Of a DNA stretch of 46,098 bases, positions 1 to 46,098 are shown piece after piece. The DNA lies in IMG/VR virus record IMGVR_UViG_3300043777_000169, positions 1 to 46,098 of that record. One strand, 5' to 3'. Under the pieces are notes generated by a model. That model saw only the letters and a list, made by a program, of their open reading frames with translations. It searched no databases and had not been told where the DNA came from. Origin of the DNA: a virus. The position numbers were made by a program, and so were the translations under genes. Positions within the stretch are counted from its first letter, which is position 1, and every line of letters begins with the position of its first letter.

Positions 1-179
1 ACGACTTTCTGCGGTTTGCGTTCGATCACGTCGCGGAGAGCGGAGGCGGCTTTGGCGGCTTCCTGTAAAACGATCTCCGGCGCGCGTGACATGGCCAGTT
101 GCGTCGGCTCCGGAGCCCGCAACGCGATGTGGTGAACTTCAGGAACTTCCGGACTAAGCGGCTGCTGGACGGTTGCCAT
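1..179 (-). CDS. putative single-strand annealing protein, N-terminal part (continues at 46098)
   Basis: This is the first 59 codons of a gene that runs off the left end. The reading frame continues at 46098 on the same strand, giving about 241 aa if the 9 shared end bases are counted once. The start ATG (179-177) is preceded by an AAGGAAG ribosome site. The N-terminal part is a Pro/Ala-rich linker followed by a helix (IVLQEAAKAASALRDVIE), and then enters the conserved core coded at the other end. It is the fourth gene of a leftward operon and overlaps the gene before it by 26 bp. The annealing role is inferred from its position immediately before a YqaJ exonuclease, not from a clear Redbeta, RecT or Erf signature. 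Confidence 0.75.
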   Translation of the reverse strand, partial: MATVQQPLSPEVPEVHHIALRAPEPTQLAMSRAPEIVLQEAAKAASALRDVIERKPQKV

Positions 180-309
180 GAGTGTCTTCCTTTCCGGTTT
201 CGAAGTAGTAGCCCGAGAGCGCTTCGATCAGAATGCGGAGCGCCTTCTCCGGTTCGTTGAAGTTCAACGCGACGATGGCTCGCACGACGGCATAGTGCAT
301 GTCATCCAC
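154..309 (-). CDS. small protein of leftward operon, 51 aa
   Basis: Unrecognised small protein. The GTG start at 309 is chosen because an AAGGAG ribosome site lies 7 nt upstream; an ATG three codons later is the alternative. The sequence begins VDDMHYAVVRAIVALNF and looks like a short amphipathic helical protein (EKALRILIEAL) with a polar tail. Its first 8 bp overlap the end of the preceding gene, and its end overlaps the start of the annealing-protein gene by 26 bp, so translation is probably coupled along the operon. A longer frame extends upstream but becomes low-quality Ser/Thr/Pro sequence, so it was not used. Confidence 0.65.
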   Translation of the reverse strand: MDDMHYAVVRAIVALNFNEPEKALRILIEALSGYYFETGKEDTHGNRPAAA

Positions 310-493
310 GGTTGGGCTCCTTTCCGTCCTTGCCGAGCCTGATACGCTCCAGCAAGTCTCCGGCGTCGATGGGTGCGCCGTCGCGGGGATCGAGGAAGGG
401 CGTTCCGTGCCCAATGGCGAGGCCATTGTCGAAACACTCGGCAACCTGATCAAGGAAGGCTTCAATCAATTGGTCACTTGCGAGATCAGCCAC
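302..493 (-). CDS. small acidic protein of leftward operon, 63 aa
   Basis: Unrecognised. The protein starts MADLASDQLIEAFLDQVAEC, a likely amphipathic helix, and is acidic in its first half, with a short basic tail (LGKDGKEPNRG). It overlaps both neighbours by 8 bp, a tight spacing typical of co-translated early phage genes. It is transcribed leftward with the recombination genes. A role as a recombination accessory protein is possible from position only; the sequence itself gives no function. Confidence 0.7.
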   Translation of the reverse strand: MADLASDQLIEAFLDQVAECFDNGLAIGHGTPFLDPRDGAPIDAGDLLERIRLGKDGKEPNRG

Positions 494-725
494 GGTTCAC
501 CGCCTTGTAGTGGGCGAAGCAGTAGTCCATCTCGGTGGCCACGTCGTGAATCACTGCGGGCTGGGTGCAGGCAATCGCATCCCCTGCGCCCCAGCGGGAC
601 TCTGCCGATTCATAGCAGCAGGGAGAGAGCTGGGGAACTTGGCGGGTGACGAGCTGGTTAAGTGCGGCTTCGAATACCTGTGGAAAATCCGGGTGGGAGA
701 AAACTGGTAATGTGCTGTGAGCCAT
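486..725 (-). CDS. first gene of leftward recombination operon, 79 aa
   Basis: Unrecognised 79-aa protein. The ATG at 725 has a strong AGGAGG ribosome site 5 nt upstream. It is the first gene downstream of the leftward promoter at 803-831, with an untranslated leader of about 75 nt. The sequence (MAHSTLPVFSHPDFPQVFEA at the start, a short Cys pair in the middle, DYCFAHYKAVNRG at the end) shows no domain I can name. It overlaps the next gene by 8 bp, so it is the leading gene of the operon that reaches the YqaJ exonuclease across the contig ends. Confidence 0.75.
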   Translation of the reverse strand: MAHSTLPVFSHPDFPQVFEAALNQLVTRQVPQLSPCCYESAESRWGAGDAIACTQPAVIHDVATEMDYCFAHYKAVNRG

Positions 726-802
726 AGAGCCTCCTTACTGAGGTTTTTTGGTTAGGGCTGAGTGGGTACTTCGAATACCCACTTGGCCCGTCTACGAGAA
801 AT

Positions 803-831
803 ATTCTCTCACCTAGCAGGCTGGGTGTCAA
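803..831 (-). promoter_or_regulatory. leftward promoter with internal operator O1
   Basis: On the minus strand a perfect -35 box TTGACA (831-826) is followed by a 17-bp spacer and a -10-like GAGAAT (808-803). The spacer is almost exactly filled by an imperfect palindrome, ACCTAGCAGGCTGGGT (811-826, about 12 of 16 positions symmetric). A repressor bound there would block the promoter. The promoter drives the leftward recombination operon beginning at 725. Confidence 0.6.
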
Positions 832-848
832 GCGGAAAGAAATAATTC

Positions 849-877
849 TTGCATCCTAACAGGCTAGGTGGTAAGGT
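849..877 (+). promoter_or_regulatory. rightward promoter with internal operator O2
   Basis: TTGCAT (849-854), a 17-bp spacer and TAAGGT (872-877) form a weak promoter-like pair facing right. The spacer holds TCCTAACAGGCTAGGT (854-869), which matches O1 at 13 of 16 positions in the same orientation, 43 bp away. Transcription would start about 7 nt after the -10 box, at or next to the ATG at 885, so the message could be leaderless. Confidence 0.5.
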
Positions 878-884
878 GCGCCCT

Positions 885-1037
885 ATGGATGTCCGCGAAA
901 TGGCGCGCCTGGGCGGTCTGGCGCGCACGAACTCGATGACCGCAGCCCAACGAAAGAAGCTGGCCACGAAAGCGTCTCGTGCCGCCGCTATTGCTCGCAC
1001 GAAGAAGGCCAGACTTAAAAAGCAAAAGGAAAGCTGA
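885..1037 (+). CDS. small basic helical protein, 50 aa
   Basis: A 50-residue, very basic protein beginning MDVREMARLGGLARTNSM, with a Lys/Arg/Ala-rich helix to the end (KKARLKKQKES). The pattern G-G-x-A-R followed by a T-A-x-Q-R-K-K-L helix recalls short basic helical proteins common in phages and plasmids, but I cannot assign a family with certainty. It lies directly downstream of operator O2 and is the first rightward gene. It is a possible nucleic-acid-binding or regulatory protein, by inference from charge and position only. An upstream TTG at 849 is possible but lies within the promoter. Confidence 0.6.
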   Translation: MDVREMARLGGLARTNSMTAAQRKKLATKASRAAAIARTKKARLKKQKES

Positions 1038-1041
1038 GCTA

Positions 1042-1767
1042 ATGAAGGACCTACTGAAAAACGTCGTCCACTCTTTCGGCTACGACCTATCCCGCACTAG
1101 TCGCCCCGGATTCGACCCTTTTGCCGATCTCCACACTCTGATTGCCGAGCCCGCTGTGATCTTTGACGTGGGGGCGAATGTTGGTCAATCGGCGCGCAAG
1201 TTCCGCCCTCTGTTCCCCGATGCAGTGATTCATTCCTTCGAGCCGGGCGCGCAGGCTTTTGCCCAACTCCAGCAAGAGCTGAAAGCCGACCCCAAAAGCC
1301 GCGCCTGGAACTTTGGACTAGGCGAGACCAGACAACGCCGCACCTTCTTCGAAAACCGGGAAACCGTTTTAAGCTCCTTCCTCCCCTCCGGAAAAGACTC
1401 ATGGCAAGACGGCGGCAGTCCAATCGAATGCGAGCTCTCTACTGTGGACTCATTCTGCGAGAGCGCCGCTATCGGCCGCATCGATATCCTGAAATCCGAC
1501 ACTCAAGGTTACGATTTGAACGTCTTCAAGGGCGCTTCGCGGATGATGAAAGAAGCGAAAATCGGTGCAATCCTGACCGAGCTAAACTTCACCGAAATTT
1601 ATGCGGGACAGGGCTCAGTCGGTCAGATATTTGAGCTGTTGAACGGGTTCGACTTCAGGCTTTTTTGTTTCTACCCGGAGGTCCGGATGGATGGGTGGCC
1701 TGCGTGGACGGATGCCTTATTTGCTCATCGCTCCCTTCAGCGTCCCTTGGCTCGGACGTCCCCTTAA
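1042..1767 (+). CDS. FkbM-family SAM-dependent methyltransferase
   Basis: A 241-aa AdoMet-dependent methyltransferase of the FkbM type, which usually O-methylates sugars or small molecules. The glycine-rich SAM-binding motif I is visible as IFDVGANVGQSARKF near residues 50-64. The acidic loop HSFEPG follows, and the family-typical DTQGYDLNVFKGA segment lies near residue 155. The start at 1042 is the first ATG after the small basic gene, with a weak AAAGGA site. It is a moron-like cargo gene between the control region and the recombinase. It could modify host surface glycans or a virion glycan; the substrate cannot be told from sequence. Confidence 0.85.
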   Translation: MKDLLKNVVHSFGYDLSRTSRPGFDPFADLHTLIAEPAVIFDVGANVGQSARKFRPLFPDAVIHSFEPGAQAFAQLQQELKADPKSRAWNFGLGETRQRRTFFENRETVLSSFLPSGKDSWQDGGSPIECELSTVDSFCESAAIGRIDILKSDTQGYDLNVFKGASRMMKEAKIGAILTELNFTEIYAGQGSVGQIFELLNGFDFRLFCFYPEVRMDGWPAWTDALFAHRSLQRPLARTSP

Positions 1768-2164
1768 GCCGACACCGACGCTTCCACCGGAACCGAAGTA
1801 ACCGCCACCCTCGGTATCTCTACCCTCTTCGGCGGCTTCCTCTTCCGTGGCTCCGGTTCCAACTCCGCAGCCCAGCGACATGCCGGACACGACTCCGCGC
1901 ACCGATCCCCGGTGTAATCAAGCTCGTGCGCGTAAGGTGAGAGGACGACTCGCATAATCTATGTGATGAGCGTGACATAGCGTCTGATTTCGGCATATCA
2001 GGTTTTCCCGGGAGAGGCGCGTTACGGAGGTACATGAGACTTTAGTAACTTCCCATTCCGGTCCGCCCTATCGTAGTGTCGGTTTCGACTGCTAGGCTCA
2101 CCCTGAGCCACCGTTCCACCGCCGCGCGCCGGAAATAAAGCGACGCCGATCAGACCCTCCCAAA
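1768..2164. other. 397-bp region without a convincing gene
   Basis: No strong gene is seen. A leftward frame at 1955-1764 (63 aa, with a C-x3-C-x2-C cluster near its start) is the best candidate, but it has no ribosome site and overlaps the end of the methyltransferase gene. A GGAGGT ribosome-like site precedes a four-codon start-stop unit, ATG AGA CTT TAG (2034-2045), which is followed by a second stop. A perfect 6-bp hairpin GGCTCA-CCC-TGAGCC lies at 2095-2109 without a T-tract. The stretch may be a leader or a decayed gene. Confidence 0.4.
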
Positions 2165-2515
2165 ATGAAAGTACCCGTGTATCCGCGCGGCGCCGATCCG
2201 CGTGTTGCCCGCCCCATCCTGCGAAAATCTCACTACTATGCCGCAGAGCAGGTGCTCGCGTGTCGTGCCGATTGGGTAGATTCCGAAGACCCCCGCAAAG
2301 GCATCGTCCCACGTGAATTCCTGCCCTCCGGCAAGGTCTATGGAGCCTCCGCAGAGCAGATCGAACTGCTCGAGCTCGGGCCTCCACCGGACGCCGGGCT
2401 AAAGTTCATACCGCCGCCGATGGAGCAAAACCCAACCCTCCCCCGCATCAATATCGATCCGCTCTGCACCGCCGCGCCTAGCTGGGACTGGTCCTACGAA
2501 GGGGCGCCAGCCTGA
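2165..2515 (+). CDS. hypothetical protein, 116 aa
   Basis: Unrecognised. The ATG start lacks a clear ribosome site. The protein is rich in Pro and charged residues (PVYPRGADPRVARPILRKSH near the start, PPPDAGLKF and NPTLPRINIDP later) and has no membrane segment. It precedes two short genes and the serine recombinase on the same strand. Codon third positions are GC-rich, as in neighbouring genes, which supports coding. Function unknown. Confidence 0.6.
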   Translation: MKVPVYPRGADPRVARPILRKSHYYAAEQVLACRADWVDSEDPRKGIVPREFLPSGKVYGASAEQIELLELGPPPDAGLKFIPPPMEQNPTLPRINIDPLCTAAPSWDWSYEGAPA

Positions 2516-2523
2516 AATCATGC

Positions 2524-2715
2524 GTGACCGAATACAGCCAGATCGACTCCATCGTGAACACCACCTTGGTCCGGCATACGAAGGGTGGGACGAAGCTGAG
2601 TCCGGAGATGATCCGGCTATTGGCTTTGGTGATGTTCGAAGGCTACGAACTGTTCCCCGGGAAAACCATGGGGCGCAGGCGTGGTGACTCCCCGCATCCC
2701 TCCCGACTGGCGTGA
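2524..2715 (+). CDS. hypothetical protein, 63 aa
   Basis: Unrecognised 63-aa protein starting at GTG 2524. The sequence is a mixed helical protein (SQIDSIVNTTLVRHTKGG, then SPEMIRLLALVMFEGYELF) with a basic tail. A competing frame from ATG 2520 gives Arg/His-rich sequence and was rejected. The end overlaps the next gene by 35 bp. No ribosome site is evident, so translation may be coupled to upstream genes. Function unknown. Confidence 0.5.
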   Translation: MTEYSQIDSIVNTTLVRHTKGGTKLSPEMIRLLALVMFEGYELFPGKTMGRRRGDSPHPSRLA

Positions 2716-2908
2716 GGAATACCTCCACGTCGAACGCTCCAAGCAGCAACTCCAGAAGGACCTGACCTGTGCTTTTGACCGGATTAGCGAGCTCGAAAAC
2801 TCGCAGCGGACTCTCAAGGTCATGCTGTGGATCGCAGGCCTGTTCCTCAGCGGTATGGGGGCGACGGTGATCCTGTTGGGACAATTTGTCCTGGAGCGGC
2901 TGAAGTGA
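2681..2908 (+). CDS. small membrane protein with coiled-coil, 75 aa
   Basis: A 75-aa protein with a polar, probably coiled-coil first half (HVERSKQQLQKDL, then RISELENSQRTLKV) and one hydrophobic span near the C-terminus (MLWIAGLFLSGMGATVILLG) followed by a short positive tail. This layout resembles small phage membrane proteins such as XhlA-type holin partners, but it lies far from the lytic enzyme, so that role is uncertain. The start is GTG 2681. Its stop overlaps the start of the recombinase gene in a GTGA junction, implying coupled expression with the recombinase. Confidence 0.6.
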   Translation: MVTPRIPPDWREEYLHVERSKQQLQKDLTCAFDRISELENSQRTLKVMLWIAGLFLSGMGATVILLGQFVLERLK

Positions 2909-3456
2909 AACTCGCCCTCTACGCTCGCGTGTCAAAGCCGCAACGCGGCCAGCTTTCCGACGTCCAGGCGAAAGACCAGAATCCCGAAGTCCAGCTCCGC
3001 GAGCTGCGCGAGTGGTGCGAGAAAAACAAACACTCGATTGCATTCGAATACGTGGAGCGATTGAGCGGCAAGAACACAAAGCGCCCGCAGCTCCAGAAGT
3101 TAATGCGGGACGCGATCAAAGGACTGCGGGATATCGATGGCGTTCTGGTCTGGCGTCTCGATCGGTTCGGCCGATCGGTGCGCGACCTGCACAACCTGAT
3201 CGCCGAACTGGACGACGCGAAGATCGCCTTCATCTGCCTCAAAGACGGTTTCGACTTAACCACCAGCGGCGGCCGGGCGATGTTCGGGATGCTGGCCGTC
3301 TTTGCTGAGTTCGAGCGCAACGTGATCGCAGAACGGACTAAGGCCGGCCTTGCCCTGGCGCGAGCCGAGGGCCGAGTACCTGGCCGCAAGATCGATCCGC
3401 GCAAAGGACCGAGCCGCACAACCCGCTGGCGCGAACTGCAGCGGAAATCGGCCTAA
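2905..3456 (+). CDS. small serine recombinase (resolvase/invertase family)
   Basis: A 183-aa serine recombinase that would cut and rejoin DNA through a 5'-phosphoserine link. Visible are the catalytic ARVS motif (Ser10, Arg8), the RLDRFGRS motif with the conserved arginines near residues 72-79, and the long E helix FAEFERNVIAERTKAGLALA (about 133-152). After the GRVPGRK hinge only about 20 residues remain. The C-terminal helix-turn-helix is short and keeps only a recognition-helix-like piece (SRTTRWRELQRKS). The start is GTG 2905 in a GTGA overlap. It is the only integrase or resolvase candidate in the window, and a 26-bp dyad lies 7 bp after its stop. Confidence 0.9.
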   Translation: MKLALYARVSKPQRGQLSDVQAKDQNPEVQLRELREWCEKNKHSIAFEYVERLSGKNTKRPQLQKLMRDAIKGLRDIDGVLVWRLDRFGRSVRDLHNLIAELDDAKIAFICLKDGFDLTTSGGRAMFGMLAVFAEFERNVIAERTKAGLALARAEGRVPGRKIDPRKGPSRTTRWRELQRKSA

Positions 3457-3462
3457 TGACTT

Positions 3463-3488
3463 TGTTTCATATCGTCCGATGTGAAACA
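3463..3488. promoter_or_regulatory. 26-bp dyad, candidate recombinase crossover site
   Basis: Two 12-bp arms, TGTTTCATATCG and CGATGTGAAACA, are inverted repeats with 11 of 12 positions matching, separated by the 2-bp centre TC. This size and the 2-bp asymmetric core match the crossover sites used by serine invertases and resolvases. It sits just after the recombinase stop codon. There is no T-tract, so a terminator is less likely. The function is inferred. Confidence 0.5.
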
Positions 3489-3502
3489 TCAACAACTTAC
3501 GA

Positions 3503-3787
3503 GTGATTTCCCCGGAAAAACCCGCGATGAGCAGCTCAAACAATCAAAAAGAATCAAGCGAATTCAAGTATCTCGTTGCTCCGAAAAGACTTCTGCGTTC
3601 CGTGCTCGATCGGCTCGCAAATCGTAAGTCATTGGTTCTATTGATTGTTTCTGTTTCTGGCTCCTTGGTCGTCTTGAAAAAGGTTGATTTCCGGTTGAAA
3701 AACTTGAATTTCTGGGCTGGTTTTCAAGCGCTGTTTCCGCACATCTGCGACCTGGGCTTCGGCCTCTCTTTGAGCAATGGGTGTTGA
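3503..3787 (+). CDS. possible small membrane protein, 94 aa
   Basis: A frame from GTG 3503 (or ATG 3527, giving MSSSNNQKESSEFKYL) to 3787. It has a basic middle (APKRLLRSVLDRLANRK) and a hydrophobic stretch (SLVLLIVSVSGSLVVL). Base composition is clearly AT-richer than the surrounding genes, which could mean recent acquisition or a non-coding control region between the recombinase and the packaging genes. It overlaps the next gene by 11 bp. There is no good ribosome site. This call is tentative. Confidence 0.35.
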   Translation: MISPEKPAMSSSNNQKESSEFKYLVAPKRLLRSVLDRLANRKSLVLLIVSVSGSLVVLKKVDFRLKNLNFWAGFQALFPHICDLGFGLSLSNGC

Positions 3788-4283
3788 TCACGGTGGAGCG
3801 CGCGACGGGGCCGGCCGCAAGCCGAAGCCGAAGATCGAGCAACGCGCCGACAAGGGCATCGCGACGACCGTGCTCGCGATGGATGGGCCGCCCGAGCACA
3901 AGCGGAAGTGCCGCTGCAAGGTTTGCGAGGGCTCCCCGAAGAACTGCACCTGCGTTGAGCAGTGCGGCGATTGCGACGCGCTTCGCGAAAACTGCGAGTG
4001 CGAAAAGTATCGGCCGATCAAGCTCGCTTGCCGCGCCTGCCAACTGGTCGAGGATCACAAGGTTTGCCGTTGCGAAGTCTGCGGGTGGTGGGAGCAACTG
4101 ATGGCTCGCGACCTGAGGATCACGCATGACACACGGAAATATCTCACGGACCGACGCGACGGAAAGCCGGCGCAAGGCGTCTTCATCGGCGATACGCGCG
4201 AATCGGCAGTGGACGTAGACTTTGGCGACATCCTTATGCCAGCCGCCCCGAATCAGCCTGGAGCGCCTGGTAAACCCAACTGA
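3777..4283 (+). CDS. putative terminase small subunit, cysteine-rich
   Basis: A 168-aa protein whose N-terminus (HGGARDGAGRKPKPK) is the Gly/Arg start often seen in phage small terminase subunits, and which sits directly before the large terminase gene. It would recognise phage DNA and recruit the large subunit. Unusually, residues 45-102 carry 14 cysteines in repeated C-x-C and C-x2-C pairs (C45, C47, C50, C57, C59, C63, C66, C73, C75, C85, C88, C97, C99, C102). This suggests two or more zinc-binding knuckles rather than the usual helix-turn-helix. It overlaps the large-subunit gene by about 60 bp. The small-terminase assignment rests on position and the N-terminal motif. Confidence 0.6.
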   Translation: MGVDHGGARDGAGRKPKPKIEQRADKGIATTVLAMDGPPEHKRKCRCKVCEGSPKNCTCVEQCGDCDALRENCECEKYRPIKLACRACQLVEDHKVCRCEVCGWWEQLMARDLRITHDTRKYLTDRRDGKPAQGVFIGDTRESAVDVDFGDILMPAAPNQPGAPGKPN

Positions 4284-5778
4284 GAGACAACGTGAAGTTC
4301 TCGCAGCGATCGCAGAATTCGACTTCGTCTTGTTTGGCGGAGAAGCCGGCGGCGGCAAGAGCTACATCCTGCGCTGGTGGCTGGTGCTTTACCTGGTCTG
4401 GTGCTTCAAGGTTCTTGGTCTGCGCAACGTTGTCGTTGGCTTGTTCTGCGAAGACTATCCCAACCTGCAGGATCGCCAGGTCTCAAAGATCGAGCACGAG
4501 TTCCCAAAGTGGCTCGGCAGTCTCAGCTTCAAAAAAGTCTGGAACTTCCAGCTTCGTCCTGAGTTCGGCAGCGGCGTCATCGCGCTGCGCAACCTGGACA
4601 AGATGGAGAAATACAAGTCGGCTGAATTTGCGGCCGTCGCGCTCGATGAAGTCACGCTCAATCCGCTGCGAGTATTCAACTGGCTTCGGTTTCGTTTGCG
4701 CTGGCCAGGAATCGAGCGGCCGAAGTTCCTCGGTGGCACCAACCCCGGTGGCGTCGGGCATTCCTGGGTTAAAGCATACTGGCACGATCACAAACTGCCG
4801 CCGGAGCTGCAGCCGATCGCGGAACAGTTTGTCCTCATCAAAGCGCGGTCGGCCGATAACCCTCACCTCCCTACCGGCTACCACGACCGCCTCCTCACTC
4901 TCCCGCCTGACATGGCCCGCATGGTCGGCCGCGGCGACTGGAATGTTTTCACCGGACAATACTTCCCGCAGTTCGAAATCCCCCGCCACGTTCTCAAAGC
5001 GGCAGACGCAGTACACCAGATCAAGCCCTGGCACACGCGCTGGATCTCGGGCGACTGGGGCTATGAGCATCCAGCCTCTTTCCACTGGCACGCGAAGAAC
5101 GAACACAACCGCATCGTCACCTACGACGAGATGTGGGATCGCCGCGTAGGCGAATCAGAATGGGCCGAACGAATTACAGCGCGAGAGAAGCAGTGGAAAG
5201 ACAGATTCGGGACGGGCTATCGTCCACTAACCTCGTTTCCCTTCTCGTGGGATGCCGGCAAGCTCAGCCCGCGCTCGCACCCGAAGTATCCGAAATCGAT
5301 CGTGCAGTTGGTGAGCGATCACCTGGGGGCGGATGTTCCGAAGCCGCATCCAGCGGACTCCACGCCGGGATCGCGGATGTCCGGTTTTCGCCTGATGAGC
5401 CAGCTACTCGACGCGGATTTGTGGGGGATCTCGGATGCCTGCCCTAAATTAATTGAATGTCTGCCAACTCTTATCCGCGATGAAGACGACACCGAAACCC
5501 TGCTCAAAGTTAACTATGCCGAAGGCGACACAATCGGCGATGACCCGGCAGACTCCGCGCGTATGGGATTGCAGCACGAGTTCGGCAGCAGCGTGGTTCC
5601 TGTGAACGTGATGGCCGATCGCAGAGTCGCAGCTTACGCCGAAGCCCGCGGCCAGGAAGTAGAAGACCTGGACATCAACTCCGTCCACATGCTGCACCGC
5701 CAAGCCATGGTGCGAGAGCAACAGATGCGGAAGAAACGCAGGGGCGGATTAGGAAGAATCTGGAGGCCGAGGAGCTAA
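4222..5778 (+). CDS. terL: terminase large subunit
   Basis: The DNA-packaging ATPase and nuclease, about 518 aa. Walker A is GGEAGGGKSY (residues 39-48), Walker B is AVALDEVT with Asp142 and Glu143, and motif III is GGTNPGG (171-177). The nuclease half begins near ISGDWGYEHPAS (Asp278), the first acidic residue of an RNase H-like fold, with further acidic residues downstream (SWDAGKLSP). The TTG at 4222 is the longest start; the conserved part begins around NPTERQREVL, so the true start may be slightly later. It is followed by structural genes at short spacing. Confidence 0.93.
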   Translation: MATSLCQPPRISLERLVNPTERQREVLAAIAEFDFVLFGGEAGGGKSYILRWWLVLYLVWCFKVLGLRNVVVGLFCEDYPNLQDRQVSKIEHEFPKWLGSLSFKKVWNFQLRPEFGSGVIALRNLDKMEKYKSAEFAAVALDEVTLNPLRVFNWLRFRLRWPGIERPKFLGGTNPGGVGHSWVKAYWHDHKLPPELQPIAEQFVLIKARSADNPHLPTGYHDRLLTLPPDMARMVGRGDWNVFTGQYFPQFEIPRHVLKAADAVHQIKPWHTRWISGDWGYEHPASFHWHAKNEHNRIVTYDEMWDRRVGESEWAERITAREKQWKDRFGTGYRPLTSFPFSWDAGKLSPRSHPKYPKSIVQLVSDHLGADVPKPHPADSTPGSRMSGFRLMSQLLDADLWGISDACPKLIECLPTLIRDEDDTETLLKVNYAEGDTIGDDPADSARMGLQHEFGSSVVPVNVMADRRVAAYAEARGQEVEDLDINSVHMLHRQAMVREQQMRKKRRGGLGRIWRPRS

Positions 5779-5780
5779 CG

Positions 5781-6269
5781 ATGCCGAACTATCCTGGAGC
5801 TGCAGGCGCTACCACTCCCGTTGCTTCGAACGCTTCGCCGATCGCGCTGCAAAAGGGCGAGTCCGCTTACGTCTTCGGTGTCCTGGCCGCTTCAGCGACA
5901 CAGTTGCCGGTCAACGATGGCAACGTCGCGATGGAAACGCAGGCTGTTGGTGCGGTTTCCATCGCCGTGAACCTGCAGACGCAAGCCACCGATCCTCCCG
6001 CAGGCGTTGCCTGGGAGATCCGCTTCTCCGGCGCGCCCGGAACCTTCGAAATTGATATTCAAGAGGCCGACACCGACGCGGATGCCTTCTATGTGCTGCC
6101 CAGTTCGGCAGTGAATGCGAATTCGGCGCTGTATAAGATCACCGCCGTGATTGCCAACAACGTCGCCCGGGTCGAGATCCCCGGACCTCTGAGCAAATTC
6201 CAGCGGGCAAAGATCGTCGCTCTAGGGAACGCTGTGAACGTGAGCATCAAGGCAACCCGAGCTGCGTAA
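5781..6269 (+). CDS. putative virion structural protein, 162 aa
   Basis: An unnamed protein of 162 aa with an ATG start behind a GAGGAG site. It is rich in Ala, Val and Thr and appears to be mostly beta-strand (SIAVNLQTQATDP, WEIRFSGAPGTFEIDIQEAD, VARVEIPGP). This looks like a small capsid-decoration or similar surface protein, and it follows terL by 2 nt. No signal peptide or membrane span is seen. The role is inferred from composition and place only. Confidence 0.7.
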   Translation: MPNYPGAAGATTPVASNASPIALQKGESAYVFGVLAASATQLPVNDGNVAMETQAVGAVSIAVNLQTQATDPPAGVAWEIRFSGAPGTFEIDIQEADTDADAFYVLPSSAVNANSALYKITAVIANNVARVEIPGPLSKFQRAKIVALGNAVNVSIKATRAA

Positions 6270-6296
6270 TGAACTGGAAGAAGGAAGAGTCGCCCC

Positions 6297-6461
6297 ATGA
6301 CTAACAAATCTGATGCGGCATCAAGTACTCGACCGGAACAGGAAGTGATGTATGTGTGCCTCAAGTGCGGGGCCGAAGTGTGGAAGGCTCCCAGCCAGCG
6401 ACGAAGCGTTTGCGAGCATTGCGTAGGCGGTCAACTTGTCGCCAATCCGAGGAGGGGCTAA
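6297..6461 (+). CDS. small zinc-ribbon protein, 54 aa
   Basis: A 54-aa protein from ATG 6297 ([17 protein letters not shown]). Two paired cysteine motifs, C-L-K-C and C-E-H-C, lie about 18 residues apart, the pattern of a single zinc ribbon. It is preceded by an AAGGAAGAG site. Its stop shares one base with the ATG of the Phd-like gene (TAATG), so the two are probably translationally coupled. Partner unknown. Confidence 0.65.
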
Positions 6462-6721
6462 TGACTTTACCGCGCAAGGATTTTCGTGGCCAGTCCGCAA
6501 CCGTAAGCATGATGGAATTGCGCTCGGAGCCGGGAGAGGTAATCGACCGCGTGCAGCACGGCATGACTGTGCATATTGAGAAGTCGGGCAAGCACGTTGC
6601 GGACTTAGTGCCGCCTGACGGTGCCATCGAGACGACAACAATTCATCCGAACGGCACAATTACAGGCCCGATTCCACTGACATTTCGGCGCGATCTTGGA
6701 AACGGAGGCTACGATGACTGA
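6461..6721 (+). CDS. Phd/YefM-like antitoxin-fold protein
   Basis: An 86-aa protein whose middle matches the Phd/YefM pattern: [20 protein letters not shown], then a two-strand segment ([18 protein letters not shown]). In antitoxins this N-terminal fold binds operator DNA and the C-terminal tail covers a toxin. Here the tail ([20 protein letters not shown]) is not a usual toxin-binding helix, and no Doc or YoeB-like toxin lies beside it. It has a strong GAGGAGGGG ribosome site. It could be a DNA-binding regulator or an orphan antitoxin within the late region. Confidence 0.7.
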
Positions 6722-7007
6722 ACCGCAGAACGCCCAGGAGATGACGTTGGAGCAATGGGTGGAACGCTTGCCCGTATGTCACAGCGCCAGAAAAGAATAC
6801 GCTGCATTGGTGGCGGCATCCCGTACTGTGGAACAACCGGAGCCGGAGCGCCCAGTCATTGAATATCTGAGAAAGGCTGAGCAACACCTGCACGATTATT
6901 TTCTACTGGCCCGCAGATCGCAGCAATCCAGCAAAGTGGATGCTGCACTATCCGTGATTTCGCAGGCGATTCGAGAACAGGTGCGTAATGAACTGGCTGA
7001 AAAATAA
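6714..7007 (+). CDS. hypothetical helical protein, 97 aa
   Basis: Starts at ATG 6714 with a GGAGG site 6 nt upstream, inside the end of the Phd-like gene. The 97 residues are mostly polar helix ([57 protein letters not shown]). It does not resemble any toxin family I know, although its place after the Phd-like gene is where a toxin would be expected. It overlaps the next gene by 20 bp. Confidence 0.7.
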
Positions 7008-7254
7008 ACTGATCGCTTGGCTGCTGGCTGATCACGACGCACGCCTGAAAGACATCGAGCGGCACTTCGTGACCAAACGTGATCGCGAAGGCGCACCGAT
7101 TGAAACCTTGGCCGACGTACCGATCGACAAGCGCAAAGAGCTCAAACCTCCGCGGCAAGCCGGCATGAGCTGGCATCAGCGTCGAGCCTTCCTCGAAGCC
7201 ACAGACGGAGAAACCCGTGCTCCCATTCCGGAGCGGATCGCGAGCACAAGCTAA
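6988..7254 (+). CDS. hypothetical protein, 88 aa
   Basis: An 88-aa protein from ATG 6988 with an AGGTG site. It begins with an amphipathic helix ([20 protein letters not shown]) and continues with charged, Pro-containing sequence (DKRKELKPPRQAGMSWHQRR). It may be membrane-associated through its first helix. It abuts the next gene without spacing. Function unknown. Confidence 0.65.
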   Translation: MNWLKNKLIAWLLADHDARLKDIERHFVTKRDREGAPIETLADVPIDKRKELKPPRQAGMSWHQRRAFLEATDGETRAPIPERIASTS

Positions 7255-7608
7255 ATGCACTACATGAATCCACAACGAGCCACGCACATGGGCGCACCGG
7301 CACCACAAGCGCCACCAATGCCAGGAGCTCCTGCCGCAGGCCAAGACGACAGCGCCGGCATCGGCTCCGCGCAGTCCGGCTACGCGGGCCCGGAGAATGG
7401 CCCTTTCGAATGTGGCAACTGTGTTCACTTCCAGGCACCCGGCACTTGCAATAACCCGCAGGTTGCGAGCGATCCGGAAGTCAACGGCCAGGTCGAAGCG
7501 GAAGGCTGTTGCAACCTGTTCCGTCCAGGGGCTGAAGGTGGAGAAGAAGGCGGCGAGGAAGAGCAGCAGACCGAAGCCATTCCAGCGGCCGGCGAGGGAG
7601 GCCAATAA
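7255..7608 (+). CDS. cysteine-cluster phage protein, 117 aa
   Basis: A 117-aa protein with a Pro/Ala-rich start and a conserved-looking cysteine core: ECGNCVHFQAPGTC, then EGCCNLFRPG about 17 residues later. This C-x2-C...C...CC arrangement occurs in short phage proteins near the portal gene and resembles metal or iron-sulfur binding knuckles (a HiPIP-like resemblance, not proven). The tail is acidic and Gly-rich. The stop shares one base with the next ATG (TAATG). Confidence 0.7.
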   Translation: MHYMNPQRATHMGAPAPQAPPMPGAPAAGQDDSAGIGSAQSGYAGPENGPFECGNCVHFQAPGTCNNPQVASDPEVNGQVEAEGCCNLFRPGAEGGEEGGEEEQQTEAIPAAGEGGQ

Positions 7609-7874
7609 TGTTTGGCAATCACATGAATCCGCAACGCGGCCGTCACATCAGCGGCGAACACGAGGAGCACGGCGAGCAGCGCCCTGAAGATCACAACGGC
7701 GGCGACAAGCCCAGCATCTTCATCCATTCCCACTCCGGCGGCCATACCGTTCATCTGTTCCACTCTGACGGCACACACGAGATCGGAAACGACGATCACG
7801 TCCATGAAGCACTGGGCGGCGATAGTGCCCATGCCGACGTGCACGAGCACGGAACCGGCATTGGCGTCGACTGA
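7608..7874 (+). CDS. histidine-rich protein, 88 aa
   Basis: An 88-aa protein with about 18 histidines (for example IFIHSHSGGHTVHLFHSDGT), starting with NHMNPQRGRH, similar to the MNPQR start of the gene before it. The His/Asp/Glu clusters suggest metal binding. The shared NPQR segment hints that the two genes arose by duplication or share a targeting motif. Function unknown. Confidence 0.65.
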   Translation: MFGNHMNPQRGRHISGEHEEHGEQRPEDHNGGDKPSIFIHSHSGGHTVHLFHSDGTHEIGNDDHVHEALGGDSAHADVHEHGTGIGVD

Positions 7875-7936
7875 AGTTCTGCACCAGATTTCCCACGCGG
7901 CATCCCGCGAACTAATCCTTTAAGGAGAATCGATCC

Positions 7937-9652
7937 ATGAAACGCACACTCTACACAGTCGCGGCGATCCTCGCATTGAGTCTTGCTGCGGTCGGTCAAT
8001 TTGCCTCCGGGGTCGCACCCCGCGCGGCGCTGCAATACAACTGGCAGGCCAGCATTGTCTCCGGCAACACTTCCACCGGATCGGCCAGCATTACCCTTGT
8101 CGGTCAACCTGGAGCGGGCGGCGCCATCATGCCGAACGGCTCTGTGCTCGCGTGGCAGACGGTGTTTCCGAACCTGATGCCGATCGTGATCAACGACGCC
8201 AACGCGGAGCAGGTCACGCCAACAGCGGTATCCTTCGGCGCTTGCCCGGCCGGCAACATTGGCGTCGGCGGCTCTTCGCAGTGCGTCACCATCACCGCCA
8301 GCTTCACCTATACCCACGGCGCCGGGGCGTATCCGACCGTATCGGATGCGACCTATGGCGCGCAAACGGCGGCAAACTATCTCTGGGCAACCGGCGGCGG
8401 CAACGTTGAAGTCGATAGTACGTGGGCGGGGAAAGTCTCGACCAACCCAACCGGCTCTTACGCGAGCGCCAGTGCCGCACTCGCCGCCATGATTCCCTAC
8501 TCTAACGTGGGGATCGTGGACTACCGCAACGGGTTCGCTCAAGGCTGGCAACCCACTCAAAGCGTGGCGACAATTATCGCTGCGCCCACCACCCTAACCT
8601 CGACCACGGTGGGATTCGGCCTCAATGGCGCGAACACCACGGGCGGCACCTACACCGGAACCTCGACGTATTATTACTGCGTTGCTTATGTCGATCCGAT
8701 GGGGAATGAAGGACCCTGCTCTGCCACCTTCTCAGCGGCCACAGCTGGCACGGGAAGCACTAATCAGATCGGGTTCGCAGCTCCTGCCGCTTCTCCTGGC
8801 GCTGTAGGCTACGTGCCTTACATCTCACTCGCCAGCGGCTCCTACAATCTGACCTATCAGGTTCCGGTTACATCCACGGTCTGCACCATGACGAAGGTCC
8901 AGACCGTGACCCCAGCCTGCGCAGTCACCAATACCACCTACCTGCAGACCGGTTCGAATGCTGTGGTCAGTGCGCTGACGGTGAACACCGCTCCGCTGCA
9001 TTTACTGAAGACCACCGCTTCCACCACCTCCGCCTACATCGGGACGCCGAGCGGCCGAACTGCTTACGCCTATGCCCCGGTCGGCACAGTATCCGCGCAG
9101 GGATTGACCTATAGCCAGCAGGCCTTTACTGTCGCCACGGCTGCGGCCACCACGGTTCCGGCAGTCATCGCGACAATCCCGGTTCCGACCGGCGACATGA
9201 ACTTCCCCGGCCGAACTCTCTGCGTCGAAGGCCAAGCCACGGAAGCAACTGCCGGTTCCACCGCAACCGTTCAGAACTTTGAGTTTCTATGGGACGCAGC
9301 CGGTTCGAATACCACTGGAGCGCCTGTCATCATCGGAGATCTGCAGCTTACCGCGACCCTGGTAACCGCCAATGCGGACAACTGGAGCTTCCACGAATGC
9401 TTCCAGACCACGGTCAGCGGCAGCAGCGTTACCGCCGGATCCATTCAGCCTTTCGGTGGGCAGCTGATCTCAACCTATGGCGCGGGAGTCCTCGGCAACG
9501 CCGGCACGGAGGTGAACGTGAGCGCGATTGGCTCGCTGAACCTGGCCGGAACTGGCGGCAACACCCAGCGGCTGCACGTTGTGTGGCTGCATACGACCGC
9601 AACCGATGGCGCCGGTGTGCAGGTGACCGCGCTTCGCTCCTGGTGGCAGTAA
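7937..9652 (+). CDS. exported structural or fibre-like protein with signal peptide, 571 aa
   Basis: A large Thr/Ala/Gly-rich beta-strand protein. The first 20 residues form a Sec signal peptide (MKRTLYTVAAILALSLAAVG) with a probable cut at AVG/Q21. The middle (about 215-300) looks like a fibronectin or Ig-like strand region with Cys pairs (TYYYCVAYVDPMGNEGPCSA). The C-terminal part resembles a jelly-roll virion protein (TALRSWWQ at the end). The start has AAGGAG 10 nt upstream. It is odd to find an exported protein between terminase and portal. It shares its signal-peptide style with four later genes, so it may be a fibre or appendage subunit. Confidence 0.75.
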   Translation: MKRTLYTVAAILALSLAAVGQFASGVAPRAALQYNWQASIVSGNTSTGSASITLVGQPGAGGAIMPNGSVLAWQTVFPNLMPIVINDANAEQVTPTAVSFGACPAGNIGVGGSSQCVTITASFTYTHGAGAYPTVSDATYGAQTAANYLWATGGGNVEVDSTWAGKVSTNPTGSYASASAALAAMIPYSNVGIVDYRNGFAQGWQPTQSVATIIAAPTTLTSTTVGFGLNGANTTGGTYTGTSTYYYCVAYVDPMGNEGPCSATFSAATAGTGSTNQIGFAAPAASPGAVGYVPYISLASGSYNLTYQVPVTSTVCTMTKVQTVTPACAVTNTTYLQTGSNAVVSALTVNTAPLHLLKTTASTTSAYIGTPSGRTAYAYAPVGTVSAQGLTYSQQAFTVATAAATTVPAVIATIPVPTGDMNFPGRTLCVEGQATEATAGSTATVQNFEFLWDAAGSNTTGAPVIIGDLQLTATLVTANADNWSFHECFQTTVSGSSVTAGSIQPFGGQLISTYGAGVLGNAGTEVNVSAIGSLNLAGTGGNTQRLHVVWLHTTATDGAGVQVTALRSWWQ

Positions 9653-9655
9653 TTC

Positions 9656-9820
9656 ATGCCGTGGCTCTCGAAGGCGCAAGCCCGCTGGGGCCACAGTTCA
9701 AGCGGCGTCCGCGCTCTGGGCGGAAAACAAGCCGTCCACGAGTGGGACGCCGCGACTACCAAAAACACCCTCCCCGACAGAAAACGTCATGTCGTCCCGC
9801 GAAGAAAGAAACGCAGCTAA
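9656..9820 (+). CDS. short basic phage protein, 54 aa
   Basis: A 54-aa protein beginning MPWLSKAQARWGHSSSGVRA. The motif SKAQ-x-RW-x-H...G...ALGG...V-x-EWD belongs to a short basic protein type often found next to phage portal genes. The tail is Lys/Arg-rich (PRRKKRS). It starts 3 nt after the previous stop and overlaps the next gene by 32 bp. Molecular role unknown. Confidence 0.75.
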   Translation: MPWLSKAQARWGHSSSGVRALGGKQAVHEWDAATTKNTLPDRKRHVVPRRKKRS

Positions 9821-10034
9821 GAAGGGTCGGCGAAAGTTCCGCCACGAAATCCTTAAGCGCATGGAGAAGGTTTCCATGATGCGAGGACGTTGCTTTCTGC
9901 GACCGGCCCAAATTGCCTATGGGGCGAAACTGTTGACCGATCGCTACATGCACCAGGTCGACAACGCGCCCACGCGAGTCGCGCCCGCACCTGAGACCGT
10001 TCCGGAAAGAGCTTCCGCTTGTCCCGCTTCCTGA
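9789..10034 (+). CDS. hypothetical basic protein, 81 aa
   Basis: An 81-aa basic helical protein (MSSREERNAAKKGRRKFRHE) followed by a Pro/Ala-rich tail. It overlaps both neighbours (32 bp and 16 bp). The first half is strongly positive and may bind nucleic acid. Function unknown; the coding call rests on its place in the rightward gene series. Confidence 0.5.
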   Translation: MSSREERNAAKKGRRKFRHEILKRMEKVSMMRGRCFLRPAQIAYGAKLLTDRYMHQVDNAPTRVAPAPETVPERASACPAS

Positions 10035-10237
10035 AAGCAGCCATCAAGCATCCGGGCCGCATGAAAGAAGGCGCAGCTCGCTCTGGAATGGGCCTGCACG
10101 CCTACATGGAGAAAGAGTCGCATTCCTCAGACCCGTCTGAGCGCTCGGCAGCGAACCTCGGGCTGCGATTTCAGAAGGGCGGGGATCTGCATCACGGCAA
10201 AAGCAAGCACGTAGTTCCGCGAAGAAAACGTGGCTGA
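10019..10237 (+). CDS. hypothetical protein, 72 aa
   Basis: A 72-aa protein from TTG 10019 (alternative ATG 10061). The sequence FLKAAIKHPGRMKEGAARSG, then a short acidic part and a basic, His-containing tail (HHGKSKHVVPRRKRG), resembles other short proteins placed just before phage portal genes. The VVPRRK tail is shared with the 54-aa gene at 9656 (HVVPRRKK), pointing to a common origin. It overlaps the portal start by 8 bp. Confidence 0.6.
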   Translation: MSRFLKAAIKHPGRMKEGAARSGMGLHAYMEKESHSSDPSERSAANLGLRFQKGGDLHHGKSKHVVPRRKRG

Positions 10238-12704
10238 CGAACTCTACAAAGCGAACAGCGCGGCCATGGAAAGTGCCGACGCAGCCGACAGCGAATCCGT
10301 TTCAACTGATGGGCTCGAAGACCGCGAAGAAGCGGAATGGGATGATCCACTCGCTGACGACGAAGAGCTCCAGAAAGCGTTTCTCTCGCTCTACCTCGAA
10401 TGCACCGCCGAAGACCGCTATCCGCGACTCATTGAAGTCAAGGACGTAAAGCAGGCGGAGAACTACTGGGCGGGGCGGCAGTACTGGTACTGGTCGGACA
10501 AAGATGAAACCTGGAAGCCCGCGCCCGGCGTCGGCGTTTCGCCGCTCGGGGATCTCGATTTCGACGAGATGCCGCGCTTCGAGTTCGTCACCAACATCTA
10601 CCAGGCGACCGGGCTCACGGAAATCGGAGCGGTCGCCGGAGCGCCGCCGCGCATCCGCTTCTTCCCGAAAGATGCCGACAATCCAGCAGACAGCGACACC
10701 GCCGAAGGCCGCACGAAGCTCAGTGAACTTATTGAGCGCTGGAATCCCCCGCAACTGTTGCTGCAGGAGGAGATGTACCACGCCTGGACGGGCGGCTTCA
10801 TCTGTCTCTGGACCCGATACGTATCGGACGGGGAAAAGATGGGCTTCGACAAGATTCCAGGACTCGGCAGCAAGGAATCGGATGTCGACTCGACGATTCA
10901 GTGTCCGCAATGTGGCTGGTCCGCCCCTGCTGCGGAAGCCGCACCACCCGTACCGTGCCCGCAGTGCGGGACGGGCCTGACCGACGAAAATGTTAGCGAG
11001 GAAGAACCGATCTCAGTTCCAGTCGATGGGCAAGATTCGGAAGTTCCGCGCGGGCGGCAGGTCATCGAAGCCTTCGGCGCACTCAACTGCAAACGTCCGC
11101 AACACACAAACCATCAGAGCGAGTGGCATTACTTCGCAATCGAGCGGGAGATCCACTATTCGATCTTGAGAGCTGATGCAGCCACCGACGAGATCGCAGA
11201 CAAGATTCGACCGGGGATGAACTTCGGCCCGGATGACGCTTTCGAACGGAATGCGCGCCTGGCTGTAGCAGAGAACGCCAAGCTGCCCACCCAGACCGGG
11301 GCGAAACAATCGACGCTCGTCACCCACGCCGACGTCTGGTTCCGGCCTTCGGCTTACTGGATGATGAAGGACAAAGCGAAACGCAAACGGGCACAAGAGA
11401 AGTTCCCGCGTGGCCTTCACGTGCAGTTCGCCGGAAACACTTTCTACAAATCCGAAATCCAGTCGATGGACGATTGCATTCGCTGCACCCACGCGATGCC
11501 AGGACGCGGCCAGCATCGGCCCGCCGTCGGCACCTCGATGATTTCAGTGCAGGACCGCTTCAACACCTTCGCCAACATCTCAGCAGAAACTTACGAATAC
11601 GGAATACCGATCACCTACCGGGCTTCCGACACATTCGCACAGGAAGCCAATGACGACCAGCGGGCAGCTCCCGGCCTTGAAGTAGAAGTTGCTCTGCAAC
11701 CAGGGACCGATATCCGCACGCGGCTGATGCAGACGCGAGCGGATTCCGTTTCGCCCGATATGCAGAAGCACATGATGGATCTTTTCGGCCCGGTGACGCA
11801 GTACCTCTCCGGCGCGTTCCCGGCGCTGAGTGGCGCTACGGGCGCGGACCAACAGCCGAACACGCTCGGCCAGCAATCGATGCAGCGCGACCAGGCCATG
11901 GGCCGCATGGGTGTGTTTTACGTGAACCTGAAGCAGGCTCACGCAGACATCATGACGCTCGCCTGCCGCGACTATGAATCACACTGCGATGGCGTGGTGA
12001 CAATCCCAGTCCTCGGCGACTCTGGCGACTTTGAGAATGAATCGGTGGACATCACCGCGCTCGAAGGCGATGCCGTAGCCTATCCCGAAGGCGATGAGAA
12101 CTTCCCCGAACTCTGGAACCAGCAACGCGCGACCGCAATGCAGCTTGGCGACTCTCCCCAGGGCGCGGCGCTGCTGCAGGACATGTCGAACCGCAAACTC
12201 TTTGCGCGGCTCACGGGCATTCCTGATCTAAAAGTTCCCGGCGTCGAAGGGTGGGAATTCCAACTGCGCGAAATCAACGATCTGACCAAGGTTCCCGAGG
12301 GCGACCAGCTCTTAGCCGGAATCGCTCCGGACGTATCGGTCGAGAAATACCAGGAACATCCGATTCACGTGGCCTGCTGCAAATGGTGGCTGAACTCACA
12401 GCGCGGCCAGAAGATGAAGCGCTCGAATCCGATCGGCTTTCAGGCTGTGGTCGAGCACCTGGCGCAGCACGAAGCAATGATCCCAGCTCCGCAGCCCGAC
12501 GAGAAGCCGCTGAGTGAGACTTTCAACATCGCCTTCAAGGACATGCCGCCTGAAGCGCAGGCGCAGGCGCTCGCGAAACTCGGGATTCAGGTCACACCGC
12601 AAGACTTCATTCAAAAACTCGCACTCGATCAAGCAAGCAAAGCGCCCAAAGTGGTTCCATCCGGCCCTGGCGCAGCCGATCAAAGGATGCAACCCCATGC
12701 TTAA
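10230..12704 (+). CDS. portal protein, 824 aa, with zinc-ribbon-like insert
   Basis: A large portal protein of the size seen in podoviruses. It forms the ring at the head vertex through which DNA enters and leaves. The start is GTG 10230. An acidic N-terminal tail is followed by a typical portal body (YWAGRQYWYW, NIYQATGLTEIGAVAGAPPRI, and QEEMYHAWTGGFICLW near residue 190). Around residues 229-252 there is an insert with IQCPQCGWS...PCPQCGTG, two C-x2-C pairs typical of a zinc ribbon, which is unusual for a portal. The C-terminal third is helical (stem and barrel). It follows the short basic proteins and is followed by scaffold and capsid genes, as expected for a head module. Confidence 0.85.
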   Translation: MADELYKANSAAMESADAADSESVSTDGLEDREEAEWDDPLADDEELQKAFLSLYLECTAEDRYPRLIEVKDVKQAENYWAGRQYWYWSDKDETWKPAPGVGVSPLGDLDFDEMPRFEFVTNIYQATGLTEIGAVAGAPPRIRFFPKDADNPADSDTAEGRTKLSELIERWNPPQLLLQEEMYHAWTGGFICLWTRYVSDGEKMGFDKIPGLGSKESDVDSTIQCPQCGWSAPAAEAAPPVPCPQCGTGLTDENVSEEEPISVPVDGQDSEVPRGRQVIEAFGALNCKRPQHTNHQSEWHYFAIEREIHYSILRADAATDEIADKIRPGMNFGPDDAFERNARLAVAENAKLPTQTGAKQSTLVTHADVWFRPSAYWMMKDKAKRKRAQEKFPRGLHVQFAGNTFYKSEIQSMDDCIRCTHAMPGRGQHRPAVGTSMISVQDRFNTFANISAETYEYGIPITYRASDTFAQEANDDQRAAPGLEVEVALQPGTDIRTRLMQTRADSVSPDMQKHMMDLFGPVTQYLSGAFPALSGATGADQQPNTLGQQSMQRDQAMGRMGVFYVNLKQAHADIMTLACRDYESHCDGVVTIPVLGDSGDFENESVDITALEGDAVAYPEGDENFPELWNQQRATAMQLGDSPQGAALLQDMSNRKLFARLTGIPDLKVPGVEGWEFQLREINDLTKVPEGDQLLAGIAPDVSVEKYQEHPIHVACCKWWLNSQRGQKMKRSNPIGFQAVVEHLAQHEAMIPAPQPDEKPLSETFNIAFKDMPPEAQAQALAKLGIQVTPQDFIQKLALDQASKAPKVVPSGPGAADQRMQPHA

Positions 12705-14118
12705 ATATCTGTTGCACTATCTGCTATTTGGAATGACGATGTTTGCGGCGGCCGATGTTGCGGTCGGAGGAGACGGAGATGGCGCAGCACCGGCTGACGC
12801 TGGCGGATCTGGTGGAAATGCAGGCGCGGGTGACGCTGGCGCGGATCTCGGAGGGGACGATGGATCAGGACCCACTGTTGAAGGAGATATTGACGGGCTG
12901 GGCGAACTGGATTCTGAACCAGCCGAAGGCGAACAACGCCAGCAACAGCCCGAAATAGACAAGGAAACCGGCGACCTCAAAGGCCTCGTCTCAAAGCGCC
13001 TCCTCGCCCTCAAGAAAGAAGCGCCGGAACTCACCGGCATCTTCCAGAAATACCCCAAAGTCCAGGAGCAAGTAGAAGCAGCCTTCCGGCGCGACATGGC
13101 TTACCGGGAACTTTACCCCACCGTGGCCGAAGCGCGGCAGATGCGGGAGCAATTCCCGAACGGCATGGCAGACGTCGAGCAACTCCTGACCGACGTCGGC
13201 GAAGTCGAGCAGCTCGACCAGCAGTTCTACCAGAAAGATGCGCAGGGAAACTACACTGGGCACGCGGCCATCGTCCAGAACATGTTTCAGGATGACCGGG
13301 AAGCGGCCGTGTCGCTCTTCCGCACGCTGCCGAAAGAGTGGGCGCGGCTTGATCCCGATAGCTACAACGAAGTAATGGGGCAAGTGGTTGGAGCCACACT
13401 GCAGCGCGCCGAATTGCCCGAATGGATTACAGAATTGCGGGATGCGGCGAAGACTGCCAAGCAGGACGGGCTCGCCGCATCTCTCGACAAGATGCTGCGC
13501 TGGGCTTCCGGTTTCAATAAGCGCAAAGCCGAACCGAGCGAAGACGAACAGCGGTTGCAAGGTCAGCGCGAACAGTTCAAACGCGAAACCGACGAGCGCA
13601 AGAAACAGGATTTCACCCGCTTCAGCACGAACTTCTTCGCCGAGTCGCAAAAGCAGCAGACCGCCATCGTGCGCAAGCATCCCGCCGTAGCCGAGATGCT
13701 GCAGACCAAAGCGCTTTCCGAGCAGAAGAAAAACGAAATCATCACCAAGATCCAGACCCGAATCCGCGAGCACGTCAAAACCTCGCGAGCTTACATGACC
13801 AAACTGCGCGCCGCCTACAACTCCGGCAATCTGCAGGAGTCTTTGACGCTTGAAAAAGCGCAGTGGAGCTACCCCTGGGTCCTGAATAAATTCGTCCGGG
13901 CCGTTCTGGCGGAAGAAACGCCAACTCTGGTCCGGCAAAACCGGGAGCGCACGCGCGGCGCCGCGCAGCAGCTGCGAAGACCCGAACAGCGCCAACAGCA
14001 GCAGCGCAGAGAAGAACGCACCGGGCCTTATCAAGAGGGCAAGGTGTGGCACAAGAAAGACGGCAGTCGCTTCACCACCGCGGAAATTCTTCGCGGCTTG
14101 CATCTTCAGAATTCCTAG
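12697..14118 (+). CDS. scaffold-like protein, 473 aa
   Basis: A long helical, highly charged protein between portal and capsid, fitting a scaffold that guides procapsid assembly. The start at ATG 12697 overlaps the portal stop; ATG 12733 is an alternative. Residues about 25-88 are low-complexity Gly/Asp/Ala (GGDGDGAAPADAGGSGG), followed by long helices (KGLVSKRLLALKKEAPELTG, KYPKVQEQVEAAFRRDMAYR) and a Gln/Arg-rich C-terminal stretch that could bind the capsid protein. In the low-complexity part this frame has poor GC at third codon positions, and another frame there looks better coding (see 12779-12958). Confidence 0.75.
   Translation: MLKYLLHYLLFGMTMFAAADVAVGGDGDGAAPADAGGSGGNAGAGDAGADLGGDDGSGPTVEGDIDGLGELDSEPAEGEQRQQQPEIDKETGDLKGLVSKRLLALKKEAPELTGIFQKYPKVQEQVEAAFRRDMAYRELYPTVAEARQMREQFPNGMADVEQLLTDVGEVEQLDQQFYQKDAQGNYTGHAAIVQNMFQDDREAAVSLFRTLPKEWARLDPDSYNEVMGQVVGATLQRAELPEWITELRDAAKTAKQDGLAASLDKMLRWASGFNKRKAEPSEDEQRLQGQREQFKRETDERKKQDFTRFSTNFFAESQKQQTAIVRKHPAVAEMLQTKALSEQKKNEIITKIQTRIREHVKTSRAYMTKLRAAYNSGNLQESLTLEKAQWSYPWVLNKFVRAVLAEETPTLVRQNRERTRGAAQQLRRPEQRQQQQRREERTGPYQEGKVWHKKDGSRFTTAEILRGLHLQNS
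12779..12958 (+). CDS. candidate gene nested inside the scaffold gene, 59 aa
   Basis: In the +1 frame relative to the scaffold gene, ATG 12779 follows a GGAGG site by 8 nt and opens a 59-aa frame to TAG 12958. The protein (MAQHRLTLADLVEMQARVTL, then a helix containing LKEILTGWANWIL) looks like a normal amphipathic helical protein. By hand count 52 of its 59 codons end in G or C, against about 24 of 60 in the scaffold frame over the same bases. This supports real coding or an older coding frame. There is no known family. Confidence 0.45.
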   Translation: MAQHRLTLADLVEMQARVTLARISEGTMDQDPLLKEILTGWANWILNQPKANNASNSPK

Positions 14119-14225
14119 TTCCTCAGTAGTTCCCGCAGACCAAAACGGCGAAGTTCCTCCGGGTTGCCGCCGTCCCGCATGTCTCCGGCACGTAAGACCC
14201 AAATCAGCCTCACGGAGATATTGCC

Positions 14226-15479
14226 ATGCCAGCACAAAATCTAAATTCAGTTGCACTGCAACTAGAAAAGGTGCGGAAGACGGTGCCGACCGCCTACGAG
14301 CAGGAAGTGATTCTGCTCGATCTGATCGACAAGCGCGGCGACGTGGTCGACGCCTCTACCCGCAACATTCGCCTGCCGCAGCTTATCCGGCCGGGCGGGA
14401 AATTCAGCCAAGGAACCGCGGACTTCGACGATATGGGGCGCGGCTCTGGATCGACCTGGGATGTGGGGACGCTTTCCACTCTGCATTTCCGGTTTGCCTT
14501 TGAAATCTCAAAGCTCGCCGAGTACGCCTCGAAGGGCAACGACAAGGCGGTTGAAGATGTGGCGGTGCGCGAAGTCGAGGAAGCGCTCAAGATGTTCAAG
14601 CGCGCTCTCGATTGCGTCTACAACACCAACGGGACCGGGCAGCTCGACACCATTCAGTCGATCTCTGGGACTGTCCTCACCGTCACCAACCCCAACCTGT
14701 TCTATTTCAACCAGGACATCCAGATCTATCCTTCTGGCCTGGCTTCGGCGTCGCGCGGTCTGGCGACAGTAGTAGCAGTCGATCCGCTCCTCAAGACGAT
14801 CACCCTGAACGCTCTGCCGGCCGGAACCTCGGCGACGGACGCTCTGGTAATCAATATCTCCCAGGGCGCGGGCGGAGCAAACCCGGTCTCGCTCGAAGGG
14901 CTGCTCTACAACCACGTGGATTCGCAGTCGGGCACCTGGAACAACCTGGCGCGCTCGACCTACCCAGAAGCCCTGAAAACGCCGCACGTCGCAGCGGGTG
15001 GGGTCACGATCACCCCGGCACTGCGCCGTCTCGGAGAAAACAAGCTCCGCAGGGTGCTCGGTGTGAATTTCGAAGAGCCGATGATGGCCTACATGAACGT
15101 AGACCAGGAAGCGGCCTGGGAAAACGCCGGAATCACCGTAACCACGATCATCCAGAACCAGCTAAAGGGTGACGAGTCGCAGGACATGTTGAAGCGGAAG
15201 CCGCCGGGAACCTTCGGTGGAATTCCGATCAAAACCTCGATCCACGCCACCATCCAGCGCATTGACGTGATCCTGCTCAAGCACTGGGGCCGGGGCATCA
15301 CGAAAGAAATCGACATGTTCGAACTGGGAGGCCAGACTACCTATCAGGTATACGGCGCTTCCGGCGGTCTCGAAGCTGGCTATCTGCAGTACTTCGACAC
15401 CGTGTTCAATGTGTTCATGGATCAGCCCAGGTATGGAATTTTCTGGGACGGTCTGGCGCTTCCGGTTGGCGGCTACTAA
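14226..15479 (+). CDS. major capsid protein, 417 aa
   Basis: The coat protein that builds the head. It lies directly after the scaffold and has an ATG start with a GGAG site 8 nt upstream. It opens with an N-terminal helix (VALQLEKVRKTVPTAYEQEV), then a strand-rich core. An inserted small beta domain spans about residues 140-215 (ISGTVLTVTNPNLFYFNQDI). A typical capsid C-terminal region follows (VLGVNFEEPMMAYMNVDQEA, RYGIFWDGLALPVGG). The 107-bp gap before it probably holds the leader that lets this gene be highly expressed. Length and context fit a HK97-fold coat protein. Confidence 0.88.
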   Translation: MPAQNLNSVALQLEKVRKTVPTAYEQEVILLDLIDKRGDVVDASTRNIRLPQLIRPGGKFSQGTADFDDMGRGSGSTWDVGTLSTLHFRFAFEISKLAEYASKGNDKAVEDVAVREVEEALKMFKRALDCVYNTNGTGQLDTIQSISGTVLTVTNPNLFYFNQDIQIYPSGLASASRGLATVVAVDPLLKTITLNALPAGTSATDALVINISQGAGGANPVSLEGLLYNHVDSQSGTWNNLARSTYPEALKTPHVAAGGVTITPALRRLGENKLRRVLGVNFEEPMMAYMNVDQEAAWENAGITVTTIIQNQLKGDESQDMLKRKPPGTFGGIPIKTSIHATIQRIDVILLKHWGRGITKEIDMFELGGQTTYQVYGASGGLEAGYLQYFDTVFNVFMDQPRYGIFWDGLALPVGGY

Positions 15480-15490
15480 AGCGCTGGCGG

Positions 15491-15548
15491 GGTGAAACTT
15501 TCACCATGCGATGCCGAGCCTCATTCGATGCACCACGGGGCTCGGCAT
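15491..15548 (+). terminator. paired hairpins after the capsid gene
   Basis: Two perfect stems lie in the 98-bp gap after the capsid gene. A short one, GGTGAAA-C-TTTCACC, spans 15491-15505. A second has arms ATGCCGAGCC (15511-15520) and GGCTCGGCAT (15539-15548) around an 18-nt loop. No T-tract follows, so these may be a partial terminator or a messenger-stabilising structure that adjusts capsid output relative to downstream genes. Confidence 0.45.
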
Positions 15549-15577
15549 GGCTTCACTCACACAAGAGGAGAATTACG

Positions 15578-15961
15578 ATGCACGTCACCGAAAAGATTGT
15601 TGACGATAAAGGCGTCCATATCCTGTCGAGCACACTCGAAGCGGATGGACCGTTTGAAATTGCTTCCCCGAAGGCTGCGCTCGATGCGAAAGTCATCGCC
15701 ATTCGGCGCACCGACTCAGGCGGCGTTTTTGTGCAGACGGCCGTCACTATCACCGAGCCTGTGGCGGAAGCGCCAGAACCTGCGCCAGCGCCCGAGAAAA
15801 TGCCGACGCCGGAAGAACTGGCGACGGAATATCTCACGAGCACCGGACTAAGCGCGGAAGAAGCCAAGGGCGCGGTCGAACGGTTTGGCGCGGCGAAGAT
15901 TTTGGCGAAGAAAAACGCCAATCTGGACGTCGAGCTGGATGCGCTACTGGCCAAGAAGTAG
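15578..15961 (+). CDS. hypothetical head-module protein, 127 aa
   Basis: A 127-aa protein; ATG 15578 is chosen because of a GAGGAG site 6 nt upstream. The first half is strand-rich (MHVTEKIVDDKGVHILSSTL), then comes a Pro/Ala/Glu linker (EAPEPAPAPEKMPTPEELA) and a helical end (SAEEAKGAVERFGAAKILAK) resembling a small UBA-like helix bundle. It lies just after the capsid gene. It may be a capsid accessory or head-stabilising protein, by position only. Confidence 0.7.
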   Translation: MHVTEKIVDDKGVHILSSTLEADGPFEIASPKAALDAKVIAIRRTDSGGVFVQTAVTITEPVAEAPEPAPAPEKMPTPEELATEYLTSTGLSAEEAKGAVERFGAAKILAKKNANLDVELDALLAKK

Positions 15962-16630
15962 ATGCGGCGCAACGCCAACGAAGCCGTCGAGAAGCGCGAG
16001 TGTCCGCCGGAAGTCGCTCGGGAACTCACGCTTGCAGGCGGCTTAAACCACTACGGCGAAGCCATGTTCCGCGTGGTCTGGGGCTACAACCGGATCGTGC
16101 CCATGACTGGCCAGTGGGAAGAGTGGGAGAAGTCGGTCGCCACATTGACCGACAAACTCACAGGCCACACGGAAAGCCGAGAGTTCATCCGTCTCGTCAG
16201 TTCCGTGGTCGAAACGCGCCTCGAACCGAAATATCTTCCGGCGAATTGCTGGCATCTTGAAAAGTGGTGTCCGCCGGAAGACTACGGCTCTCCCGAGCTC
16301 TGGCGCAAGCAGGGCGAGGAAGTAGTGGCGGGGCTGACCGTCGACACCGCGGGAGAATTCCCGAGCCGTGGGGAGTACGAGCTGGTCTTTCCACTCACCA
16401 CCGACTTCACCGGGATGGGGAAACCTTTGCCGCTCACCGCGGACATGGCGGCGAACCTGGCACGGCTCGTGAGGGCCGGAAAAGAGCGCTTCTCGTTTGT
16501 GCAGCGCAAGGCGGCCATCGAGCAGCGGTTGGTCCGCGAGGAAGAGGGCTTCAGCCGCAAGGCCATCGACATTATGAAAGATGGGATGCGGCCCTACGCT
16601 GGAGAAGCCTTCGTGACGGTGCCCAAATGA
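15962..16630 (+). CDS. hypothetical protein, 222 aa
   Basis: An unassigned 222-aa protein starting directly after the previous stop. It has an N-terminal basic helix, then an aromatic-rich alpha/beta part (LNHYGEAMFRVVWGYNRIVP, YEWCPPEDYG-like WHLEKWCPPEDYG) and a long charged helix near the end (RKAAIEQRLVREEEGFSRKA). It overlaps the next gene by an ATGA junction. It lies in the head-completion region and may be a virion or assembly protein. No catalytic motif is seen. Confidence 0.7.
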   Translation: MRRNANEAVEKRECPPEVARELTLAGGLNHYGEAMFRVVWGYNRIVPMTGQWEEWEKSVATLTDKLTGHTESREFIRLVSSVVETRLEPKYLPANCWHLEKWCPPEDYGSPELWRKQGEEVVAGLTVDTAGEFPSRGEYELVFPLTTDFTGMGKPLPLTADMAANLARLVRAGKERFSFVQRKAAIEQRLVREEEGFSRKAIDIMKDGMRPYAGEAFVTVPK

Positions 16631-16977
16631 CTTCGGTGATGGTCTTCGTCAAGCGCAGCGGAGTTCTGGTGGCTTGCCGCAACTTTCAGGTTCCGGACGG
16701 CTGCTTCTGGCGCTGCGCGCACTGCGACACGATTCTCATGCGAGCCTCGTTTGGAGTGCTCAACGGCCTCACACGCTGCACTTGTGGCAGCGACGTGGAG
16801 TTGCTGGTGGATGGCCAAGCCGTCGACGTCGACGAGTTGAATGTACTGGCCGGAAGGCAGCCGAATGCAACCGCAGAACCTACGCCTGCGCCGCAGCGGG
16901 TGAATGATGAAGATTTCTTACGCGAATGCGGCATCGCGATGGAGGAGAAAGATAAATGCTCGACGCCAGAATCGTAA
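16627..16977 (+). CDS. zinc-ribbon-like protein, 116 aa
   Basis: Starts at ATG 16627 in an ATGA overlap. Cysteines in WRCAHCDTI and TRCTCGSD, about 20 residues apart, fit a single zinc ribbon in the first half. The second half is acidic and Pro-rich. It overlaps the next gene by 22 bp. It belongs to the run of small zinc-binding proteins that characterises this genome. Function unknown. Confidence 0.65.
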   Translation: MTSVMVFVKRSGVLVACRNFQVPDGCFWRCAHCDTILMRASFGVLNGLTRCTCGSDVELLVDGQAVDVDELNVLAGRQPNATAEPTPAPQRVNDEDFLRECGIAMEEKDKCSTPES

Positions 16978-17828
16978 TCAACGTAAGCGATACCCCGCAC
17001 GCCCACCACAACGGGCTGAGCGGCAACTACATCGTCCCCGCCAAGGGCGACAAACAGGAATTCGGAATGCTTGTGGTCTATAGCGCCCACGAAATTCAGG
17101 ACGTGGGCAACCAGGCAAAAACCGAACACTGGCCGTCTTCAGTTTCGGTCGCGATGGATATTCTCGGGATGAATTCGGATGCCATGGCGCACAGCCAGGG
17201 CAGCACTCCCGGAGCTGAGAAGTGGGGAATCTATCTTTGCGAAGCAGCTCCCGACATACCGAAGGAGTTGTCGCAGGCAATCGCTGAAGAGGCGATCTTC
17301 CTGAATGAAAATCCGCCCGAAATCAAACAGCGGCGGGACCGGAAAACCCGCATGATGCTGGCGACCACAGTCGATCCGCCAGAGATCGCGGAGAAGAAAC
17401 AGGCGCTCTCGGATAGGGTCGTAAAGCTGCGGGAAGAATTCAACGCGGCCTGTCGGAAACTCGTGACCCGCGCCGAAGTTGCCAAGGCGAAGCACAATCT
17501 GCAGATCGAAGATCAGCGCCTCGTCGCAGAAGGTGACTTGCTTTACGCGGGCAACGAAGCCGCGAAGCGCAACATTAACGAATTGCACAAAGGCGCATCT
17601 CGCAGACTGGGACAGGAGCGCCCTTGGTGCTACCTCGTGAAACAACTGGTCGACTGTCCCGGATGCGGAGCGAAGATCGGCGAGAACATCCTCACTTGCC
17701 CGTCATGCACCGGATGGCTGGATGAAGGAATTGAAGAACTGCGGGCGATGAAGCCGAAAGACCGCGCCCTCAAGATGTATCCCGAACGCTACGGCGAACC
17801 AGTTCCGGCGAGCGGCAAGAGGGCCTAG
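16956..17828 (+). CDS. hypothetical protein with C-terminal zinc ribbon, 290 aa
   Basis: A 290-aa protein. The N-terminal half is alpha/beta (MLDARIVINVSDTPHAHHNG, EFGMLVVYSAHEIQDVG). The middle is a long charged helix, probably a coiled coil (EIAEKKQALSDRVVKLREEF through EVAKAKHNLQIEDQRLV). A zinc ribbon follows near residue 235 (DCPGCGAKIGENILTCPSCT). This layout suggests a protein-bridging or nucleic-acid-contacting factor in the morphogenesis block, but no family is recognised. Confidence 0.7.
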   Translation: MLDARIVINVSDTPHAHHNGLSGNYIVPAKGDKQEFGMLVVYSAHEIQDVGNQAKTEHWPSSVSVAMDILGMNSDAMAHSQGSTPGAEKWGIYLCEAAPDIPKELSQAIAEEAIFLNENPPEIKQRRDRKTRMMLATTVDPPEIAEKKQALSDRVVKLREEFNAACRKLVTRAEVAKAKHNLQIEDQRLVAEGDLLYAGNEAAKRNINELHKGASRRLGQERPWCYLVKQLVDCPGCGAKIGENILTCPSCTGWLDEGIEELRAMKPKDRALKMYPERYGEPVPASGKRA

Positions 17829-18003
17829 TTCACGCCGCGCTGGATGACAAACAAGAGATCGCGCTGATCTTCGCACCTGCAGCGGGCGATCGCGTTGCGC
17901 AACCAGCTTTCTTTGCAATTTCGGCAGTGCCACAGTTCGGCATTTTGATCCCAAACAATATCCGCTTTCCCTTGAACGGGTTCGATTCCTTCGGGTCGCA
18001 CTG
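17829..18003. other. 175-bp gap with two weak opposing frames
   Basis: No clear gene. A leftward frame ending at 17825 encodes a C-x2-C...C-x-C segment (WHCRNCKESWLRNAIARCRC) but has no ribosome site and would start inside the next gene. A rightward frame over the same bases also reads like protein (LIFAPAAGDRVAQPAFFAIS) but has no start codon. One of them may be a gene remnant. Confidence 0.35.
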
Positions 18004-18780
18004 ATGCCAGTCCTCGCATCCTCAGCCTACAACACAGCGGAAGACGTTCTCAACCGGATTCGGGTCATCATCAACGACTCGGAAATTGCCGGAGGAGACG
18101 TGCTGACCGACACCGCTCCGTTTACCTTCACCCTGCTCAACGGAGCTTATGAACGGGTGCAGTTGGAGCTGGCCAAGGCGGGCGTTGAAACCTTCACGGC
18201 GGAGTGGTGGCTGATTGGGCTGCCCCTCATGCCCACGGTCGACCCGGAAGCGCGGATGGTGGTCGACGACACGGGCTGTAACATTCTCTATCCGAATGGA
18301 GTTGGCGATGTCTTTTCGATGACGCCGCAACTGCCGACCAACCTGGTGCTGCCGCTGGAACTTTACGAGCGCCAGACCAACACGACCAACTTCGCCGCGC
18401 GCATGAAGCAACCGGAGGGCGGCCTCACGGCGATCGAGCAGCAGGATTTTCTCGTCGACTGGGAATGGCAGACGGACGGCCTTCGCTTTCGCGGAGCACA
18501 GCAATCCCAAGACGTAAAGATCAAGGGCGAACAGCAGCTACCTTTGCTGGTCACGCCCACCACTCCCGTGCCCATCCGCGGAGTGTTGAACGCCGCCGCT
18601 TATTTTGGGGCGATGATTTTCGCGGAGTCGCGGGGCGGCATCATCGCGCCCCAATACAAAACGCACGCCGACGAGGAAATATTTTTACGCTTGCAGATTT
18701 CCGCGCGGCGGCGACAGCGCCAGCAGATAAGACGGCGTCCTTACTCCGGCCGTGGTGGCCGCGGTTATCCCAATCTTTAG
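18004..18780 (+). CDS. putative head-tail connector or neck protein, 258 aa
   Basis: A 258-aa protein beginning with helices (AEDVLNRIRVIINDSEIAGG, NGAYERVQLELAKAGVETFT), the style of head-tail adaptor proteins, followed by strand-rich sequence (RMVVDDTGCNILYPNGVGDV). The C-terminal 30 residues are strongly basic (ARRRQRQQIRRRPYSGRGGR). Its place after the capsid and before the large tail protein fits a connector. The function is inferred from position and general form. Confidence 0.65.
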   Translation: MPVLASSAYNTAEDVLNRIRVIINDSEIAGGDVLTDTAPFTFTLLNGAYERVQLELAKAGVETFTAEWWLIGLPLMPTVDPEARMVVDDTGCNILYPNGVGDVFSMTPQLPTNLVLPLELYERQTNTTNFAARMKQPEGGLTAIEQQDFLVDWEWQTDGLRFRGAQQSQDVKIKGEQQLPLLVTPTTPVPIRGVLNAAAYFGAMIFAESRGGIIAPQYKTHADEEIFLRLQISARRRQRQQIRRRPYSGRGGRGYPNL

Positions 18781-18789
18781 GAGCTCAAC

Positions 18790-19212
18790 ATGAAATCACT
18801 TTTCCGCCTTTTCTTTCAACTCTGGATTCTGCCATCCTTCGGCAAATTCACCATGACCCCGACTCTGGTATACGTGGACGCCACCGGTCCCGTGATCCGC
18901 GTCGGCTTTAACGTCGCCGTCTCCGGCAACTATGTGGCTGGTGGCGATACCATCAACCTTTCCACCGCCGCGCAAGACCCGGCTTTCGTGGGCCTGGTAG
19001 CCGCCATAGAATCTCTCGGCGCTCCCATCGATTTTGACTGCTGGGATGCGGGTGGGGATATCACCTACATCGTTGCCCCTTCGATCGGGACCACCGCCGC
19101 AAACAACAAGGTGAAGATCGGCTCTTCGCTCGGCAGCGAAATCTCCGGCGCTTATTCCTCTCTGAGCGTCACCCTGAAACTTATCGGCGAAGCGGTCTTC
19201 AACAAGCTGTAA
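18790..19212 (+). CDS. small virion-type protein, 140 aa
   Basis: A 140-aa beta-rich protein with an AGGAG site upstream of ATG 18790. The first 17 residues are hydrophobic (MKSLFRLFFQLWILPSF) and could be a signal or membrane segment, although an internal ATG (MTPTLVYVDATGPVIRVGFN) could be the true start. The remainder reads as a compact strand protein with no motif. It lies between the connector candidate and the 1108-aa tail protein. Confidence 0.65.
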   Translation: MKSLFRLFFQLWILPSFGKFTMTPTLVYVDATGPVIRVGFNVAVSGNYVAGGDTINLSTAAQDPAFVGLVAAIESLGAPIDFDCWDAGGDITYIVAPSIGTTAANNKVKIGSSLGSEISGAYSSLSVTLKLIGEAVFNKL

Positions 19213-19218
19213 TCCTCC

Positions 19219-22200
19219 ATGCTCACAGAAGACCTAGTCGACGTTCCTGTCGAAGTGTTTGGCGGGTACTGCCCGGCCATCGTGCCCGCCAACCTGCCGC
19301 CGGGAGCGGCCAATGTATGCCAGGATATGCAATTTCCCGAGACTGGGGCACGCACGCGGGGCGGCCTGGCCTTATATCGGTGGAGTGCCGGCGTTATCCC
19401 GAACGCCTCAATCAATGGCCTGAAAACCTACCTCACTCCTTCAGGCGGCCAGCAGCTGATGATCTGGGATTCGCTCGGGGATATGTTTTACGAAAGCCCC
19501 CAGGGCACGCTTAACCTGATCAATTCCCGGCCCTATCAGAACCTCTTCTACGAATCGCAAACGTTGTTTTCGCGGGAGTACCAGGCCTTTTCGAACGCAC
19601 TGGGTGGCTTCGACATCCCGCGGCAGTGGGACGCAAAGAACTGGGACCGGGTTTCGCATAGCGGACCCGGGGCCTCCCCCACCGCGAGCGACATTTCCTT
19701 CCCCATCGTCTCAATCTCCCGCGCCGCCACTACCGGCATCATCACCGTCCTACTAGAGATGCCCTACGGGACGGCGATTCAGAGCACCTATGTAGTGTCA
19801 GGTTTATTCCTGACTCTCAACGGAGTCACGGGGGACGCCAGCCTAGAGGGGAGCTTTCCGATCGCGAGTGTCGCTTCGGAGGATGGGGGCACGCAGACAC
19901 AAGTCACGCTCTGGGGCGGATATGGGTCATATCAGATTTCCGCTATGTCGCGGGCTGGTGGAGTCGTCACCGCTCAACTTTCCCAGACGCCCAACATCAC
20001 CGCTACCGAATCCATCATCATCGCGGGCAGTGAAGATCCCAGCTACGATGGCCTTTTTACGGCGGCCTCCATCAGCGGAAATACGGTGACGTGGGCGCAG
20101 GCCGGGACGAATTCGACGACTGCGGGCGGCTTGCTCTACGTGCAGAACTTCAGTGCTTCGGTCTACTCCGTCACGAGTCTCGGAATTGGCCAGCCGACCG
20201 GCGGATATCCGGCCTATAATCTCTTCGGAAATCAGGTCGCGCAGTTCCCGCCCGGCTACGACATTACCGTCTCCGGAAATACACAGCCAGATGCCGATGG
20301 AACGTTCCTGATTCAGAGCAACCCGCCGCCGGTCTATTACCCTCCGGGATCGGCTGGACTGCCAGCGGCCGCCGCGACTACCGGGCTTACCGTGGTCTAC
20401 TTCGGGACTCCCGGCTCATTCAGTGCCGGATTTGGCGGCACCGCCGTGGCGTCGCCTCCCGCATCTGCTCCGACGCCCACCGGAACGGGTGGCCCGACGG
20501 GACATATCTCGCAAGGGTTGCATCAGGTCTCTCTCGCCTTCATCAATCGCCAGGGCTATATCACGAAGGGCGCACCGCCGACGGACTGGAATGCCGGCGG
20601 GAACCTGCTCTCGTCTCTTTCTGGGATCACAACCGGGCCGCCGAATATCGCGCAGCGGCTCTTGCTGTTCACCCCAGCCATCAGTCCGCCCGCTGCGACT
20701 GGGACGTTCTATTCCCTTCCGACGGGCAGCCCAGAACTCACCTCAAACGCCAATCCGTTGCTCGCGGTCATGCTGATTCCCGACAACGTGACCACGACGG
20801 CCATTATTGATTTCTCGGATGCCATCCTGATCTCCGGATTCCAAGCGCAGTATCTCTTCAACGAGCTCGAACTGGGTGAATCGGGCTTCATGCTGGGCTA
20901 TAACGCGCGCACGACCTGGCTGGGAGAGCGGGCCCGGGTGCCGAACTTCCTGAATTTAGGTTTCGATGGCGGCTTCGGTGTGCCGACGGCCACAGTCCCG
21001 AATGGTTGGACGTTTGGCTATCCTGGCGGCGGTTCGGCGATAGCGGCGGGGCTTCCGGTGGACTGGGGAGACGCCTATGTCATCACCGGAGACGGCGCGA
21101 GCCCCATCAAAGGCCGGATTTTCCAGTCGGCGTATCAGGATTATCTCAACGTGGCGATCGTCGCCGCAAATACCAGCTACAGCGTCCGGGTGCGGTTGGC
21201 GAAGGCGGGAGGCTTAACTCAGGGCACGCTGAATATCAACCTGCAGTCGTCGATCGGCGGCTTCACGACGGTGGGGCTTGCGATTTCCGCGGCCCAGCTC
21301 ACCGCCACGTACCAGGAATTTGTGGCCACGCTGACCAACGTGCCGCTGACCAACCCTCCAACCGATTTGATCCTGCAGGTTTACGCGAGCGGGACTCCGA
21401 ATGCCGGAGGGCAGTTTCTCATCGACTCAATTCAGCCGTTCCCCACGAACACACCTTTCAACTCTTCGACCGCGCGCCTGTCCTACGCCTTCAACCCGGA
21501 AGGATTCGACTCCGTCACCGGGCAGGTGCAGATTCGTCCTGGAGATGGACAATTCCTGCGCGCTGGTTTCCCTTTGCGCAACTCGCTCTACCTGGCGAAA
21601 GATCACTACCTCGGCTATGTGGTCGACGACGGAGTGAACGAACCGGCGCTGTGGACGTTCACGGAAGTTTCTGCGACTGTGGGCATCTGCGGCCCGAACG
21701 CCGTCGACTGGAACGAAGAGTGGGCTGTGTTTGCGGAGCGCTCCGGCCTCTACATCTGCTGGGGATCGGACCCGATCAAACTGACGCCGGAAATTCAGAA
21801 CGATGCGACGTTCACCGGGCGCACCAGTTGGTCCTCGATCAACTGGGCCGCCGCGTCGACCATCTGGGTGCGGATTGACCGGATCAACAAGATGATTCTG
21901 GTGGGCGCACCGATTAACAATGCCACCACGCCGAATGCGGTTTTCATGCTCGATTACTGCTGGCTCGACTCGGCGGAAGATATCGCGGCGAATCCCATGG
22001 TGACCTACTCGGCATTCACCGGCAAGATTCTGGCCCATGGGCGCGGACGGCGCTGGTCGATCTGGTCGATCACCGCAAATGCGATGTGTTTTGCGGAGCG
22101 CACCACAGGCACCGTGCAACCGTTTTTTGGAAATGGCGTCGGCAACGGCCTGCTGTATGAGCAACTGGATTGTAAGGTACAACCCACCGACAACGGGGTC

Positions 22201-22545
22201 ACGATTCCGTGGAGCTATCAGACGTATGCCGTGCCGTCGCACCAGGAAGAGCAGATGTATCAACTGCGGTCCCATCGCAAACTTGCCGGCTATCTGAAAT
22301 TCCGCGTGGTCGGCGTTGGCGCTTTGAATCTGGCGATCTCGACGGCGCAGCGGTCCACGCTTTTGCGAGCGTACACGCTCTCTCTCAACCCGGCCGGCGA
22401 CGGGGAGCGGCCGCTTAACCTGCACGCTGAGCGATTCTTCATCAATTTTTCGAATTCCGGCCTCGGTAGCTGGGTGCAGATCGAAAAAACCATTTTGTGC
22501 GTGAAGAAGGACGCGGCAATGCTGACGCGCGGAGTTTCCTCCTGA
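19219..22545 (+). CDS. large tail or baseplate-type protein with carbohydrate-binding region, 1108 aa
   Basis: The N-terminal part (VPANLPPGAANVCQDMQFPE, then TRGGLALYR) resembles large podovirus virion proteins with a six-bladed-like strand core. Between about residues 160 and 395 there are three copies of a small strand domain with the theme G-x-x-D-x-S-x-x-G-x-F (GDASLEGSFPIASV, EDPSYDGLFTAASI, QPDADGTFLIQSN). Around 590-740 is a jelly-roll region like a carbohydrate-binding module (PNGWTFGYPGG to QFLIDSIQPFP). The C-terminal part is again strand-rich. It probably forms part of the tail hub or a host-binding tail component. No signal peptide. Confidence 0.75.
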   Translation: MLTEDLVDVPVEVFGGYCPAIVPANLPPGAANVCQDMQFPETGARTRGGLALYRWSAGVIPNASINGLKTYLTPSGGQQLMIWDSLGDMFYESPQGTLNLINSRPYQNLFYESQTLFSREYQAFSNALGGFDIPRQWDAKNWDRVSHSGPGASPTASDISFPIVSISRAATTGIITVLLEMPYGTAIQSTYVVSGLFLTLNGVTGDASLEGSFPIASVASEDGGTQTQVTLWGGYGSYQISAMSRAGGVVTAQLSQTPNITATESIIIAGSEDPSYDGLFTAASISGNTVTWAQAGTNSTTAGGLLYVQNFSASVYSVTSLGIGQPTGGYPAYNLFGNQVAQFPPGYDITVSGNTQPDADGTFLIQSNPPPVYYPPGSAGLPAAAATTGLTVVYFGTPGSFSAGFGGTAVASPPASAPTPTGTGGPTGHISQGLHQVSLAFINRQGYITKGAPPTDWNAGGNLLSSLSGITTGPPNIAQRLLLFTPAISPPAATGTFYSLPTGSPELTSNANPLLAVMLIPDNVTTTAIIDFSDAILISGFQAQYLFNELELGESGFMLGYNARTTWLGERARVPNFLNLGFDGGFGVPTATVPNGWTFGYPGGGSAIAAGLPVDWGDAYVITGDGASPIKGRIFQSAYQDYLNVAIVAANTSYSVRVRLAKAGGLTQGTLNINLQSSIGGFTTVGLAISAAQLTATYQEFVATLTNVPLTNPPTDLILQVYASGTPNAGGQFLIDSIQPFPTNTPFNSSTARLSYAFNPEGFDSVTGQVQIRPGDGQFLRAGFPLRNSLYLAKDHYLGYVVDDGVNEPALWTFTEVSATVGICGPNAVDWNEEWAVFAERSGLYICWGSDPIKLTPEIQNDATFTGRTSWSSINWAAASTIWVRIDRINKMILVGAPINNATTPNAVFMLDYCWLDSAEDIAANPMVTYSAFTGKILAHGRGRRWSIWSITANAMCFAERTTGTVQPFFGNGVGNGLLYEQLDCKVQPTDNGVTIPWSYQTYAVPSHQEEQMYQLRSHRKLAGYLKFRVVGVGALNLAISTAQRSTLLRAYTLSLNPAGDGERPLNLHAERFFINFSNSGLGSWVQIEKTILCVKKDAAMLTRGVSS

Positions 22546-22763
22546 TGATGACCTGTTCGGAAGGATGTGGGCAGTGGGCGCAGTGGCGGGTAAGTGTTCC
22601 AGAAAAAGACGCGACCGGGAAAGTCGTCAAGTTTCGCACCGTAGCACTGCCCTGCAGTACACACAAGAAATCCATGGAAGAAGCTGCGCTGAAATCCGAG
22701 CCGAGTCTCGATTTACGTTTCAATTTCGTTGGAGCAATTCCTGATGGCTTTAACCGTTCCTAA
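22545..22763 (+). CDS. small cysteine-containing protein, 72 aa
   Basis: Begins at ATG 22545, sharing one base with the stop of the large tail gene (TGATG). The 72 residues carry TCSEGCGQWAQWRVSVP and ALPCSTHKKS, a possible three- or four-ligand metal site (C, C, C, H). Its end overlaps the next gene by 20 bp. Function unknown. Confidence 0.6.
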   Translation: MMTCSEGCGQWAQWRVSVPEKDATGKVVKFRTVALPCSTHKKSMEEAALKSEPSLDLRFNFVGAIPDGFNRS

Positions 22764-22905
22764 CCTCGACCGGGTACAGAAAACCGATCCGAAACTGGGC
22801 GAAGCGGTGCAGCGCATCCAGCGCTACGCCAACTTGAACATCACCCCAGCAGCCGGGAACCGCGTACCGGTTCCGCCGATCAATGCCACTTCGATCAAAA
22901 CCTAG
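22744..22905 (+). CDS. short hypothetical protein, 53 aa
   Basis: A 53-aa protein (MALTVPNLDRVQKTDPKLGE, then AVQRIQRYANLNITPAAGNR and a Pro-rich end). Short proteins of this form, with a helix followed by a Pro tail, occur in podovirus tail modules. It fits tightly between its neighbours, overlapping the upstream gene by 20 bp and ending 1 nt before the acetyltransferase start. Confidence 0.6.
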   Translation: MALTVPNLDRVQKTDPKLGEAVQRIQRYANLNITPAAGNRVPVPPINATSIKT

Positions 22906-22906
22906 C

Positions 22907-23302
22907 ATGCTGGTCCGCCCCTATATCGCATCCGACGCCGAAGCAGTGAAAGCTCTACACCATAAACAAGGGCTGGAATACGAACTTCCTGACCTCGAAG
23001 CGCCGGGGATGTTAGTTCGTGCAGTGATTGAAGAAGACGGGGAAATCACCGATGCGGCATTTCTGCGCAAAACCAGCGAAGCGTATTGGTTATTCGACCC
23101 GGCAAGCGCGAAGCGGGACCGACTGGGCAAAATGCTGGTGCTGAGCAAAGAACTTGTGGGTCCGGCAGCGCGCGCGGGATTTGAAGATGTGCACGCTTTT
23201 CTGCCGCCCCACATCGTAGACACGAAGCTCGACCGAACCCTGCTGCGCCTGGGCTGGGTGCATCCGCTGTGGACCTGCTACAGCCGAAAGGTGGGGAATT
23301 AA
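22907..23302 (+). CDS. GNAT-like acetyltransferase, 131 aa
   Basis: A protein of the GNAT acetyltransferase type, which transfers an acetyl group from acetyl-CoA. The start MLVRPYIASDAEAVKALHHK is the usual first strand and helix. A central strand pair follows (MLVRAVIEEDGEITDAAFLR), then a helix region with RLGKMLVLSKELVGPAARAG, in the position of the CoA loop but lacking a clear Q-x-x-G-x-G/A. LRLGWVHPLWTCYSRKV forms the C-terminal strand. ATG 22907 is used. GNATs are recurrent in phage tail modules, where their substrate is unknown. Confidence 0.75.
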   Translation: MLVRPYIASDAEAVKALHHKQGLEYELPDLEAPGMLVRAVIEEDGEITDAAFLRKTSEAYWLFDPASAKRDRLGKMLVLSKELVGPAARAGFEDVHAFLPPHIVDTKLDRTLLRLGWVHPLWTCYSRKVGN

Positions 23303-23303
23303 G

Positions 23304-23867
23304 ATGGCGCGCGGACAATCGGGGGCGGCGACAAATCAGCTGAACCTCACAAATTCTGTGGCGGGTCAGGAGGGGGCGCAATCGCAAGCCCTCGAAAGCA
23401 ACCTGATACCGGGCTACGAGTCGCTGATGGATACCGGCTACATGAACCCCGCGGAAGAGAACGCGGCCACCACCAGCGAAATGGGGTCCGCAACAGCTCC
23501 ATTCCAGAGCGCGGAATTCAAAGCGGCAAATCGCGCCGGAGCCACGAAGAACGCAGCCGCACTCCCGGCCGAGCAAGACGCATTGGCCCTCGAAGAAGGA
23601 CAGGCCTCTGGAAACGCGGCCGCTGATCTGCAAAAGCAGAAGCTGCAGGGCCAGGAGCTGGGCATGTCGGGCGAGAGCGGACTCGAAGAAGGAAATCTGC
23701 GCGCGATGGAAGAAGCGTATGGGCTAGGACCGGGAACGCTACAGGCGCGAGCCGCTGGGCCGAGCTGGACGCAGGGCTTCCAGCAATTCAGTCAGGGACT
23801 CAATCAAGATGTGCAAGCAGGCCAAGGAATCGGCTCAATGATGGCCAGCGGCGGGGGAGGCGGCTAG
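23304..23867 (+). CDS. putative internal virion or ejection protein, 187 aa
   Basis: A 187-aa, low-complexity Ala/Gly/Gln/Glu-rich helical protein (NAAALPAEQDALALEEGQAS, AADLQKQKLQGQELGMSGES) with a Gly-rich end. Such proteins between the tail hub and fibres are often podovirus ejection or internal proteins, carried in the capsid and delivered with DNA. This is inferred from composition and position; no motif is diagnostic. It starts 1 nt after the GNAT stop. Confidence 0.6.
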   Translation: MARGQSGAATNQLNLTNSVAGQEGAQSQALESNLIPGYESLMDTGYMNPAEENAATTSEMGSATAPFQSAEFKAANRAGATKNAAALPAEQDALALEEGQASGNAAADLQKQKLQGQELGMSGESGLEEGNLRAMEEAYGLGPGTLQARAAGPSWTQGFQQFSQGLNQDVQAGQGIGSMMASGGGGG

Positions 23868-25001
23868 ATGGCGATCGACTACGCCCCAGTCGGACCTTTC
23901 GAAGACGAAGAGGAACTGCAGCGCGGCGGCTACGCCTATCCTCCGGCCGTGCCGGCGCCTGCAGATACCTCGCCGGCAACTCAGACGATGCCCGCAGTGG
24001 GGTCTACCGAAGACCTGGAGAGCCGCGGACTGGCGAATCGCGTAGCGCCGCCGGCGGGACCAGGCTCGACTGAAGATTTAGAGGCCCGTAGCCTGGCGAC
24101 TCACGTCGCACCACCCAGCACCCCAGCGCCGGCTCGTCCTACCTGGGACCAATACGCCCCACCGCAACTGCACGGATTTCGCGCATTCGGCGCAGCCCTC
24201 GCAGGGCCGAAATTTGCACAGGATCGACAATCGCTGGCCCAGCAGAGATACCAAGCAGCGATGAGCGACTACGAGGCCCCACTGCGGGAAGCAGATATGG
24301 AAGCACAGGCGGAGCAGAGGCGCGGCGCCCCAGCCCTTGCCGTTCAAGAGAAGAAAAACGAAGGCGCCATGGATGTGCAAGGCGAAAAAGGAAAAACCGC
24401 CGAACAGATCGAAAAAGAGCGCTCCGAGAGCGCAGAGAAGATCGCCAAAGAACGCACGGAGTCCAGTGAGCGTGTCGCGCAAGGCCACGATCTGGTCCGC
24501 GGCGAAGTGGCCCGCATCCAAGCGGCCGCAAAAGCAGCCGCCGCCAAGGACCCGAACGCCCTCACTAACACGATGAAGACGATGAAGCAGCAGGCGCAAT
24601 CCACGCTGCCGGGAATCGATCGAGCCCTCGATGAGACCGAGAAGGTCGCGGGGCAGTTAGGACCGGCCGAAGGTCGCTGGAATGACTTCTGGCAAGGCAA
24701 GGTAGGGATGGCGGACCCGCAATTCGCACACTACAAAGATGAAATCGCAATGGTTTCTTCCGCCGTGACTCTCGCTCACGCCCGCGGACGCATGAGCAAC
24801 GAACTGTTCGAGCATTTCAACAAGATGTTCGACGCCGGAAAGCAAGCTCCCGCGAACATGATCCAGGCTCTCAATGTGGCGAAGGAATGGCTGGGCGAGT
24901 ACGCGACGATGGGAGAAACGCCCGCAGCAGCAGGGGCGGGTCAAGGCGGTGGCGCGACTCCCGGCGGATTCGCCACTTGGAAAGCCAAACAACCGAAGTA
25001 G
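23868..25001 (+). CDS. putative internal virion protein with internal repeat, 377 aa
   Basis: A 377-aa helical protein. Residues about 45-85 contain two copies of a roughly 21-residue unit (GSTEDLESRGLANRVAPP and GSTEDLEARSLATHVAPP). The centre is a long charged coiled coil (AEQIEKERSESAEKIAKERT), and the last third is a globular helical region (HYKDEIAMVSSAVTLAHARG, NMIQALNVAKEWLGEYATMG). It abuts its neighbours directly. It probably belongs with the two flanking genes as ejection-type virion proteins, by inference. Confidence 0.6.
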   Translation: MAIDYAPVGPFEDEEELQRGGYAYPPAVPAPADTSPATQTMPAVGSTEDLESRGLANRVAPPAGPGSTEDLEARSLATHVAPPSTPAPARPTWDQYAPPQLHGFRAFGAALAGPKFAQDRQSLAQQRYQAAMSDYEAPLREADMEAQAEQRRGAPALAVQEKKNEGAMDVQGEKGKTAEQIEKERSESAEKIAKERTESSERVAQGHDLVRGEVARIQAAAKAAAAKDPNALTNTMKTMKQQAQSTLPGIDRALDETEKVAGQLGPAEGRWNDFWQGKVGMADPQFAHYKDEIAMVSSAVTLAHARGRMSNELFEHFNKMFDAGKQAPANMIQALNVAKEWLGEYATMGETPAAAGAGQGGGATPGGFATWKAKQPK

Positions 25002-25004
25002 TCG

Positions 25005-25979
25005 ATGCCCGTCGATCCCACAACTGATCCGGATTTCATGAAGGCCCCGCCTCATGAACAGATGGCCTATCTCACGCAAACGGATTCGGACTTTGCGAAG
25101 GCTAGCCCGCAAGACCAGTTGGGCTACCTGGCGCATATTCACGGATTCAAGGGAGAGATGGCAGGACCAGCAGGGCCGAGCGCCATTGCCGGAACTGCGC
25201 AGCCGGGCAAGACCTCACCAGCAGCGGCGAGAACGATGCACCCCGTAGATATAACTGGCGAACAGCAAACGCCAGAATCCGCCACGGCTGGATTGCCCGG
25301 ATACACCGGATTTCGGCCGGTAAAGGATCGAGATTTAATTCCCGGTGCAATTGCCGGAGGAGCTGCGGCAGCCTACGCAGCACCCGTGGTGGCCGCCCCA
25401 ATAGTGCGAGCTGGCGCGAAGTACGCTCAAGAGCATCCCTACAAAACGATGGCCGCGCTTGAGCTTGCGAAACAAATACCCGGCGTCGGACCTTACGTGA
25501 GCAAGATCCCGACGTGGCTCCCCTTGTTAGCTGGAGGGCACGAAGAAGCCGAGCCGGAACCAAATGTCCCCGCACCGCCCTTGCGCTGGAGTCCGCGATC
25601 CGCGCCGGAGGAGCCAGTCACGAACACGCCCGCACCTCCGCTGCGATGGAGTCCGCGATCTATACCCGAAGAGCCCGTCACCAACACGCCGCCCCCGCCC
25701 TTGCGCTGGAGCGGGCGCGTAGCGACACCAGCAGAAGAGGCCGATCCGACTCCAGCGACGTCGGCACAGCCGCCGGTAATCTCTGGCGATCCCCTGGCCG
25801 GACGCCTGTCCAGTTTGGTAGACAAAATCAAAACCGAAGGCCACGGCCACGAAACTCCCGAACCGGAAGAAGCTACTCCCCAGACCACAAATCTGAATGA
25901 AGACCTGACGCCCGCGCTGAAAGCCAGTCTCCGCAGGGTGCGGGCCGCGAAAGCCGCGCGCAGCGGCAAGTCGAACTAA
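25005..25979 (+). CDS. putative virion protein with 20-residue tandem repeats, 324 aa
   Basis: A 324-aa protein. The N-terminal part has two related segments (DFMKAPPHEQMAYLT and DFAKASPQDQLGYLA). A Gly/Ala-rich hydrophobic stretch lies near 110-135 (GAIAGGAAAAYAAPVVAAPI) and may insert into membrane. Residues about 187-242 hold three tandem copies of N-x-PAPPLRWSPRS-x-PEEPV. The end is a basic helix (ALKASLRRVRAAKAARSGK). The membrane-active-looking stretch fits an ejection protein, but this is an inference. Confidence 0.6.
   Translation: MPVDPTTDPDFMKAPPHEQMAYLTQTDSDFAKASPQDQLGYLAHIHGFKGEMAGPAGPSAIAGTAQPGKTSPAAARTMHPVDITGEQQTPESATAGLPGYTGFRPVKDRDLIPGAIAGGAAAAYAAPVVAAPIVRAGAKYAQEHPYKTMAALELAKQIPGVGPYVSKIPTWLPLLAGGHEEAEPEPNVPAPPLRWSPRSAPEEPVTNTPAPPLRWSPRSIPEEPVTNTPPPPLRWSGRVATPAEEADPTPATSAQPPVISGDPLAGRLSSLVDKIKTEGHGHETPEPEEATPQTTNLNEDLTPALKASLRRVRAAKAARSGKSN
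25563..25730 (+). repeat. 60-bp in-frame tandem repeat, 2.8 copies
   Basis: Units start at 25563, 25623 and 25683. Each encodes about 20 residues around PPLRWSPRS. The copies differ mainly by synonymous changes and a few substitutions (APEE, IPEE), so the duplication is not very recent. The last copy decays after LRWSGR. Confidence 0.85.
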
Positions 25980-26005
25980 AACACCTCTCCCGAAACAACT
26001 CCCCG

Positions 26006-29000
26006 ATGAACAACCGAATTCAGTGTTTCTTTTTCGCCGCAGTGTTGCTTCTCTGCGCCTGCTTCGCCCACGCCCAGAACGCCCGCGTAGACGGAGTCAT
26101 CTCTTCGCGCTACAACAACCCGGCTGCGGGAGCTTACGTGGCGGCCTGCGCGCAACCGGCGACAATCACAGGATCTGCGCCCTACTGCTCTCCCCTCGCC
26201 CCGCTATGCGCTTCACTGACTGATTCGAGCTGTGCCGCTTCAACCTTCCCGGTACAGGCGGATGGACTCGGAAATTACCACTTCTACATTCCGATCGCAG
26301 AGGGCCCCTTCACCTACTGTTTTTTTGGTTCGTCTCTGGCTATCCCGACCTTGGCGAACGGTGGCTGTCTCCCCGATCAAAACGTGATCGGCGCCGGAAA
26401 TCTCGCCTCTTGTATCGGGGGAATCAACTGCGTCACGGACTACCCCGGCGCCACCGCCGATGCGCAGATCACGGCTTGCATCTCGGCCCTAGCAGGCGAA
26501 AGTGGAATCTGCGACGCGCGCGGCTACGGCTACAGTCAGCAAACCATCGCGAACTGCCCAATCAATGTCGGCGGAACTGGCCAATCCGTCACCCTCTTAA
26601 TCAACGTCGCCACCACTTTCAACATTACCTGCAACGATCCCACAGACTACGCCTTCCACGTGTATCCCGGTTCCACGATCCACGGAGACGGCACCGGAGC
26701 ATGGGGATACGGGAACAACGAAGCAAACTTTCAGGCGACTACAGCCAACCTTAAGGGAATCATCTCGAACTGGCCGCGCGTTCCAACCGGAAATGCCAGC
26801 GTGATGTCCGTGGAGAATCTTGCTCTGCGGTCAAACGTGGGTAGCACCATCACGGAAGGCCTGATCAGTCTTTCAGGGGTTTATTCCGGGACGACTGTAC
26901 AAAACGTAAACACAGTCTATTGCGGAGGCGGAGGTGCCGCTCTTTACATCACCGCGCCCACCTCAGGAGCTTATTTCCTCACCAGCGACCTAACTTTTGT
27001 GAATGATGACTTCGATTGCGGCGGAGCGACAGCCTCAGGCCACGCCATTGAGATTCTTGACGGCGGATCGTCGTCAGGCGTGGGCTCGCTGAATTTCTAC
27101 GGATCTCAGGCGCAACACTCGGCACTCTCGGAAGTCGATTTGAATGGAAACGGAAGCGGGCAGTGCGGCTCGATTTTCTTCATGGGCTTCCACACGGAGA
27201 ATGCGAGCTTCAACACCGTCCCGGCCCACGTAACCATCAACGACTGCCACAACGTAACCTTCGACAACTGGAACACGAGTGGGGCCACACCCTCAGCTGG
27301 AAACGTGATGACCGTGGCACAGGATGCCGCGAACGCCACCCACGACATCTACATTCGCGGATCACGCTTCAACGCCGGAACGAACGTGGTTTCGAGCACC
27401 GTAACCGGACTGAACAATTTAGCTTTCACCGCTCAAGCCGATTCCTACATGAGCGTCGAGTACTTCTCGGGCTTGCCACTCGACCCCGGAATTTGCGTGA
27501 TTGGAGGCTCTTGCGGAGGCGGTGGTGGTGGCACGGTAACCAGCGTGACCGGAACCGCGAATCAGATCACGGCTACCGGAACCACGAGCGTCGTTCTGTC
27601 GCTTCCGAGCGCCATCGTTGCGCCGGGAACCATCAGTGCTACCGCGTTTGAAGGCTCTGGCGGTTTAAACCTTCAATCTACCCTCACTGCCGGTTGTCCC
27701 TCATTGCCATCGCCCCCAGGCTCAGGTCTCGGCCTGGTCGCATTCGATCCCAGTTGCAACCTCGCAGGTTCAGTCGGAACGGGCTCATTCGCTGATTACT
27801 ACACGATCAATTTGTTTTCAGCTGCTTCTGTCGGCGCTGCCACCCTTGGGACGGGCGGAGGCACGGCGAATGCCCAGACCTGGACCCATACCAACGGCCC
27901 AACGATCACCTCCTACGGTCCTGGGATGATCATCGAGTGGGTTCCGGCAGCCAGCAACACCTCCACGACCCCGACCATGACTGCGGACTCCGGCCCTACG
28001 GACACAATCGTCAAGGTGAATAGCGCCACTTCAGGCGGCAGCGGCCCCGCATTCGGACCTTTGGCGGCAAACGATATTTACATCGGCGGCTGGGCCTACG
28101 CGATGTATAACGCAACCGTTTCGGAGTGGATCTTGCTGAATCCAACGAGCGGGAGCGGAAGCGCTGGAACCAGCGCATTGTCGGGCCTGACGGCGGCGAT
28201 CAGCTCAAACACCATCGCGAACGGAAACTTCCCGCAACAGTGGAATTGGTTTCAGACGACCGGATCTCAGTCCGCGATTACCTTTGGCGAGACCTCGGCA
28301 GCTACGGGCTCGGGCGATATCGAGGTCAATATCCGCACGCTGAATGGGTCCACCGCTTTCCCCTTACAGGTTACCGCTGGGGGAACGGCAAACGGCGTCC
28401 AGATGAGCACGTCTGGAGTGTTGAGCGCTATCGGCTCGGGGCAAATTCTTGCCACCAATGGCGTAACCAACCCGTGCGCAAGCGATTCGATTGGCTCTCT
28501 GTTGTATCAGGGAAGCTCCGTACTGAATTGCTTACTTGCTCCGACCGGACCGACGGGAGTGCCGAATTTCGTCTACACAGTTCCCGGAGCGGCGACAAGC
28601 TACGGGCCTGCTGGAGTACCTATCGACGTGCAGGCGACGAGCAGCTACTCACTTGCGCTAACTGATCGCGGCCAAGTTGTTGACACAACCAATTCCACGG
28701 GCTCGACAGGGTTCGCGGTAGCTTCCCCGGGTTCTTCTGGCTACGGACAGAGCTTCCCATTTGTTTGGCTGAACAGCGGCTCCGTGGTGGGAACGGCCAC
28801 CCCAACCAGCTCCACGGTGAACGGCAACGCGACACTGAAGATGGTCGGGGCGGTTTCCGGTCACAATCCCGAAGCATCATTCTGGTGGACGGACAATACG
28901 AACTGGTGGTCTGCGGTCGTTCTGCCCACAGATGCGAATGGGTTCCTCGCGGCGGAGGGAATTGCCAGCGGGAGCATTATCAACTCGATGCTCGCGCATG

Positions 29001-30655
29001 CGGCCATCACAGTCCAAGGCCAGACCTGCACGCTCGGACTCTCCTGCAACATCAACAGCGTCACCACTGCTCACGGCGTAGCTCTGAATGAAGGCTCAGC
29101 AGCTCAATTAGGCGGGACGGCGGTTGGTGCGACAGGGACAGTTCTGTGCGGCAACACCGCAGCCGATCCGTCCTTCTGCACAGTGCCGATTTTCGCAGCG
29201 ACAAACCTGACAGGAAATACGACGCTGGCGGCTTCGGATTTTTCCACCTTCGCGTCGAAGTACATTGCGTCGGGAAGCCCCACGATCACACTGGTTGCTA
29301 GCGGCTCTCAACCCGCGAATGGGCAATCAGTCCTGATCCTGAATTACGGCGGCGGCACACCGATAATCGCGCGGAGTGGTCAAAACATCAACGGCGCAGC
29401 CAGCAATATCACACTGAGCGCAGGTTCTGCGTCCGCGCCGACTGGCGGTCTATTCGTCTCCGACGGAACGAATTACGAATACTACCCTCTCGGGGGGAGC
29501 GGTGGTGGGGGAAGCGGCGTCTCTTCCTTCACTGGAGACGGCGCACTTCTCAGCAACAGCGCATCTACCGGCGCGGTGACGGCAACGCTCGTGAATGCTG
29601 GGGCGGGAACGGTTTGGGGAAACAACACTGGGAGCTCGGCTTCGGCGACCTACACCCCAACTCCAAACCTCGGTGTCTCCGGGACTGCTGGCACACTCGG
29701 ATTGTTTGCCGCCAGTGGCAACTTCAAGACGACCCTCGGGAGCGCAGCTACGGCCAGCAACACATTCAATTTCCCCGCAGCCGTGTTCACCACCGGGCAC
29801 ATGGGCTACTGCGTGACGAGCTCCACCACCTGCACCTGGACGGATACAGGGTATGCGTACAACGCGATTCCGAACGCGGACCTCGCAAACTCAGCCATCA
29901 CAATCGGGGGCACCTCGGTTTCTCTCGGCGGCTCGACTTCATCCTTCCCGAATCCGGGAACAATCGGCGGCACCACTCCGGGGATCGGAGACTTCTCAGC
30001 GCTGAACTGCGGAGTGTCGAGCACCACAGCCTGTATCCTTACGGGCTACGGATCGACGAGCGGGACCGCTACGCTGACCTGGCCTGCTGTGGCTGGGACA
30101 ACGACGAATGCCATCGTGTCCAGCAACAATCTTTCCGCTCCGGGCTTAGTCGACAGTGGGCTCACCACATCAAACGCTATTCCGAAAAATAGCAGCGCAG
30201 GTCTACTCTCCGAATCTTCGCTTGTCGATAACGGAACAAATGTCAGCACCTCCGAGAACCTGCTGGTCACCGGAATCCTGGACGGCACCGCGCCGATCAC
30301 GATCACAACCGGCACCAGCGCGAATCTCGGCTCAACTTACAGTTCCGGATACACCTTCAATCAGGAAGGCACAGCGGGAACGGGCGTCACCTACACCCTC
30401 CCGGCGACCGCAGTCGGCAAGCAATACTGCGTCCAGAACTCCGGCACTACCAGCGTGGTGAATAGCGGCGTACTCACGGTCTATCCGCCATCTTCGTCTT
30501 ACGTCATCCTCAACGGTGTCGTGAACACAGTCGGCGGCGGCGGGACGCACGGAGTCGCGTCGGGCGGCGCGGCAGGAGACTCGGCCTGCTTCGTGGCTAT
30601 CGACGCGACCCATTGGGAAGTGTTCGTCGGGAAGGGCACATGGACCGAAAACTAA
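26006..30655 (+). CDS. giant exported spike or tail-fibre protein, 1549 aa
   Basis: Residues 1-23 form a Sec signal peptide (MNNRIQCFFFAAVLLLCACF, then AHA before Gln24). The next 150 residues are Cys-rich, suggesting disulfides formed outside the cytoplasm. Residues about 150-480 look like a right-handed beta-helix of the pectate-lyase or tailspike kind (NITCNDPTDYAFHVYPGSTI, VENLALRSNVGST). After a Gly run (about 508-515) comes a long strand-rich fibre shaft with repeats such as VTSVTGTANQITATGTTSVV, ending in a C-terminal Gly/Val domain. It is the first of four large exported proteins in a row. It is probably a receptor-binding or polysaccharide-degrading appendage. Confidence 0.75.
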   Translation: MNNRIQCFFFAAVLLLCACFAHAQNARVDGVISSRYNNPAAGAYVAACAQPATITGSAPYCSPLAPLCASLTDSSCAASTFPVQADGLGNYHFYIPIAEGPFTYCFFGSSLAIPTLANGGCLPDQNVIGAGNLASCIGGINCVTDYPGATADAQITACISALAGESGICDARGYGYSQQTIANCPINVGGTGQSVTLLINVATTFNITCNDPTDYAFHVYPGSTIHGDGTGAWGYGNNEANFQATTANLKGIISNWPRVPTGNASVMSVENLALRSNVGSTITEGLISLSGVYSGTTVQNVNTVYCGGGGAALYITAPTSGAYFLTSDLTFVNDDFDCGGATASGHAIEILDGGSSSGVGSLNFYGSQAQHSALSEVDLNGNGSGQCGSIFFMGFHTENASFNTVPAHVTINDCHNVTFDNWNTSGATPSAGNVMTVAQDAANATHDIYIRGSRFNAGTNVVSSTVTGLNNLAFTAQADSYMSVEYFSGLPLDPGICVIGGSCGGGGGGTVTSVTGTANQITATGTTSVVLSLPSAIVAPGTISATAFEGSGGLNLQSTLTAGCPSLPSPPGSGLGLVAFDPSCNLAGSVGTGSFADYYTINLFSAASVGAATLGTGGGTANAQTWTHTNGPTITSYGPGMIIEWVPAASNTSTTPTMTADSGPTDTIVKVNSATSGGSGPAFGPLAANDIYIGGWAYAMYNATVSEWILLNPTSGSGSAGTSALSGLTAAISSNTIANGNFPQQWNWFQTTGSQSAITFGETSAATGSGDIEVNIRTLNGSTAFPLQVTAGGTANGVQMSTSGVLSAIGSGQILATNGVTNPCASDSIGSLLYQGSSVLNCLLAPTGPTGVPNFVYTVPGAATSYGPAGVPIDVQATSSYSLALTDRGQVVDTTNSTGSTGFAVASPGSSGYGQSFPFVWLNSGSVVGTATPTSSTVNGNATLKMVGAVSGHNPEASFWWTDNTNWWSAVVLPTDANGFLAAEGIASGSIINSMLAHAAITVQGQTCTLGLSCNINSVTTAHGVALNEGSAAQLGGTAVGATGTVLCGNTAADPSFCTVPIFAATNLTGNTTLAASDFSTFASKYIASGSPTITLVASGSQPANGQSVLILNYGGGTPIIARSGQNINGAASNITLSAGSASAPTGGLFVSDGTNYEYYPLGGSGGGGSGVSSFTGDGALLSNSASTGAVTATLVNAGAGTVWGNNTGSSASATYTPTPNLGVSGTAGTLGLFAASGNFKTTLGSAATASNTFNFPAAVFTTGHMGYCVTSSTTCTWTDTGYAYNAIPNADLANSAITIGGTSVSLGGSTSSFPNPGTIGGTTPGIGDFSALNCGVSSTTACILTGYGSTSGTATLTWPAVAGTTTNAIVSSNNLSAPGLVDSGLTTSNAIPKNSSAGLLSESSLVDNGTNVSTSENLLVTGILDGTAPITITTGTSANLGSTYSSGYTFNQEGTAGTGVTYTLPATAVGKQYCVQNSGTTSVVNSGVLTVYPPSSSYVILNGVVNTVGGGGTHGVASGGAAGDSACFVAIDATHWEVFVGKGTWTEN

Positions 30656-32421
30656 TCCTCTGCCTCTTCCTGTTCACGGGGCTGGCTCATGGCCAGCTCG
30701 TGCAAGAGATCATAGCTAACTCTAATGCTGGGGTGATTGGACCGTTCAACTTCACCCTGTTTGACCAGGGAACATGCACCAGCGGAAGCGCACCGACGAC
30801 AACCTGCCTCGGGACTTCGACGTACCCCTCCCTTCCCTCCGGAGCCAGTTACAGTGTCACAAACACGAACACCGACCTGCTGGTCTCAAACTCCGTCAAT
30901 TACAACTGGCCAACCTTCACCCTGACCGGGGGCGCGTGGGCGAATAGCTCCTCAAACAGTCTCCGTCTGGCTTACGGAATTGGAACGGGCGATAACGTCA
31001 TATTCAACTTCCCCTCTTCCGGCATTCAGAACACCGTTTCATCCTGCACGCCATTTGATACCACGCTGCCACAAACGACATCGTTCACGGGGCGCATCGA
31101 CACTTGGACGATGGGAGCTAGTGCCAGCCAGTTCACCAACATGCAACTGGAGAACGGAGGAACTGAACTCTACACGCCAACGGAATGCGGTGTGACCGGA
31201 ACGACGAATTGCACGGGAGGAGAATTCGTTCCAGCCGGTTCGATGCCGACGAACACCTGGCAGATTTGGTGCGAAAGTCAGACTCTCGGCGCTAACGGCA
31301 CATCGTTTGACGGCGTCTGGAACACTCCCCAAAGCGGCGGGGCTTTGGTTTCTGGGTCGCTGATGACGAACACCGCCACCGCGACGACCGGATTGACCAA
31401 TATCAAGCAAGAGACTCAGATAGGAGTCAACGCTGGGCCGACCGGTGGATACTACTCGTACTGGGGAACCCAGATTTTCTGTGGTCTGATCTCATCCCAG
31501 ACCGCGTGCGGATTTCCCGTTGCTCCCGGTCTCCAGTTGATTGCCCCGACGATCTCTCCGGCGAGCGAAACCATAGGCTCGAATCCGACCGTCACGATGA
31601 CGAACATTTCCTCGGTGACGGATAGCTACTACTACACGACCTGCACCACGGCAGGCTGTACGCCAGCCACGCCGACGACCGCGAGCACGCCCTACAGCGG
31701 AAGTTTTACAGCCACGCCACCTGAAGCGGTCAGCGCGATTGCCGTTAGAGCAGCGCCCTACAACAATCCAGTCAGCGCGATCACAACTAATCAGTACATC
31801 GCGCCGAACGCTGGGTTCGTCGCCACTGCCAAGTGTACTGCTGCGGCCACAGCGAACTGCTCGAACACGGGATTGTCAATCGCTTCCGGCGACATTATTG
31901 TCGTTGGCATCGAGGGTGGAAGTGGCTCGGAGACTTTCACGATCAGCGATTCAAACTCCGACACGCCAACTTGTAGCAGCGTGGTCGAAGAAGTCACGGA
32001 CGGCTATTACAACCAGATGTGCATGATGAAGGCTGGGGCCACGGTGACTTCGATCACCTGCGCCCAGAGCAATGCCGCCAAGACCGCAGTGTGCATCGCA
32101 GCGTGGTATACACCTGGAACGTTGGCTGGCACTGTGGATAAAAGCACCGGAGCAGACAACCAGAACGTCACAAACTGGAGTAGCGGAAACACGGCAGCGC
32201 TCGCGGGCAATTCAGAGCTGGTAGTGGAGTTCTGGGCGGCACCCTTCTACGGGGCTTACACGTCTACCTCTACCAGCGGTGCCACCCAGCGCAATATCAC
32301 AACGGCGACATTGCTGGCGGCGATGGGTGACCGAACCGCTTGGAGTTCATCGGCTACGGCGGCCACTGGTGTATGGAGCACTGCACTTTACGGCGTTGGG
32401 ATGGTGATGGTTATAAAATGA
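30640..32421 (+). CDS. exported fibre-like protein, 593 aa
   Basis: ATG 30640 lies 16 bp inside the end of the preceding gene. A signal peptide covers residues 1-18 (MDRKLILCLFLFTGLAHG) with a cut before Gln19. The first half resembles a ConA or LamG-type beta sandwich (FTGRIDTWTMGASASQFTNM, then NTWQIWCESQTLG). A Pro/Thr linker (ISPASETIGSNPTVTM) leads into a second strand domain with several Cys pairs (IASGDIIVVGIEGGSGSETF). It is likely an exported, glycan-binding appendage subunit. Its stop overlaps the next start in an ATGA junction. Confidence 0.7.
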   Translation: MDRKLILCLFLFTGLAHGQLVQEIIANSNAGVIGPFNFTLFDQGTCTSGSAPTTTCLGTSTYPSLPSGASYSVTNTNTDLLVSNSVNYNWPTFTLTGGAWANSSSNSLRLAYGIGTGDNVIFNFPSSGIQNTVSSCTPFDTTLPQTTSFTGRIDTWTMGASASQFTNMQLENGGTELYTPTECGVTGTTNCTGGEFVPAGSMPTNTWQIWCESQTLGANGTSFDGVWNTPQSGGALVSGSLMTNTATATTGLTNIKQETQIGVNAGPTGGYYSYWGTQIFCGLISSQTACGFPVAPGLQLIAPTISPASETIGSNPTVTMTNISSVTDSYYYTTCTTAGCTPATPTTASTPYSGSFTATPPEAVSAIAVRAAPYNNPVSAITTNQYIAPNAGFVATAKCTAAATANCSNTGLSIASGDIIVVGIEGGSGSETFTISDSNSDTPTCSSVVEEVTDGYYNQMCMMKAGATVTSITCAQSNAAKTAVCIAAWYTPGTLAGTVDKSTGADNQNVTNWSSGNTAALAGNSELVVEFWAAPFYGAYTSTSTSGATQRNITTATLLAAMGDRTAWSSSATAATGVWSTALYGVGMVMVIK

Positions 32422-34664
32422 TCCGCAAACTTATTCTCATTCTCGCGTTGTGCGCCCCGGCTTTCGGGCAGTCCTGGTCCGGCGTTCTCGCCACTAGCCG
32501 TGCTATTAATTGGACGGGGGCTGGCCTTCCGGCAACCCTGCCCGACAGCGAGACGACCGCCAATCCCTGGACCCCTCCCGTCCGCACGCAGTGTGGATCA
32601 ACCGTCAATCCCACAGGCACCTCAGCGGACGCCGCCGCTATCAACACTGCCCTGCAAGCCTGCACTTCGGGGCACTACGTTCTACTCGGGGCCGGAACGT
32701 TTGAGATCGAAAGCGGAGCGAGTGGGACGGGAATTTGTTATGGCAGTTTTCCCTGTGTCAACTTCTACTCCGTGAGCGGCGTGACCCTGCGTGGATCAGG
32801 GGCAAACTCGACCAAGATCGTATTGGCGTCGGGGAACACCACGATCACGTGGGGTATCTCGAACTCTCCCGGATCGGGCACGTGGTCGGGAGCTTCCGCT
32901 GGCGCAACTTCATTCACGTTCTCCGGCTCCGGGTTGGCGAACGGCGATCTAATGGTGCTCAATCAATGCGACACGGGCTTTAGTGGATCTAGCTGCACTG
33001 GGTCATTTACGGACAATGGTGGTCTTGCGGTCTGCGGGGCTATCGGTGGTATTTGTTCCCAGCAGACGCGGTCGGACACGAACAGGAATCAACGCCAGAT
33101 CGTCCGCGTGACCAACGTCTCAGGAAGCACGGTGACTTTTACTCCTGGCCTCTACTTGGCAAATTGGGCCTCCGGCCAAAGTCCGACGATCAGCTATGCA
33201 GCCTACCCCTACGGAGACGGACTGGAGGATTTGACCGTCGATGCGACCGCCAGCACCTACACCCACCCGGTCGAGGCCTACAACACCTACGGCTCATGGA
33301 TAAAGGGTGTGCGCATTGTCGGTGCTGGTCCAGGCGGCTCAAATTACATTCACGACCTGAAGAATTTTCTCGTCACCAATAGCTATCTCGAAGCCTACAG
33401 TTATGCTTCCTCCAGCGACACCGTGTTCAATCAAATGGGCAACGCCTCAGACGTTCTGGAGCTGAACAACATCATCCACGATGGCCAGTTGTGGAACGGA
33501 ACCGGAGGGAATACAGGCGATGTGCTTGGATACAATTTCGCGCGTGACTCCGAGACCAGCTATTACCAGCTCGCAGACTACGACCACGAGCCGGGTGGCT
33601 CAATGATGCTCCATGAGGGGAACCAGTCGGGGCTATTCCTCGGAGACAACACCTGGGGCAGTCAGGATCTCGAAACCCTCTTTCGTAATTATTTTTCGGG
33701 CGGAGACGGGCCATACACGACTGCCCCGAATCCCCGAGTCATCACGATCAATGAATCCGTGCGCTTTGAGAACATCATTGGAAACGTACTCGGCGGCCCG
33801 CTCGTTTCGACTTATCAGGTTTCGAGCGGTGACTCTGGCTACGTCTATCAGTTCACGTCTGGCGATTCCCTCGACCTGTCAAGCTCGATGCGTTGGGGCA
33901 ATTATGACAGCGTGACTGAAGCCGTTCGCTGGTGCGGGAACTCCAGCAGCCCAGGATGGTCGAGCACTTGTTCTTCGACTTCGGAAGTCCCAGTGACGCT
34001 CACGGGGAACGCGGCCCCGTTCGAGAACCCCGTTCCCAGCAGCACCGCGCTGCCCTGCTCGTTCTTCCTGACCGGCTTCAGTTCCACGACCTGCACGGCG
34101 TTTCCGACAGGCGGAACCGGCCTTAGTTGGTGGAAGGTTTGCACGTCGTGGTCTAGCTTCCCGACGACTTGTGCTGGAACGCAGACTCCCCCCTTCCCGG
34201 CAATCGGCCCCGACGTGACAGGCGGGCCGTATATGGGCGGATACGCCTATGACATTCCTGCGTCGCTCGCGTTCCAGCACCTTCCCATTGACACGAACTA
34301 CCAGAACTCCTACAGCATCATTGGTTCGAGTTGGACTGGCGGAGTTGAAACGTTGACGATCAGCGGTCTGCCAGCGGGTTCGCACATCATCGGCGGATTT
34401 CAGGTCACTGGAACTTCAGGATGCAATACTTCCGGCGCTCCGGGCGGCTCGACAGAATTCGTGATGACGACTTCTAGCCCCGTCCCGAGTTCGGCTACGG
34501 CGACTACGGTCTCTTATCCCGTGGCGTCAAATCCGGGCACTTGCGCGGGTGGGCATTTTCTTTTCCCCGACGTGCGTCAGTTCGACGAGCGAGTCTACGA
34601 AACAGATTCAACTGTAGTGGTGCCCCCTCCGGCTCCCTTCCCCATGCTCGCCCAAGCACACTAG
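32418..34664 (+). CDS. exported beta-helix protein, 748 aa
   Basis: The signal peptide is MIRKLILILALCAPAFG with a cut before Gln18. A parallel beta-helix fold follows: after an Asp/Ala loop (GTSADAAAINTALQACTSGH), the repeated strand pattern of pectate-lyase-like proteins runs through about residue 480 (GVTLRGSGANSTKIVLASGN, NYIHDLKNFLVTNSYLEAYS, SDVLELNNIIHDGQLWNGTG). The C-terminal part is Cys- and Ser-rich, ending in FPDVRQFDERVYETDSTVVV, a tail style seen in secreted bacterial beta-helix proteins. This suggests acquisition from a host exported-enzyme gene. It probably binds or cuts surface polysaccharide; catalytic residues cannot be fixed by eye. Confidence 0.72.
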   Translation: MIRKLILILALCAPAFGQSWSGVLATSRAINWTGAGLPATLPDSETTANPWTPPVRTQCGSTVNPTGTSADAAAINTALQACTSGHYVLLGAGTFEIESGASGTGICYGSFPCVNFYSVSGVTLRGSGANSTKIVLASGNTTITWGISNSPGSGTWSGASAGATSFTFSGSGLANGDLMVLNQCDTGFSGSSCTGSFTDNGGLAVCGAIGGICSQQTRSDTNRNQRQIVRVTNVSGSTVTFTPGLYLANWASGQSPTISYAAYPYGDGLEDLTVDATASTYTHPVEAYNTYGSWIKGVRIVGAGPGGSNYIHDLKNFLVTNSYLEAYSYASSSDTVFNQMGNASDVLELNNIIHDGQLWNGTGGNTGDVLGYNFARDSETSYYQLADYDHEPGGSMMLHEGNQSGLFLGDNTWGSQDLETLFRNYFSGGDGPYTTAPNPRVITINESVRFENIIGNVLGGPLVSTYQVSSGDSGYVYQFTSGDSLDLSSSMRWGNYDSVTEAVRWCGNSSSPGWSSTCSSTSEVPVTLTGNAAPFENPVPSSTALPCSFFLTGFSSTTCTAFPTGGTGLSWWKVCTSWSSFPTTCAGTQTPPFPAIGPDVTGGPYMGGYAYDIPASLAFQHLPIDTNYQNSYSIIGSSWTGGVETLTISGLPAGSHIIGGFQVTGTSGCNTSGAPGGSTEFVMTTSSPVPSSATATTVSYPVASNPGTCAGGHFLFPDVRQFDERVYETDSTVVVPPPAPFPMLAQAH

Positions 34665-34678
34665 AAAAACTCTTCGCC

Positions 34679-37399
34679 GTGAAAATCTCCTCTCTCGCTC
34701 TTCTCTTTCTCTCCTGTTTGGCGTGTGCCCAGGGCCAGGCTCGTGGAGGAAAATTCTCCGGCGGCCAAGTCTTGTTCAATAGCGGCGGCTTCTCCGCCTA
34801 CACCGGGGAAATTGTCGTGAATCCACCTGCCGCCTATTCTCTGGGAGGGACCACCAAGAACGGCAACACGACGACGGATACCACTTACCCCAGCGGAAAT
34901 CCCGCGACCGTTTTTCGCTGCACCGATGTGAACATGACACCCGGTAAGACGACAGTACCCGGATACAACGCCGGAGAAGGTGGCAGCGGTTCGGCGGATT
35001 TAGTGAGTCCTGACGATTATGCGTTGCGGCTCGAAGGATCTTCCGGCTACTACTTCATCACACTATTCAACCCGAACACGCTGGTCTGCGGCGACCCGAC
35101 CACGGGCAACGTCATCACGCAGGACAAGAACATAGCCAGCCCCGGTTCATCTTCTTCGGTCGAGGCCTTCGGCGGGGGAACTTTCGGGCAAGGGACGCCT
35201 GGCATCTACACGGTAGGTGGCCAGACGACGCGCTCCACTTCGGCCACCCAGATCACGCAGTACACGATCAACACGCATGGGGGCGCAACCAGCACATGGG
35301 GGCAGTTCACCTGGGCACCGATTGCGGATGCAATCAACGCGCTGCCTATCAATTCAGCGGCTTGGACCGCGAGCACGAGCTACGCTTACGGCGCGACGGT
35401 GACCTATGCCATGACGAGTGGACAGCTGGTGGCCTATCCCACGCCTCCGTCCACGATCACGCCCAACGTGGGGGATCTCGTCCAGCCGACAAGCGGCTGT
35501 TCTCCGACCACAGCTTTCAAGGCCATCACGGTGACCGGACCGACCAGCGGCTCGACGCCGAACTGGAATAGCGTTTGCTCCGGTACGCAGATCGGCAGCA
35601 TTACCGATGGGGGAGTCGTCTGGAAAGGTATCGGCGGCCCAGCAGTTTTTGTTTATCAGAACACAGGCACAGCAGGGACCTCCGGCAGCTCGACGCCCAG
35701 CTTTGTGCCAGCCTCGAACCACCCCACGCTGTTAACCACGGCGACGGACTCGGGCGGCATCGTCTGGACGAATATCTGCCCAGCCGTTTCTCCGACCTGG
35801 CAGTCCTGGGGCGGCTCCGGTCTGAATAGCCTGGTCCCGAGCGAAGCACTGAGCACCTGCACCTACGGAGTGCATCAGAGTCAGAACATCACGGGCATCG
35901 CGGTTTCCGGCGGCACCGCAACAATTTCCTGGGCGGGCACCAGCTTTCTTAAGGCTGGGCCGGCAACGATCAGCGGAGCCAGCGTCTCGGCCTGCAATGG
36001 ATCTGTCACCCTGCTCACGGCGAATGCCAATACGGCCACATTCAGCGCGGGATCATGCACGGCCAGCACCGGAGGGCTCGCGGCAGGCGACGTCTTCACC
36101 ACGAACGGAGATCAGGGCAGCGGCATCTTCGCGGTGGAGTGGGATGGAAATCTCAACGTCTACCACACGTTCAACACAGCGACTCTCATCCAGACCGACA
36201 ATCTCTGCTCGACGGGTCCGGCCGGAGGCGGAGTCAGCTGCACCGGAGGATCGTTTTCTTCGACGGCTCATGGGCCGCTGACTGGAACGGCCTGCACCGC
36301 GTTTATCCATAACGTCAAATCTCGCTACGGCCAATATGTGATCGTGGCGAAGCAAGGAACCCTCGGCCCCGCAACCTGCGCCAATGGCTCTTATGTCTGG
36401 AGAGCGCAGCAGACGCCTTTTGCCGCGAGCAGTCAGGTGTCCGAACTTCCGTTCCAGCCGAACCACTGGGACGATATGCGGAACAATTTCTTCGCCGTCA
36501 CAGTGGCCGGATATCCAGCGAACGTATCTGGGTACGGCTCGTTTGCGGTCAAGGAACCGCTCGGAACGCTTCCCTTCGCATTCCCTCCGCCGACGGTCTG
36601 GGCGAATTTCCCGTGCAGCACCAGCAGCGCCCCGTATACGAGTATCCCTCCCTGCCAAGAGCAGACCTACGTGGACTCGCATTTGTCCTGCGCCTACAAC
36701 CCAGGGATGACGGACACCTGGCCCTGCATGGGAACGATGTACAACCTGCTCACGCTCGACATCAAGCCGTTCATGGCCTGGCAGGGCGAGGAGATCGGAG
36801 TTTCGACGACGCCGGTGATTCCCTACTCGTCTTTCCCGGTGGCTGCACCGATCGGCAACACCGTCTATCGCTTCGGGCACACGAGCAACTGGAATACCAG
36901 CGGAACGTTCAGTGCGCAGTTCGCCATCTCCGAAGTGGCTCCGAGCGGGAACTTTATTTTCTTCACCACAGACAATCAGGGGACGTTCGGATCGATCACG
37001 GGCAGCTCGCCGACGGTTTGCAGCGGAGCCTGCACAAATGGCCAGTTAGCCGTCGCCGCGGTGCCTGCGAGTCCGAGTTGTGTTGGTGGGCCGGTCTGGG
37101 AGCCGAACCACAACTATGTCGTGGGTAACATCGTCATTCCGATTACCGCTGGCAACGCAGGCAGCGGTGGAACCTTGGACATCTTCCAGGTTGTCTCTGT
37201 CGGAAGCTCGGGCGGGGTTTCTGGCGCTACCCAGCCATCGGGATTTGTGTCTGCCAGTTTCACGACGCCGACGCCCACCCAGGTAACAGAGAACGCAGGG
37301 GTGAATCAGGTGGTGTGGCAAGACATCTACACCGCGCCAGGAGCGAACGGTGGGAGTCTGTGCCGGAATGAAGTGTTGGGAATGAAGTTGCCGCACTGA
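34679..37399 (+). CDS. exported large beta-rich protein, 906 aa
   Basis: GTG 34679 starts a signal peptide (VKISSLALLFLSCLACA) cut before Gln18; a longer upstream frame has no signal and was not chosen. The first 200 residues resemble a beta-propeller blade series (DDYALRLEGSSGYYFITLFN, IYTVGG). Cys-rich strand domains with linkers such as WTASTSYAYGATVTYAM follow, of the type seen in carbohydrate-binding linkers. A propeller-like section about 500-820 contains SGIFAVEWDGNLNVYHTFNT and GNTVYRFGHTSNWNTSGTFS. It may be an exported tail-associated recognition protein or a host-derived secreted protein. It directly precedes the lysis genes. Confidence 0.7.
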   Translation: MKISSLALLFLSCLACAQGQARGGKFSGGQVLFNSGGFSAYTGEIVVNPPAAYSLGGTTKNGNTTTDTTYPSGNPATVFRCTDVNMTPGKTTVPGYNAGEGGSGSADLVSPDDYALRLEGSSGYYFITLFNPNTLVCGDPTTGNVITQDKNIASPGSSSSVEAFGGGTFGQGTPGIYTVGGQTTRSTSATQITQYTINTHGGATSTWGQFTWAPIADAINALPINSAAWTASTSYAYGATVTYAMTSGQLVAYPTPPSTITPNVGDLVQPTSGCSPTTAFKAITVTGPTSGSTPNWNSVCSGTQIGSITDGGVVWKGIGGPAVFVYQNTGTAGTSGSSTPSFVPASNHPTLLTTATDSGGIVWTNICPAVSPTWQSWGGSGLNSLVPSEALSTCTYGVHQSQNITGIAVSGGTATISWAGTSFLKAGPATISGASVSACNGSVTLLTANANTATFSAGSCTASTGGLAAGDVFTTNGDQGSGIFAVEWDGNLNVYHTFNTATLIQTDNLCSTGPAGGGVSCTGGSFSSTAHGPLTGTACTAFIHNVKSRYGQYVIVAKQGTLGPATCANGSYVWRAQQTPFAASSQVSELPFQPNHWDDMRNNFFAVTVAGYPANVSGYGSFAVKEPLGTLPFAFPPPTVWANFPCSTSSAPYTSIPPCQEQTYVDSHLSCAYNPGMTDTWPCMGTMYNLLTLDIKPFMAWQGEEIGVSTTPVIPYSSFPVAAPIGNTVYRFGHTSNWNTSGTFSAQFAISEVAPSGNFIFFTTDNQGTFGSITGSSPTVCSGACTNGQLAVAAVPASPSCVGGPVWEPNHNYVVGNIVIPITAGNAGSGGTLDIFQVVSVGSSGGVSGATQPSGFVSASFTTPTPTQVTENAGVNQVVWQDIYTAPGANGGSLCRNEVLGMKLPH

Positions 37400-37404
37400 C
37401 CATC

Positions 37405-37866
37405 ATGGTGAATCTTTCAAATCCCGCCGCGCGGCTCGCTTTTGTCGCTCCCTACGCGCAGAAGTTCGGCCTCGATGCTGCGATCGTAGCCGCGGTGTGT
37501 GAACAGGAGAGCGACTGGGAGCCGGGAGCGGTTCGTTTTGAACCCGCATTCTTGCGCCGTTATGTTGTCCCGATGAATCTTCCGCTGCTCGAAGGCCTCG
37601 ACCGCTCCACGAGCTGGGGTTTGATGCAGATCATGGGGCAGACCGCGATCGAGTGCGGCTTCTCCGGCAACCTGAACACATTGCGCGACCCGGACCTGGG
37701 CGTGTACTACGGCTGCCGCAAATTGCAAAAATGCTTTTCGATTCACGGCGACGCGGAAACCGCGCTGCTCGCTTACAACGGCGGATCGACTGCAGCGTAT
37801 CCCGCACAGGTGTTGGCGCGAGTGAAAAACTATCCCCCGCCGCCGGCGGCAGCGATCGCGACCTAA
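37405..37866 (+). CDS. lytic transglycosylase-type endolysin, 153 aa
   Basis: A soluble-lytic-transglycosylase-fold muramidase that cuts peptidoglycan. The catalytic Glu is in AAVCEQESDWEPGA (Glu35 most likely). The conserved SWGLMQIMGQTA (about 70-81) and ALLAYNGGS (about 126-134) complete the SLT signature. It has no signal peptide or membrane span, so release would need a holin or the exported-protein pathway. It is followed by the small hydrophobic genes of the lysis block. Alternatively it may be virion-associated and aid DNA entry. Confidence 0.88.
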   Translation: MVNLSNPAARLAFVAPYAQKFGLDAAIVAAVCEQESDWEPGAVRFEPAFLRRYVVPMNLPLLEGLDRSTSWGLMQIMGQTAIECGFSGNLNTLRDPDLGVYYGCRKLQKCFSIHGDAETALLAYNGGSTAAYPAQVLARVKNYPPPPAAAIAT

Positions 37867-37941
37867 AAATCTCGGCAAGTTCCCTTCCCTCTTCCCCTCA
37901 ACGCTCACACAACTATTGCTTAAAGCAAAGGAGAAATTCTC

Positions 37942-38379
37942 ATGTCTATTTTCACGAAAATCGCAGCCGGCCTCTCATGGTTCGGCAAAGAAATCGGCAA
38001 AGGCCTCGGGCTCCTGCCGAGACTGATCACACTCGCTAACGACGTCGAGGATGACGCCGGCGTCATCCTTCCTCAAACTCTCGCGGTAGTGCAGGATGCT
38101 GGCGTTCTCGCCGCGGCCAGTGCAAAAGACGGCGGCATCTTCCTGGTGAAGTTCGGAGCACTCACCGCTGCGATCGCCGCGGCAGTGGCTTCGAAAGCCT
38201 TGAACGTCGCAGCAGACGGCGCCGTCGTAACCGCCTTCGAATCGTTCTGTGCCGAGTTCAATGTGGCGAACGTCCAGGACGTGTTGACCGCCTGGGACAA
38301 GCTGGCGGACGATGTGAAGTCGCTGGACGCGCTCGCGATCGCCGCGATCCAGAAACTTGAAGCCGACGCGAAGGGTTAG
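37942..38379 (+). CDS. hydrophobic Ala-rich protein, possible holin-related, 145 aa
   Basis: A 145-aa protein with AAAGGAG 8 nt upstream of ATG 37942. A first amphipathic helix (MSIFTKIAAGLSWFGKEIGK) is followed by a hydrophobic Ala stretch (FGALTAAIAAAVASKALNVA) and an acidic helical end. Its place after the transglycosylase suggests a lysis role, but the hydrophobic stretch is weak for a holin. The other possibility is a soluble helical-bundle phage protein. Confidence 0.6.
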   Translation: MSIFTKIAAGLSWFGKEIGKGLGLLPRLITLANDVEDDAGVILPQTLAVVQDAGVLAAASAKDGGIFLVKFGALTAAIAAAVASKALNVAADGAVVTAFESFCAEFNVANVQDVLTAWDKLADDVKSLDALAIAAIQKLEADAKG

Positions 38380-38382
38380 TTC

Positions 38383-38466
38383 GTGCGGTGGGTATGGGGT
38401 TTCGTGAAAGACGCTCTCGCCCAGGTCTGGTACTGGCTGAAAGATGGGCGGAAGGGTCAATGGTGA
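38383..38466 (+). CDS. very small aromatic amphipathic peptide, 27 aa
   Basis: GTG 38383, behind an AAGGG site, opens a 27-codon frame (VRWVWGFVKDALAQVWYWLK, then DGRKGQW) that ends at 38466, immediately before the convergent gene at 38467. Five Trp residues and a helical pattern suggest a membrane-surface peptide. It could help lysis or be chance coding; supported only by ribosome site and composition. Confidence 0.4.
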   Translation: MRWVWGFVKDALAQVWYWLKDGRKGQW

Positions 38467-38856
38467 TTAGCTCGCAGCTTTGAGCGCTTTGGCTGGAGAA
38501 ATATATTCCGGCTCGGGCAGTGCGGCGTTGAACTCGTAATCCGACACCTGGCCCTCGCGCTCGATGATCAGCTCAAACATTTCCTGGAACGCGGCGTTCA
38601 CTTCGGGGCGCTGCGTTCCGGTTAATTTGCTGATCATCTGGAAAGCGGCGAAGTTGAAAAAATCGGGCTCGGGTGGGCCGGGGCGGATCGCGAGCACCAT
38701 CGTGCACGACGGGCAGATGTAAATCACCGGAGCCGAGGCCTTCCTTCGCGGCTTCATCCCGGCAGTCTGGCAGAACATGAACACGGCCAGGGCTTTGTCG
38801 TTTGACTCAATCATCGAGCCACAGCGGCGGCAGGTGGAGCGTTCCCGGTTTGGCAT
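38467..38856 (-). CDS. leftward zinc-ribbon protein, possible regulator, 129 aa
   Basis: A 129-aa protein on the minus strand, isolated among rightward genes. The N-terminal part has STCRRCGSMIESNDKAL and YICPSCTMV, two C-x2-C pairs about 35 residues apart. The remainder is helical (PDFFNFAAFQMISKLTGTQR, AAFQEMFELIIEREGQ). The start ATG (856 side) has a TAGGGGG site and lies 16 nt after a 24-bp perfect palindrome, so its expression is probably operator-controlled. Whether this protein is the repressor is unknown. Confidence 0.7.
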   Translation of the reverse strand: MPNRERSTCRRCGSMIESNDKALAVFMFCQTAGMKPRRKASAPVIYICPSCTMVLAIRPGPPEPDFFNFAAFQMISKLTGTQRPEVNAAFQEMFELIIEREGQVSDYEFNAALPEPEYISPAKALKAAS

Positions 38857-38872
38857 GAAACCCCCTACAGTT

Positions 38873-38920
38873 TCGTGCTAGCACGTGCTAGCACGATTCC
38901 CAGTGTCGCACTGGTGTCAA
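38873..38920 (-). promoter_or_regulatory. leftward promoter with 24-bp perfect palindrome
   Basis: A perfect 24-bp palindrome (38873-38896) is made of two adjacent copies of the self-complementary GTGCTAGCAC with flanking C/G and T/A. Next to it is a second dyad, CCAGTG-TCG-CACTGG (38900-38914), and a perfect minus-strand TTGACA at 38920-38915. A -10 box 17 bp on would fall on the edge of the palindrome (ATCGTG, poor). This fits a repressor site covering the promoter of the zinc-ribbon gene at 38856. Confidence 0.6.
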
Positions 38921-38966
38921 ACTTCTGAAACTGGCTGGACTCAGGGGAGTCAACAGTGAAACGTTT

Positions 38967-39122
38967 ATGACGCAAACAATTCTGAAAGTTCTAGTGATTC
39001 TCCTCACCGCGATGGAGACGCCCAGTGCCGTGAAGCAAACGAATGCGACGGCGAAGGCAGCCTCAGCTCACCACTACTCAGCCAAGTGCTGGAAGGTCTG
39101 CTCGCGAAGCCTGCATTTTTGA
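38967..39122 (+). CDS. possible small protein with hydrophobic N-terminus, 51 aa
   Basis: ATG 38967 opens a 51-codon frame (MTQTILKVLVILLTAMETPS, then AHHYSAKCWKVCSRSLHF). The first 15 residues could be a signal or membrane segment. There is no clear ribosome site, and frames on the other strand overlap, so support is weak. It would be the first gene of the right-hand accessory region. Confidence 0.35.
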   Translation: MTQTILKVLVILLTAMETPSAVKQTNATAKAASAHHYSAKCWKVCSRSLHF

Positions 39123-39193
39123 GGGTTACTTCGGTTTTGGTTCCGCGCGGAAGTTGCTGGCCTTTGGTGTGAGTGGGGAGAGAGAATCGCGAC

Positions 39194-39555
39194 ATGAGAG
39201 AACCTAACCGCTACCCGGGCGCCGACTGCGAAAAAACGCAAGCGCCGATCGATGACCGCGACTTTCGCCTGGTTCAAGAGCGCGAAAAACGTTACGCTGA
39301 TTGCGGCACCGCAGCTCAGACCGCCCGCCCGATGTCGAGCGAAGAGATCGTTGCCGAATTTTTCAAGTACCCGCGCCGAACGATTTCACGATTCCGAAGT
39401 ACGCCGCAATCAACCAGGCCGCGAAGAATTTCGCCGAAGTTGTCCTGGCGAACTGCCCGAACAGAGCTGACCGCACCGCCGCGATCCGCCTGATTCGAGA
39501 TGCGCGCATGACGGCCAACGCCGCGATCGCGCTGAATGGACTGTCGCTGTACTGA
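39194..39555 (+). CDS. Acb2/Tad1-hairpin-type protein split by a -1 frameshift
   Basis: Two overlapping frames join into one sensible protein of about 120 aa. Frame one, from ATG 39194 (or 39332, MSSEEIVAEFFKYP), is good coding to about 39364 and then becomes Arg/Ser/Thr-rich. The -1 frame carries the conserved end PNDFTIPKYAAINQAAKNFA, a Cys-Pro, then RMTANAAIALNG, but has no ATG or GTG start. The switch lies at A-TTT-TTC (39358-39364). The C-terminal helical hairpin with ANAAIA matches phage proteins that soak up signalling nucleotides of CBASS or Thoeris defence. The frameshift could be programmed, a mutation or a sequence error. Confidence 0.55.
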
Positions 39556-39556
39556 A

Positions 39557-39880
39557 ATGCCCTCCCCCCTCACCAAACGCGAGTCCGCGATCCTCCGCGC
39601 CCACCAGCGGATCGAACGCCTACAGGACAAAGCCGCGGCCATGTACGCCAGGGCCGATCGCGCGTCCGCGGAGCTCGCGGGAAAAATCTTCAAACTGAAA
39701 ACCGCGAAACGGATCTCGGACTACACCCGCGCCATCCGGATCTCGGAAGAAGGCAAACACCTGCTCGTGACCGCGCAACTCGCCGAAGCCGCAGCCGAGG
39801 CGGCGAAGGGCGGGGAAGGGAAAGTCTGGGCGCACGCCGCGGCCCGGCCCTGGAAGTTCTCCACCAAAAACCTCGATTGA
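39557..39880 (+). CDS. helical coiled-coil protein, 107 aa
   Basis: From ATG 39557, one base after the previous stop. A 107-aa basic, largely helical protein (SAILRAHQRIERLQDKAAAM, YARADRASAELAGKIFKLKT, then LLVTAQLAEAAAEAAKGG). It is a likely coiled coil with no membrane span. Its stop overlaps the next start as TTGA. Unrecognised; it may act with the preceding putative counter-defence protein. Confidence 0.65.
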   Translation: MPSPLTKRESAILRAHQRIERLQDKAAAMYARADRASAELAGKIFKLKTAKRISDYTRAIRISEEGKHLLVTAQLAEAAAEAAKGGEGKVWAHAAARPWKFSTKNLD

Positions 39881-39975
39881 CTCCCGCCCTGAGTGACGCT
39901 CTAAGCGAGTTCGTGAAGGTCATCACGATTTTGCTGATCTTCGCCGCTTTTTGGTTCGCGACTCACCGCGACTGA
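39877..39975 (+). CDS. single-span membrane peptide, 32 aa
   Basis: TTG 39877 overlaps the previous stop (TTGA) and opens a 32-aa protein with one clear transmembrane segment (VKVITILLIFAAFWFA) and a short charged tail (THRD). The same TTGA coupling is used at 41864 in this region, which supports it. Function unknown; a small membrane effector or lysis modulator is possible. Confidence 0.55.
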   Translation: MTPALSDALSEFVKVITILLIFAAFWFATHRD

Positions 39976-40310
39976 CTCCGCCCGTCTTTTCCCGCCTGCA
40001 GTTTCCCAGATTTCTCCGGTTCTCTGAGTTGGACCTCGGCTTGCTTCGCCGCTTCGACAGGCGGATTTTGTTGTTGTTGACTTTCAAAAGGGGCGCGCGG
40101 TTTTGGCGCGCACCACATCGGTTTTGACGTTGCCCTTGTGGTCAGGTTTTGTGGTTGTATCTTAGGTTTTGTTGTGGTGGTAGGTTTTGTGGTGGTTGTT
40201 GTGGTGGTGGGCTTTCGCTTTTGTGGTGGTTGCGCGCGCCTCGACTTTCGCCTTTTGGAACCAGCGGAGGCAACATTTCCACAGGCGAAACGCGAGTAGC
40301 CTTTGCGCAT
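39963..40310 (-). CDS. possible leftward Thr/Lys/Gln-rich protein, 115 aa
   Basis: A leftward frame from ATG 40310 to 39963. It has a basic start, then a Thr/Lys/Pro tract (KPTTTTTTTKPTTTTKPK) and a natural-looking charged end (EAAKQAEVQLREPEKSGKLQ). There is no ribosome site, and it faces the flow of all neighbours. It may be real or only the mirror of a G/T-rich DNA tract. Confidence 0.25.
   Translation of the reverse strand: MRKGYSRFACGNVASAGSKRRKSRRAQPPQKRKPTTTTTTTKPTTTTKPKIQPQNLTTRATSKPMWCAPKPRAPFESQQQQNPPVEAAKQAEVQLREPEKSGKLQAGKDGRSQSR
39976..40308 (+). other. 333-bp gap with G/T-only tract
   Basis: No convincing rightward gene. From about 40133 to 40235 the plus strand is almost free of A and C and repeats the theme GGTTTTGTGGTGGTTG several times. 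This is extreme strand asymmetry, as found at replication starts, G-quadruplex-forming DNA or simple-sequence protein genes. Flanking hairpin-like GGCGCGCGGTTTTGGCGCGC lies near 40094. Confidence 0.5.
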
Positions 40311-40557
40311 GACAAGGCAAGGTTTGTGGTATCGCAGCCAGTGGAGAGATCGGGATTGTGTGCGGGTTTGTCGCTGCGGGTGTGGCGCGCGATTCATGCC
40401 CAGGCAGCGTAACCACGTGTTTGCGACGTACAAGTGCGGGGCTAGACACGGCGCTAAGCTCATCCGCCGGAAGATCGTCACTCCACAGTCAGTCGAGCGC
40501 GCGTATGAGAGATACCTTGCCGAGCGCGGGGATGTGCAGGCTGAGTCGTCAGTCTGA
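40309..40557 (+). CDS. basic cysteine-containing protein, 82 aa
   Basis: From ATG 40309. The first part (QGLWYRSQWRDRDCVRVCRC) holds a cluster of Cys (C-x3-C-x-C-x-C) and the rest is basic and helical (RRKIVTPQSVERAYERYLAE). It is probably a zinc-binding, nucleic-acid-contacting phage protein. No strong ribosome site. It ends 6 bp before a promoter for the next gene. Confidence 0.55.
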   Translation: MTRQGLWYRSQWRDRDCVRVCRCGCGARFMPRQRNHVFATYKCGARHGAKLIRRKIVTPQSVERAYERYLAERGDVQAESSV

Positions 40558-40563
40558 TTTTTC

Positions 40564-40592
40564 TTGACATGTAGAACGTAATACCTTACATT
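40564..40592 (+). promoter_or_regulatory. rightward promoter with leaderless geometry
   Basis: A perfect TTGACA (40564-40569), 17-bp spacer and TACATT (40587-40592) lie exactly 7 nt before ATG 40600. The start site would coincide with or abut the ATG, so no ribosome site is needed and none is present. The same spacing (17, then 7) occurs at 849-885. Confidence 0.65.
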
Positions 40593-40599
40593 CAGCGCC

Positions 40600-40917
40600 A
40601 TGTTTACGAGAACCTGCGCTCTTGGCGACTGCTCAAAAGAATTTCAAACCGACAACCCACGCAAGATGCACTGCTCGAAGCAGCACACGATTCTGGACGG
40701 GGTGCGTCGGCATCGCGCAAAACGCCGCAAGGGCGGCGGGGGTGGTGGTGGCAACGGCGGCGGCGGCGGCGAGCCTACTTTGTTCGACACGATAACCCCT
40801 GCCGATTCAAGGGCCATCTATGTACCGGATACCTGTTATCGGACACCCGATGAGGAGCCCAGCCGCAAACCCGCAGTACCCGCAGAGGGCAAAAGTCATG
40901 GCCGGAGGGTTGCGTGA
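40600..40917 (+). CDS. zinc-finger protein with Gly-rich tract, 105 aa
   Basis: A 105-aa protein from a leaderless-type promoter. The N-terminal part, CALGDCSKEFQTDNPRKMHC with a following SKQH, gives a C-x4-C...C...H zinc finger of the kind seen in small phage proteins. Then come a strong basic patch (RRHRAKRRK), a 15-residue Gly-rich tract and a polar tail. It likely binds nucleic acid. Its stop overlaps the next start (GTGA). Confidence 0.7.
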   Translation: MFTRTCALGDCSKEFQTDNPRKMHCSKQHTILDGVRRHRAKRRKGGGGGGGNGGGGGEPTLFDTITPADSRAIYVPDTCYRTPDEEPSRKPAVPAEGKSHGRRVA

Positions 40918-41411
40918 ACTCCACCTCCCGGTTGCTTCTTCTGGCCGCGACCTTCGCCGTGATCCCGGCTCTCGTCGCCTTCGTTCCGCGGTCCTTCCAA
41001 CCTGAAGCCCTTCAGCGTATAACTCTCCCCGCCGCGCTTCCCCAGGAGCCCGAGCGAGTGAACCTGACCGAGAGGGTGTTAACTCACCTGGAGAAGGCCG
41101 AAAAAAAAGAAATCGATCCGTGGTATCGCGATGACATCCGCATCGCGTGGATCACAACCCTGTGGGCGCAAAACGGCGTGCCGGACTGGTCCTTCCACCG
41201 GCAGTCGCCGCCGCACGTCGCCGCCACCTACCAAGTTCTCGGCTGCCATCCCGACCAGGTCTGGGCGCGCATCCTAGCGCAGCGCCAAGCCAAGCTCGGA
41301 GATTTGTACTCGCCTGTGTTTGAAGGATTGGCGAAGCGCAAGCCGGTTCGCTCTGTGACTCTCGCGGAGTTTGAGCAACGCAGATTCGAGCAGCGGAAAA
41401 ACGCTGCCTAA
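40914..41411 (+). CDS. protein with N-terminal signal or membrane segment, 165 aa
   Basis: GTG 40914 in a GTGA overlap. Residues 1-25 are a hydrophobic segment (STSRLLLLAATFAVIPALVA), either a signal anchor or an export signal. The soluble part is charged and aromatic (TERVLTHLEKAEKKEIDPWY, DIRIAWITTLWAQNGVPDWS) with no known motif. A strong hairpin follows the gene. It may sit in the inner membrane and act on host surface or envelope processes; unassigned. Confidence 0.6.
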   Translation: MNSTSRLLLLAATFAVIPALVAFVPRSFQPEALQRITLPAALPQEPERVNLTERVLTHLEKAEKKEIDPWYRDDIRIAWITTLWAQNGVPDWSFHRQSPPHVAATYQVLGCHPDQVWARILAQRQAKLGDLYSPVFEGLAKRKPVRSVTLAEFEQRRFEQRKNAA

Positions 41412-41418
41412 AAACATT

Positions 41419-41446
41419 CGGCGCGAGAGCTAGAACTCTCGCGCCG
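41419..41446 (+). terminator. 11-bp perfect hairpin
   Basis: Perfect 11-bp arms CGGCGCGAGAG and CTCTCGCGCCG around the 6-nt loop CTAGAA, 8 bp after the preceding stop. No T-tract follows, so termination would be factor-assisted or partial; it may also protect the message end. Confidence 0.55.
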
Positions 41447-41468
41447 GGGACAACTTCGAGTAACCAGC

Positions 41469-41867
41469 GTGGCGACTCAAACGGCAGCATCCCACAATCC
41501 GGCTGTGCGTTCAAGTGGAAAAGTAGGAAATTCCTCTGCCCGCCGCAATCTCGCTCTAGCCGCCTCTATCGCCCGCGCCGTGGGCATGGTTCCCACCTGG
41601 CCGAACGTCCAAACCATCCGACTCGCCGTCGAGTCCGAAGCCGTTCATAGCGGAATCGCTGAGCGCCAGGCTGCCGCACTCATCGTCACCGCTGCGCAAG
41701 AAATCTCGCCTGCTTCCGGCGGCGGCTTAGTCCCACCATCGAAGTGGGAACAGCGTCAAGCCTTCCGCAAAAACGATATCGACCGTTTCTGGTTTGAGGA
41801 CGCGCGCTGGCGCATGAAGGCCTCGTACTGGAAACTCCTGGAGCTGCTGCAGGCGGAGGCGAGTTGA
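41469..41867 (+). CDS. hypothetical helical protein, 132 aa
   Basis: From GTG 41469. A helical protein with a low-complexity start, then GMVPTWPNVQTIRLAVESEA, a conserved-looking QAAALIVTAAQEISP and a C-terminal NDIDRFWFEDARWRMK motif. The W-F-E-D-x-R-W end resembles a recurring small phage or plasmid protein type in soil bacteria, function unknown. Its stop overlaps the next start as TTGA. Confidence 0.65.
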   Translation: MATQTAASHNPAVRSSGKVGNSSARRNLALAASIARAVGMVPTWPNVQTIRLAVESEAVHSGIAERQAAALIVTAAQEISPASGGGLVPPSKWEQRQAFRKNDIDRFWFEDARWRMKASYWKLLELLQAEAS

Positions 41868-42121
41868 ACGGCCACATCAAATTTTTCAAGGAGAGCGAAG
41901 GTTGGGGAATGATCGAGGCTGCCGACAAACGCGGTGATGTTTTCTTCCATGTGAGCCATCTGTCGGAAGATGGAACTCCGCGCGAAGGAATGGCCGTCGA
42001 GTACAGCTTGAATCCTGACTATCCCAAGCGGCGCACTCTCCCCGGCAGTCTGAAACTTCTGGGCAAGTTGGCATACGTCCCGATTGACGCACCACGAAAG
42101 GCGGTAGCCCATGGCGACTAA
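41864..42121 (+). CDS. cold-shock-domain protein
   Basis: An 85-aa single-stranded nucleic-acid binding protein of the cold-shock type. TTG 41864 gives the expected N-terminus MNGHIKFFKESEGWGMIEA. RNP1 is present as EGWGMIE, and RNP2 as DVFFHVSHL. The strand with GMAVEYSLNPDYPKRR follows. The tail extends beyond the domain. Such proteins melt RNA structure and could act as an RNA chaperone or anti-terminator during infection. Coupled by a TTGA overlap to the gene before it. Confidence 0.85.
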   Translation: MNGHIKFFKESEGWGMIEAADKRGDVFFHVSHLSEDGTPREGMAVEYSLNPDYPKRRTLPGSLKLLGKLAYVPIDAPRKAVAHGD

Positions 42122-42326
42122 ATACGGCTTCGCGGAGAGAGCGGCATTCGGCACCTACGTCGAAGCGGCATTACAGGAGCACCACCGCTGGCAGCACGCG
42201 GCGGAATATGCGCTGATCAAGGAAGTGATCTACGAGGTGCAGCAGTTGCCGAAATGCCGTCCCCAAAACGGAAGGCTGTTTGACCTGGCTCCGGCGCATC
42301 TGCGCGAAATGGTGATCCCCCAATGA
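42111..42326 (+). CDS. hypothetical helical protein, 71 aa
   Basis: A 71-aa, mainly helical protein (FAERAAFGTYVEAALQEHHR, WQHAAEYALIKEVIYEVQQL). It overlaps the cold-shock gene end by 11 bp and the next gene by an ATGA junction. No motif recognised. Confidence 0.65.
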   Translation: MATKYGFAERAAFGTYVEAALQEHHRWQHAAEYALIKEVIYEVQQLPKCRPQNGRLFDLAPAHLREMVIPQ

Positions 42327-42580
42327 ATTTGCTGACTGAGTCGTCTCCAACCATCTCAGCCAGCCTCCAGGGCGGCAAGACCCCCGTCCCCACCGCCCTG
42401 GAGTTTTCTGTTGCGTCCCTCGAAACCCGAGTGGACTTCATGCGGTACTGCGAGCACTGCGGAGAAGAAACGCAGTTCAACGCCGGATGGTTTTCGCTCG
42501 CAGGGCTGATCGGAGTTTGTTTGCAGTGTGGAACCCCAGATGTGGCGGAGTACACGCGAGAGAATTCGGAGGTCGCATGA
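42323..42580 (+). CDS. zinc-ribbon protein, 85 aa
   Basis: An 85-aa protein. The N-terminal 35 residues are polar and possibly disordered. The C-terminal half carries a zinc ribbon: RYCEHCGEETQFNAGWF, then GVCLQCGTPD about 20 residues on. Linked on both sides by ATGA overlaps, so it is co-translated with the genes around it. It probably binds protein or nucleic acid. Confidence 0.7.
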   Translation: MNLLTESSPTISASLQGGKTPVPTALEFSVASLETRVDFMRYCEHCGEETQFNAGWFSLAGLIGVCLQCGTPDVAEYTRENSEVA

Positions 42581-42816
42581 AGAAGCGGCCCTTCAATTTC
42601 GAGTGGACGTTCTCGTCGCGAGTGCGCGAACGGAAATGCGTGAGCTGCTCGACGCTCACGCCGGGATTTCTCACCCTGGCCAACGGCATTCGTAAGCCAC
42701 TTTGCTCAACCTGTTTTTTGTCTCAAATGAAACCTTCCGCGCTATCGGCCCGGAAGAAGCCCACGTCTGCGCCTCCGTGCGAGGCCGCGAGATCGGAGCA
42801 ACTTCGCCTATGTTGA
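42577..42816 (+). CDS. small zinc-ribbon protein, 79 aa
   Basis: From ATG 42577 in an ATGA overlap. A basic start ([20 protein letters not shown]) leads into [12 protein letters not shown] and [10 protein letters not shown], two C-x2-C pairs in a short ribbon, followed by a Ser/Pro/Ala tail. Overlaps the next gene by 7 bp. Unknown role. Confidence 0.65.
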
Positions 42817-43619
42817 CCTTCCATGGAAAGCAGCAACTCAAAGACGAGCGCATCGCTCAGGTGCGCGCGCATCGCCTGGCCGATCAACTGGTGAAGGGCC
42901 AGTACTGGCAAGACGGCAAAGGCTGCGCTGTCGGTTGCACCATTCACAGCAGCGATCACCGGGCCTACGAGACCGAACTCGGGATCCCGGTCGAGTTGGC
43001 CTATCTCGAAGACAACATCTTCGAGAACCTCTCGAACGGCAAAGCCATGATGTGGCCTGAACGTTTTCTGCAGGCGATCCCGGTGGGCGTCGACCTGCGT
43101 GCGACGCACATTAACAAACGCCTGGTGCTCGCCTGGCTCACCGACGAGACGCGAGGCCTGGTGCCGCGCATTCGAAACGAAGAGACGAAGAAGTTGGCGC
43201 TCGAGCTCGTCGATTTTTTGAAACAAGGGATAGCTGAGCCGTCGCCAACGCTTCCGCCAGCCCTTCTTAGGGATCTCGCCGATCGCGCCTATCTCGCCGA
43301 TCTCGCCTATCGCGCCTATCTCGCCGATCTCGCCTATCGCGCCTATCTCGCCGATCTCGCCGATCTCGCCTATCGCGCCGATCTCGCCGATCTCGCCTAT
43401 CTCGCCTATCGCGCCGATCTCGCCTATCGCGCCGATCTCGCCGATCTCGCCGATCTCGCCTATCGCGCCGATCTCGCCGATCTCGCCTATCTCGCCTATC
43501 GCGCCGATCGCGCCGATCTCGCCTATCGCGCCTATCTCGCCGAAATATTTTTGGAAGTGCTCGCCGCTAGCGCGCCGAGCACTTCCCCGTCGCCGGCAGC
43601 AACGCGAGGAGCCAAGTGA
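42810..43619 (+). CDS. phage protein with tripeptide-repeat tail, 269 aa
   Basis: ATG 42810 begins [20 protein letters not shown]. The first 150 residues match a recurrent phage protein type recognised by [20 protein letters not shown] and a following [14 protein letters not shown]. Members often end in long simple repeats of unknown purpose (for example WSAA-type). Here residues 155-244 are 30 tripeptides of the form (D or Y)(L or R)A, then a short helix and a Ser/Pro/Ala end. The Cys/His cluster in [13 protein letters not shown] may bind metal. Function of the family is unknown. The repeat may act as a length-variable spacer. Confidence 0.75.
43272..43541 (+). repeat. 30 x 9-bp coding minisatellite
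   Basis: Thirty tandem units of (G/T)AT-C(T/G)C-GCC without a single other change. Only two positions vary, giving DLA (14), YRA (8), YLA (6) and DRA (2). Units 10-16 and 20-26 are identical in order, a 63-bp copy shifted by 90 bp. Total absence of synonymous change points to recent or continuing expansion. Confidence 0.95.
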
Positions 43620-44104
43620 TGCACCCCGAACTCCTCAACCTCTGGCTCTTCTCCCGGACGATCGTGAAGGTCGCGCTAATGACGAGCCTCGGACCGTTCG
43701 TGCTGTGCGCGTGGCTTCGCTCGATGGGCGCGAAATTCTGGTGTCCACTCACGATTGGCAATCGGTATCGAGTCGAGGGCTACCACACTGGCGATTTTGT
43801 TGGAGAAGTCGAGCGCGCCAATCGAGATATCGCACTGGTCCGCGTGACCGATCCGATGCGGCCAATGCCTCGCGTGCTCAACCGCTGCTGTTTTCCTGAG
43901 TGCATCCGCGAAGACTTTCACTTCGGCGATCACGAGTTCGTGCGCGTGCGCGAAGGTGTATTGCTTGAAGTCTCATGGCGTGCGGCAAGGTTTGTTCCGA
44001 TCTTGCTTGAACAAGTTTCCGGGAGCGGGCAGTTAGCCTCAAATGTGATGCCGTTGAAGAACCGGGCAACAAGCCCGCCCCGGAAAATGAGGAGGAGAGC
44101 GTGA
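43619..44104 (+). CDS. protein with N-terminal membrane segment, 161 aa
   Basis: ATG 43619 (TGATG junction). The first 35 residues hold a hydrophobic span ([20 protein letters not shown]), followed by a soluble part with [20 protein letters not shown], a Cys pair ([12 protein letters not shown]) and a basic end. It may be inner-membrane-anchored with a cytoplasmic domain. No family recognised; the upstream GTG is an alternative start. Confidence 0.6.
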
Positions 44105-44295
44105 TGCCTGAGCACTTCACCCGCAACACCGTCTCCGCCGAGTTCTGGTGCGGCAAGTGCCAGAAGCGCACCCAGCACCGGATCGACGACAAGCGGAAAG
44201 GTCCGTGCTTGAACTGCATCGCGAAGCTGAACGCGCAGCACGAAACGAAGATCGCTGAAGCGGAGTACGAGCGTCAGAGGGAGTTGTTTCGATGA
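44104..44295 (+). CDS. small zinc-ribbon protein, 63 aa
   Basis: ATG 44104 after a GAGGAGAG site. The ribbon is EFWCGKCQKRTQHRIDD, then GPCLNCIAKLN; the tail is a charged helix (AEAEYERQRELFR). Linked by TGATG to the gene before and by ATGA to the gene after. A nucleic-acid or protein adaptor by general form. Confidence 0.7.
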   Translation: MPEHFTRNTVSAEFWCGKCQKRTQHRIDDKRKGPCLNCIAKLNAQHETKIAEAEYERQRELFR

Positions 44296-44597
44296 AAAAC
44301 AAATTTGCCAAGCTATCCCCGCCGCAGGACGGAACGACTTACGAGCTGCAGGAAATTTATCTCGAAAACAAACCGGGCGAGCCGGCGGAATTTTCCCTTT
44401 TCATGTATCGCGTCACCGGCAAACGGGTTGAACGCTTCATTCACACACTGGATGCCGCCACCAGAGAGGAAGCCACCGAAATGATGCGCGAGATTGCGGA
44501 TCGGCCCGATGTGGTGCTGATCGACGAGCATCGGAAGCCAATGGAGAAGCAATGGGAAAAAGAGCAGGAGTCAAATTCAGAGAAACAATCTTCGTGA
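44292..44597 (+). CDS. hypothetical protein, 101 aa
   Basis: A 101-aa alpha/beta protein (TYELQEIYLENKPGEPAEFS, FMYRVTGKRVERFIHTLDAA, then the helix REEATEMMREIADRPD). The C-terminal tail is Lys/Glu/Gln-rich. ATGA overlap with the preceding gene; overlaps the next by 46 bp. Unknown function. Confidence 0.65.
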   Translation: MKNKFAKLSPPQDGTTYELQEIYLENKPGEPAEFSLFMYRVTGKRVERFIHTLDAATREEATEMMREIADRPDVVLIDEHRKPMEKQWEKEQESNSEKQSS

Positions 44598-44746
44598 AAT
44601 GGATTGAGACGAACGATCCAACAACTCCCTACCGCGAAGTAGTCGACGACCCGGAAGAAGCGGGTGAAATCGGAGAAGTGGTGCTTATCGGTGAATACAA
44701 ATACGTACGAACGCGGCAAGTGCGCATGGTTCCCAAGGTGAGCTGA
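44552..44746 (+). CDS. hypothetical protein, 64 aa
   Basis: A 64-aa strand-rich, charged protein (GVKFRETIFVKWIETNDPTT, EIGEVVLIGEYKYVRTRQVR) from ATG 44552 with a GGAGAAG site. It is nested in the end of the preceding gene. It looks like a small barrel-type domain but is not recognised. Confidence 0.6.
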   Translation: MGKRAGVKFRETIFVKWIETNDPTTPYREVVDDPEEAGEIGEVVLIGEYKYVRTRQVRMVPKVS

Positions 44747-44753
44747 CAACCGC

Positions 44754-44960
44754 ATGTGTGACCACATCAAACTCTCGAACGGCGATTCCTTCCTGGTCTG
44801 CGGCCTCCGCACCTTCCGCAAGTTCTGCGCCTGCGGACGTCAAGCCACGCTTCTCTGTGACTGGAAAGTTCCCCGTCGTCCGCGACCTGGTCCATGCACA
44901 GCACAACTCCCTGCGGCTTCTCCGGCAACGATCGCAACACGTCCTGCACCTGGTTGTTGA
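44754..44960 (+). CDS. short cysteine-rich protein, convergent with exonuclease gene
   Basis: A 68-aa protein from ATG 44754. Its first 40 residues match a short phage zinc-protein type: MCDHIKLSNGDSFLVCGLRT, then KFCACGRQATLLCDWKVP. The last part (RRPRPGPCTAQLPAASPATI) lies opposite the C-terminal codons of the YqaJ exonuclease on the other strand, 44767-44960. One of the two genes is probably shorter in function than its open frame, or both ends are tolerated tails. Confidence 0.6.
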   Translation: MCDHIKLSNGDSFLVCGLRTFRKFCACGRQATLLCDWKVPRRPRPGPCTAQLPAASPATIATRPAPGC

Positions 44961-45546
44961 AGTGGACCACTTCGGCTTCGAGTTTAGCCACGAGCGCGTC
45001 GTCCCGGTAGAAGCGCCGCACGAACAGTTGTAGGTGTTGCGGCAATCGCGGATCAAACGATACGAAATCGCACCAGTCCCGCCCGGTGCAGCTCAGCTCC
45101 GCGAGCATCTGCGGACAGTGCTCCAAAGGGATTGTCCCGCTCAGCATCCAGCCTAAGTGCGTTGTTGTGTTCGGGCACTTGATCTGGATCAGCCCGTCTT
45201 CATCGACCAGGCCATCCGGGGAAGCGGCGAAGCGGGCAATGTCGGGATGCAATACCAGGCCGCAAGTCTCGACCAGGACGTCGCGGTGCATCTCGTAGGC
45301 GGCGCGCGCGAAGGGCTCCTGGTCCCGGCCCCACTGCATCTCCAAGGTGACGTAGTGGGGGTAGGGTTCTCCGGTCAGAATCTCGACGATCAATTCCTGG
45401 CGGTAGTGCGCACGCTCGGCCTTCTCTTCCTTGTTCACCTTCATCGCGACGACCTCGCCACAGCGGGAGGCGGTGACCAGGCCGCAGCGGGCTCGCGCCC
45501 AGAGCTTGCTTCCCTGTTCGAGTTGGATGAGTTCGGCGGGGCTCAT
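44767..45546 (-). CDS. YqaJ-type viral exonuclease
   Basis: A 259-aa nuclease of the lambda-exonuclease/YqaJ kind (PD-(D/E)XK fold), which chews 5' ends so that an annealing protein can pair strands. Motifs: RCGLVTASR (20-28), GRDQEPFARAAYE with Glu77, SPDGL with Asp111, and GLIQIKCPN with Lys123. The usual acidic residue of the last motif is Gln121. The C-terminal 45 residues are Arg/Gly-rich (RRRRTCGRCGGRRPGRNRRS) and overlap the opposing short gene. Its ATG overlaps the stop of the annealing-protein gene (ATGA), so the two are co-translated. Confidence 0.9.
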   Translation of the reverse strand: MSPAELIQLEQGSKLWARARCGLVTASRCGEVVAMKVNKEEKAERAHYRQELIVEILTGEPYPHYVTLEMQWGRDQEPFARAAYEMHRDVLVETCGLVLHPDIARFAASPDGLVDEDGLIQIKCPNTTTHLGWMLSGTIPLEHCPQMLAELSCTGRDWCDFVSFDPRLPQHLQLFVRRFYRDDALVAKLEAEVVHFNNQVQDVLRSLPEKPQGVVLCMDQVADDGELSSHREAWLDVRRRRTCGRCGGRRPGRNRRSRV

Positions 45547-46098
45547 CGCAGTTCCTTCTTCCTGGCGTCCTTGGCTGCAATGAAGGCCTCCAGCGCGGGT
45601 CGGTCGTTGAATTTCTTGGCTTCATTCCCGGCGCTCAGATAGCGGCCGCGAAGCTCTTCAATGGTTTGCGAGTTGGCGATCTCGAAACACAGCTTGCGCA
45701 CGCGGTCGTTGTGCATGGGAGTGTATTCCGCGCGTGGAGCGATGGCGTTCGAGTTGCTATCCATTTCTTCCGCCGGAGTGGGGGCGTATCCAGCCATGAC
45801 CACCACCCAGGCAAGTACGTTGCGCAGGGCTTTGGCTTGGGCGCGGGTCTGAGCCATCGAGCGAAGCTGAAACAACGGCTTGTCTTTCCACTTCTGCTCG
45901 TCGTCGAGGCACATGGCTTGGGCTGCGGAGATGACTTGCCCGTCGGCGCGGATCGCTTCGGCGTGGCACTCGTAGCCCCGCACCCGGCCTTGTTCAATGT
46001 AGTTGGTGGTGCGCGCCGCCACGGTGACTCCGTAGAAGCGGCCCAAGGTCTGCCAGTCTTCGAACTGGAGGAAGGTCTTGCCATTGATGACGACTTTC
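45543..46098 (-). CDS. putative single-strand annealing protein, main part (continues at 1)
   Basis: The conserved body of the gene that begins at 179. The joined sequence reads KVVINGKTFLQFEDWQTLGR, then an alpha/beta region (YIEQGRVRGYECHAEAIR), PLFQLRSMAQTRAQAKALRN, VLAWVVVMAGYAPTPAEEM and a helical tail. The MAQTRA...KALR helix and the APTPAEEM ending mark a recurrent phage protein placed before YqaJ nucleases. An annealing (SSAP) role is inferred by analogy with Red-type pairs. About 241 aa in total. It forms a two-gene end-recombination unit with the exonuclease. Confidence 0.7.
   Translation of the reverse strand, partial: KVVINGKTFLQFEDWQTLGRFYGVTVAARTTNYIEQGRVRGYECHAEAIRADGQVISAAQAMCLDDEQKWKDKPLFQLRSMAQTRAQAKALRNVLAWVVVMAGYAPTPAEEMDSNSNAIAPRAEYTPMHNDRVRKLCFEIANSQTIEELRGRYLSAGNEAKKFNDRPALEAFIAAKDARKKELR

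Follow-up and report, generated by a model that had tools for sequence, protein, structure and literature searches.

A conserved cassette of a small serine recombinase gene, its own crossover site and a putative DNA-bending region in a family of soil phages

The analysed window is one linear viral contig from IMG/VR with a length of 46,098 bp. It harbors a gene for a small serine recombinase that is followed by a dyad of the crossover-site type, an accessory arm and the terminase region (Table 1). The recombinase matches the Pfam Resolvase family (PF00239) with an E-value of 4.9e-41 and 140.6 bits (cut-off 23.3), and its PHROG match is a DNA invertase. The catalytic domain is complete. An earlier sequence-only reading had described the catalytic motifs as intact. 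This is confirmed for YARVS...RLDRFGRS, in which the alignment columns Y6, A7, R8, V9, S10, L85, R87, G89, R90, and S91 are invariant. The protein is a serine recombinase by membership and would likely work like a resolvase.

Table 1. Features of the recombinase locus, in positions of the window.
Feature	Coordinates	Strand	Details
Small serine recombinase	2905..3456	+	GTG start, 183 aa; Pfam Resolvase, PHROG 125, alignment, AF2 model
Crossover site (site I)	3463..3488	+	12-bp arms, centre TC at 3475-3476
IHF-like motif 1, ATCAACAACTTA	3488..3499	+	directly after right arm, +14 to +25 from crossover
Accessory arm	3500..3624	+	A/T tracts phased ~11 bp; tested over +28 to +98 and +50 to +120
IHF-like motif 2, TAAGTCATTGGT	3625..3636	+	motif 1 in inverted orientation
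Phage-specific inverted repeat around motif 2	left arm 3538..3547 (AAACAATCAA), right arm 3641-3650	+	10/10 complementary
Next ORF, candidate small terminase subunit	3777..4283	+	position only
Terminase large subunit	4222..5778	+	PHROG 979, E 3.7e-12

A difference compared to the usual small serine recombinases is found in the C-terminus, which is shortened in the alignment, as the sequence-only reading had suspected. The AF2 model, which was built from 15 sequences (mean pLDDT 81, pTM 0.65), takes on the order of catalytic domain, long helix (residues 121-154), linker, and one C-terminal helix (residues 171-182). The usual three-helix C-terminal helix-turn-helix is absent, no Pfam HTH match is present in the recombinase, and the C-terminal DNA-binding part consists of the one helix GPSRTTRWRELQRKSA. 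Alignment and model thus support a reduced DNA-binding part, with the binding itself being predicted. Among solved structures, the model comes closest to the catalytic domains of serine integrases and to resolvases (5cy1, 1gdt), and the best sequence relatives, both in phages and among solved structures, are the Gin/Hin invertases. A large serine integrase is ruled out by the length of 183 aa and by the presence of the Resolvase domain only, without the long C-terminal part that contains the recombinase and zinc-ribbon domains.

The dyad TGTTTCATATCG-TC-CGATGTGAAACA starts after a gap of 6 bp from the recombinase stop codon. The sequence-only reading had given this gap as seven bases, and its description of the 12-bp arms, their complementarity at 11/12 positions and the centre TC was accurate. 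A dyad of this kind is by itself only modestly unusual. When dyads are defined by 12-bp arms with at most one mismatch and a 2-bp gap, first-order Markov shuffles lead to 0.125 expected dyads per 46 kb, and the window has three. The dyad goes beyond chance because it is conserved in 31/31 relatives and because sequence similarity ends at the cassette borders. No second copy is present in the window.

In the half-site, the outer five and the inner bases are symmetric, and the middle pairs are broken but A/T-rich. Judged by its sequence, this layout is expected for serine recombinase sites rather than for a hairpin, as outer and inner symmetry with an asymmetric A/T middle points to a protein that reads the DNA via the major and minor groove, and an RNA hairpin would differ. 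An RNA hairpin or terminator was also considered and rejected, since the middle pairs are lost, the sequences of the relatives fold no better than shuffles, and a terminator is lacking. Matches of the dyad element to Rfam did not exceed chance.

Relatives were sought in viral contigs with the window protein and subsequently with an alignment of 15 relatives. The search yielded a clade of 31 further loci with 53-90% identity to the window protein, below which the identity falls sharply to about 41% or less, short fragments aside. At all 31 loci, a dyad and the motif ATCAAYRACTTA follow soon after the recombinase stop codon in the same order and orientation, with TTTCAACAACTTA taking the place of ATCAAYRACTTA in two of them. 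The motif starts ~30-77 bp beyond the stop, and the inner dyad pattern CG-NN-CG (or near) is kept throughout (31/31). The exact dyad had no matches in viral contigs because the arms drift. The element is absent from all 27 outgroup recombinases examined, nearly all of which end in the usual helix-turn-helix. A DNA search with the element only returned clade members, all with the recombinase, and ~10 matches without dyad or recombinase, a number in line with the chance estimated for so loose a pattern.

In pairs of unrelated phages, nucleotide similarity extends from the recombinase start codon (-570) to ~26 bp past the crossover, and the unit is therefore the cassette of gene and site. A soil-phage family carries this cassette of ~0.6 kb, in which the recombinase gene is directly followed by its crossover site and a putative DNA-bending region, and the conserved pairing is real. 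It bears out the idea, already put forward from the sequence, of a small serine recombinase beside its own crossover site. A loss of the dyad in relatives that retain the recombinase, which would have counted against this idea, was not seen at any of the 31 loci. The site had likewise been seen as a single copy, and this holds for the window and each of 21 records (21/21). No second or inverted site is found in 25 contigs, in which the second-best match reaches 13-16 of 22 positions, the site's own complement aside.

The accessory half of the site, ~160 bp with two IHF-like motifs and phased A/T tracts, had been overlooked in the earlier reading. When 25 non-identical members are aligned on the crossover, motif 1 (ATCAAYRACTTA) is near-invariant at +14 to +25. 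It matches the IHF consensus WATCAANNNNTTR (PMC10380432), with the first W being the exception in most members, and would on this basis be bound by IHF. Past motif 1 the sequences are unalignable, and A/T-rich positions recur at approximately +33, +45, +56, +66, +78, and +89. The coherent amplitude at 11 bp is 6.27, compared to 0.76 ± 0.41 in control sets of random regions from the same contigs, none of which reached as high a value (0/2000).

The inverted motif YAAGTSRTTGRT with at most two mismatches is present in 15/25 members, compared to 0.9 in random contig regions. It lies 54, 75, 150-152, or 161-162 bp downstream. These offsets fit multiples of 10.8 bp; in 1.8% of trials, a set of five randomly drawn offsets fitted equally well, which leaves a helical spacing of motif 2 suggestive only. 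In the window, motif 2 is surrounded by inverted repeats of the AATCAA type (3538-3547 and 3641-3650, 3542-3562/3636-3656). Several terminase-type relatives have repeats of other sequence there (AAACCTTC or TTTGATT type), and class II members (see below) are devoid of them.

It can be distinguished between three classes of arms, namely class I (TGTTTCATATCG, window included), class II (GTTTCC-type), and class III (GGTGC). A C-terminus of the form GPS[RK]TT goes with classes I and II and GPSRWT with class III, and this agreement holds in 25/25 non-identical members. The matched pairs, in which a GTTTC-type outer arm is combined with SRTT and GGTGC with SRWT, suggest a simple specificity code. 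A single-helix reading in place of a helix-turn-helix, together with an IHF-type bend, would open the prospect of compact recombinases with defined sites. When the tree is calculated with the C-terminal segment left out, well supported branches force at least two changes for the SRWT/GGTGC state. The covariation of C-terminus and arm may partly be due to co-inheritance of linked neighbouring DNA. The recombinase gene of L101/G016 and G018 appears to be a natural chimera in which one clade's catalytic part is joined to a class II C-terminus and site.

Two of the terminase families, c3 and c7, are both found in combination with class I as well as class III arms. G010 and G011 have the same arms and different terminases, and G000 and G020 belong to one terminase family and have different arms; judged from these sequences, the arms track the recombinase and not the terminase family. 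In class II, the cassette precedes the head module and no terminase is located there. In class II members, a degenerate 25-bp dyad with its centre 31-40 bp upstream may be a second site for the recombinase; class I has no clear equivalent of it.

The centre dinucleotide varies among members (TC, AC, GT, AG, GG, and TT) and is palindromic in none. L063 differs from G020/G012 at six out of 10,737 positions, and two of these differences fall on the crossover centre (L063 3603-3604), where AC is exchanged for GT as an exact flip. The flip is not claimed as a mark of active recombination, as small inversions in palindromes give the same change.

The ORF at the position of a small terminase subunit has no Pfam or PHROG match. 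The window also encodes an FkbM-type methyltransferase (979-1767, Pfam E 5.2e-16), and a protein with a long run of short LADLAYRA-like repeats is located at 42702-43619. The early region contains two more strong palindromes at 38873-38896 and 41418-41447 (one perfect 12+12, one 11/12, small gap). The sampled early modules contain recombination genes for YqaJ-type exonucleases and for an Erf-type annealing protein. In 21 contigs, which are fragments or of uncertain completeness, no tyrosine integrase (PF00589), HTH_3 repressor (PF01381), or ParA (PF13614) was found. The late region of G018 carries a near-tandem duplication of 1,061 bp with 99.7% identity (12583-13643 and 13708-14768, oriented). 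Near-complete contigs break at differing places, which fits circular or permuted genomes, a genome form that we infer from linear IMG/VR records. A scan of ~85,000 host genomes contained no clade member, with the qualification that the scan required exact matches to 8-residue peptides from the window protein and could miss distant members. Its matches came from Bacilli only and showed ~39-48% identity over most of the domain, with a few short fragments higher. A search centred on the Bacillota had no match. Going by gene style, the host group may be guessed to be the Acidobacteriota.

On balance, although narrowly, the cassette is probably a Sin/res-like system in which one copy of the phage's own site recombines with another. 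Both multimer resolution and a Cre-like circularisation would fit as the role of this reaction. The reaction would start with the binding of a recombinase dimer to the 24-26 bp dyad. By analogy with gamma-delta and Hin, the single C-terminal helix would read the outer GTTTC while the linker passes over the A/T-rich middle, and cleavage would occur at the 2-bp centre. A host IHF-type protein would bend the DNA at the adjoining ATCAAYRACTTA motif. Together with the inverted motif 2, the phased A/T tracts would wrap ~60-150 bp on this side into a defined complex. Subsequently, two wrapped complexes would synapse and exchange strands, which would convert circular multimers to monomers or circularise a redundant linear genome as done by P1 Cre-lox. 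The pairing of gene and site with its conservation, the correspondence of arms and C-terminus, the phased accessory DNA, and the single site per contig are observed. Binding, the identity of IHF, recombination, and the self-with-self role are steps that we infer, and a product of recombination was not seen.

The presence of a single site per genome and a one-sided complexity like that of res make a reaction between copies of the own site the most likely one. A varying and never palindromic centre favours identical own-site partners, as the centre would be free to drift provided that it is asymmetric. It speaks against the own-site role that class I shows no evident second site for a recombinase dimer, as is present in Sin and Tn3 res, and that phages which package from concatemers might gain nothing from resolution. 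Partition genes that would make an episomal prophage likely were not found.

The sequence-only reading had left the choice between an attachment site for integration and a site for multimer resolution, and resolution is the part that fits better. An integrase role, in which an IHF-bent, lambda-like complex attP would recombine with a simple host attB, is the main rival. It is unlikely, even though the gene adjoins its own single site, the accessory arm with its IHF-like motifs is one-sided, and no tyrosine-type integrase was found in the 21 contigs. Resolution is preferred because the sites are intact at 32/32 loci with no hybrid attL among them, because the clade is missing from the matches of the host scan (the likely host group being outside the searches), and because no lysogeny markers such as an HTH_3 repressor were found. 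The centre, moreover, differs even between near-identical phages, which, except in the case of symmetric arms, would break the match to an unchanging attB. That a minimal single-helix serine recombinase serves as integrase on a lambda-like, IHF-wrapped attP is rather doubtful. If true, serine chemistry would take place within an IHF-built intasome, a combination that was not found in the literature searched.

The cassette could also serve mainly in gene exchange, in which recombination between sites of one type on co-infecting phages would exchange their early and late modules, or gene and site could spread together as a selfish unit. It is found next to different terminase families and at the border of a module, and G016 combines the N-terminal part of one clade with the C-terminus and site of another; general phage mosaicism, however, yields the same picture. 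With flanks that are unbroken at the crossover, similarity that goes on ~26 bp beyond it, and no empty/occupied pair found, this role is improbable. Phased A/T DNA is common at origins, and lambda cos contains a dyad (cosN) plus an IHF site. As the element precedes the terminase in most members, it might accordingly have nothing to do with the recombinase and act in packaging (cos/pac), as a replication origin, or in regulation. This is quite improbable given arms that track the recombinase clade and not the terminase (G010/G011, G000/G020), a class II element that precedes a head module where no terminase is located, near-complete contigs that end elsewhere, and the lack of a terminator-like hairpin. 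A Gin/Hin-type DNA invertase for the switching of tail genes would need two inverted sites, and the 25 contigs contain no second or inverted one; in view also of the reduced C-terminus, such a function is highly improbable, even if the nearest annotated relatives are named DNA invertases.

The preferred own-site system shares features with several known systems. Like Gin and Hin, its closest sequence relatives, it uses a 26-bp crossover site, with the difference being that it has a single site per genome, no recognised Fis enhancer, and no full helix-turn-helix. P1 Cre-loxP, a functional analogue, is a phage-encoded recombinase with one site per genome, for which a role in circularisation and dimer resolution has been suggested. 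The site of the cassette is likewise single in each genome and, in most members, close to packaging genes. Cre differs in its tyrosine chemistry, as opposed to serine, and lox is without an accessory arm. With the Tn3/gamma-delta resolvases and their res sites, the cassette has in common the catalytic fold, a one-sided complex site of >100 bp, and half-sites with outer recognition and an A/T middle. In contrast to these, class I lacks sequence-readable sites II and III, there is no transposon, and bending is apparently left to an IHF-type protein.

The closest parallel in layout is Sin/res (and the beta recombinase), with a small serine recombinase, a 2-bp centre, and a bend site that abuts site I on one side. 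A site I abutted by a site for an architectural protein is recognisable in 31/31 loci at the level of sequence. Different from Sin/res, the cassette has a native, near-invariant IHF-type motif, an inverted second motif farther out, a phased arm, and a helix-turn-helix cut to one helix, and in class I a second site for a recombinase dimer is not clearly present. It is not classed as a Sin-type res because no site II is evident for the window's class I. The literature searched, with partial coverage, contained no native IHF-dependent serine resolvase and no phage with such a cassette. In Sin res, site I is followed by a spacer bent by HU, for which IHF can substitute if its site is engineered there (PMC2428073). 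The cassette would thus be a natural serine recombination site that apparently has an IHF-type bend built in, whereas Sin used IHF only by engineering (PMC2428073).

Follow-up and report, generated by a model that had tools for sequence, protein, structure and literature searches.

The window, that is, the whole stretch of 46,098 nucleotides analysed here (IMG/VR virus record IMGVR_UViG_3300043777_000169), carries on its plus strand the genes of a phage virion together with five genes, designated fib1–fib5, whose products begin with a signal peptide (SP). The genes for the terminase large subunit (TerL; 4222..5778) and the major capsid protein (14226..15479) were assigned by matches to phrog_979 (E 3.7e-12) and phrog_14242 (E 1.6e-7), respectively. 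An 824-residue portal-like protein (10230..12704), 41–82% identical across 21 related records and with no informative match in Pfam or PHROG, was assigned from size, position, and conservation, and the tail-adaptor-like (18004..18780) and tail-nozzle-like (19219..22545) proteins were assigned from position, the former adjoining the fib2 slot and the latter an SP-less fib2 homologue in related phages. PDB sequence searches with the capsid, adaptor, and nozzle proteins returned nothing useful, and no match to the capsid and portal proteins was found among cultured phages. The SP genes are located in the late virion cassette and adjoin tail genes: fib1 (7937..9652) lies between the TerL and portal genes, and fib2 (26006..30655), fib3 (30640..32421), fib4 (32418..34664), and fib5 (34679..37399) form a block flanked by the last virion genes and by an SLT-domain lytic transglycosylase gene (37405..37866; PF01464 E 9e-15) immediately 3′ of it. 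Within the block, fib2, fib3, and fib4 overlap end to start, and a 14-base gap precedes fib5. The window also contains an FkbM-type methyltransferase gene (PF05050; 979–1767), possibly a glycan-modifying accessory gene.

According to the original prediction, the five genes begin with Sec signal peptides cut before Gln21, Gln24, Gln19, Gln18, and Gln18, with which the translation agrees exactly: MKRTLYTVAAILALSLAAVG^Q21 in fib1, MNNRIQCFFFAAVLLLCACFAHA^Q24 in fib2, MDRKLILCLFLFTGLAHG^Q19 in fib3, MIRKLILILALCAPAFG^Q18 in fib4, and, from a GTG start, MKISSLALLFLSCLACA^Q18 in fib5 (^, predicted cut). A positive n-region, a hydrophobic core, and an A-x-A-type site were found in 5/5 by a scan combined with shuffles. 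In this home-made heuristic scan, whose calls are heuristic, which ignores the +1 residue in scoring and which relies on predicted gene starts, an SP followed by Gln was detected in these five only among the 28 genes tested, and shuffled N-termini scored as such in 0–1.5% of cases per gene. No lipobox with Cys at +1, as in superinfection-exclusion lipoproteins, was found, the +1 position being Gln in 5/5. The fib2 gene has no clear Shine-Dalgarno sequence, and its product contains an L-C-A-C stretch absent from most relatives. The block fib2–fib5 totals 3796 residues, consistent with the more than 3700 first described for the four consecutive genes, and the many cysteines also claimed amount to 8, 32, 16, 16, and 20 in mature fib1–fib5, with mature chains of 551, 575, and 889 residues for fib1, fib3, and fib5, respectively.

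Conservation in related phages, which had been proposed as a check, was examined in whole or near-whole records of 23 capsid-related phages, the capsid having relatives in 24 IMG/VR loci and 29 Acidobacteriota loci. The signal peptides are kept. Relatives of fib1 are present in 20/23 of these records (and in 68 IMG/VR loci overall), and in 20/20 a hydrophobic N-terminus ending in [AGST]^Q precedes the conserved domain, with an unusually long leader in a few. Similarly, the fib2 N-terminal domain is preceded by an SP in the capsid-related records wherever the gene start is visible, and, in 15 loci of Acidobacteriota genomes, comes after starts resembling ...A^QGSRKDD. With the mature fib2 domain as the query, so that the set is unbiased for SPs, an SP-like hydrophobic start was found in 39/42 IMG/VR loci and none in 3/42, some long starts being judged by eye. 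The fib4 relatives, L002 and L003, both have an SP followed by Gln, no fib3 relatives were found in IMG/VR or otherwise, and no viral relatives of fib5 were found in IMG/VR. Outside the conserved parts, the fib1 and fib2 relatives diverge.

A capsid profile searched against GTDB genomes gave 29 loci, 29/29 of them in metagenome-assembled genomes (MAGs) of Acidobacteriota. The hosts are taken to be soil Acidobacteriota, misbinning of MAGs being possible but made unlikely by this agreement. Many of the 29 loci hold relatives of the portal, capsid, adaptor-like, and nozzle-like proteins and, judged from this gene content, are prophages or phage-derived loci. A domesticated or gene-transfer-agent origin of these loci was set aside, because a strong fib2 N-domain turned up in very few genomes of the 396 sampled. 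In two MAG loci, host-type genes occur amid phage structural genes (L099 11530–13920 and L086 16605–17744; by eye, universal stress protein-like, RNA methyltransferase-like, and acyltransferase-like), and these loci may be prophages in decay or after rearrangement, or else something domesticated.

Searches against Pfam and PHROG gave no match for any of the five SP proteins. The mature N-domain of fib2 (26075..26383; approximately residues 24–126), a putative virion anchor, starts with the exposed Gln, contains Cys25 and Cys38 conserved in alignments, and is followed by a 1400-residue variable fibre region. Comparison of its predicted structure (pLDDT 81.6) with predicted viral structures (BFVD) gave named best matches that are nearly all tail spikes, fibres, pectate-lyase-type proteins, or depolymerases (probability ~1, TM 0.50–0.64, E 0.003–0.2, none with E ≤ 0.001). 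Against the PDB, TM values of 0.58 for a cyanopodophage tail-complex chain and 0.50–0.54 for the P22 tailspike head-binding domain were obtained with non-significant E-values, the top E-value (0.03) belonging to a soil "phage catechol 1,2-dioxygenase" (9yh9). By profile, the N-domain matched two proteins at their extreme N-termini: a tail protein of a Marinomonas phage (probability 94%) and a "head-binding domain" protein of an Escherichia phage (90%). Both have the domain at the very start and no SP. Some likeness of the N-domain to CarboxypepD_reg (PF13620), which occurs in exported bacterial proteins, was also noted, a single member scoring just above the cut-off. In three related podoviruses with an SP-less version (G424–G426), the domain protein lies between adaptor-like and nozzle-like genes whose products are homologous to those of the window, as are the capsid and portal in G424 and G425. 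These comparisons of models and profiles are consistent with a tail-spike/fibre-type N-domain in fib2 directly after the SP.

No N-terminal virion-binding domain was seen in fib3, fib4, or fib5. As for the beta-helix, sandwich, and fibre regions originally ascribed to the block, a beta-helix fits fib4, from its sequence pattern and distant bacterial relatives. Distant relatives of fib4 are found in host chromosomes, some with an SP, and part of the SP block may therefore stem from host secreted proteins. The C-terminal part of fib1 is weakly lectin/jelly-roll-like, which is a hint only because the model is of low confidence (pLDDT 56).

Cysteines in an oxidising compartment are usually paired, and the mature cysteine counts are even in 5/5 SP proteins of the window, with a cysteine content of 2.15% versus 0.84% in its other virion genes. 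After clustering at 60% identity, even counts were observed in 53/58 clusters of proteins with an SP followed by Gln (p=1.7e-11) versus 26/47 core virion proteins (Fisher p=2e-5), counts that are not fully independent because clusters in one family share ancestry; at 40% identity the contrast (43/48 versus 16/20, p 0.25) is not significant because few controls remain. Among SP-bearing fib1 clusters, 30/32 have even counts, including short ones (199–301 residues, 2–6 cysteines), and SP-less fib1 homologues (L279, L284–L287, L292, L296–L299) have 0–3 cysteines, with L247 and L258, which are cut at contig ends, left out of this set and L291 having an SP by eye. In the SP-less fib2 homologues (L130, L133, L135), Met directly precedes the domain, exactly one cysteine is present in ~335 residues, and Cys38 is replaced by Pro in 3/3; Cys25 and Cys38 are both present in 30/30 SP-bearing fib2 sequences of the alignment. 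Homologues without the hydrophobic N-terminus had been expected to speak against export. Such homologues exist, but the paired cysteines are lost with the SP, which argues for export of the SP-bearing proteins, and this joint loss is seen in two unrelated families (fib1 and fib2). Export looks real on the grounds of SP conservation, cysteine parity, and joint loss of SP and cysteines; as predictions from sequence, export and disulfide formation of the SP proteins are well supported.

The cut before Gln in all five, singled out at first as a special feature, turned out to be mostly an SP habit of Acidobacteriota. Six Acidobacteriota genomes provided ~1.1 Mb of chromosomal DNA (L163–L202, L303–L322), in which 29/72 predicted SPs without later transmembrane segments have Gln at +1, compared with 0/12 in Escherichia coli, the share being uneven by genome (17–60%, with ~60% in G341 and G025). 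Gln at +1 of the phage SPs thus appears to be mainly a host habit. In the Q-rule, Gln at +1 is converted to pyroglutamate, which shields the protein from aminopeptidases (PMC5837995, PMC10653852), and the rule has been held to be exclusive to Bacteroidetes (PMC5837995, PMC10653852, PMC10367356). The proteins here likewise have Gln, which probably becomes pyroglutamate, after a signal peptidase I site, but their hosts are Acidobacteriota; the published scope of the rule contrasts with the Q-rule-like habit seen in Acidobacteriota chromosomes. Matches to type I glutaminyl cyclase (PF05096) were found in 64/199 Acidobacteriota genomes, with no correlation with Gln at +1 among the small number of genomes compared. 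Porphyromonas gingivalis phages likewise have genes that follow the rule of their host; these Q-rule SP genes are unassigned in function and have been proposed to modify the outer membrane (PMC10367356), unlike the spike-like proteins here.

A similar SP block is present in a cultured phage, Tunturi_2 (PP885685; L302 9802–22744; host Tunturiibacter psychrotolerans X5P2), an Acidobacteriota podovirus that has been purified and imaged (PMC11924767). Its gp12, gp13, gp14, and gp17, which are of the tail/pectin-lyase type and adjoin the gp11 tail protein, have SPs, three of them cut before Gln. The mature proteins contain 20, 10, 20, and 34 cysteines, respectively—all even—and the cysteine content of the SP proteins is 1.5–2.7% versus 0–1.1% in the other tested genes. 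In gp12, the SP and Gln are followed by a fib2-type N-domain (HMM E 7e-7, 14-protein set). Tunturi_2 differs in that none of its virion proteins tested by BLAST matched those of the window. The main text of the Tunturi_2 paper mentions neither signal peptides nor mass spectrometry (PMC11924767). With such a phage in culture, the question of export is testable now. Tunturi_3 and Tunturi_4 lack SPs on their tail genes, which rules out that all Acidobacteriota phages do this and marks the SP block as a lineage trait.

Virions of tailed phages are taken to assemble wholly in the cytoplasm. We lean, modestly, towards the five genes encoding receptor-binding or tail-spike-type proteins that are exported by Sec, folded in the periplasm, and docked on virions at lysis. 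An infected Acidobacteriota cell would send fib1–fib5 through Sec; signal peptidase I would cut the SP and expose Gln, which would probably cyclise to pyroglutamate; and folding and disulfide formation would follow in the periplasm. Once lysis had freed the virions from the cytoplasm, the proteins would attach to the short tail—fib2 via the spike-type N-domain directly after its SP—and would presumably serve to bind the host or degrade glycans. The features of this picture that can be read in the sequence are conserved SPs, even cysteine counts, the disappearance of paired cysteines together with the SP, a spike-type N-domain, and late-gene position. With an SP immediately in front of it, a spike anchor would have to encounter the virion beyond the cytoplasm, for which lysis is the simplest occasion. 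Thus, where envelope display or secretion and assembly after lysis had been offered side by side, export is borne out and docking fits best, since the fib2 SP precedes a tail-spike-type N-domain, with surface display or secretion as the alternative. Points against this explanation are the lack of relatives and of an N-domain in fib3 and fib5, the distant relationship of fib4 to exported bacterial proteins, the likeness of the fib2 N-domain to CarboxypepD_reg, fold matches that do not reach significance one by one, and the weaker parity contrast at 40% identity.

No precedent for exported spikes in tailed phages was found in the literature searched. P22-type tailspikes and depolymerase/fibre proteins share a short conserved N-terminal beta-sandwich, a large variable C-terminal fibre or beta-helix, and a position beside short-tail genes, but start with the anchor, have no SP, and fold in the cytoplasm, whereas here an SP stands before the anchor and paired cysteines are abundant. 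In filamentous phages, the virion proteins pVIII and pIII are exported by Sec before assembly, pIII having disulfides and binding the receptor; the likeness lies in this export of virion proteins ahead of assembly, and the difference in that filamentous virions assemble in the inner membrane, whereas the present phage is tailed, has dsDNA, and carries a lysis gene. That a tailed dsDNA lineage builds its spikes outside the cytoplasm—exporting them, having them oxidised and capped in the periplasm, and finishing its virions only at or after lysis—is in our estimate an evenly balanced proposition. If true, it would constitute a second assembly route for tailed phages, with spikes passing via Sec, and would yield disulfide-stabilised spikes suited to soil, explaining the cysteine richness. 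It would also follow that an SP on a phage gene should not automatically be read as the mark of a host-modifying gene.

The chief alternative, clearly less probable in our view, is that the proteins are exported without virion docking, being secreted or displayed to bind or degrade glycans and so to open exopolysaccharide, mask receptors, or exclude other phages. The SP and even-cysteine signature need no virion role, fib4 resembles exported bacterial beta-helix proteins, and outer-membrane modification was the role proposed for the Q-rule SP genes in phages of P. gingivalis (PMC10367356). Nevertheless, a spike-type virion N-domain directly follows the SP in fib2, the SP-less homologues hold a slot within the virion cassette, and SP blocks adjoin tail genes in G000, G001, and Tunturi_2. 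A conserved N-terminus joined to an exchanged C-terminus, as in receptor-binding proteins, also counts against a purely non-virion role, and neither a lipobox cut nor an outer-membrane anchor can be recognised. A dual use, in which the exported pool first acts in the envelope or outside, loosening the capsule or blocking re-adsorption, and later docks on virions, shares the support of both readings, and free spikes would after lysis work as soluble depolymerases; being less economical, it is considered improbable.

Readings without export fare worse. Tailed-phage spikes are normally cytoplasmic, so the hydrophobic N-terminus might be an uncleaved plug in virions assembled there rather than a working SP, but the AxA^Q geometry is kept despite variation in the hydrophobic sequence, homologues lacking the SP start right at the domain, and the cysteine counts are even, making a plug very improbable. 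Hydrophobic starts arising by chance or start codons wrongly called, to which the GTG start of fib5 and the unclear Shine-Dalgarno sequence of fib2 might point, can scarcely be credited given the shuffle test, and are refuted by conservation in dozens of relatives. Two further features of the related loci were noted. The record G001, a podovirus with an SP fibre block, contains four open reading frames with LAGLIDADG-like motifs (by eye) that break up its head-gene region (L068 14929–16914, 17536–18123). In several Acidobacteriota loci, a small, conserved SP-bearing gene (mature ...CTASQAAAVQCFVANAV...) lies on the opposite, minus strand immediately upstream of the capsid gene (L084 8827–9594, L099 8870–9844, L104 8804–9514, L105 8912–9643, and L107 8919–9770).

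Follow-up and report, generated by a model that had tools for sequence, protein, structure and literature searches.

A phage gene of the Acb2/Tad1-hairpin family that very probably lost one base after a conserved tyrosine codon

Background

Acb2 forms hexamers, which bind cyclic nucleotides and block CBASS. In Acb2 of phage T4, residue Y8 is needed for the binding of cyclic dinucleotides, and T68 and F82 have been linked to ligand binding (PMC12657218, PMC12657230). Loss of the gene has also been described. T4 escapers from Panoptes carry frameshifts, stops and deletions in acb2, and acb2 of phage PaMx41 has a natural premature stop (PMC12657218). Three T4-like phages that resist Panoptes naturally were found to have loss-of-function mutations in acb1 or acb2 (PMC12657230).

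The window, i.e. the whole stretch of 46,098 nucleotides analysed here (IMG/VR virus record IMGVR_UViG_3300043777_000169), harbours two overlapping frames at positions 39194-39555, according to its open reading frames. An earlier note on this DNA described them as an Acb2/Tad1-like gene read by a -1 frameshift, possibly a programmed one. Comparison with related sequences retains the family and points to another cause for the two frames: the locus is very probably a single accessory phage gene from the Acb2/Tad1-hairpin family (PF24729) which has lost one base after a conserved Tyr codon. The relatives compared are cited by L numbers.

Gene neighbourhood and host

The hairpin gene is situated among the small genes of a tailed dsDNA phage, which possesses a terminase gene (4222-5778) and a capsid gene (14226-15479). 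The features of the locus and its surroundings are the following.

38467..38856, minus strand: divergent zinc-ribbon-like gene, adjoining the hairpin gene in 14 of the 15 relatives tested
38875..38894, plus strand: perfect 10-bp palindrome in tandem, GTGCTAGCACGTGCTAGCAC, lying in the gap between the divergent genes, a probable operator
39194..39370, plus strand: first part of the Acb2/Tad1-hairpin-like gene (ATG frame), with variable N-terminal arm, EKTQAP motif and SSEEIVAEFFKY, its last residue being the conserved Tyr
39359..39364, plus strand: proposed slip site TTT-TTC, plain Phe-Phe codons that L003 and L005 decode in frame with no slip
39371..39372, plus strand: true frame break, two bases against one full codon (usually His) in relatives
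39373..39555, plus strand: second part (-1 frame), helical hairpin APNDFTIPKY...ARMTANAAIALNGLSLY and stop, matching Pfam PF24729
39557..39880, plus strand: next gene, function unassigned, with homologues of about 30% identity in L006, L025 and L070

The wider window contains other features. At 43272-43543 the 9-bp unit GATCTCGCC is repeated in tandem about 30 times, within the stretch of an ORF at 42702-43619, and a 60-bp direct repeat in 2.4 copies is found at 25569-25711, within the stretch of an ORF at 25005-25979. The phage genome also encodes an FkbM-type methyltransferase at 979-1767 (PF05050, E 5.2e-16). The region at 40060-40230, between genes, is rich in TTTTGTGGTGG-like GT repeats and has no Rfam match; Rfam and ARAGORN searches across the window found nothing.

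One of the hairpin-only relatives belongs to an Acidobacteriales genome bin and another to a Tunturiibacter phage, a hint that the hosts are Acidobacteriota. Of 23 records whose capsid gene is closely related, only two contained the hairpin gene, although many of the records are fragments. The gene is thus accessory and its loss should be tolerated.

Frames of the locus and family assignment

The ATG frame starts at 39194 and reads MREPNRYPGADCEKTQAP...SSEEIVAEFFKY, after which no resemblance is left. Its product is also written MREPNRYPGADCEKTQAP...RPMSSEEIVAEFFKY, followed by unrelated residues until a stop at 39491-39493. The -1 frame reads APNDFTIPKYAAINQAAKNFAEVV...ARMTANAAIALNGLSLY and stops at 39553-39555, the hairpin reading being given as APNDFTIPKYAAINQAAKNFAEVVLANCPNRADRTAAIRLIRDARMTANAAIALNGLSLY. 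The absence of ATG and GTG starts from the hairpin frame, reported previously, was seen here as well, and the frame additionally has one TTG, at 39301.

The hairpin frame matched Pfam PF24729 (Acb2_Tad1_hairpin) with 30.1 bits (E 5.5e-7), above the curated cut-off of 27 bits, and so possesses the Acb2/Tad1 hairpin profile match whose absence, by the earlier note, would have counted against the proposal. Intact relatives score 38-46 bits against the same profile (maximum 45.8). The ATG frame by itself matched no Pfam profile. The assignment to the Acb2/Tad1 family therefore stands, with T4 Vs.4/Acb2 as the best, though weak, structural match.

Relatives of the hairpin gene

Searching IMG/VR with the joined reading of both frames yielded seven relatives, six of them 63-75% identical, and a profile search brought the number to about twenty. 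Further relatives were drawn from phage and genome collections and through a DNA pattern search. The conserved region, comprising the upstream helix, the Tyr and the ANAAIA end, was found in a single open frame in 24 of the 25 relatives scanned. The twenty-fifth, phage Jenst, was not matched by the text pattern, yet the region is annotated there as one gene and matches PF24729 in full.

In long relatives there is an N-terminal arm, roughly 40 residues long and variable, that contains an EKTQAP motif. The motif in its EKTQ(A/G) form, together with a linker of variable length, was found in L003, L004, L005, L006, L008, L015, L017, L019, L022, L023, L024 and L070. It is missing from the hairpin-only relatives of about 75 aa (L027-L033). 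The Tyr of the FxYHxP region is invariant across the 19 aligned relatives. The comparison adds a set of Acb2-hairpin genes from uncultured soil phages, many of which have the variable arm at the N-terminus and which adjoin a conserved zinc-ribbon gene.

Position of the frame break

The earlier note placed the change of frame at A-TTT-TTC and considered the ATG frame poor after 39364. This is incorrect: the codons AAG TAC (39365-39370) still match the K-Y conserved in relatives. Since this match persists in the first frame and homology in the -1 frame resumes at 39373, the break is placed at 39371-39372, about 8 bases downstream of TTT-TTC. The codon facing these two bases is mostly His in relatives, and Gln in L015 and Leu in L024. 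In the DNA alignment with relatives, the window shows one gap, of one base, at the junction, and the codons on either side are conserved. L003 and L005 carry the identical stretch AATTTTTCAAGTACC, which they decode as Glu-Phe-Phe-Lys-Tyr and onward. A slip at TTT-TTC would yield FFQVPAPN, compared with FFKYHAPN in L005.

Against L005, the stretch just before the break has 12 identical codons, one synonymous and two non-synonymous, and the hairpin part has 42 identical, 15 synonymous and four non-synonymous. As the codon differences are mostly synonymous, both halves appear to form one protein that was under purifying selection until very recently or still is.

The open frames of relatives were also scanned against the window, which revealed no second convincing break of frame across the approximately 21 kb conserved in them. 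Apparent breaks at about 3.4 and 7.25 kb were discarded after alignment, which placed the relative's match in a frame overlapping the real gene. Another, at about 15.5 kb, was judged from coordinates only: its first match and the capsid gene are in different frames, and it too looks like a match in a frame overlapping a real gene.

Structure and predicted function of the intact family

The predicted model of the intact relative L007 consists of a short helix (residues 42-49) and two long helices (60-80 and 87-106). It has the architecture of Acb2, in which two long antiparallel helices follow a short N-terminal one, with a weak match in the PDB. T4 Vs.4 with cGAMP was its top PDB match by both Foldseek (E 1.9) and VIA-align (Z 6.1 over 66 residues, where unrelated helical rows reach 5.9). 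At the sequence level, a 19-sequence profile found only T4 Vs.4 among PDB sequences, with an E value of 1.1 that is not significant alone; PDB sequence searches with a single protein and with a seven-sequence profile found nothing relevant. A single-pair comparison with T4 Vs.4 by hhalign gave E 0.00046 at a probability of only 33%.

The intact family is probably an Acb2-type nucleotide sponge, which is the best guess because fold and profile point to Vs.4 and because Y8 aligns with the invariant Tyr, although T68 and F82 align with other residues. With a short helix and a helical hairpin, the intact relatives would oligomerise and hold cyclic nucleotides or related signals, and their capture would block CBASS- or Thoeris-type signalling. 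Translation of the window copy from 39194 would give about 59 correct residues followed by out-of-frame residues up to the stop. The entire helical hairpin would be lost and no sponge would be made, so that the window copy is presumably inactive. The break may also weaken translation of the next gene, because its ATG lies one base after the hairpin-frame stop (TGAAATG).

Probable palindromic operators beside the gene

In the window the palindrome unit GTGCTAGCAC occurs twice. Relatives carry GTTTGTTAACAAAC, TTGGTACCAA, GTTAATTAAC, GTTGTACAAC or GTTTTGGAAAC repeats at the same spot, just upstream of the divergent zinc-ribbon gene. The loci concerned are the window and L003, L004, L005, L006, L007, L008, L017, L019, L022, L023, L024, L025, L061 and L070. 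A perfect palindrome of at least 10 bp was present in 13 of 15 stretches, compared with 1.0 expected by shuffling. The zinc-ribbon proteins of L003, L005 and L007 are 68-70% identical, yet their palindromes differ. These palindromes look like putative operators whose specificity diversifies fast between related phages, as in phage immunity systems; the suspicion arises because such similar zinc-ribbon proteins are accompanied by different palindromes. Fast-changing operators of this kind may exceed the hairpin gene in interest.

Origin of the two frames

The earlier note had proposed a -1 ribosomal frameshift at A-TTT-TTC, through which, if it were programmed, one gene would give two products. 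The frames do overlap, and coding is conserved on both sides. Nevertheless, the identical site is decoded in frame in L003 and L005, the first-frame homology extends two codons beyond it, and A TTT TTC is not of the X XXY YYZ form. The 70 bases downstream are predicted to form RNA less stable than shuffled sequences (z +0.95), as 169 of the 200 shuffles fold at least as well. The comparison with homologues suggested in that note is likewise contrary to it, with one uninterrupted frame in all 24 relatives checked and the two-frame layout in none. A single intact frame with one base more or fewer, which the note itself had named, for raw reads, as evidence against its reading, is what the relatives have. 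A programmed frameshift is consequently extremely improbable, and a false lead, that of a frameshift-controlled sponge gene, is removed. A genuine sequence with an unusual decoding confined to this one phage keeps a small probability. Two separate small genes, the second starting from TTG 39301 and producing the hairpin alone, are as improbable as the programmed frameshift. This TTG does open the hairpin frame, and hairpin-only relatives exist. However, between 39301 and the break the product would consist of conserved upstream codons read out of frame, and it would not possess the FxYH start that the short relatives keep; the TTG start was rejected on these grounds.

Under the preferred explanation, the loss of one base, a real recent mutation and an assembly error are about equally likely. 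An error of sequencing or assembly in the metagenome contig, which would leave the phage with an intact gene for an ordinary Acb2-like protein, is given an even chance. It is favoured by the purifying selection evident in both halves and by the intactness of every relative, and no near-identical contig backs the short form: exact DNA searches of viral and genome contig collections found no second copy of the window phage at the junction. On the other hand, the break does not fall in a long homopolymer, and no further convincing break came to light in the conserved stretch of about 21 kb, so that errors are not widespread in the assembly. A genuine mutation that recently abolished the gene's function in the phage population, and that may have been selected via decoy-type immunity such as Panoptes, comes near to an even chance. 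It is in agreement with the accessory status of the gene in this phage group and with the documented losses of acb2 in T4 escapers and PaMx41 (PMC12657218) and of acb1 or acb2 in T4-like phages resistant to Panoptes (PMC12657230), a selective cause being no more than a possibility. A real break would add another case to the natural losses of sponge genes and bear on how frequently phages surrender sponges under decoy-type immunity. That this soil phage shed an Acb2-like sponge under selection, escaping a host system triggered by sponge proteins, is by analogy conceivable and rather unlikely; if true, it would be the natural counterpart of the laboratory Panoptes escapers.

Comparison with known systems

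T4 Vs.4 (Acb2, PDB 7uq2) belongs to the same Pfam family, PF24729. Similar to the intact family, it has a long helical hairpin after a first helix that is short. HMMER and hhalign align it with the family, and its Y8 falls on the invariant Tyr. T68 of T4 Vs.4 faces Arg and F82 faces Ala in the family, in a part of the alignment, the hairpin, where its reading is weak. The hairpin loop is longer in T4 Vs.4 than in the window family, whereas the long relatives bear the variable EKTQAP arm described above, and the window copy is broken.

Tad1 of a Clostridium botulinum prophage (PDB 7uaw) has the hairpin domain in common by Pfam definition and is a weak structural match over the hairpin (Z 3.4). 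Tad1 possesses an N-terminal antiparallel beta-sheet before the hairpin; for the family, no strand is predicted in residues 1-41 of the L007 model, where confidence is low. The closest match in the phage collection is gp101 of the Tunturiibacter phage Tunturi_1, which is 50% identical over the hairpin, lies in one frame and matches PF24729. However, gp101 is a hairpin-only protein of about 71 aa and has no N-terminal arm.

Similar to the window copy, acb2 of PaMx41 is an Acb2 gene naturally inactivated in a phage. In PaMx41, the inactivation is due to a stop codon instead of a one-base deletion, and it is confirmed in an isolate.
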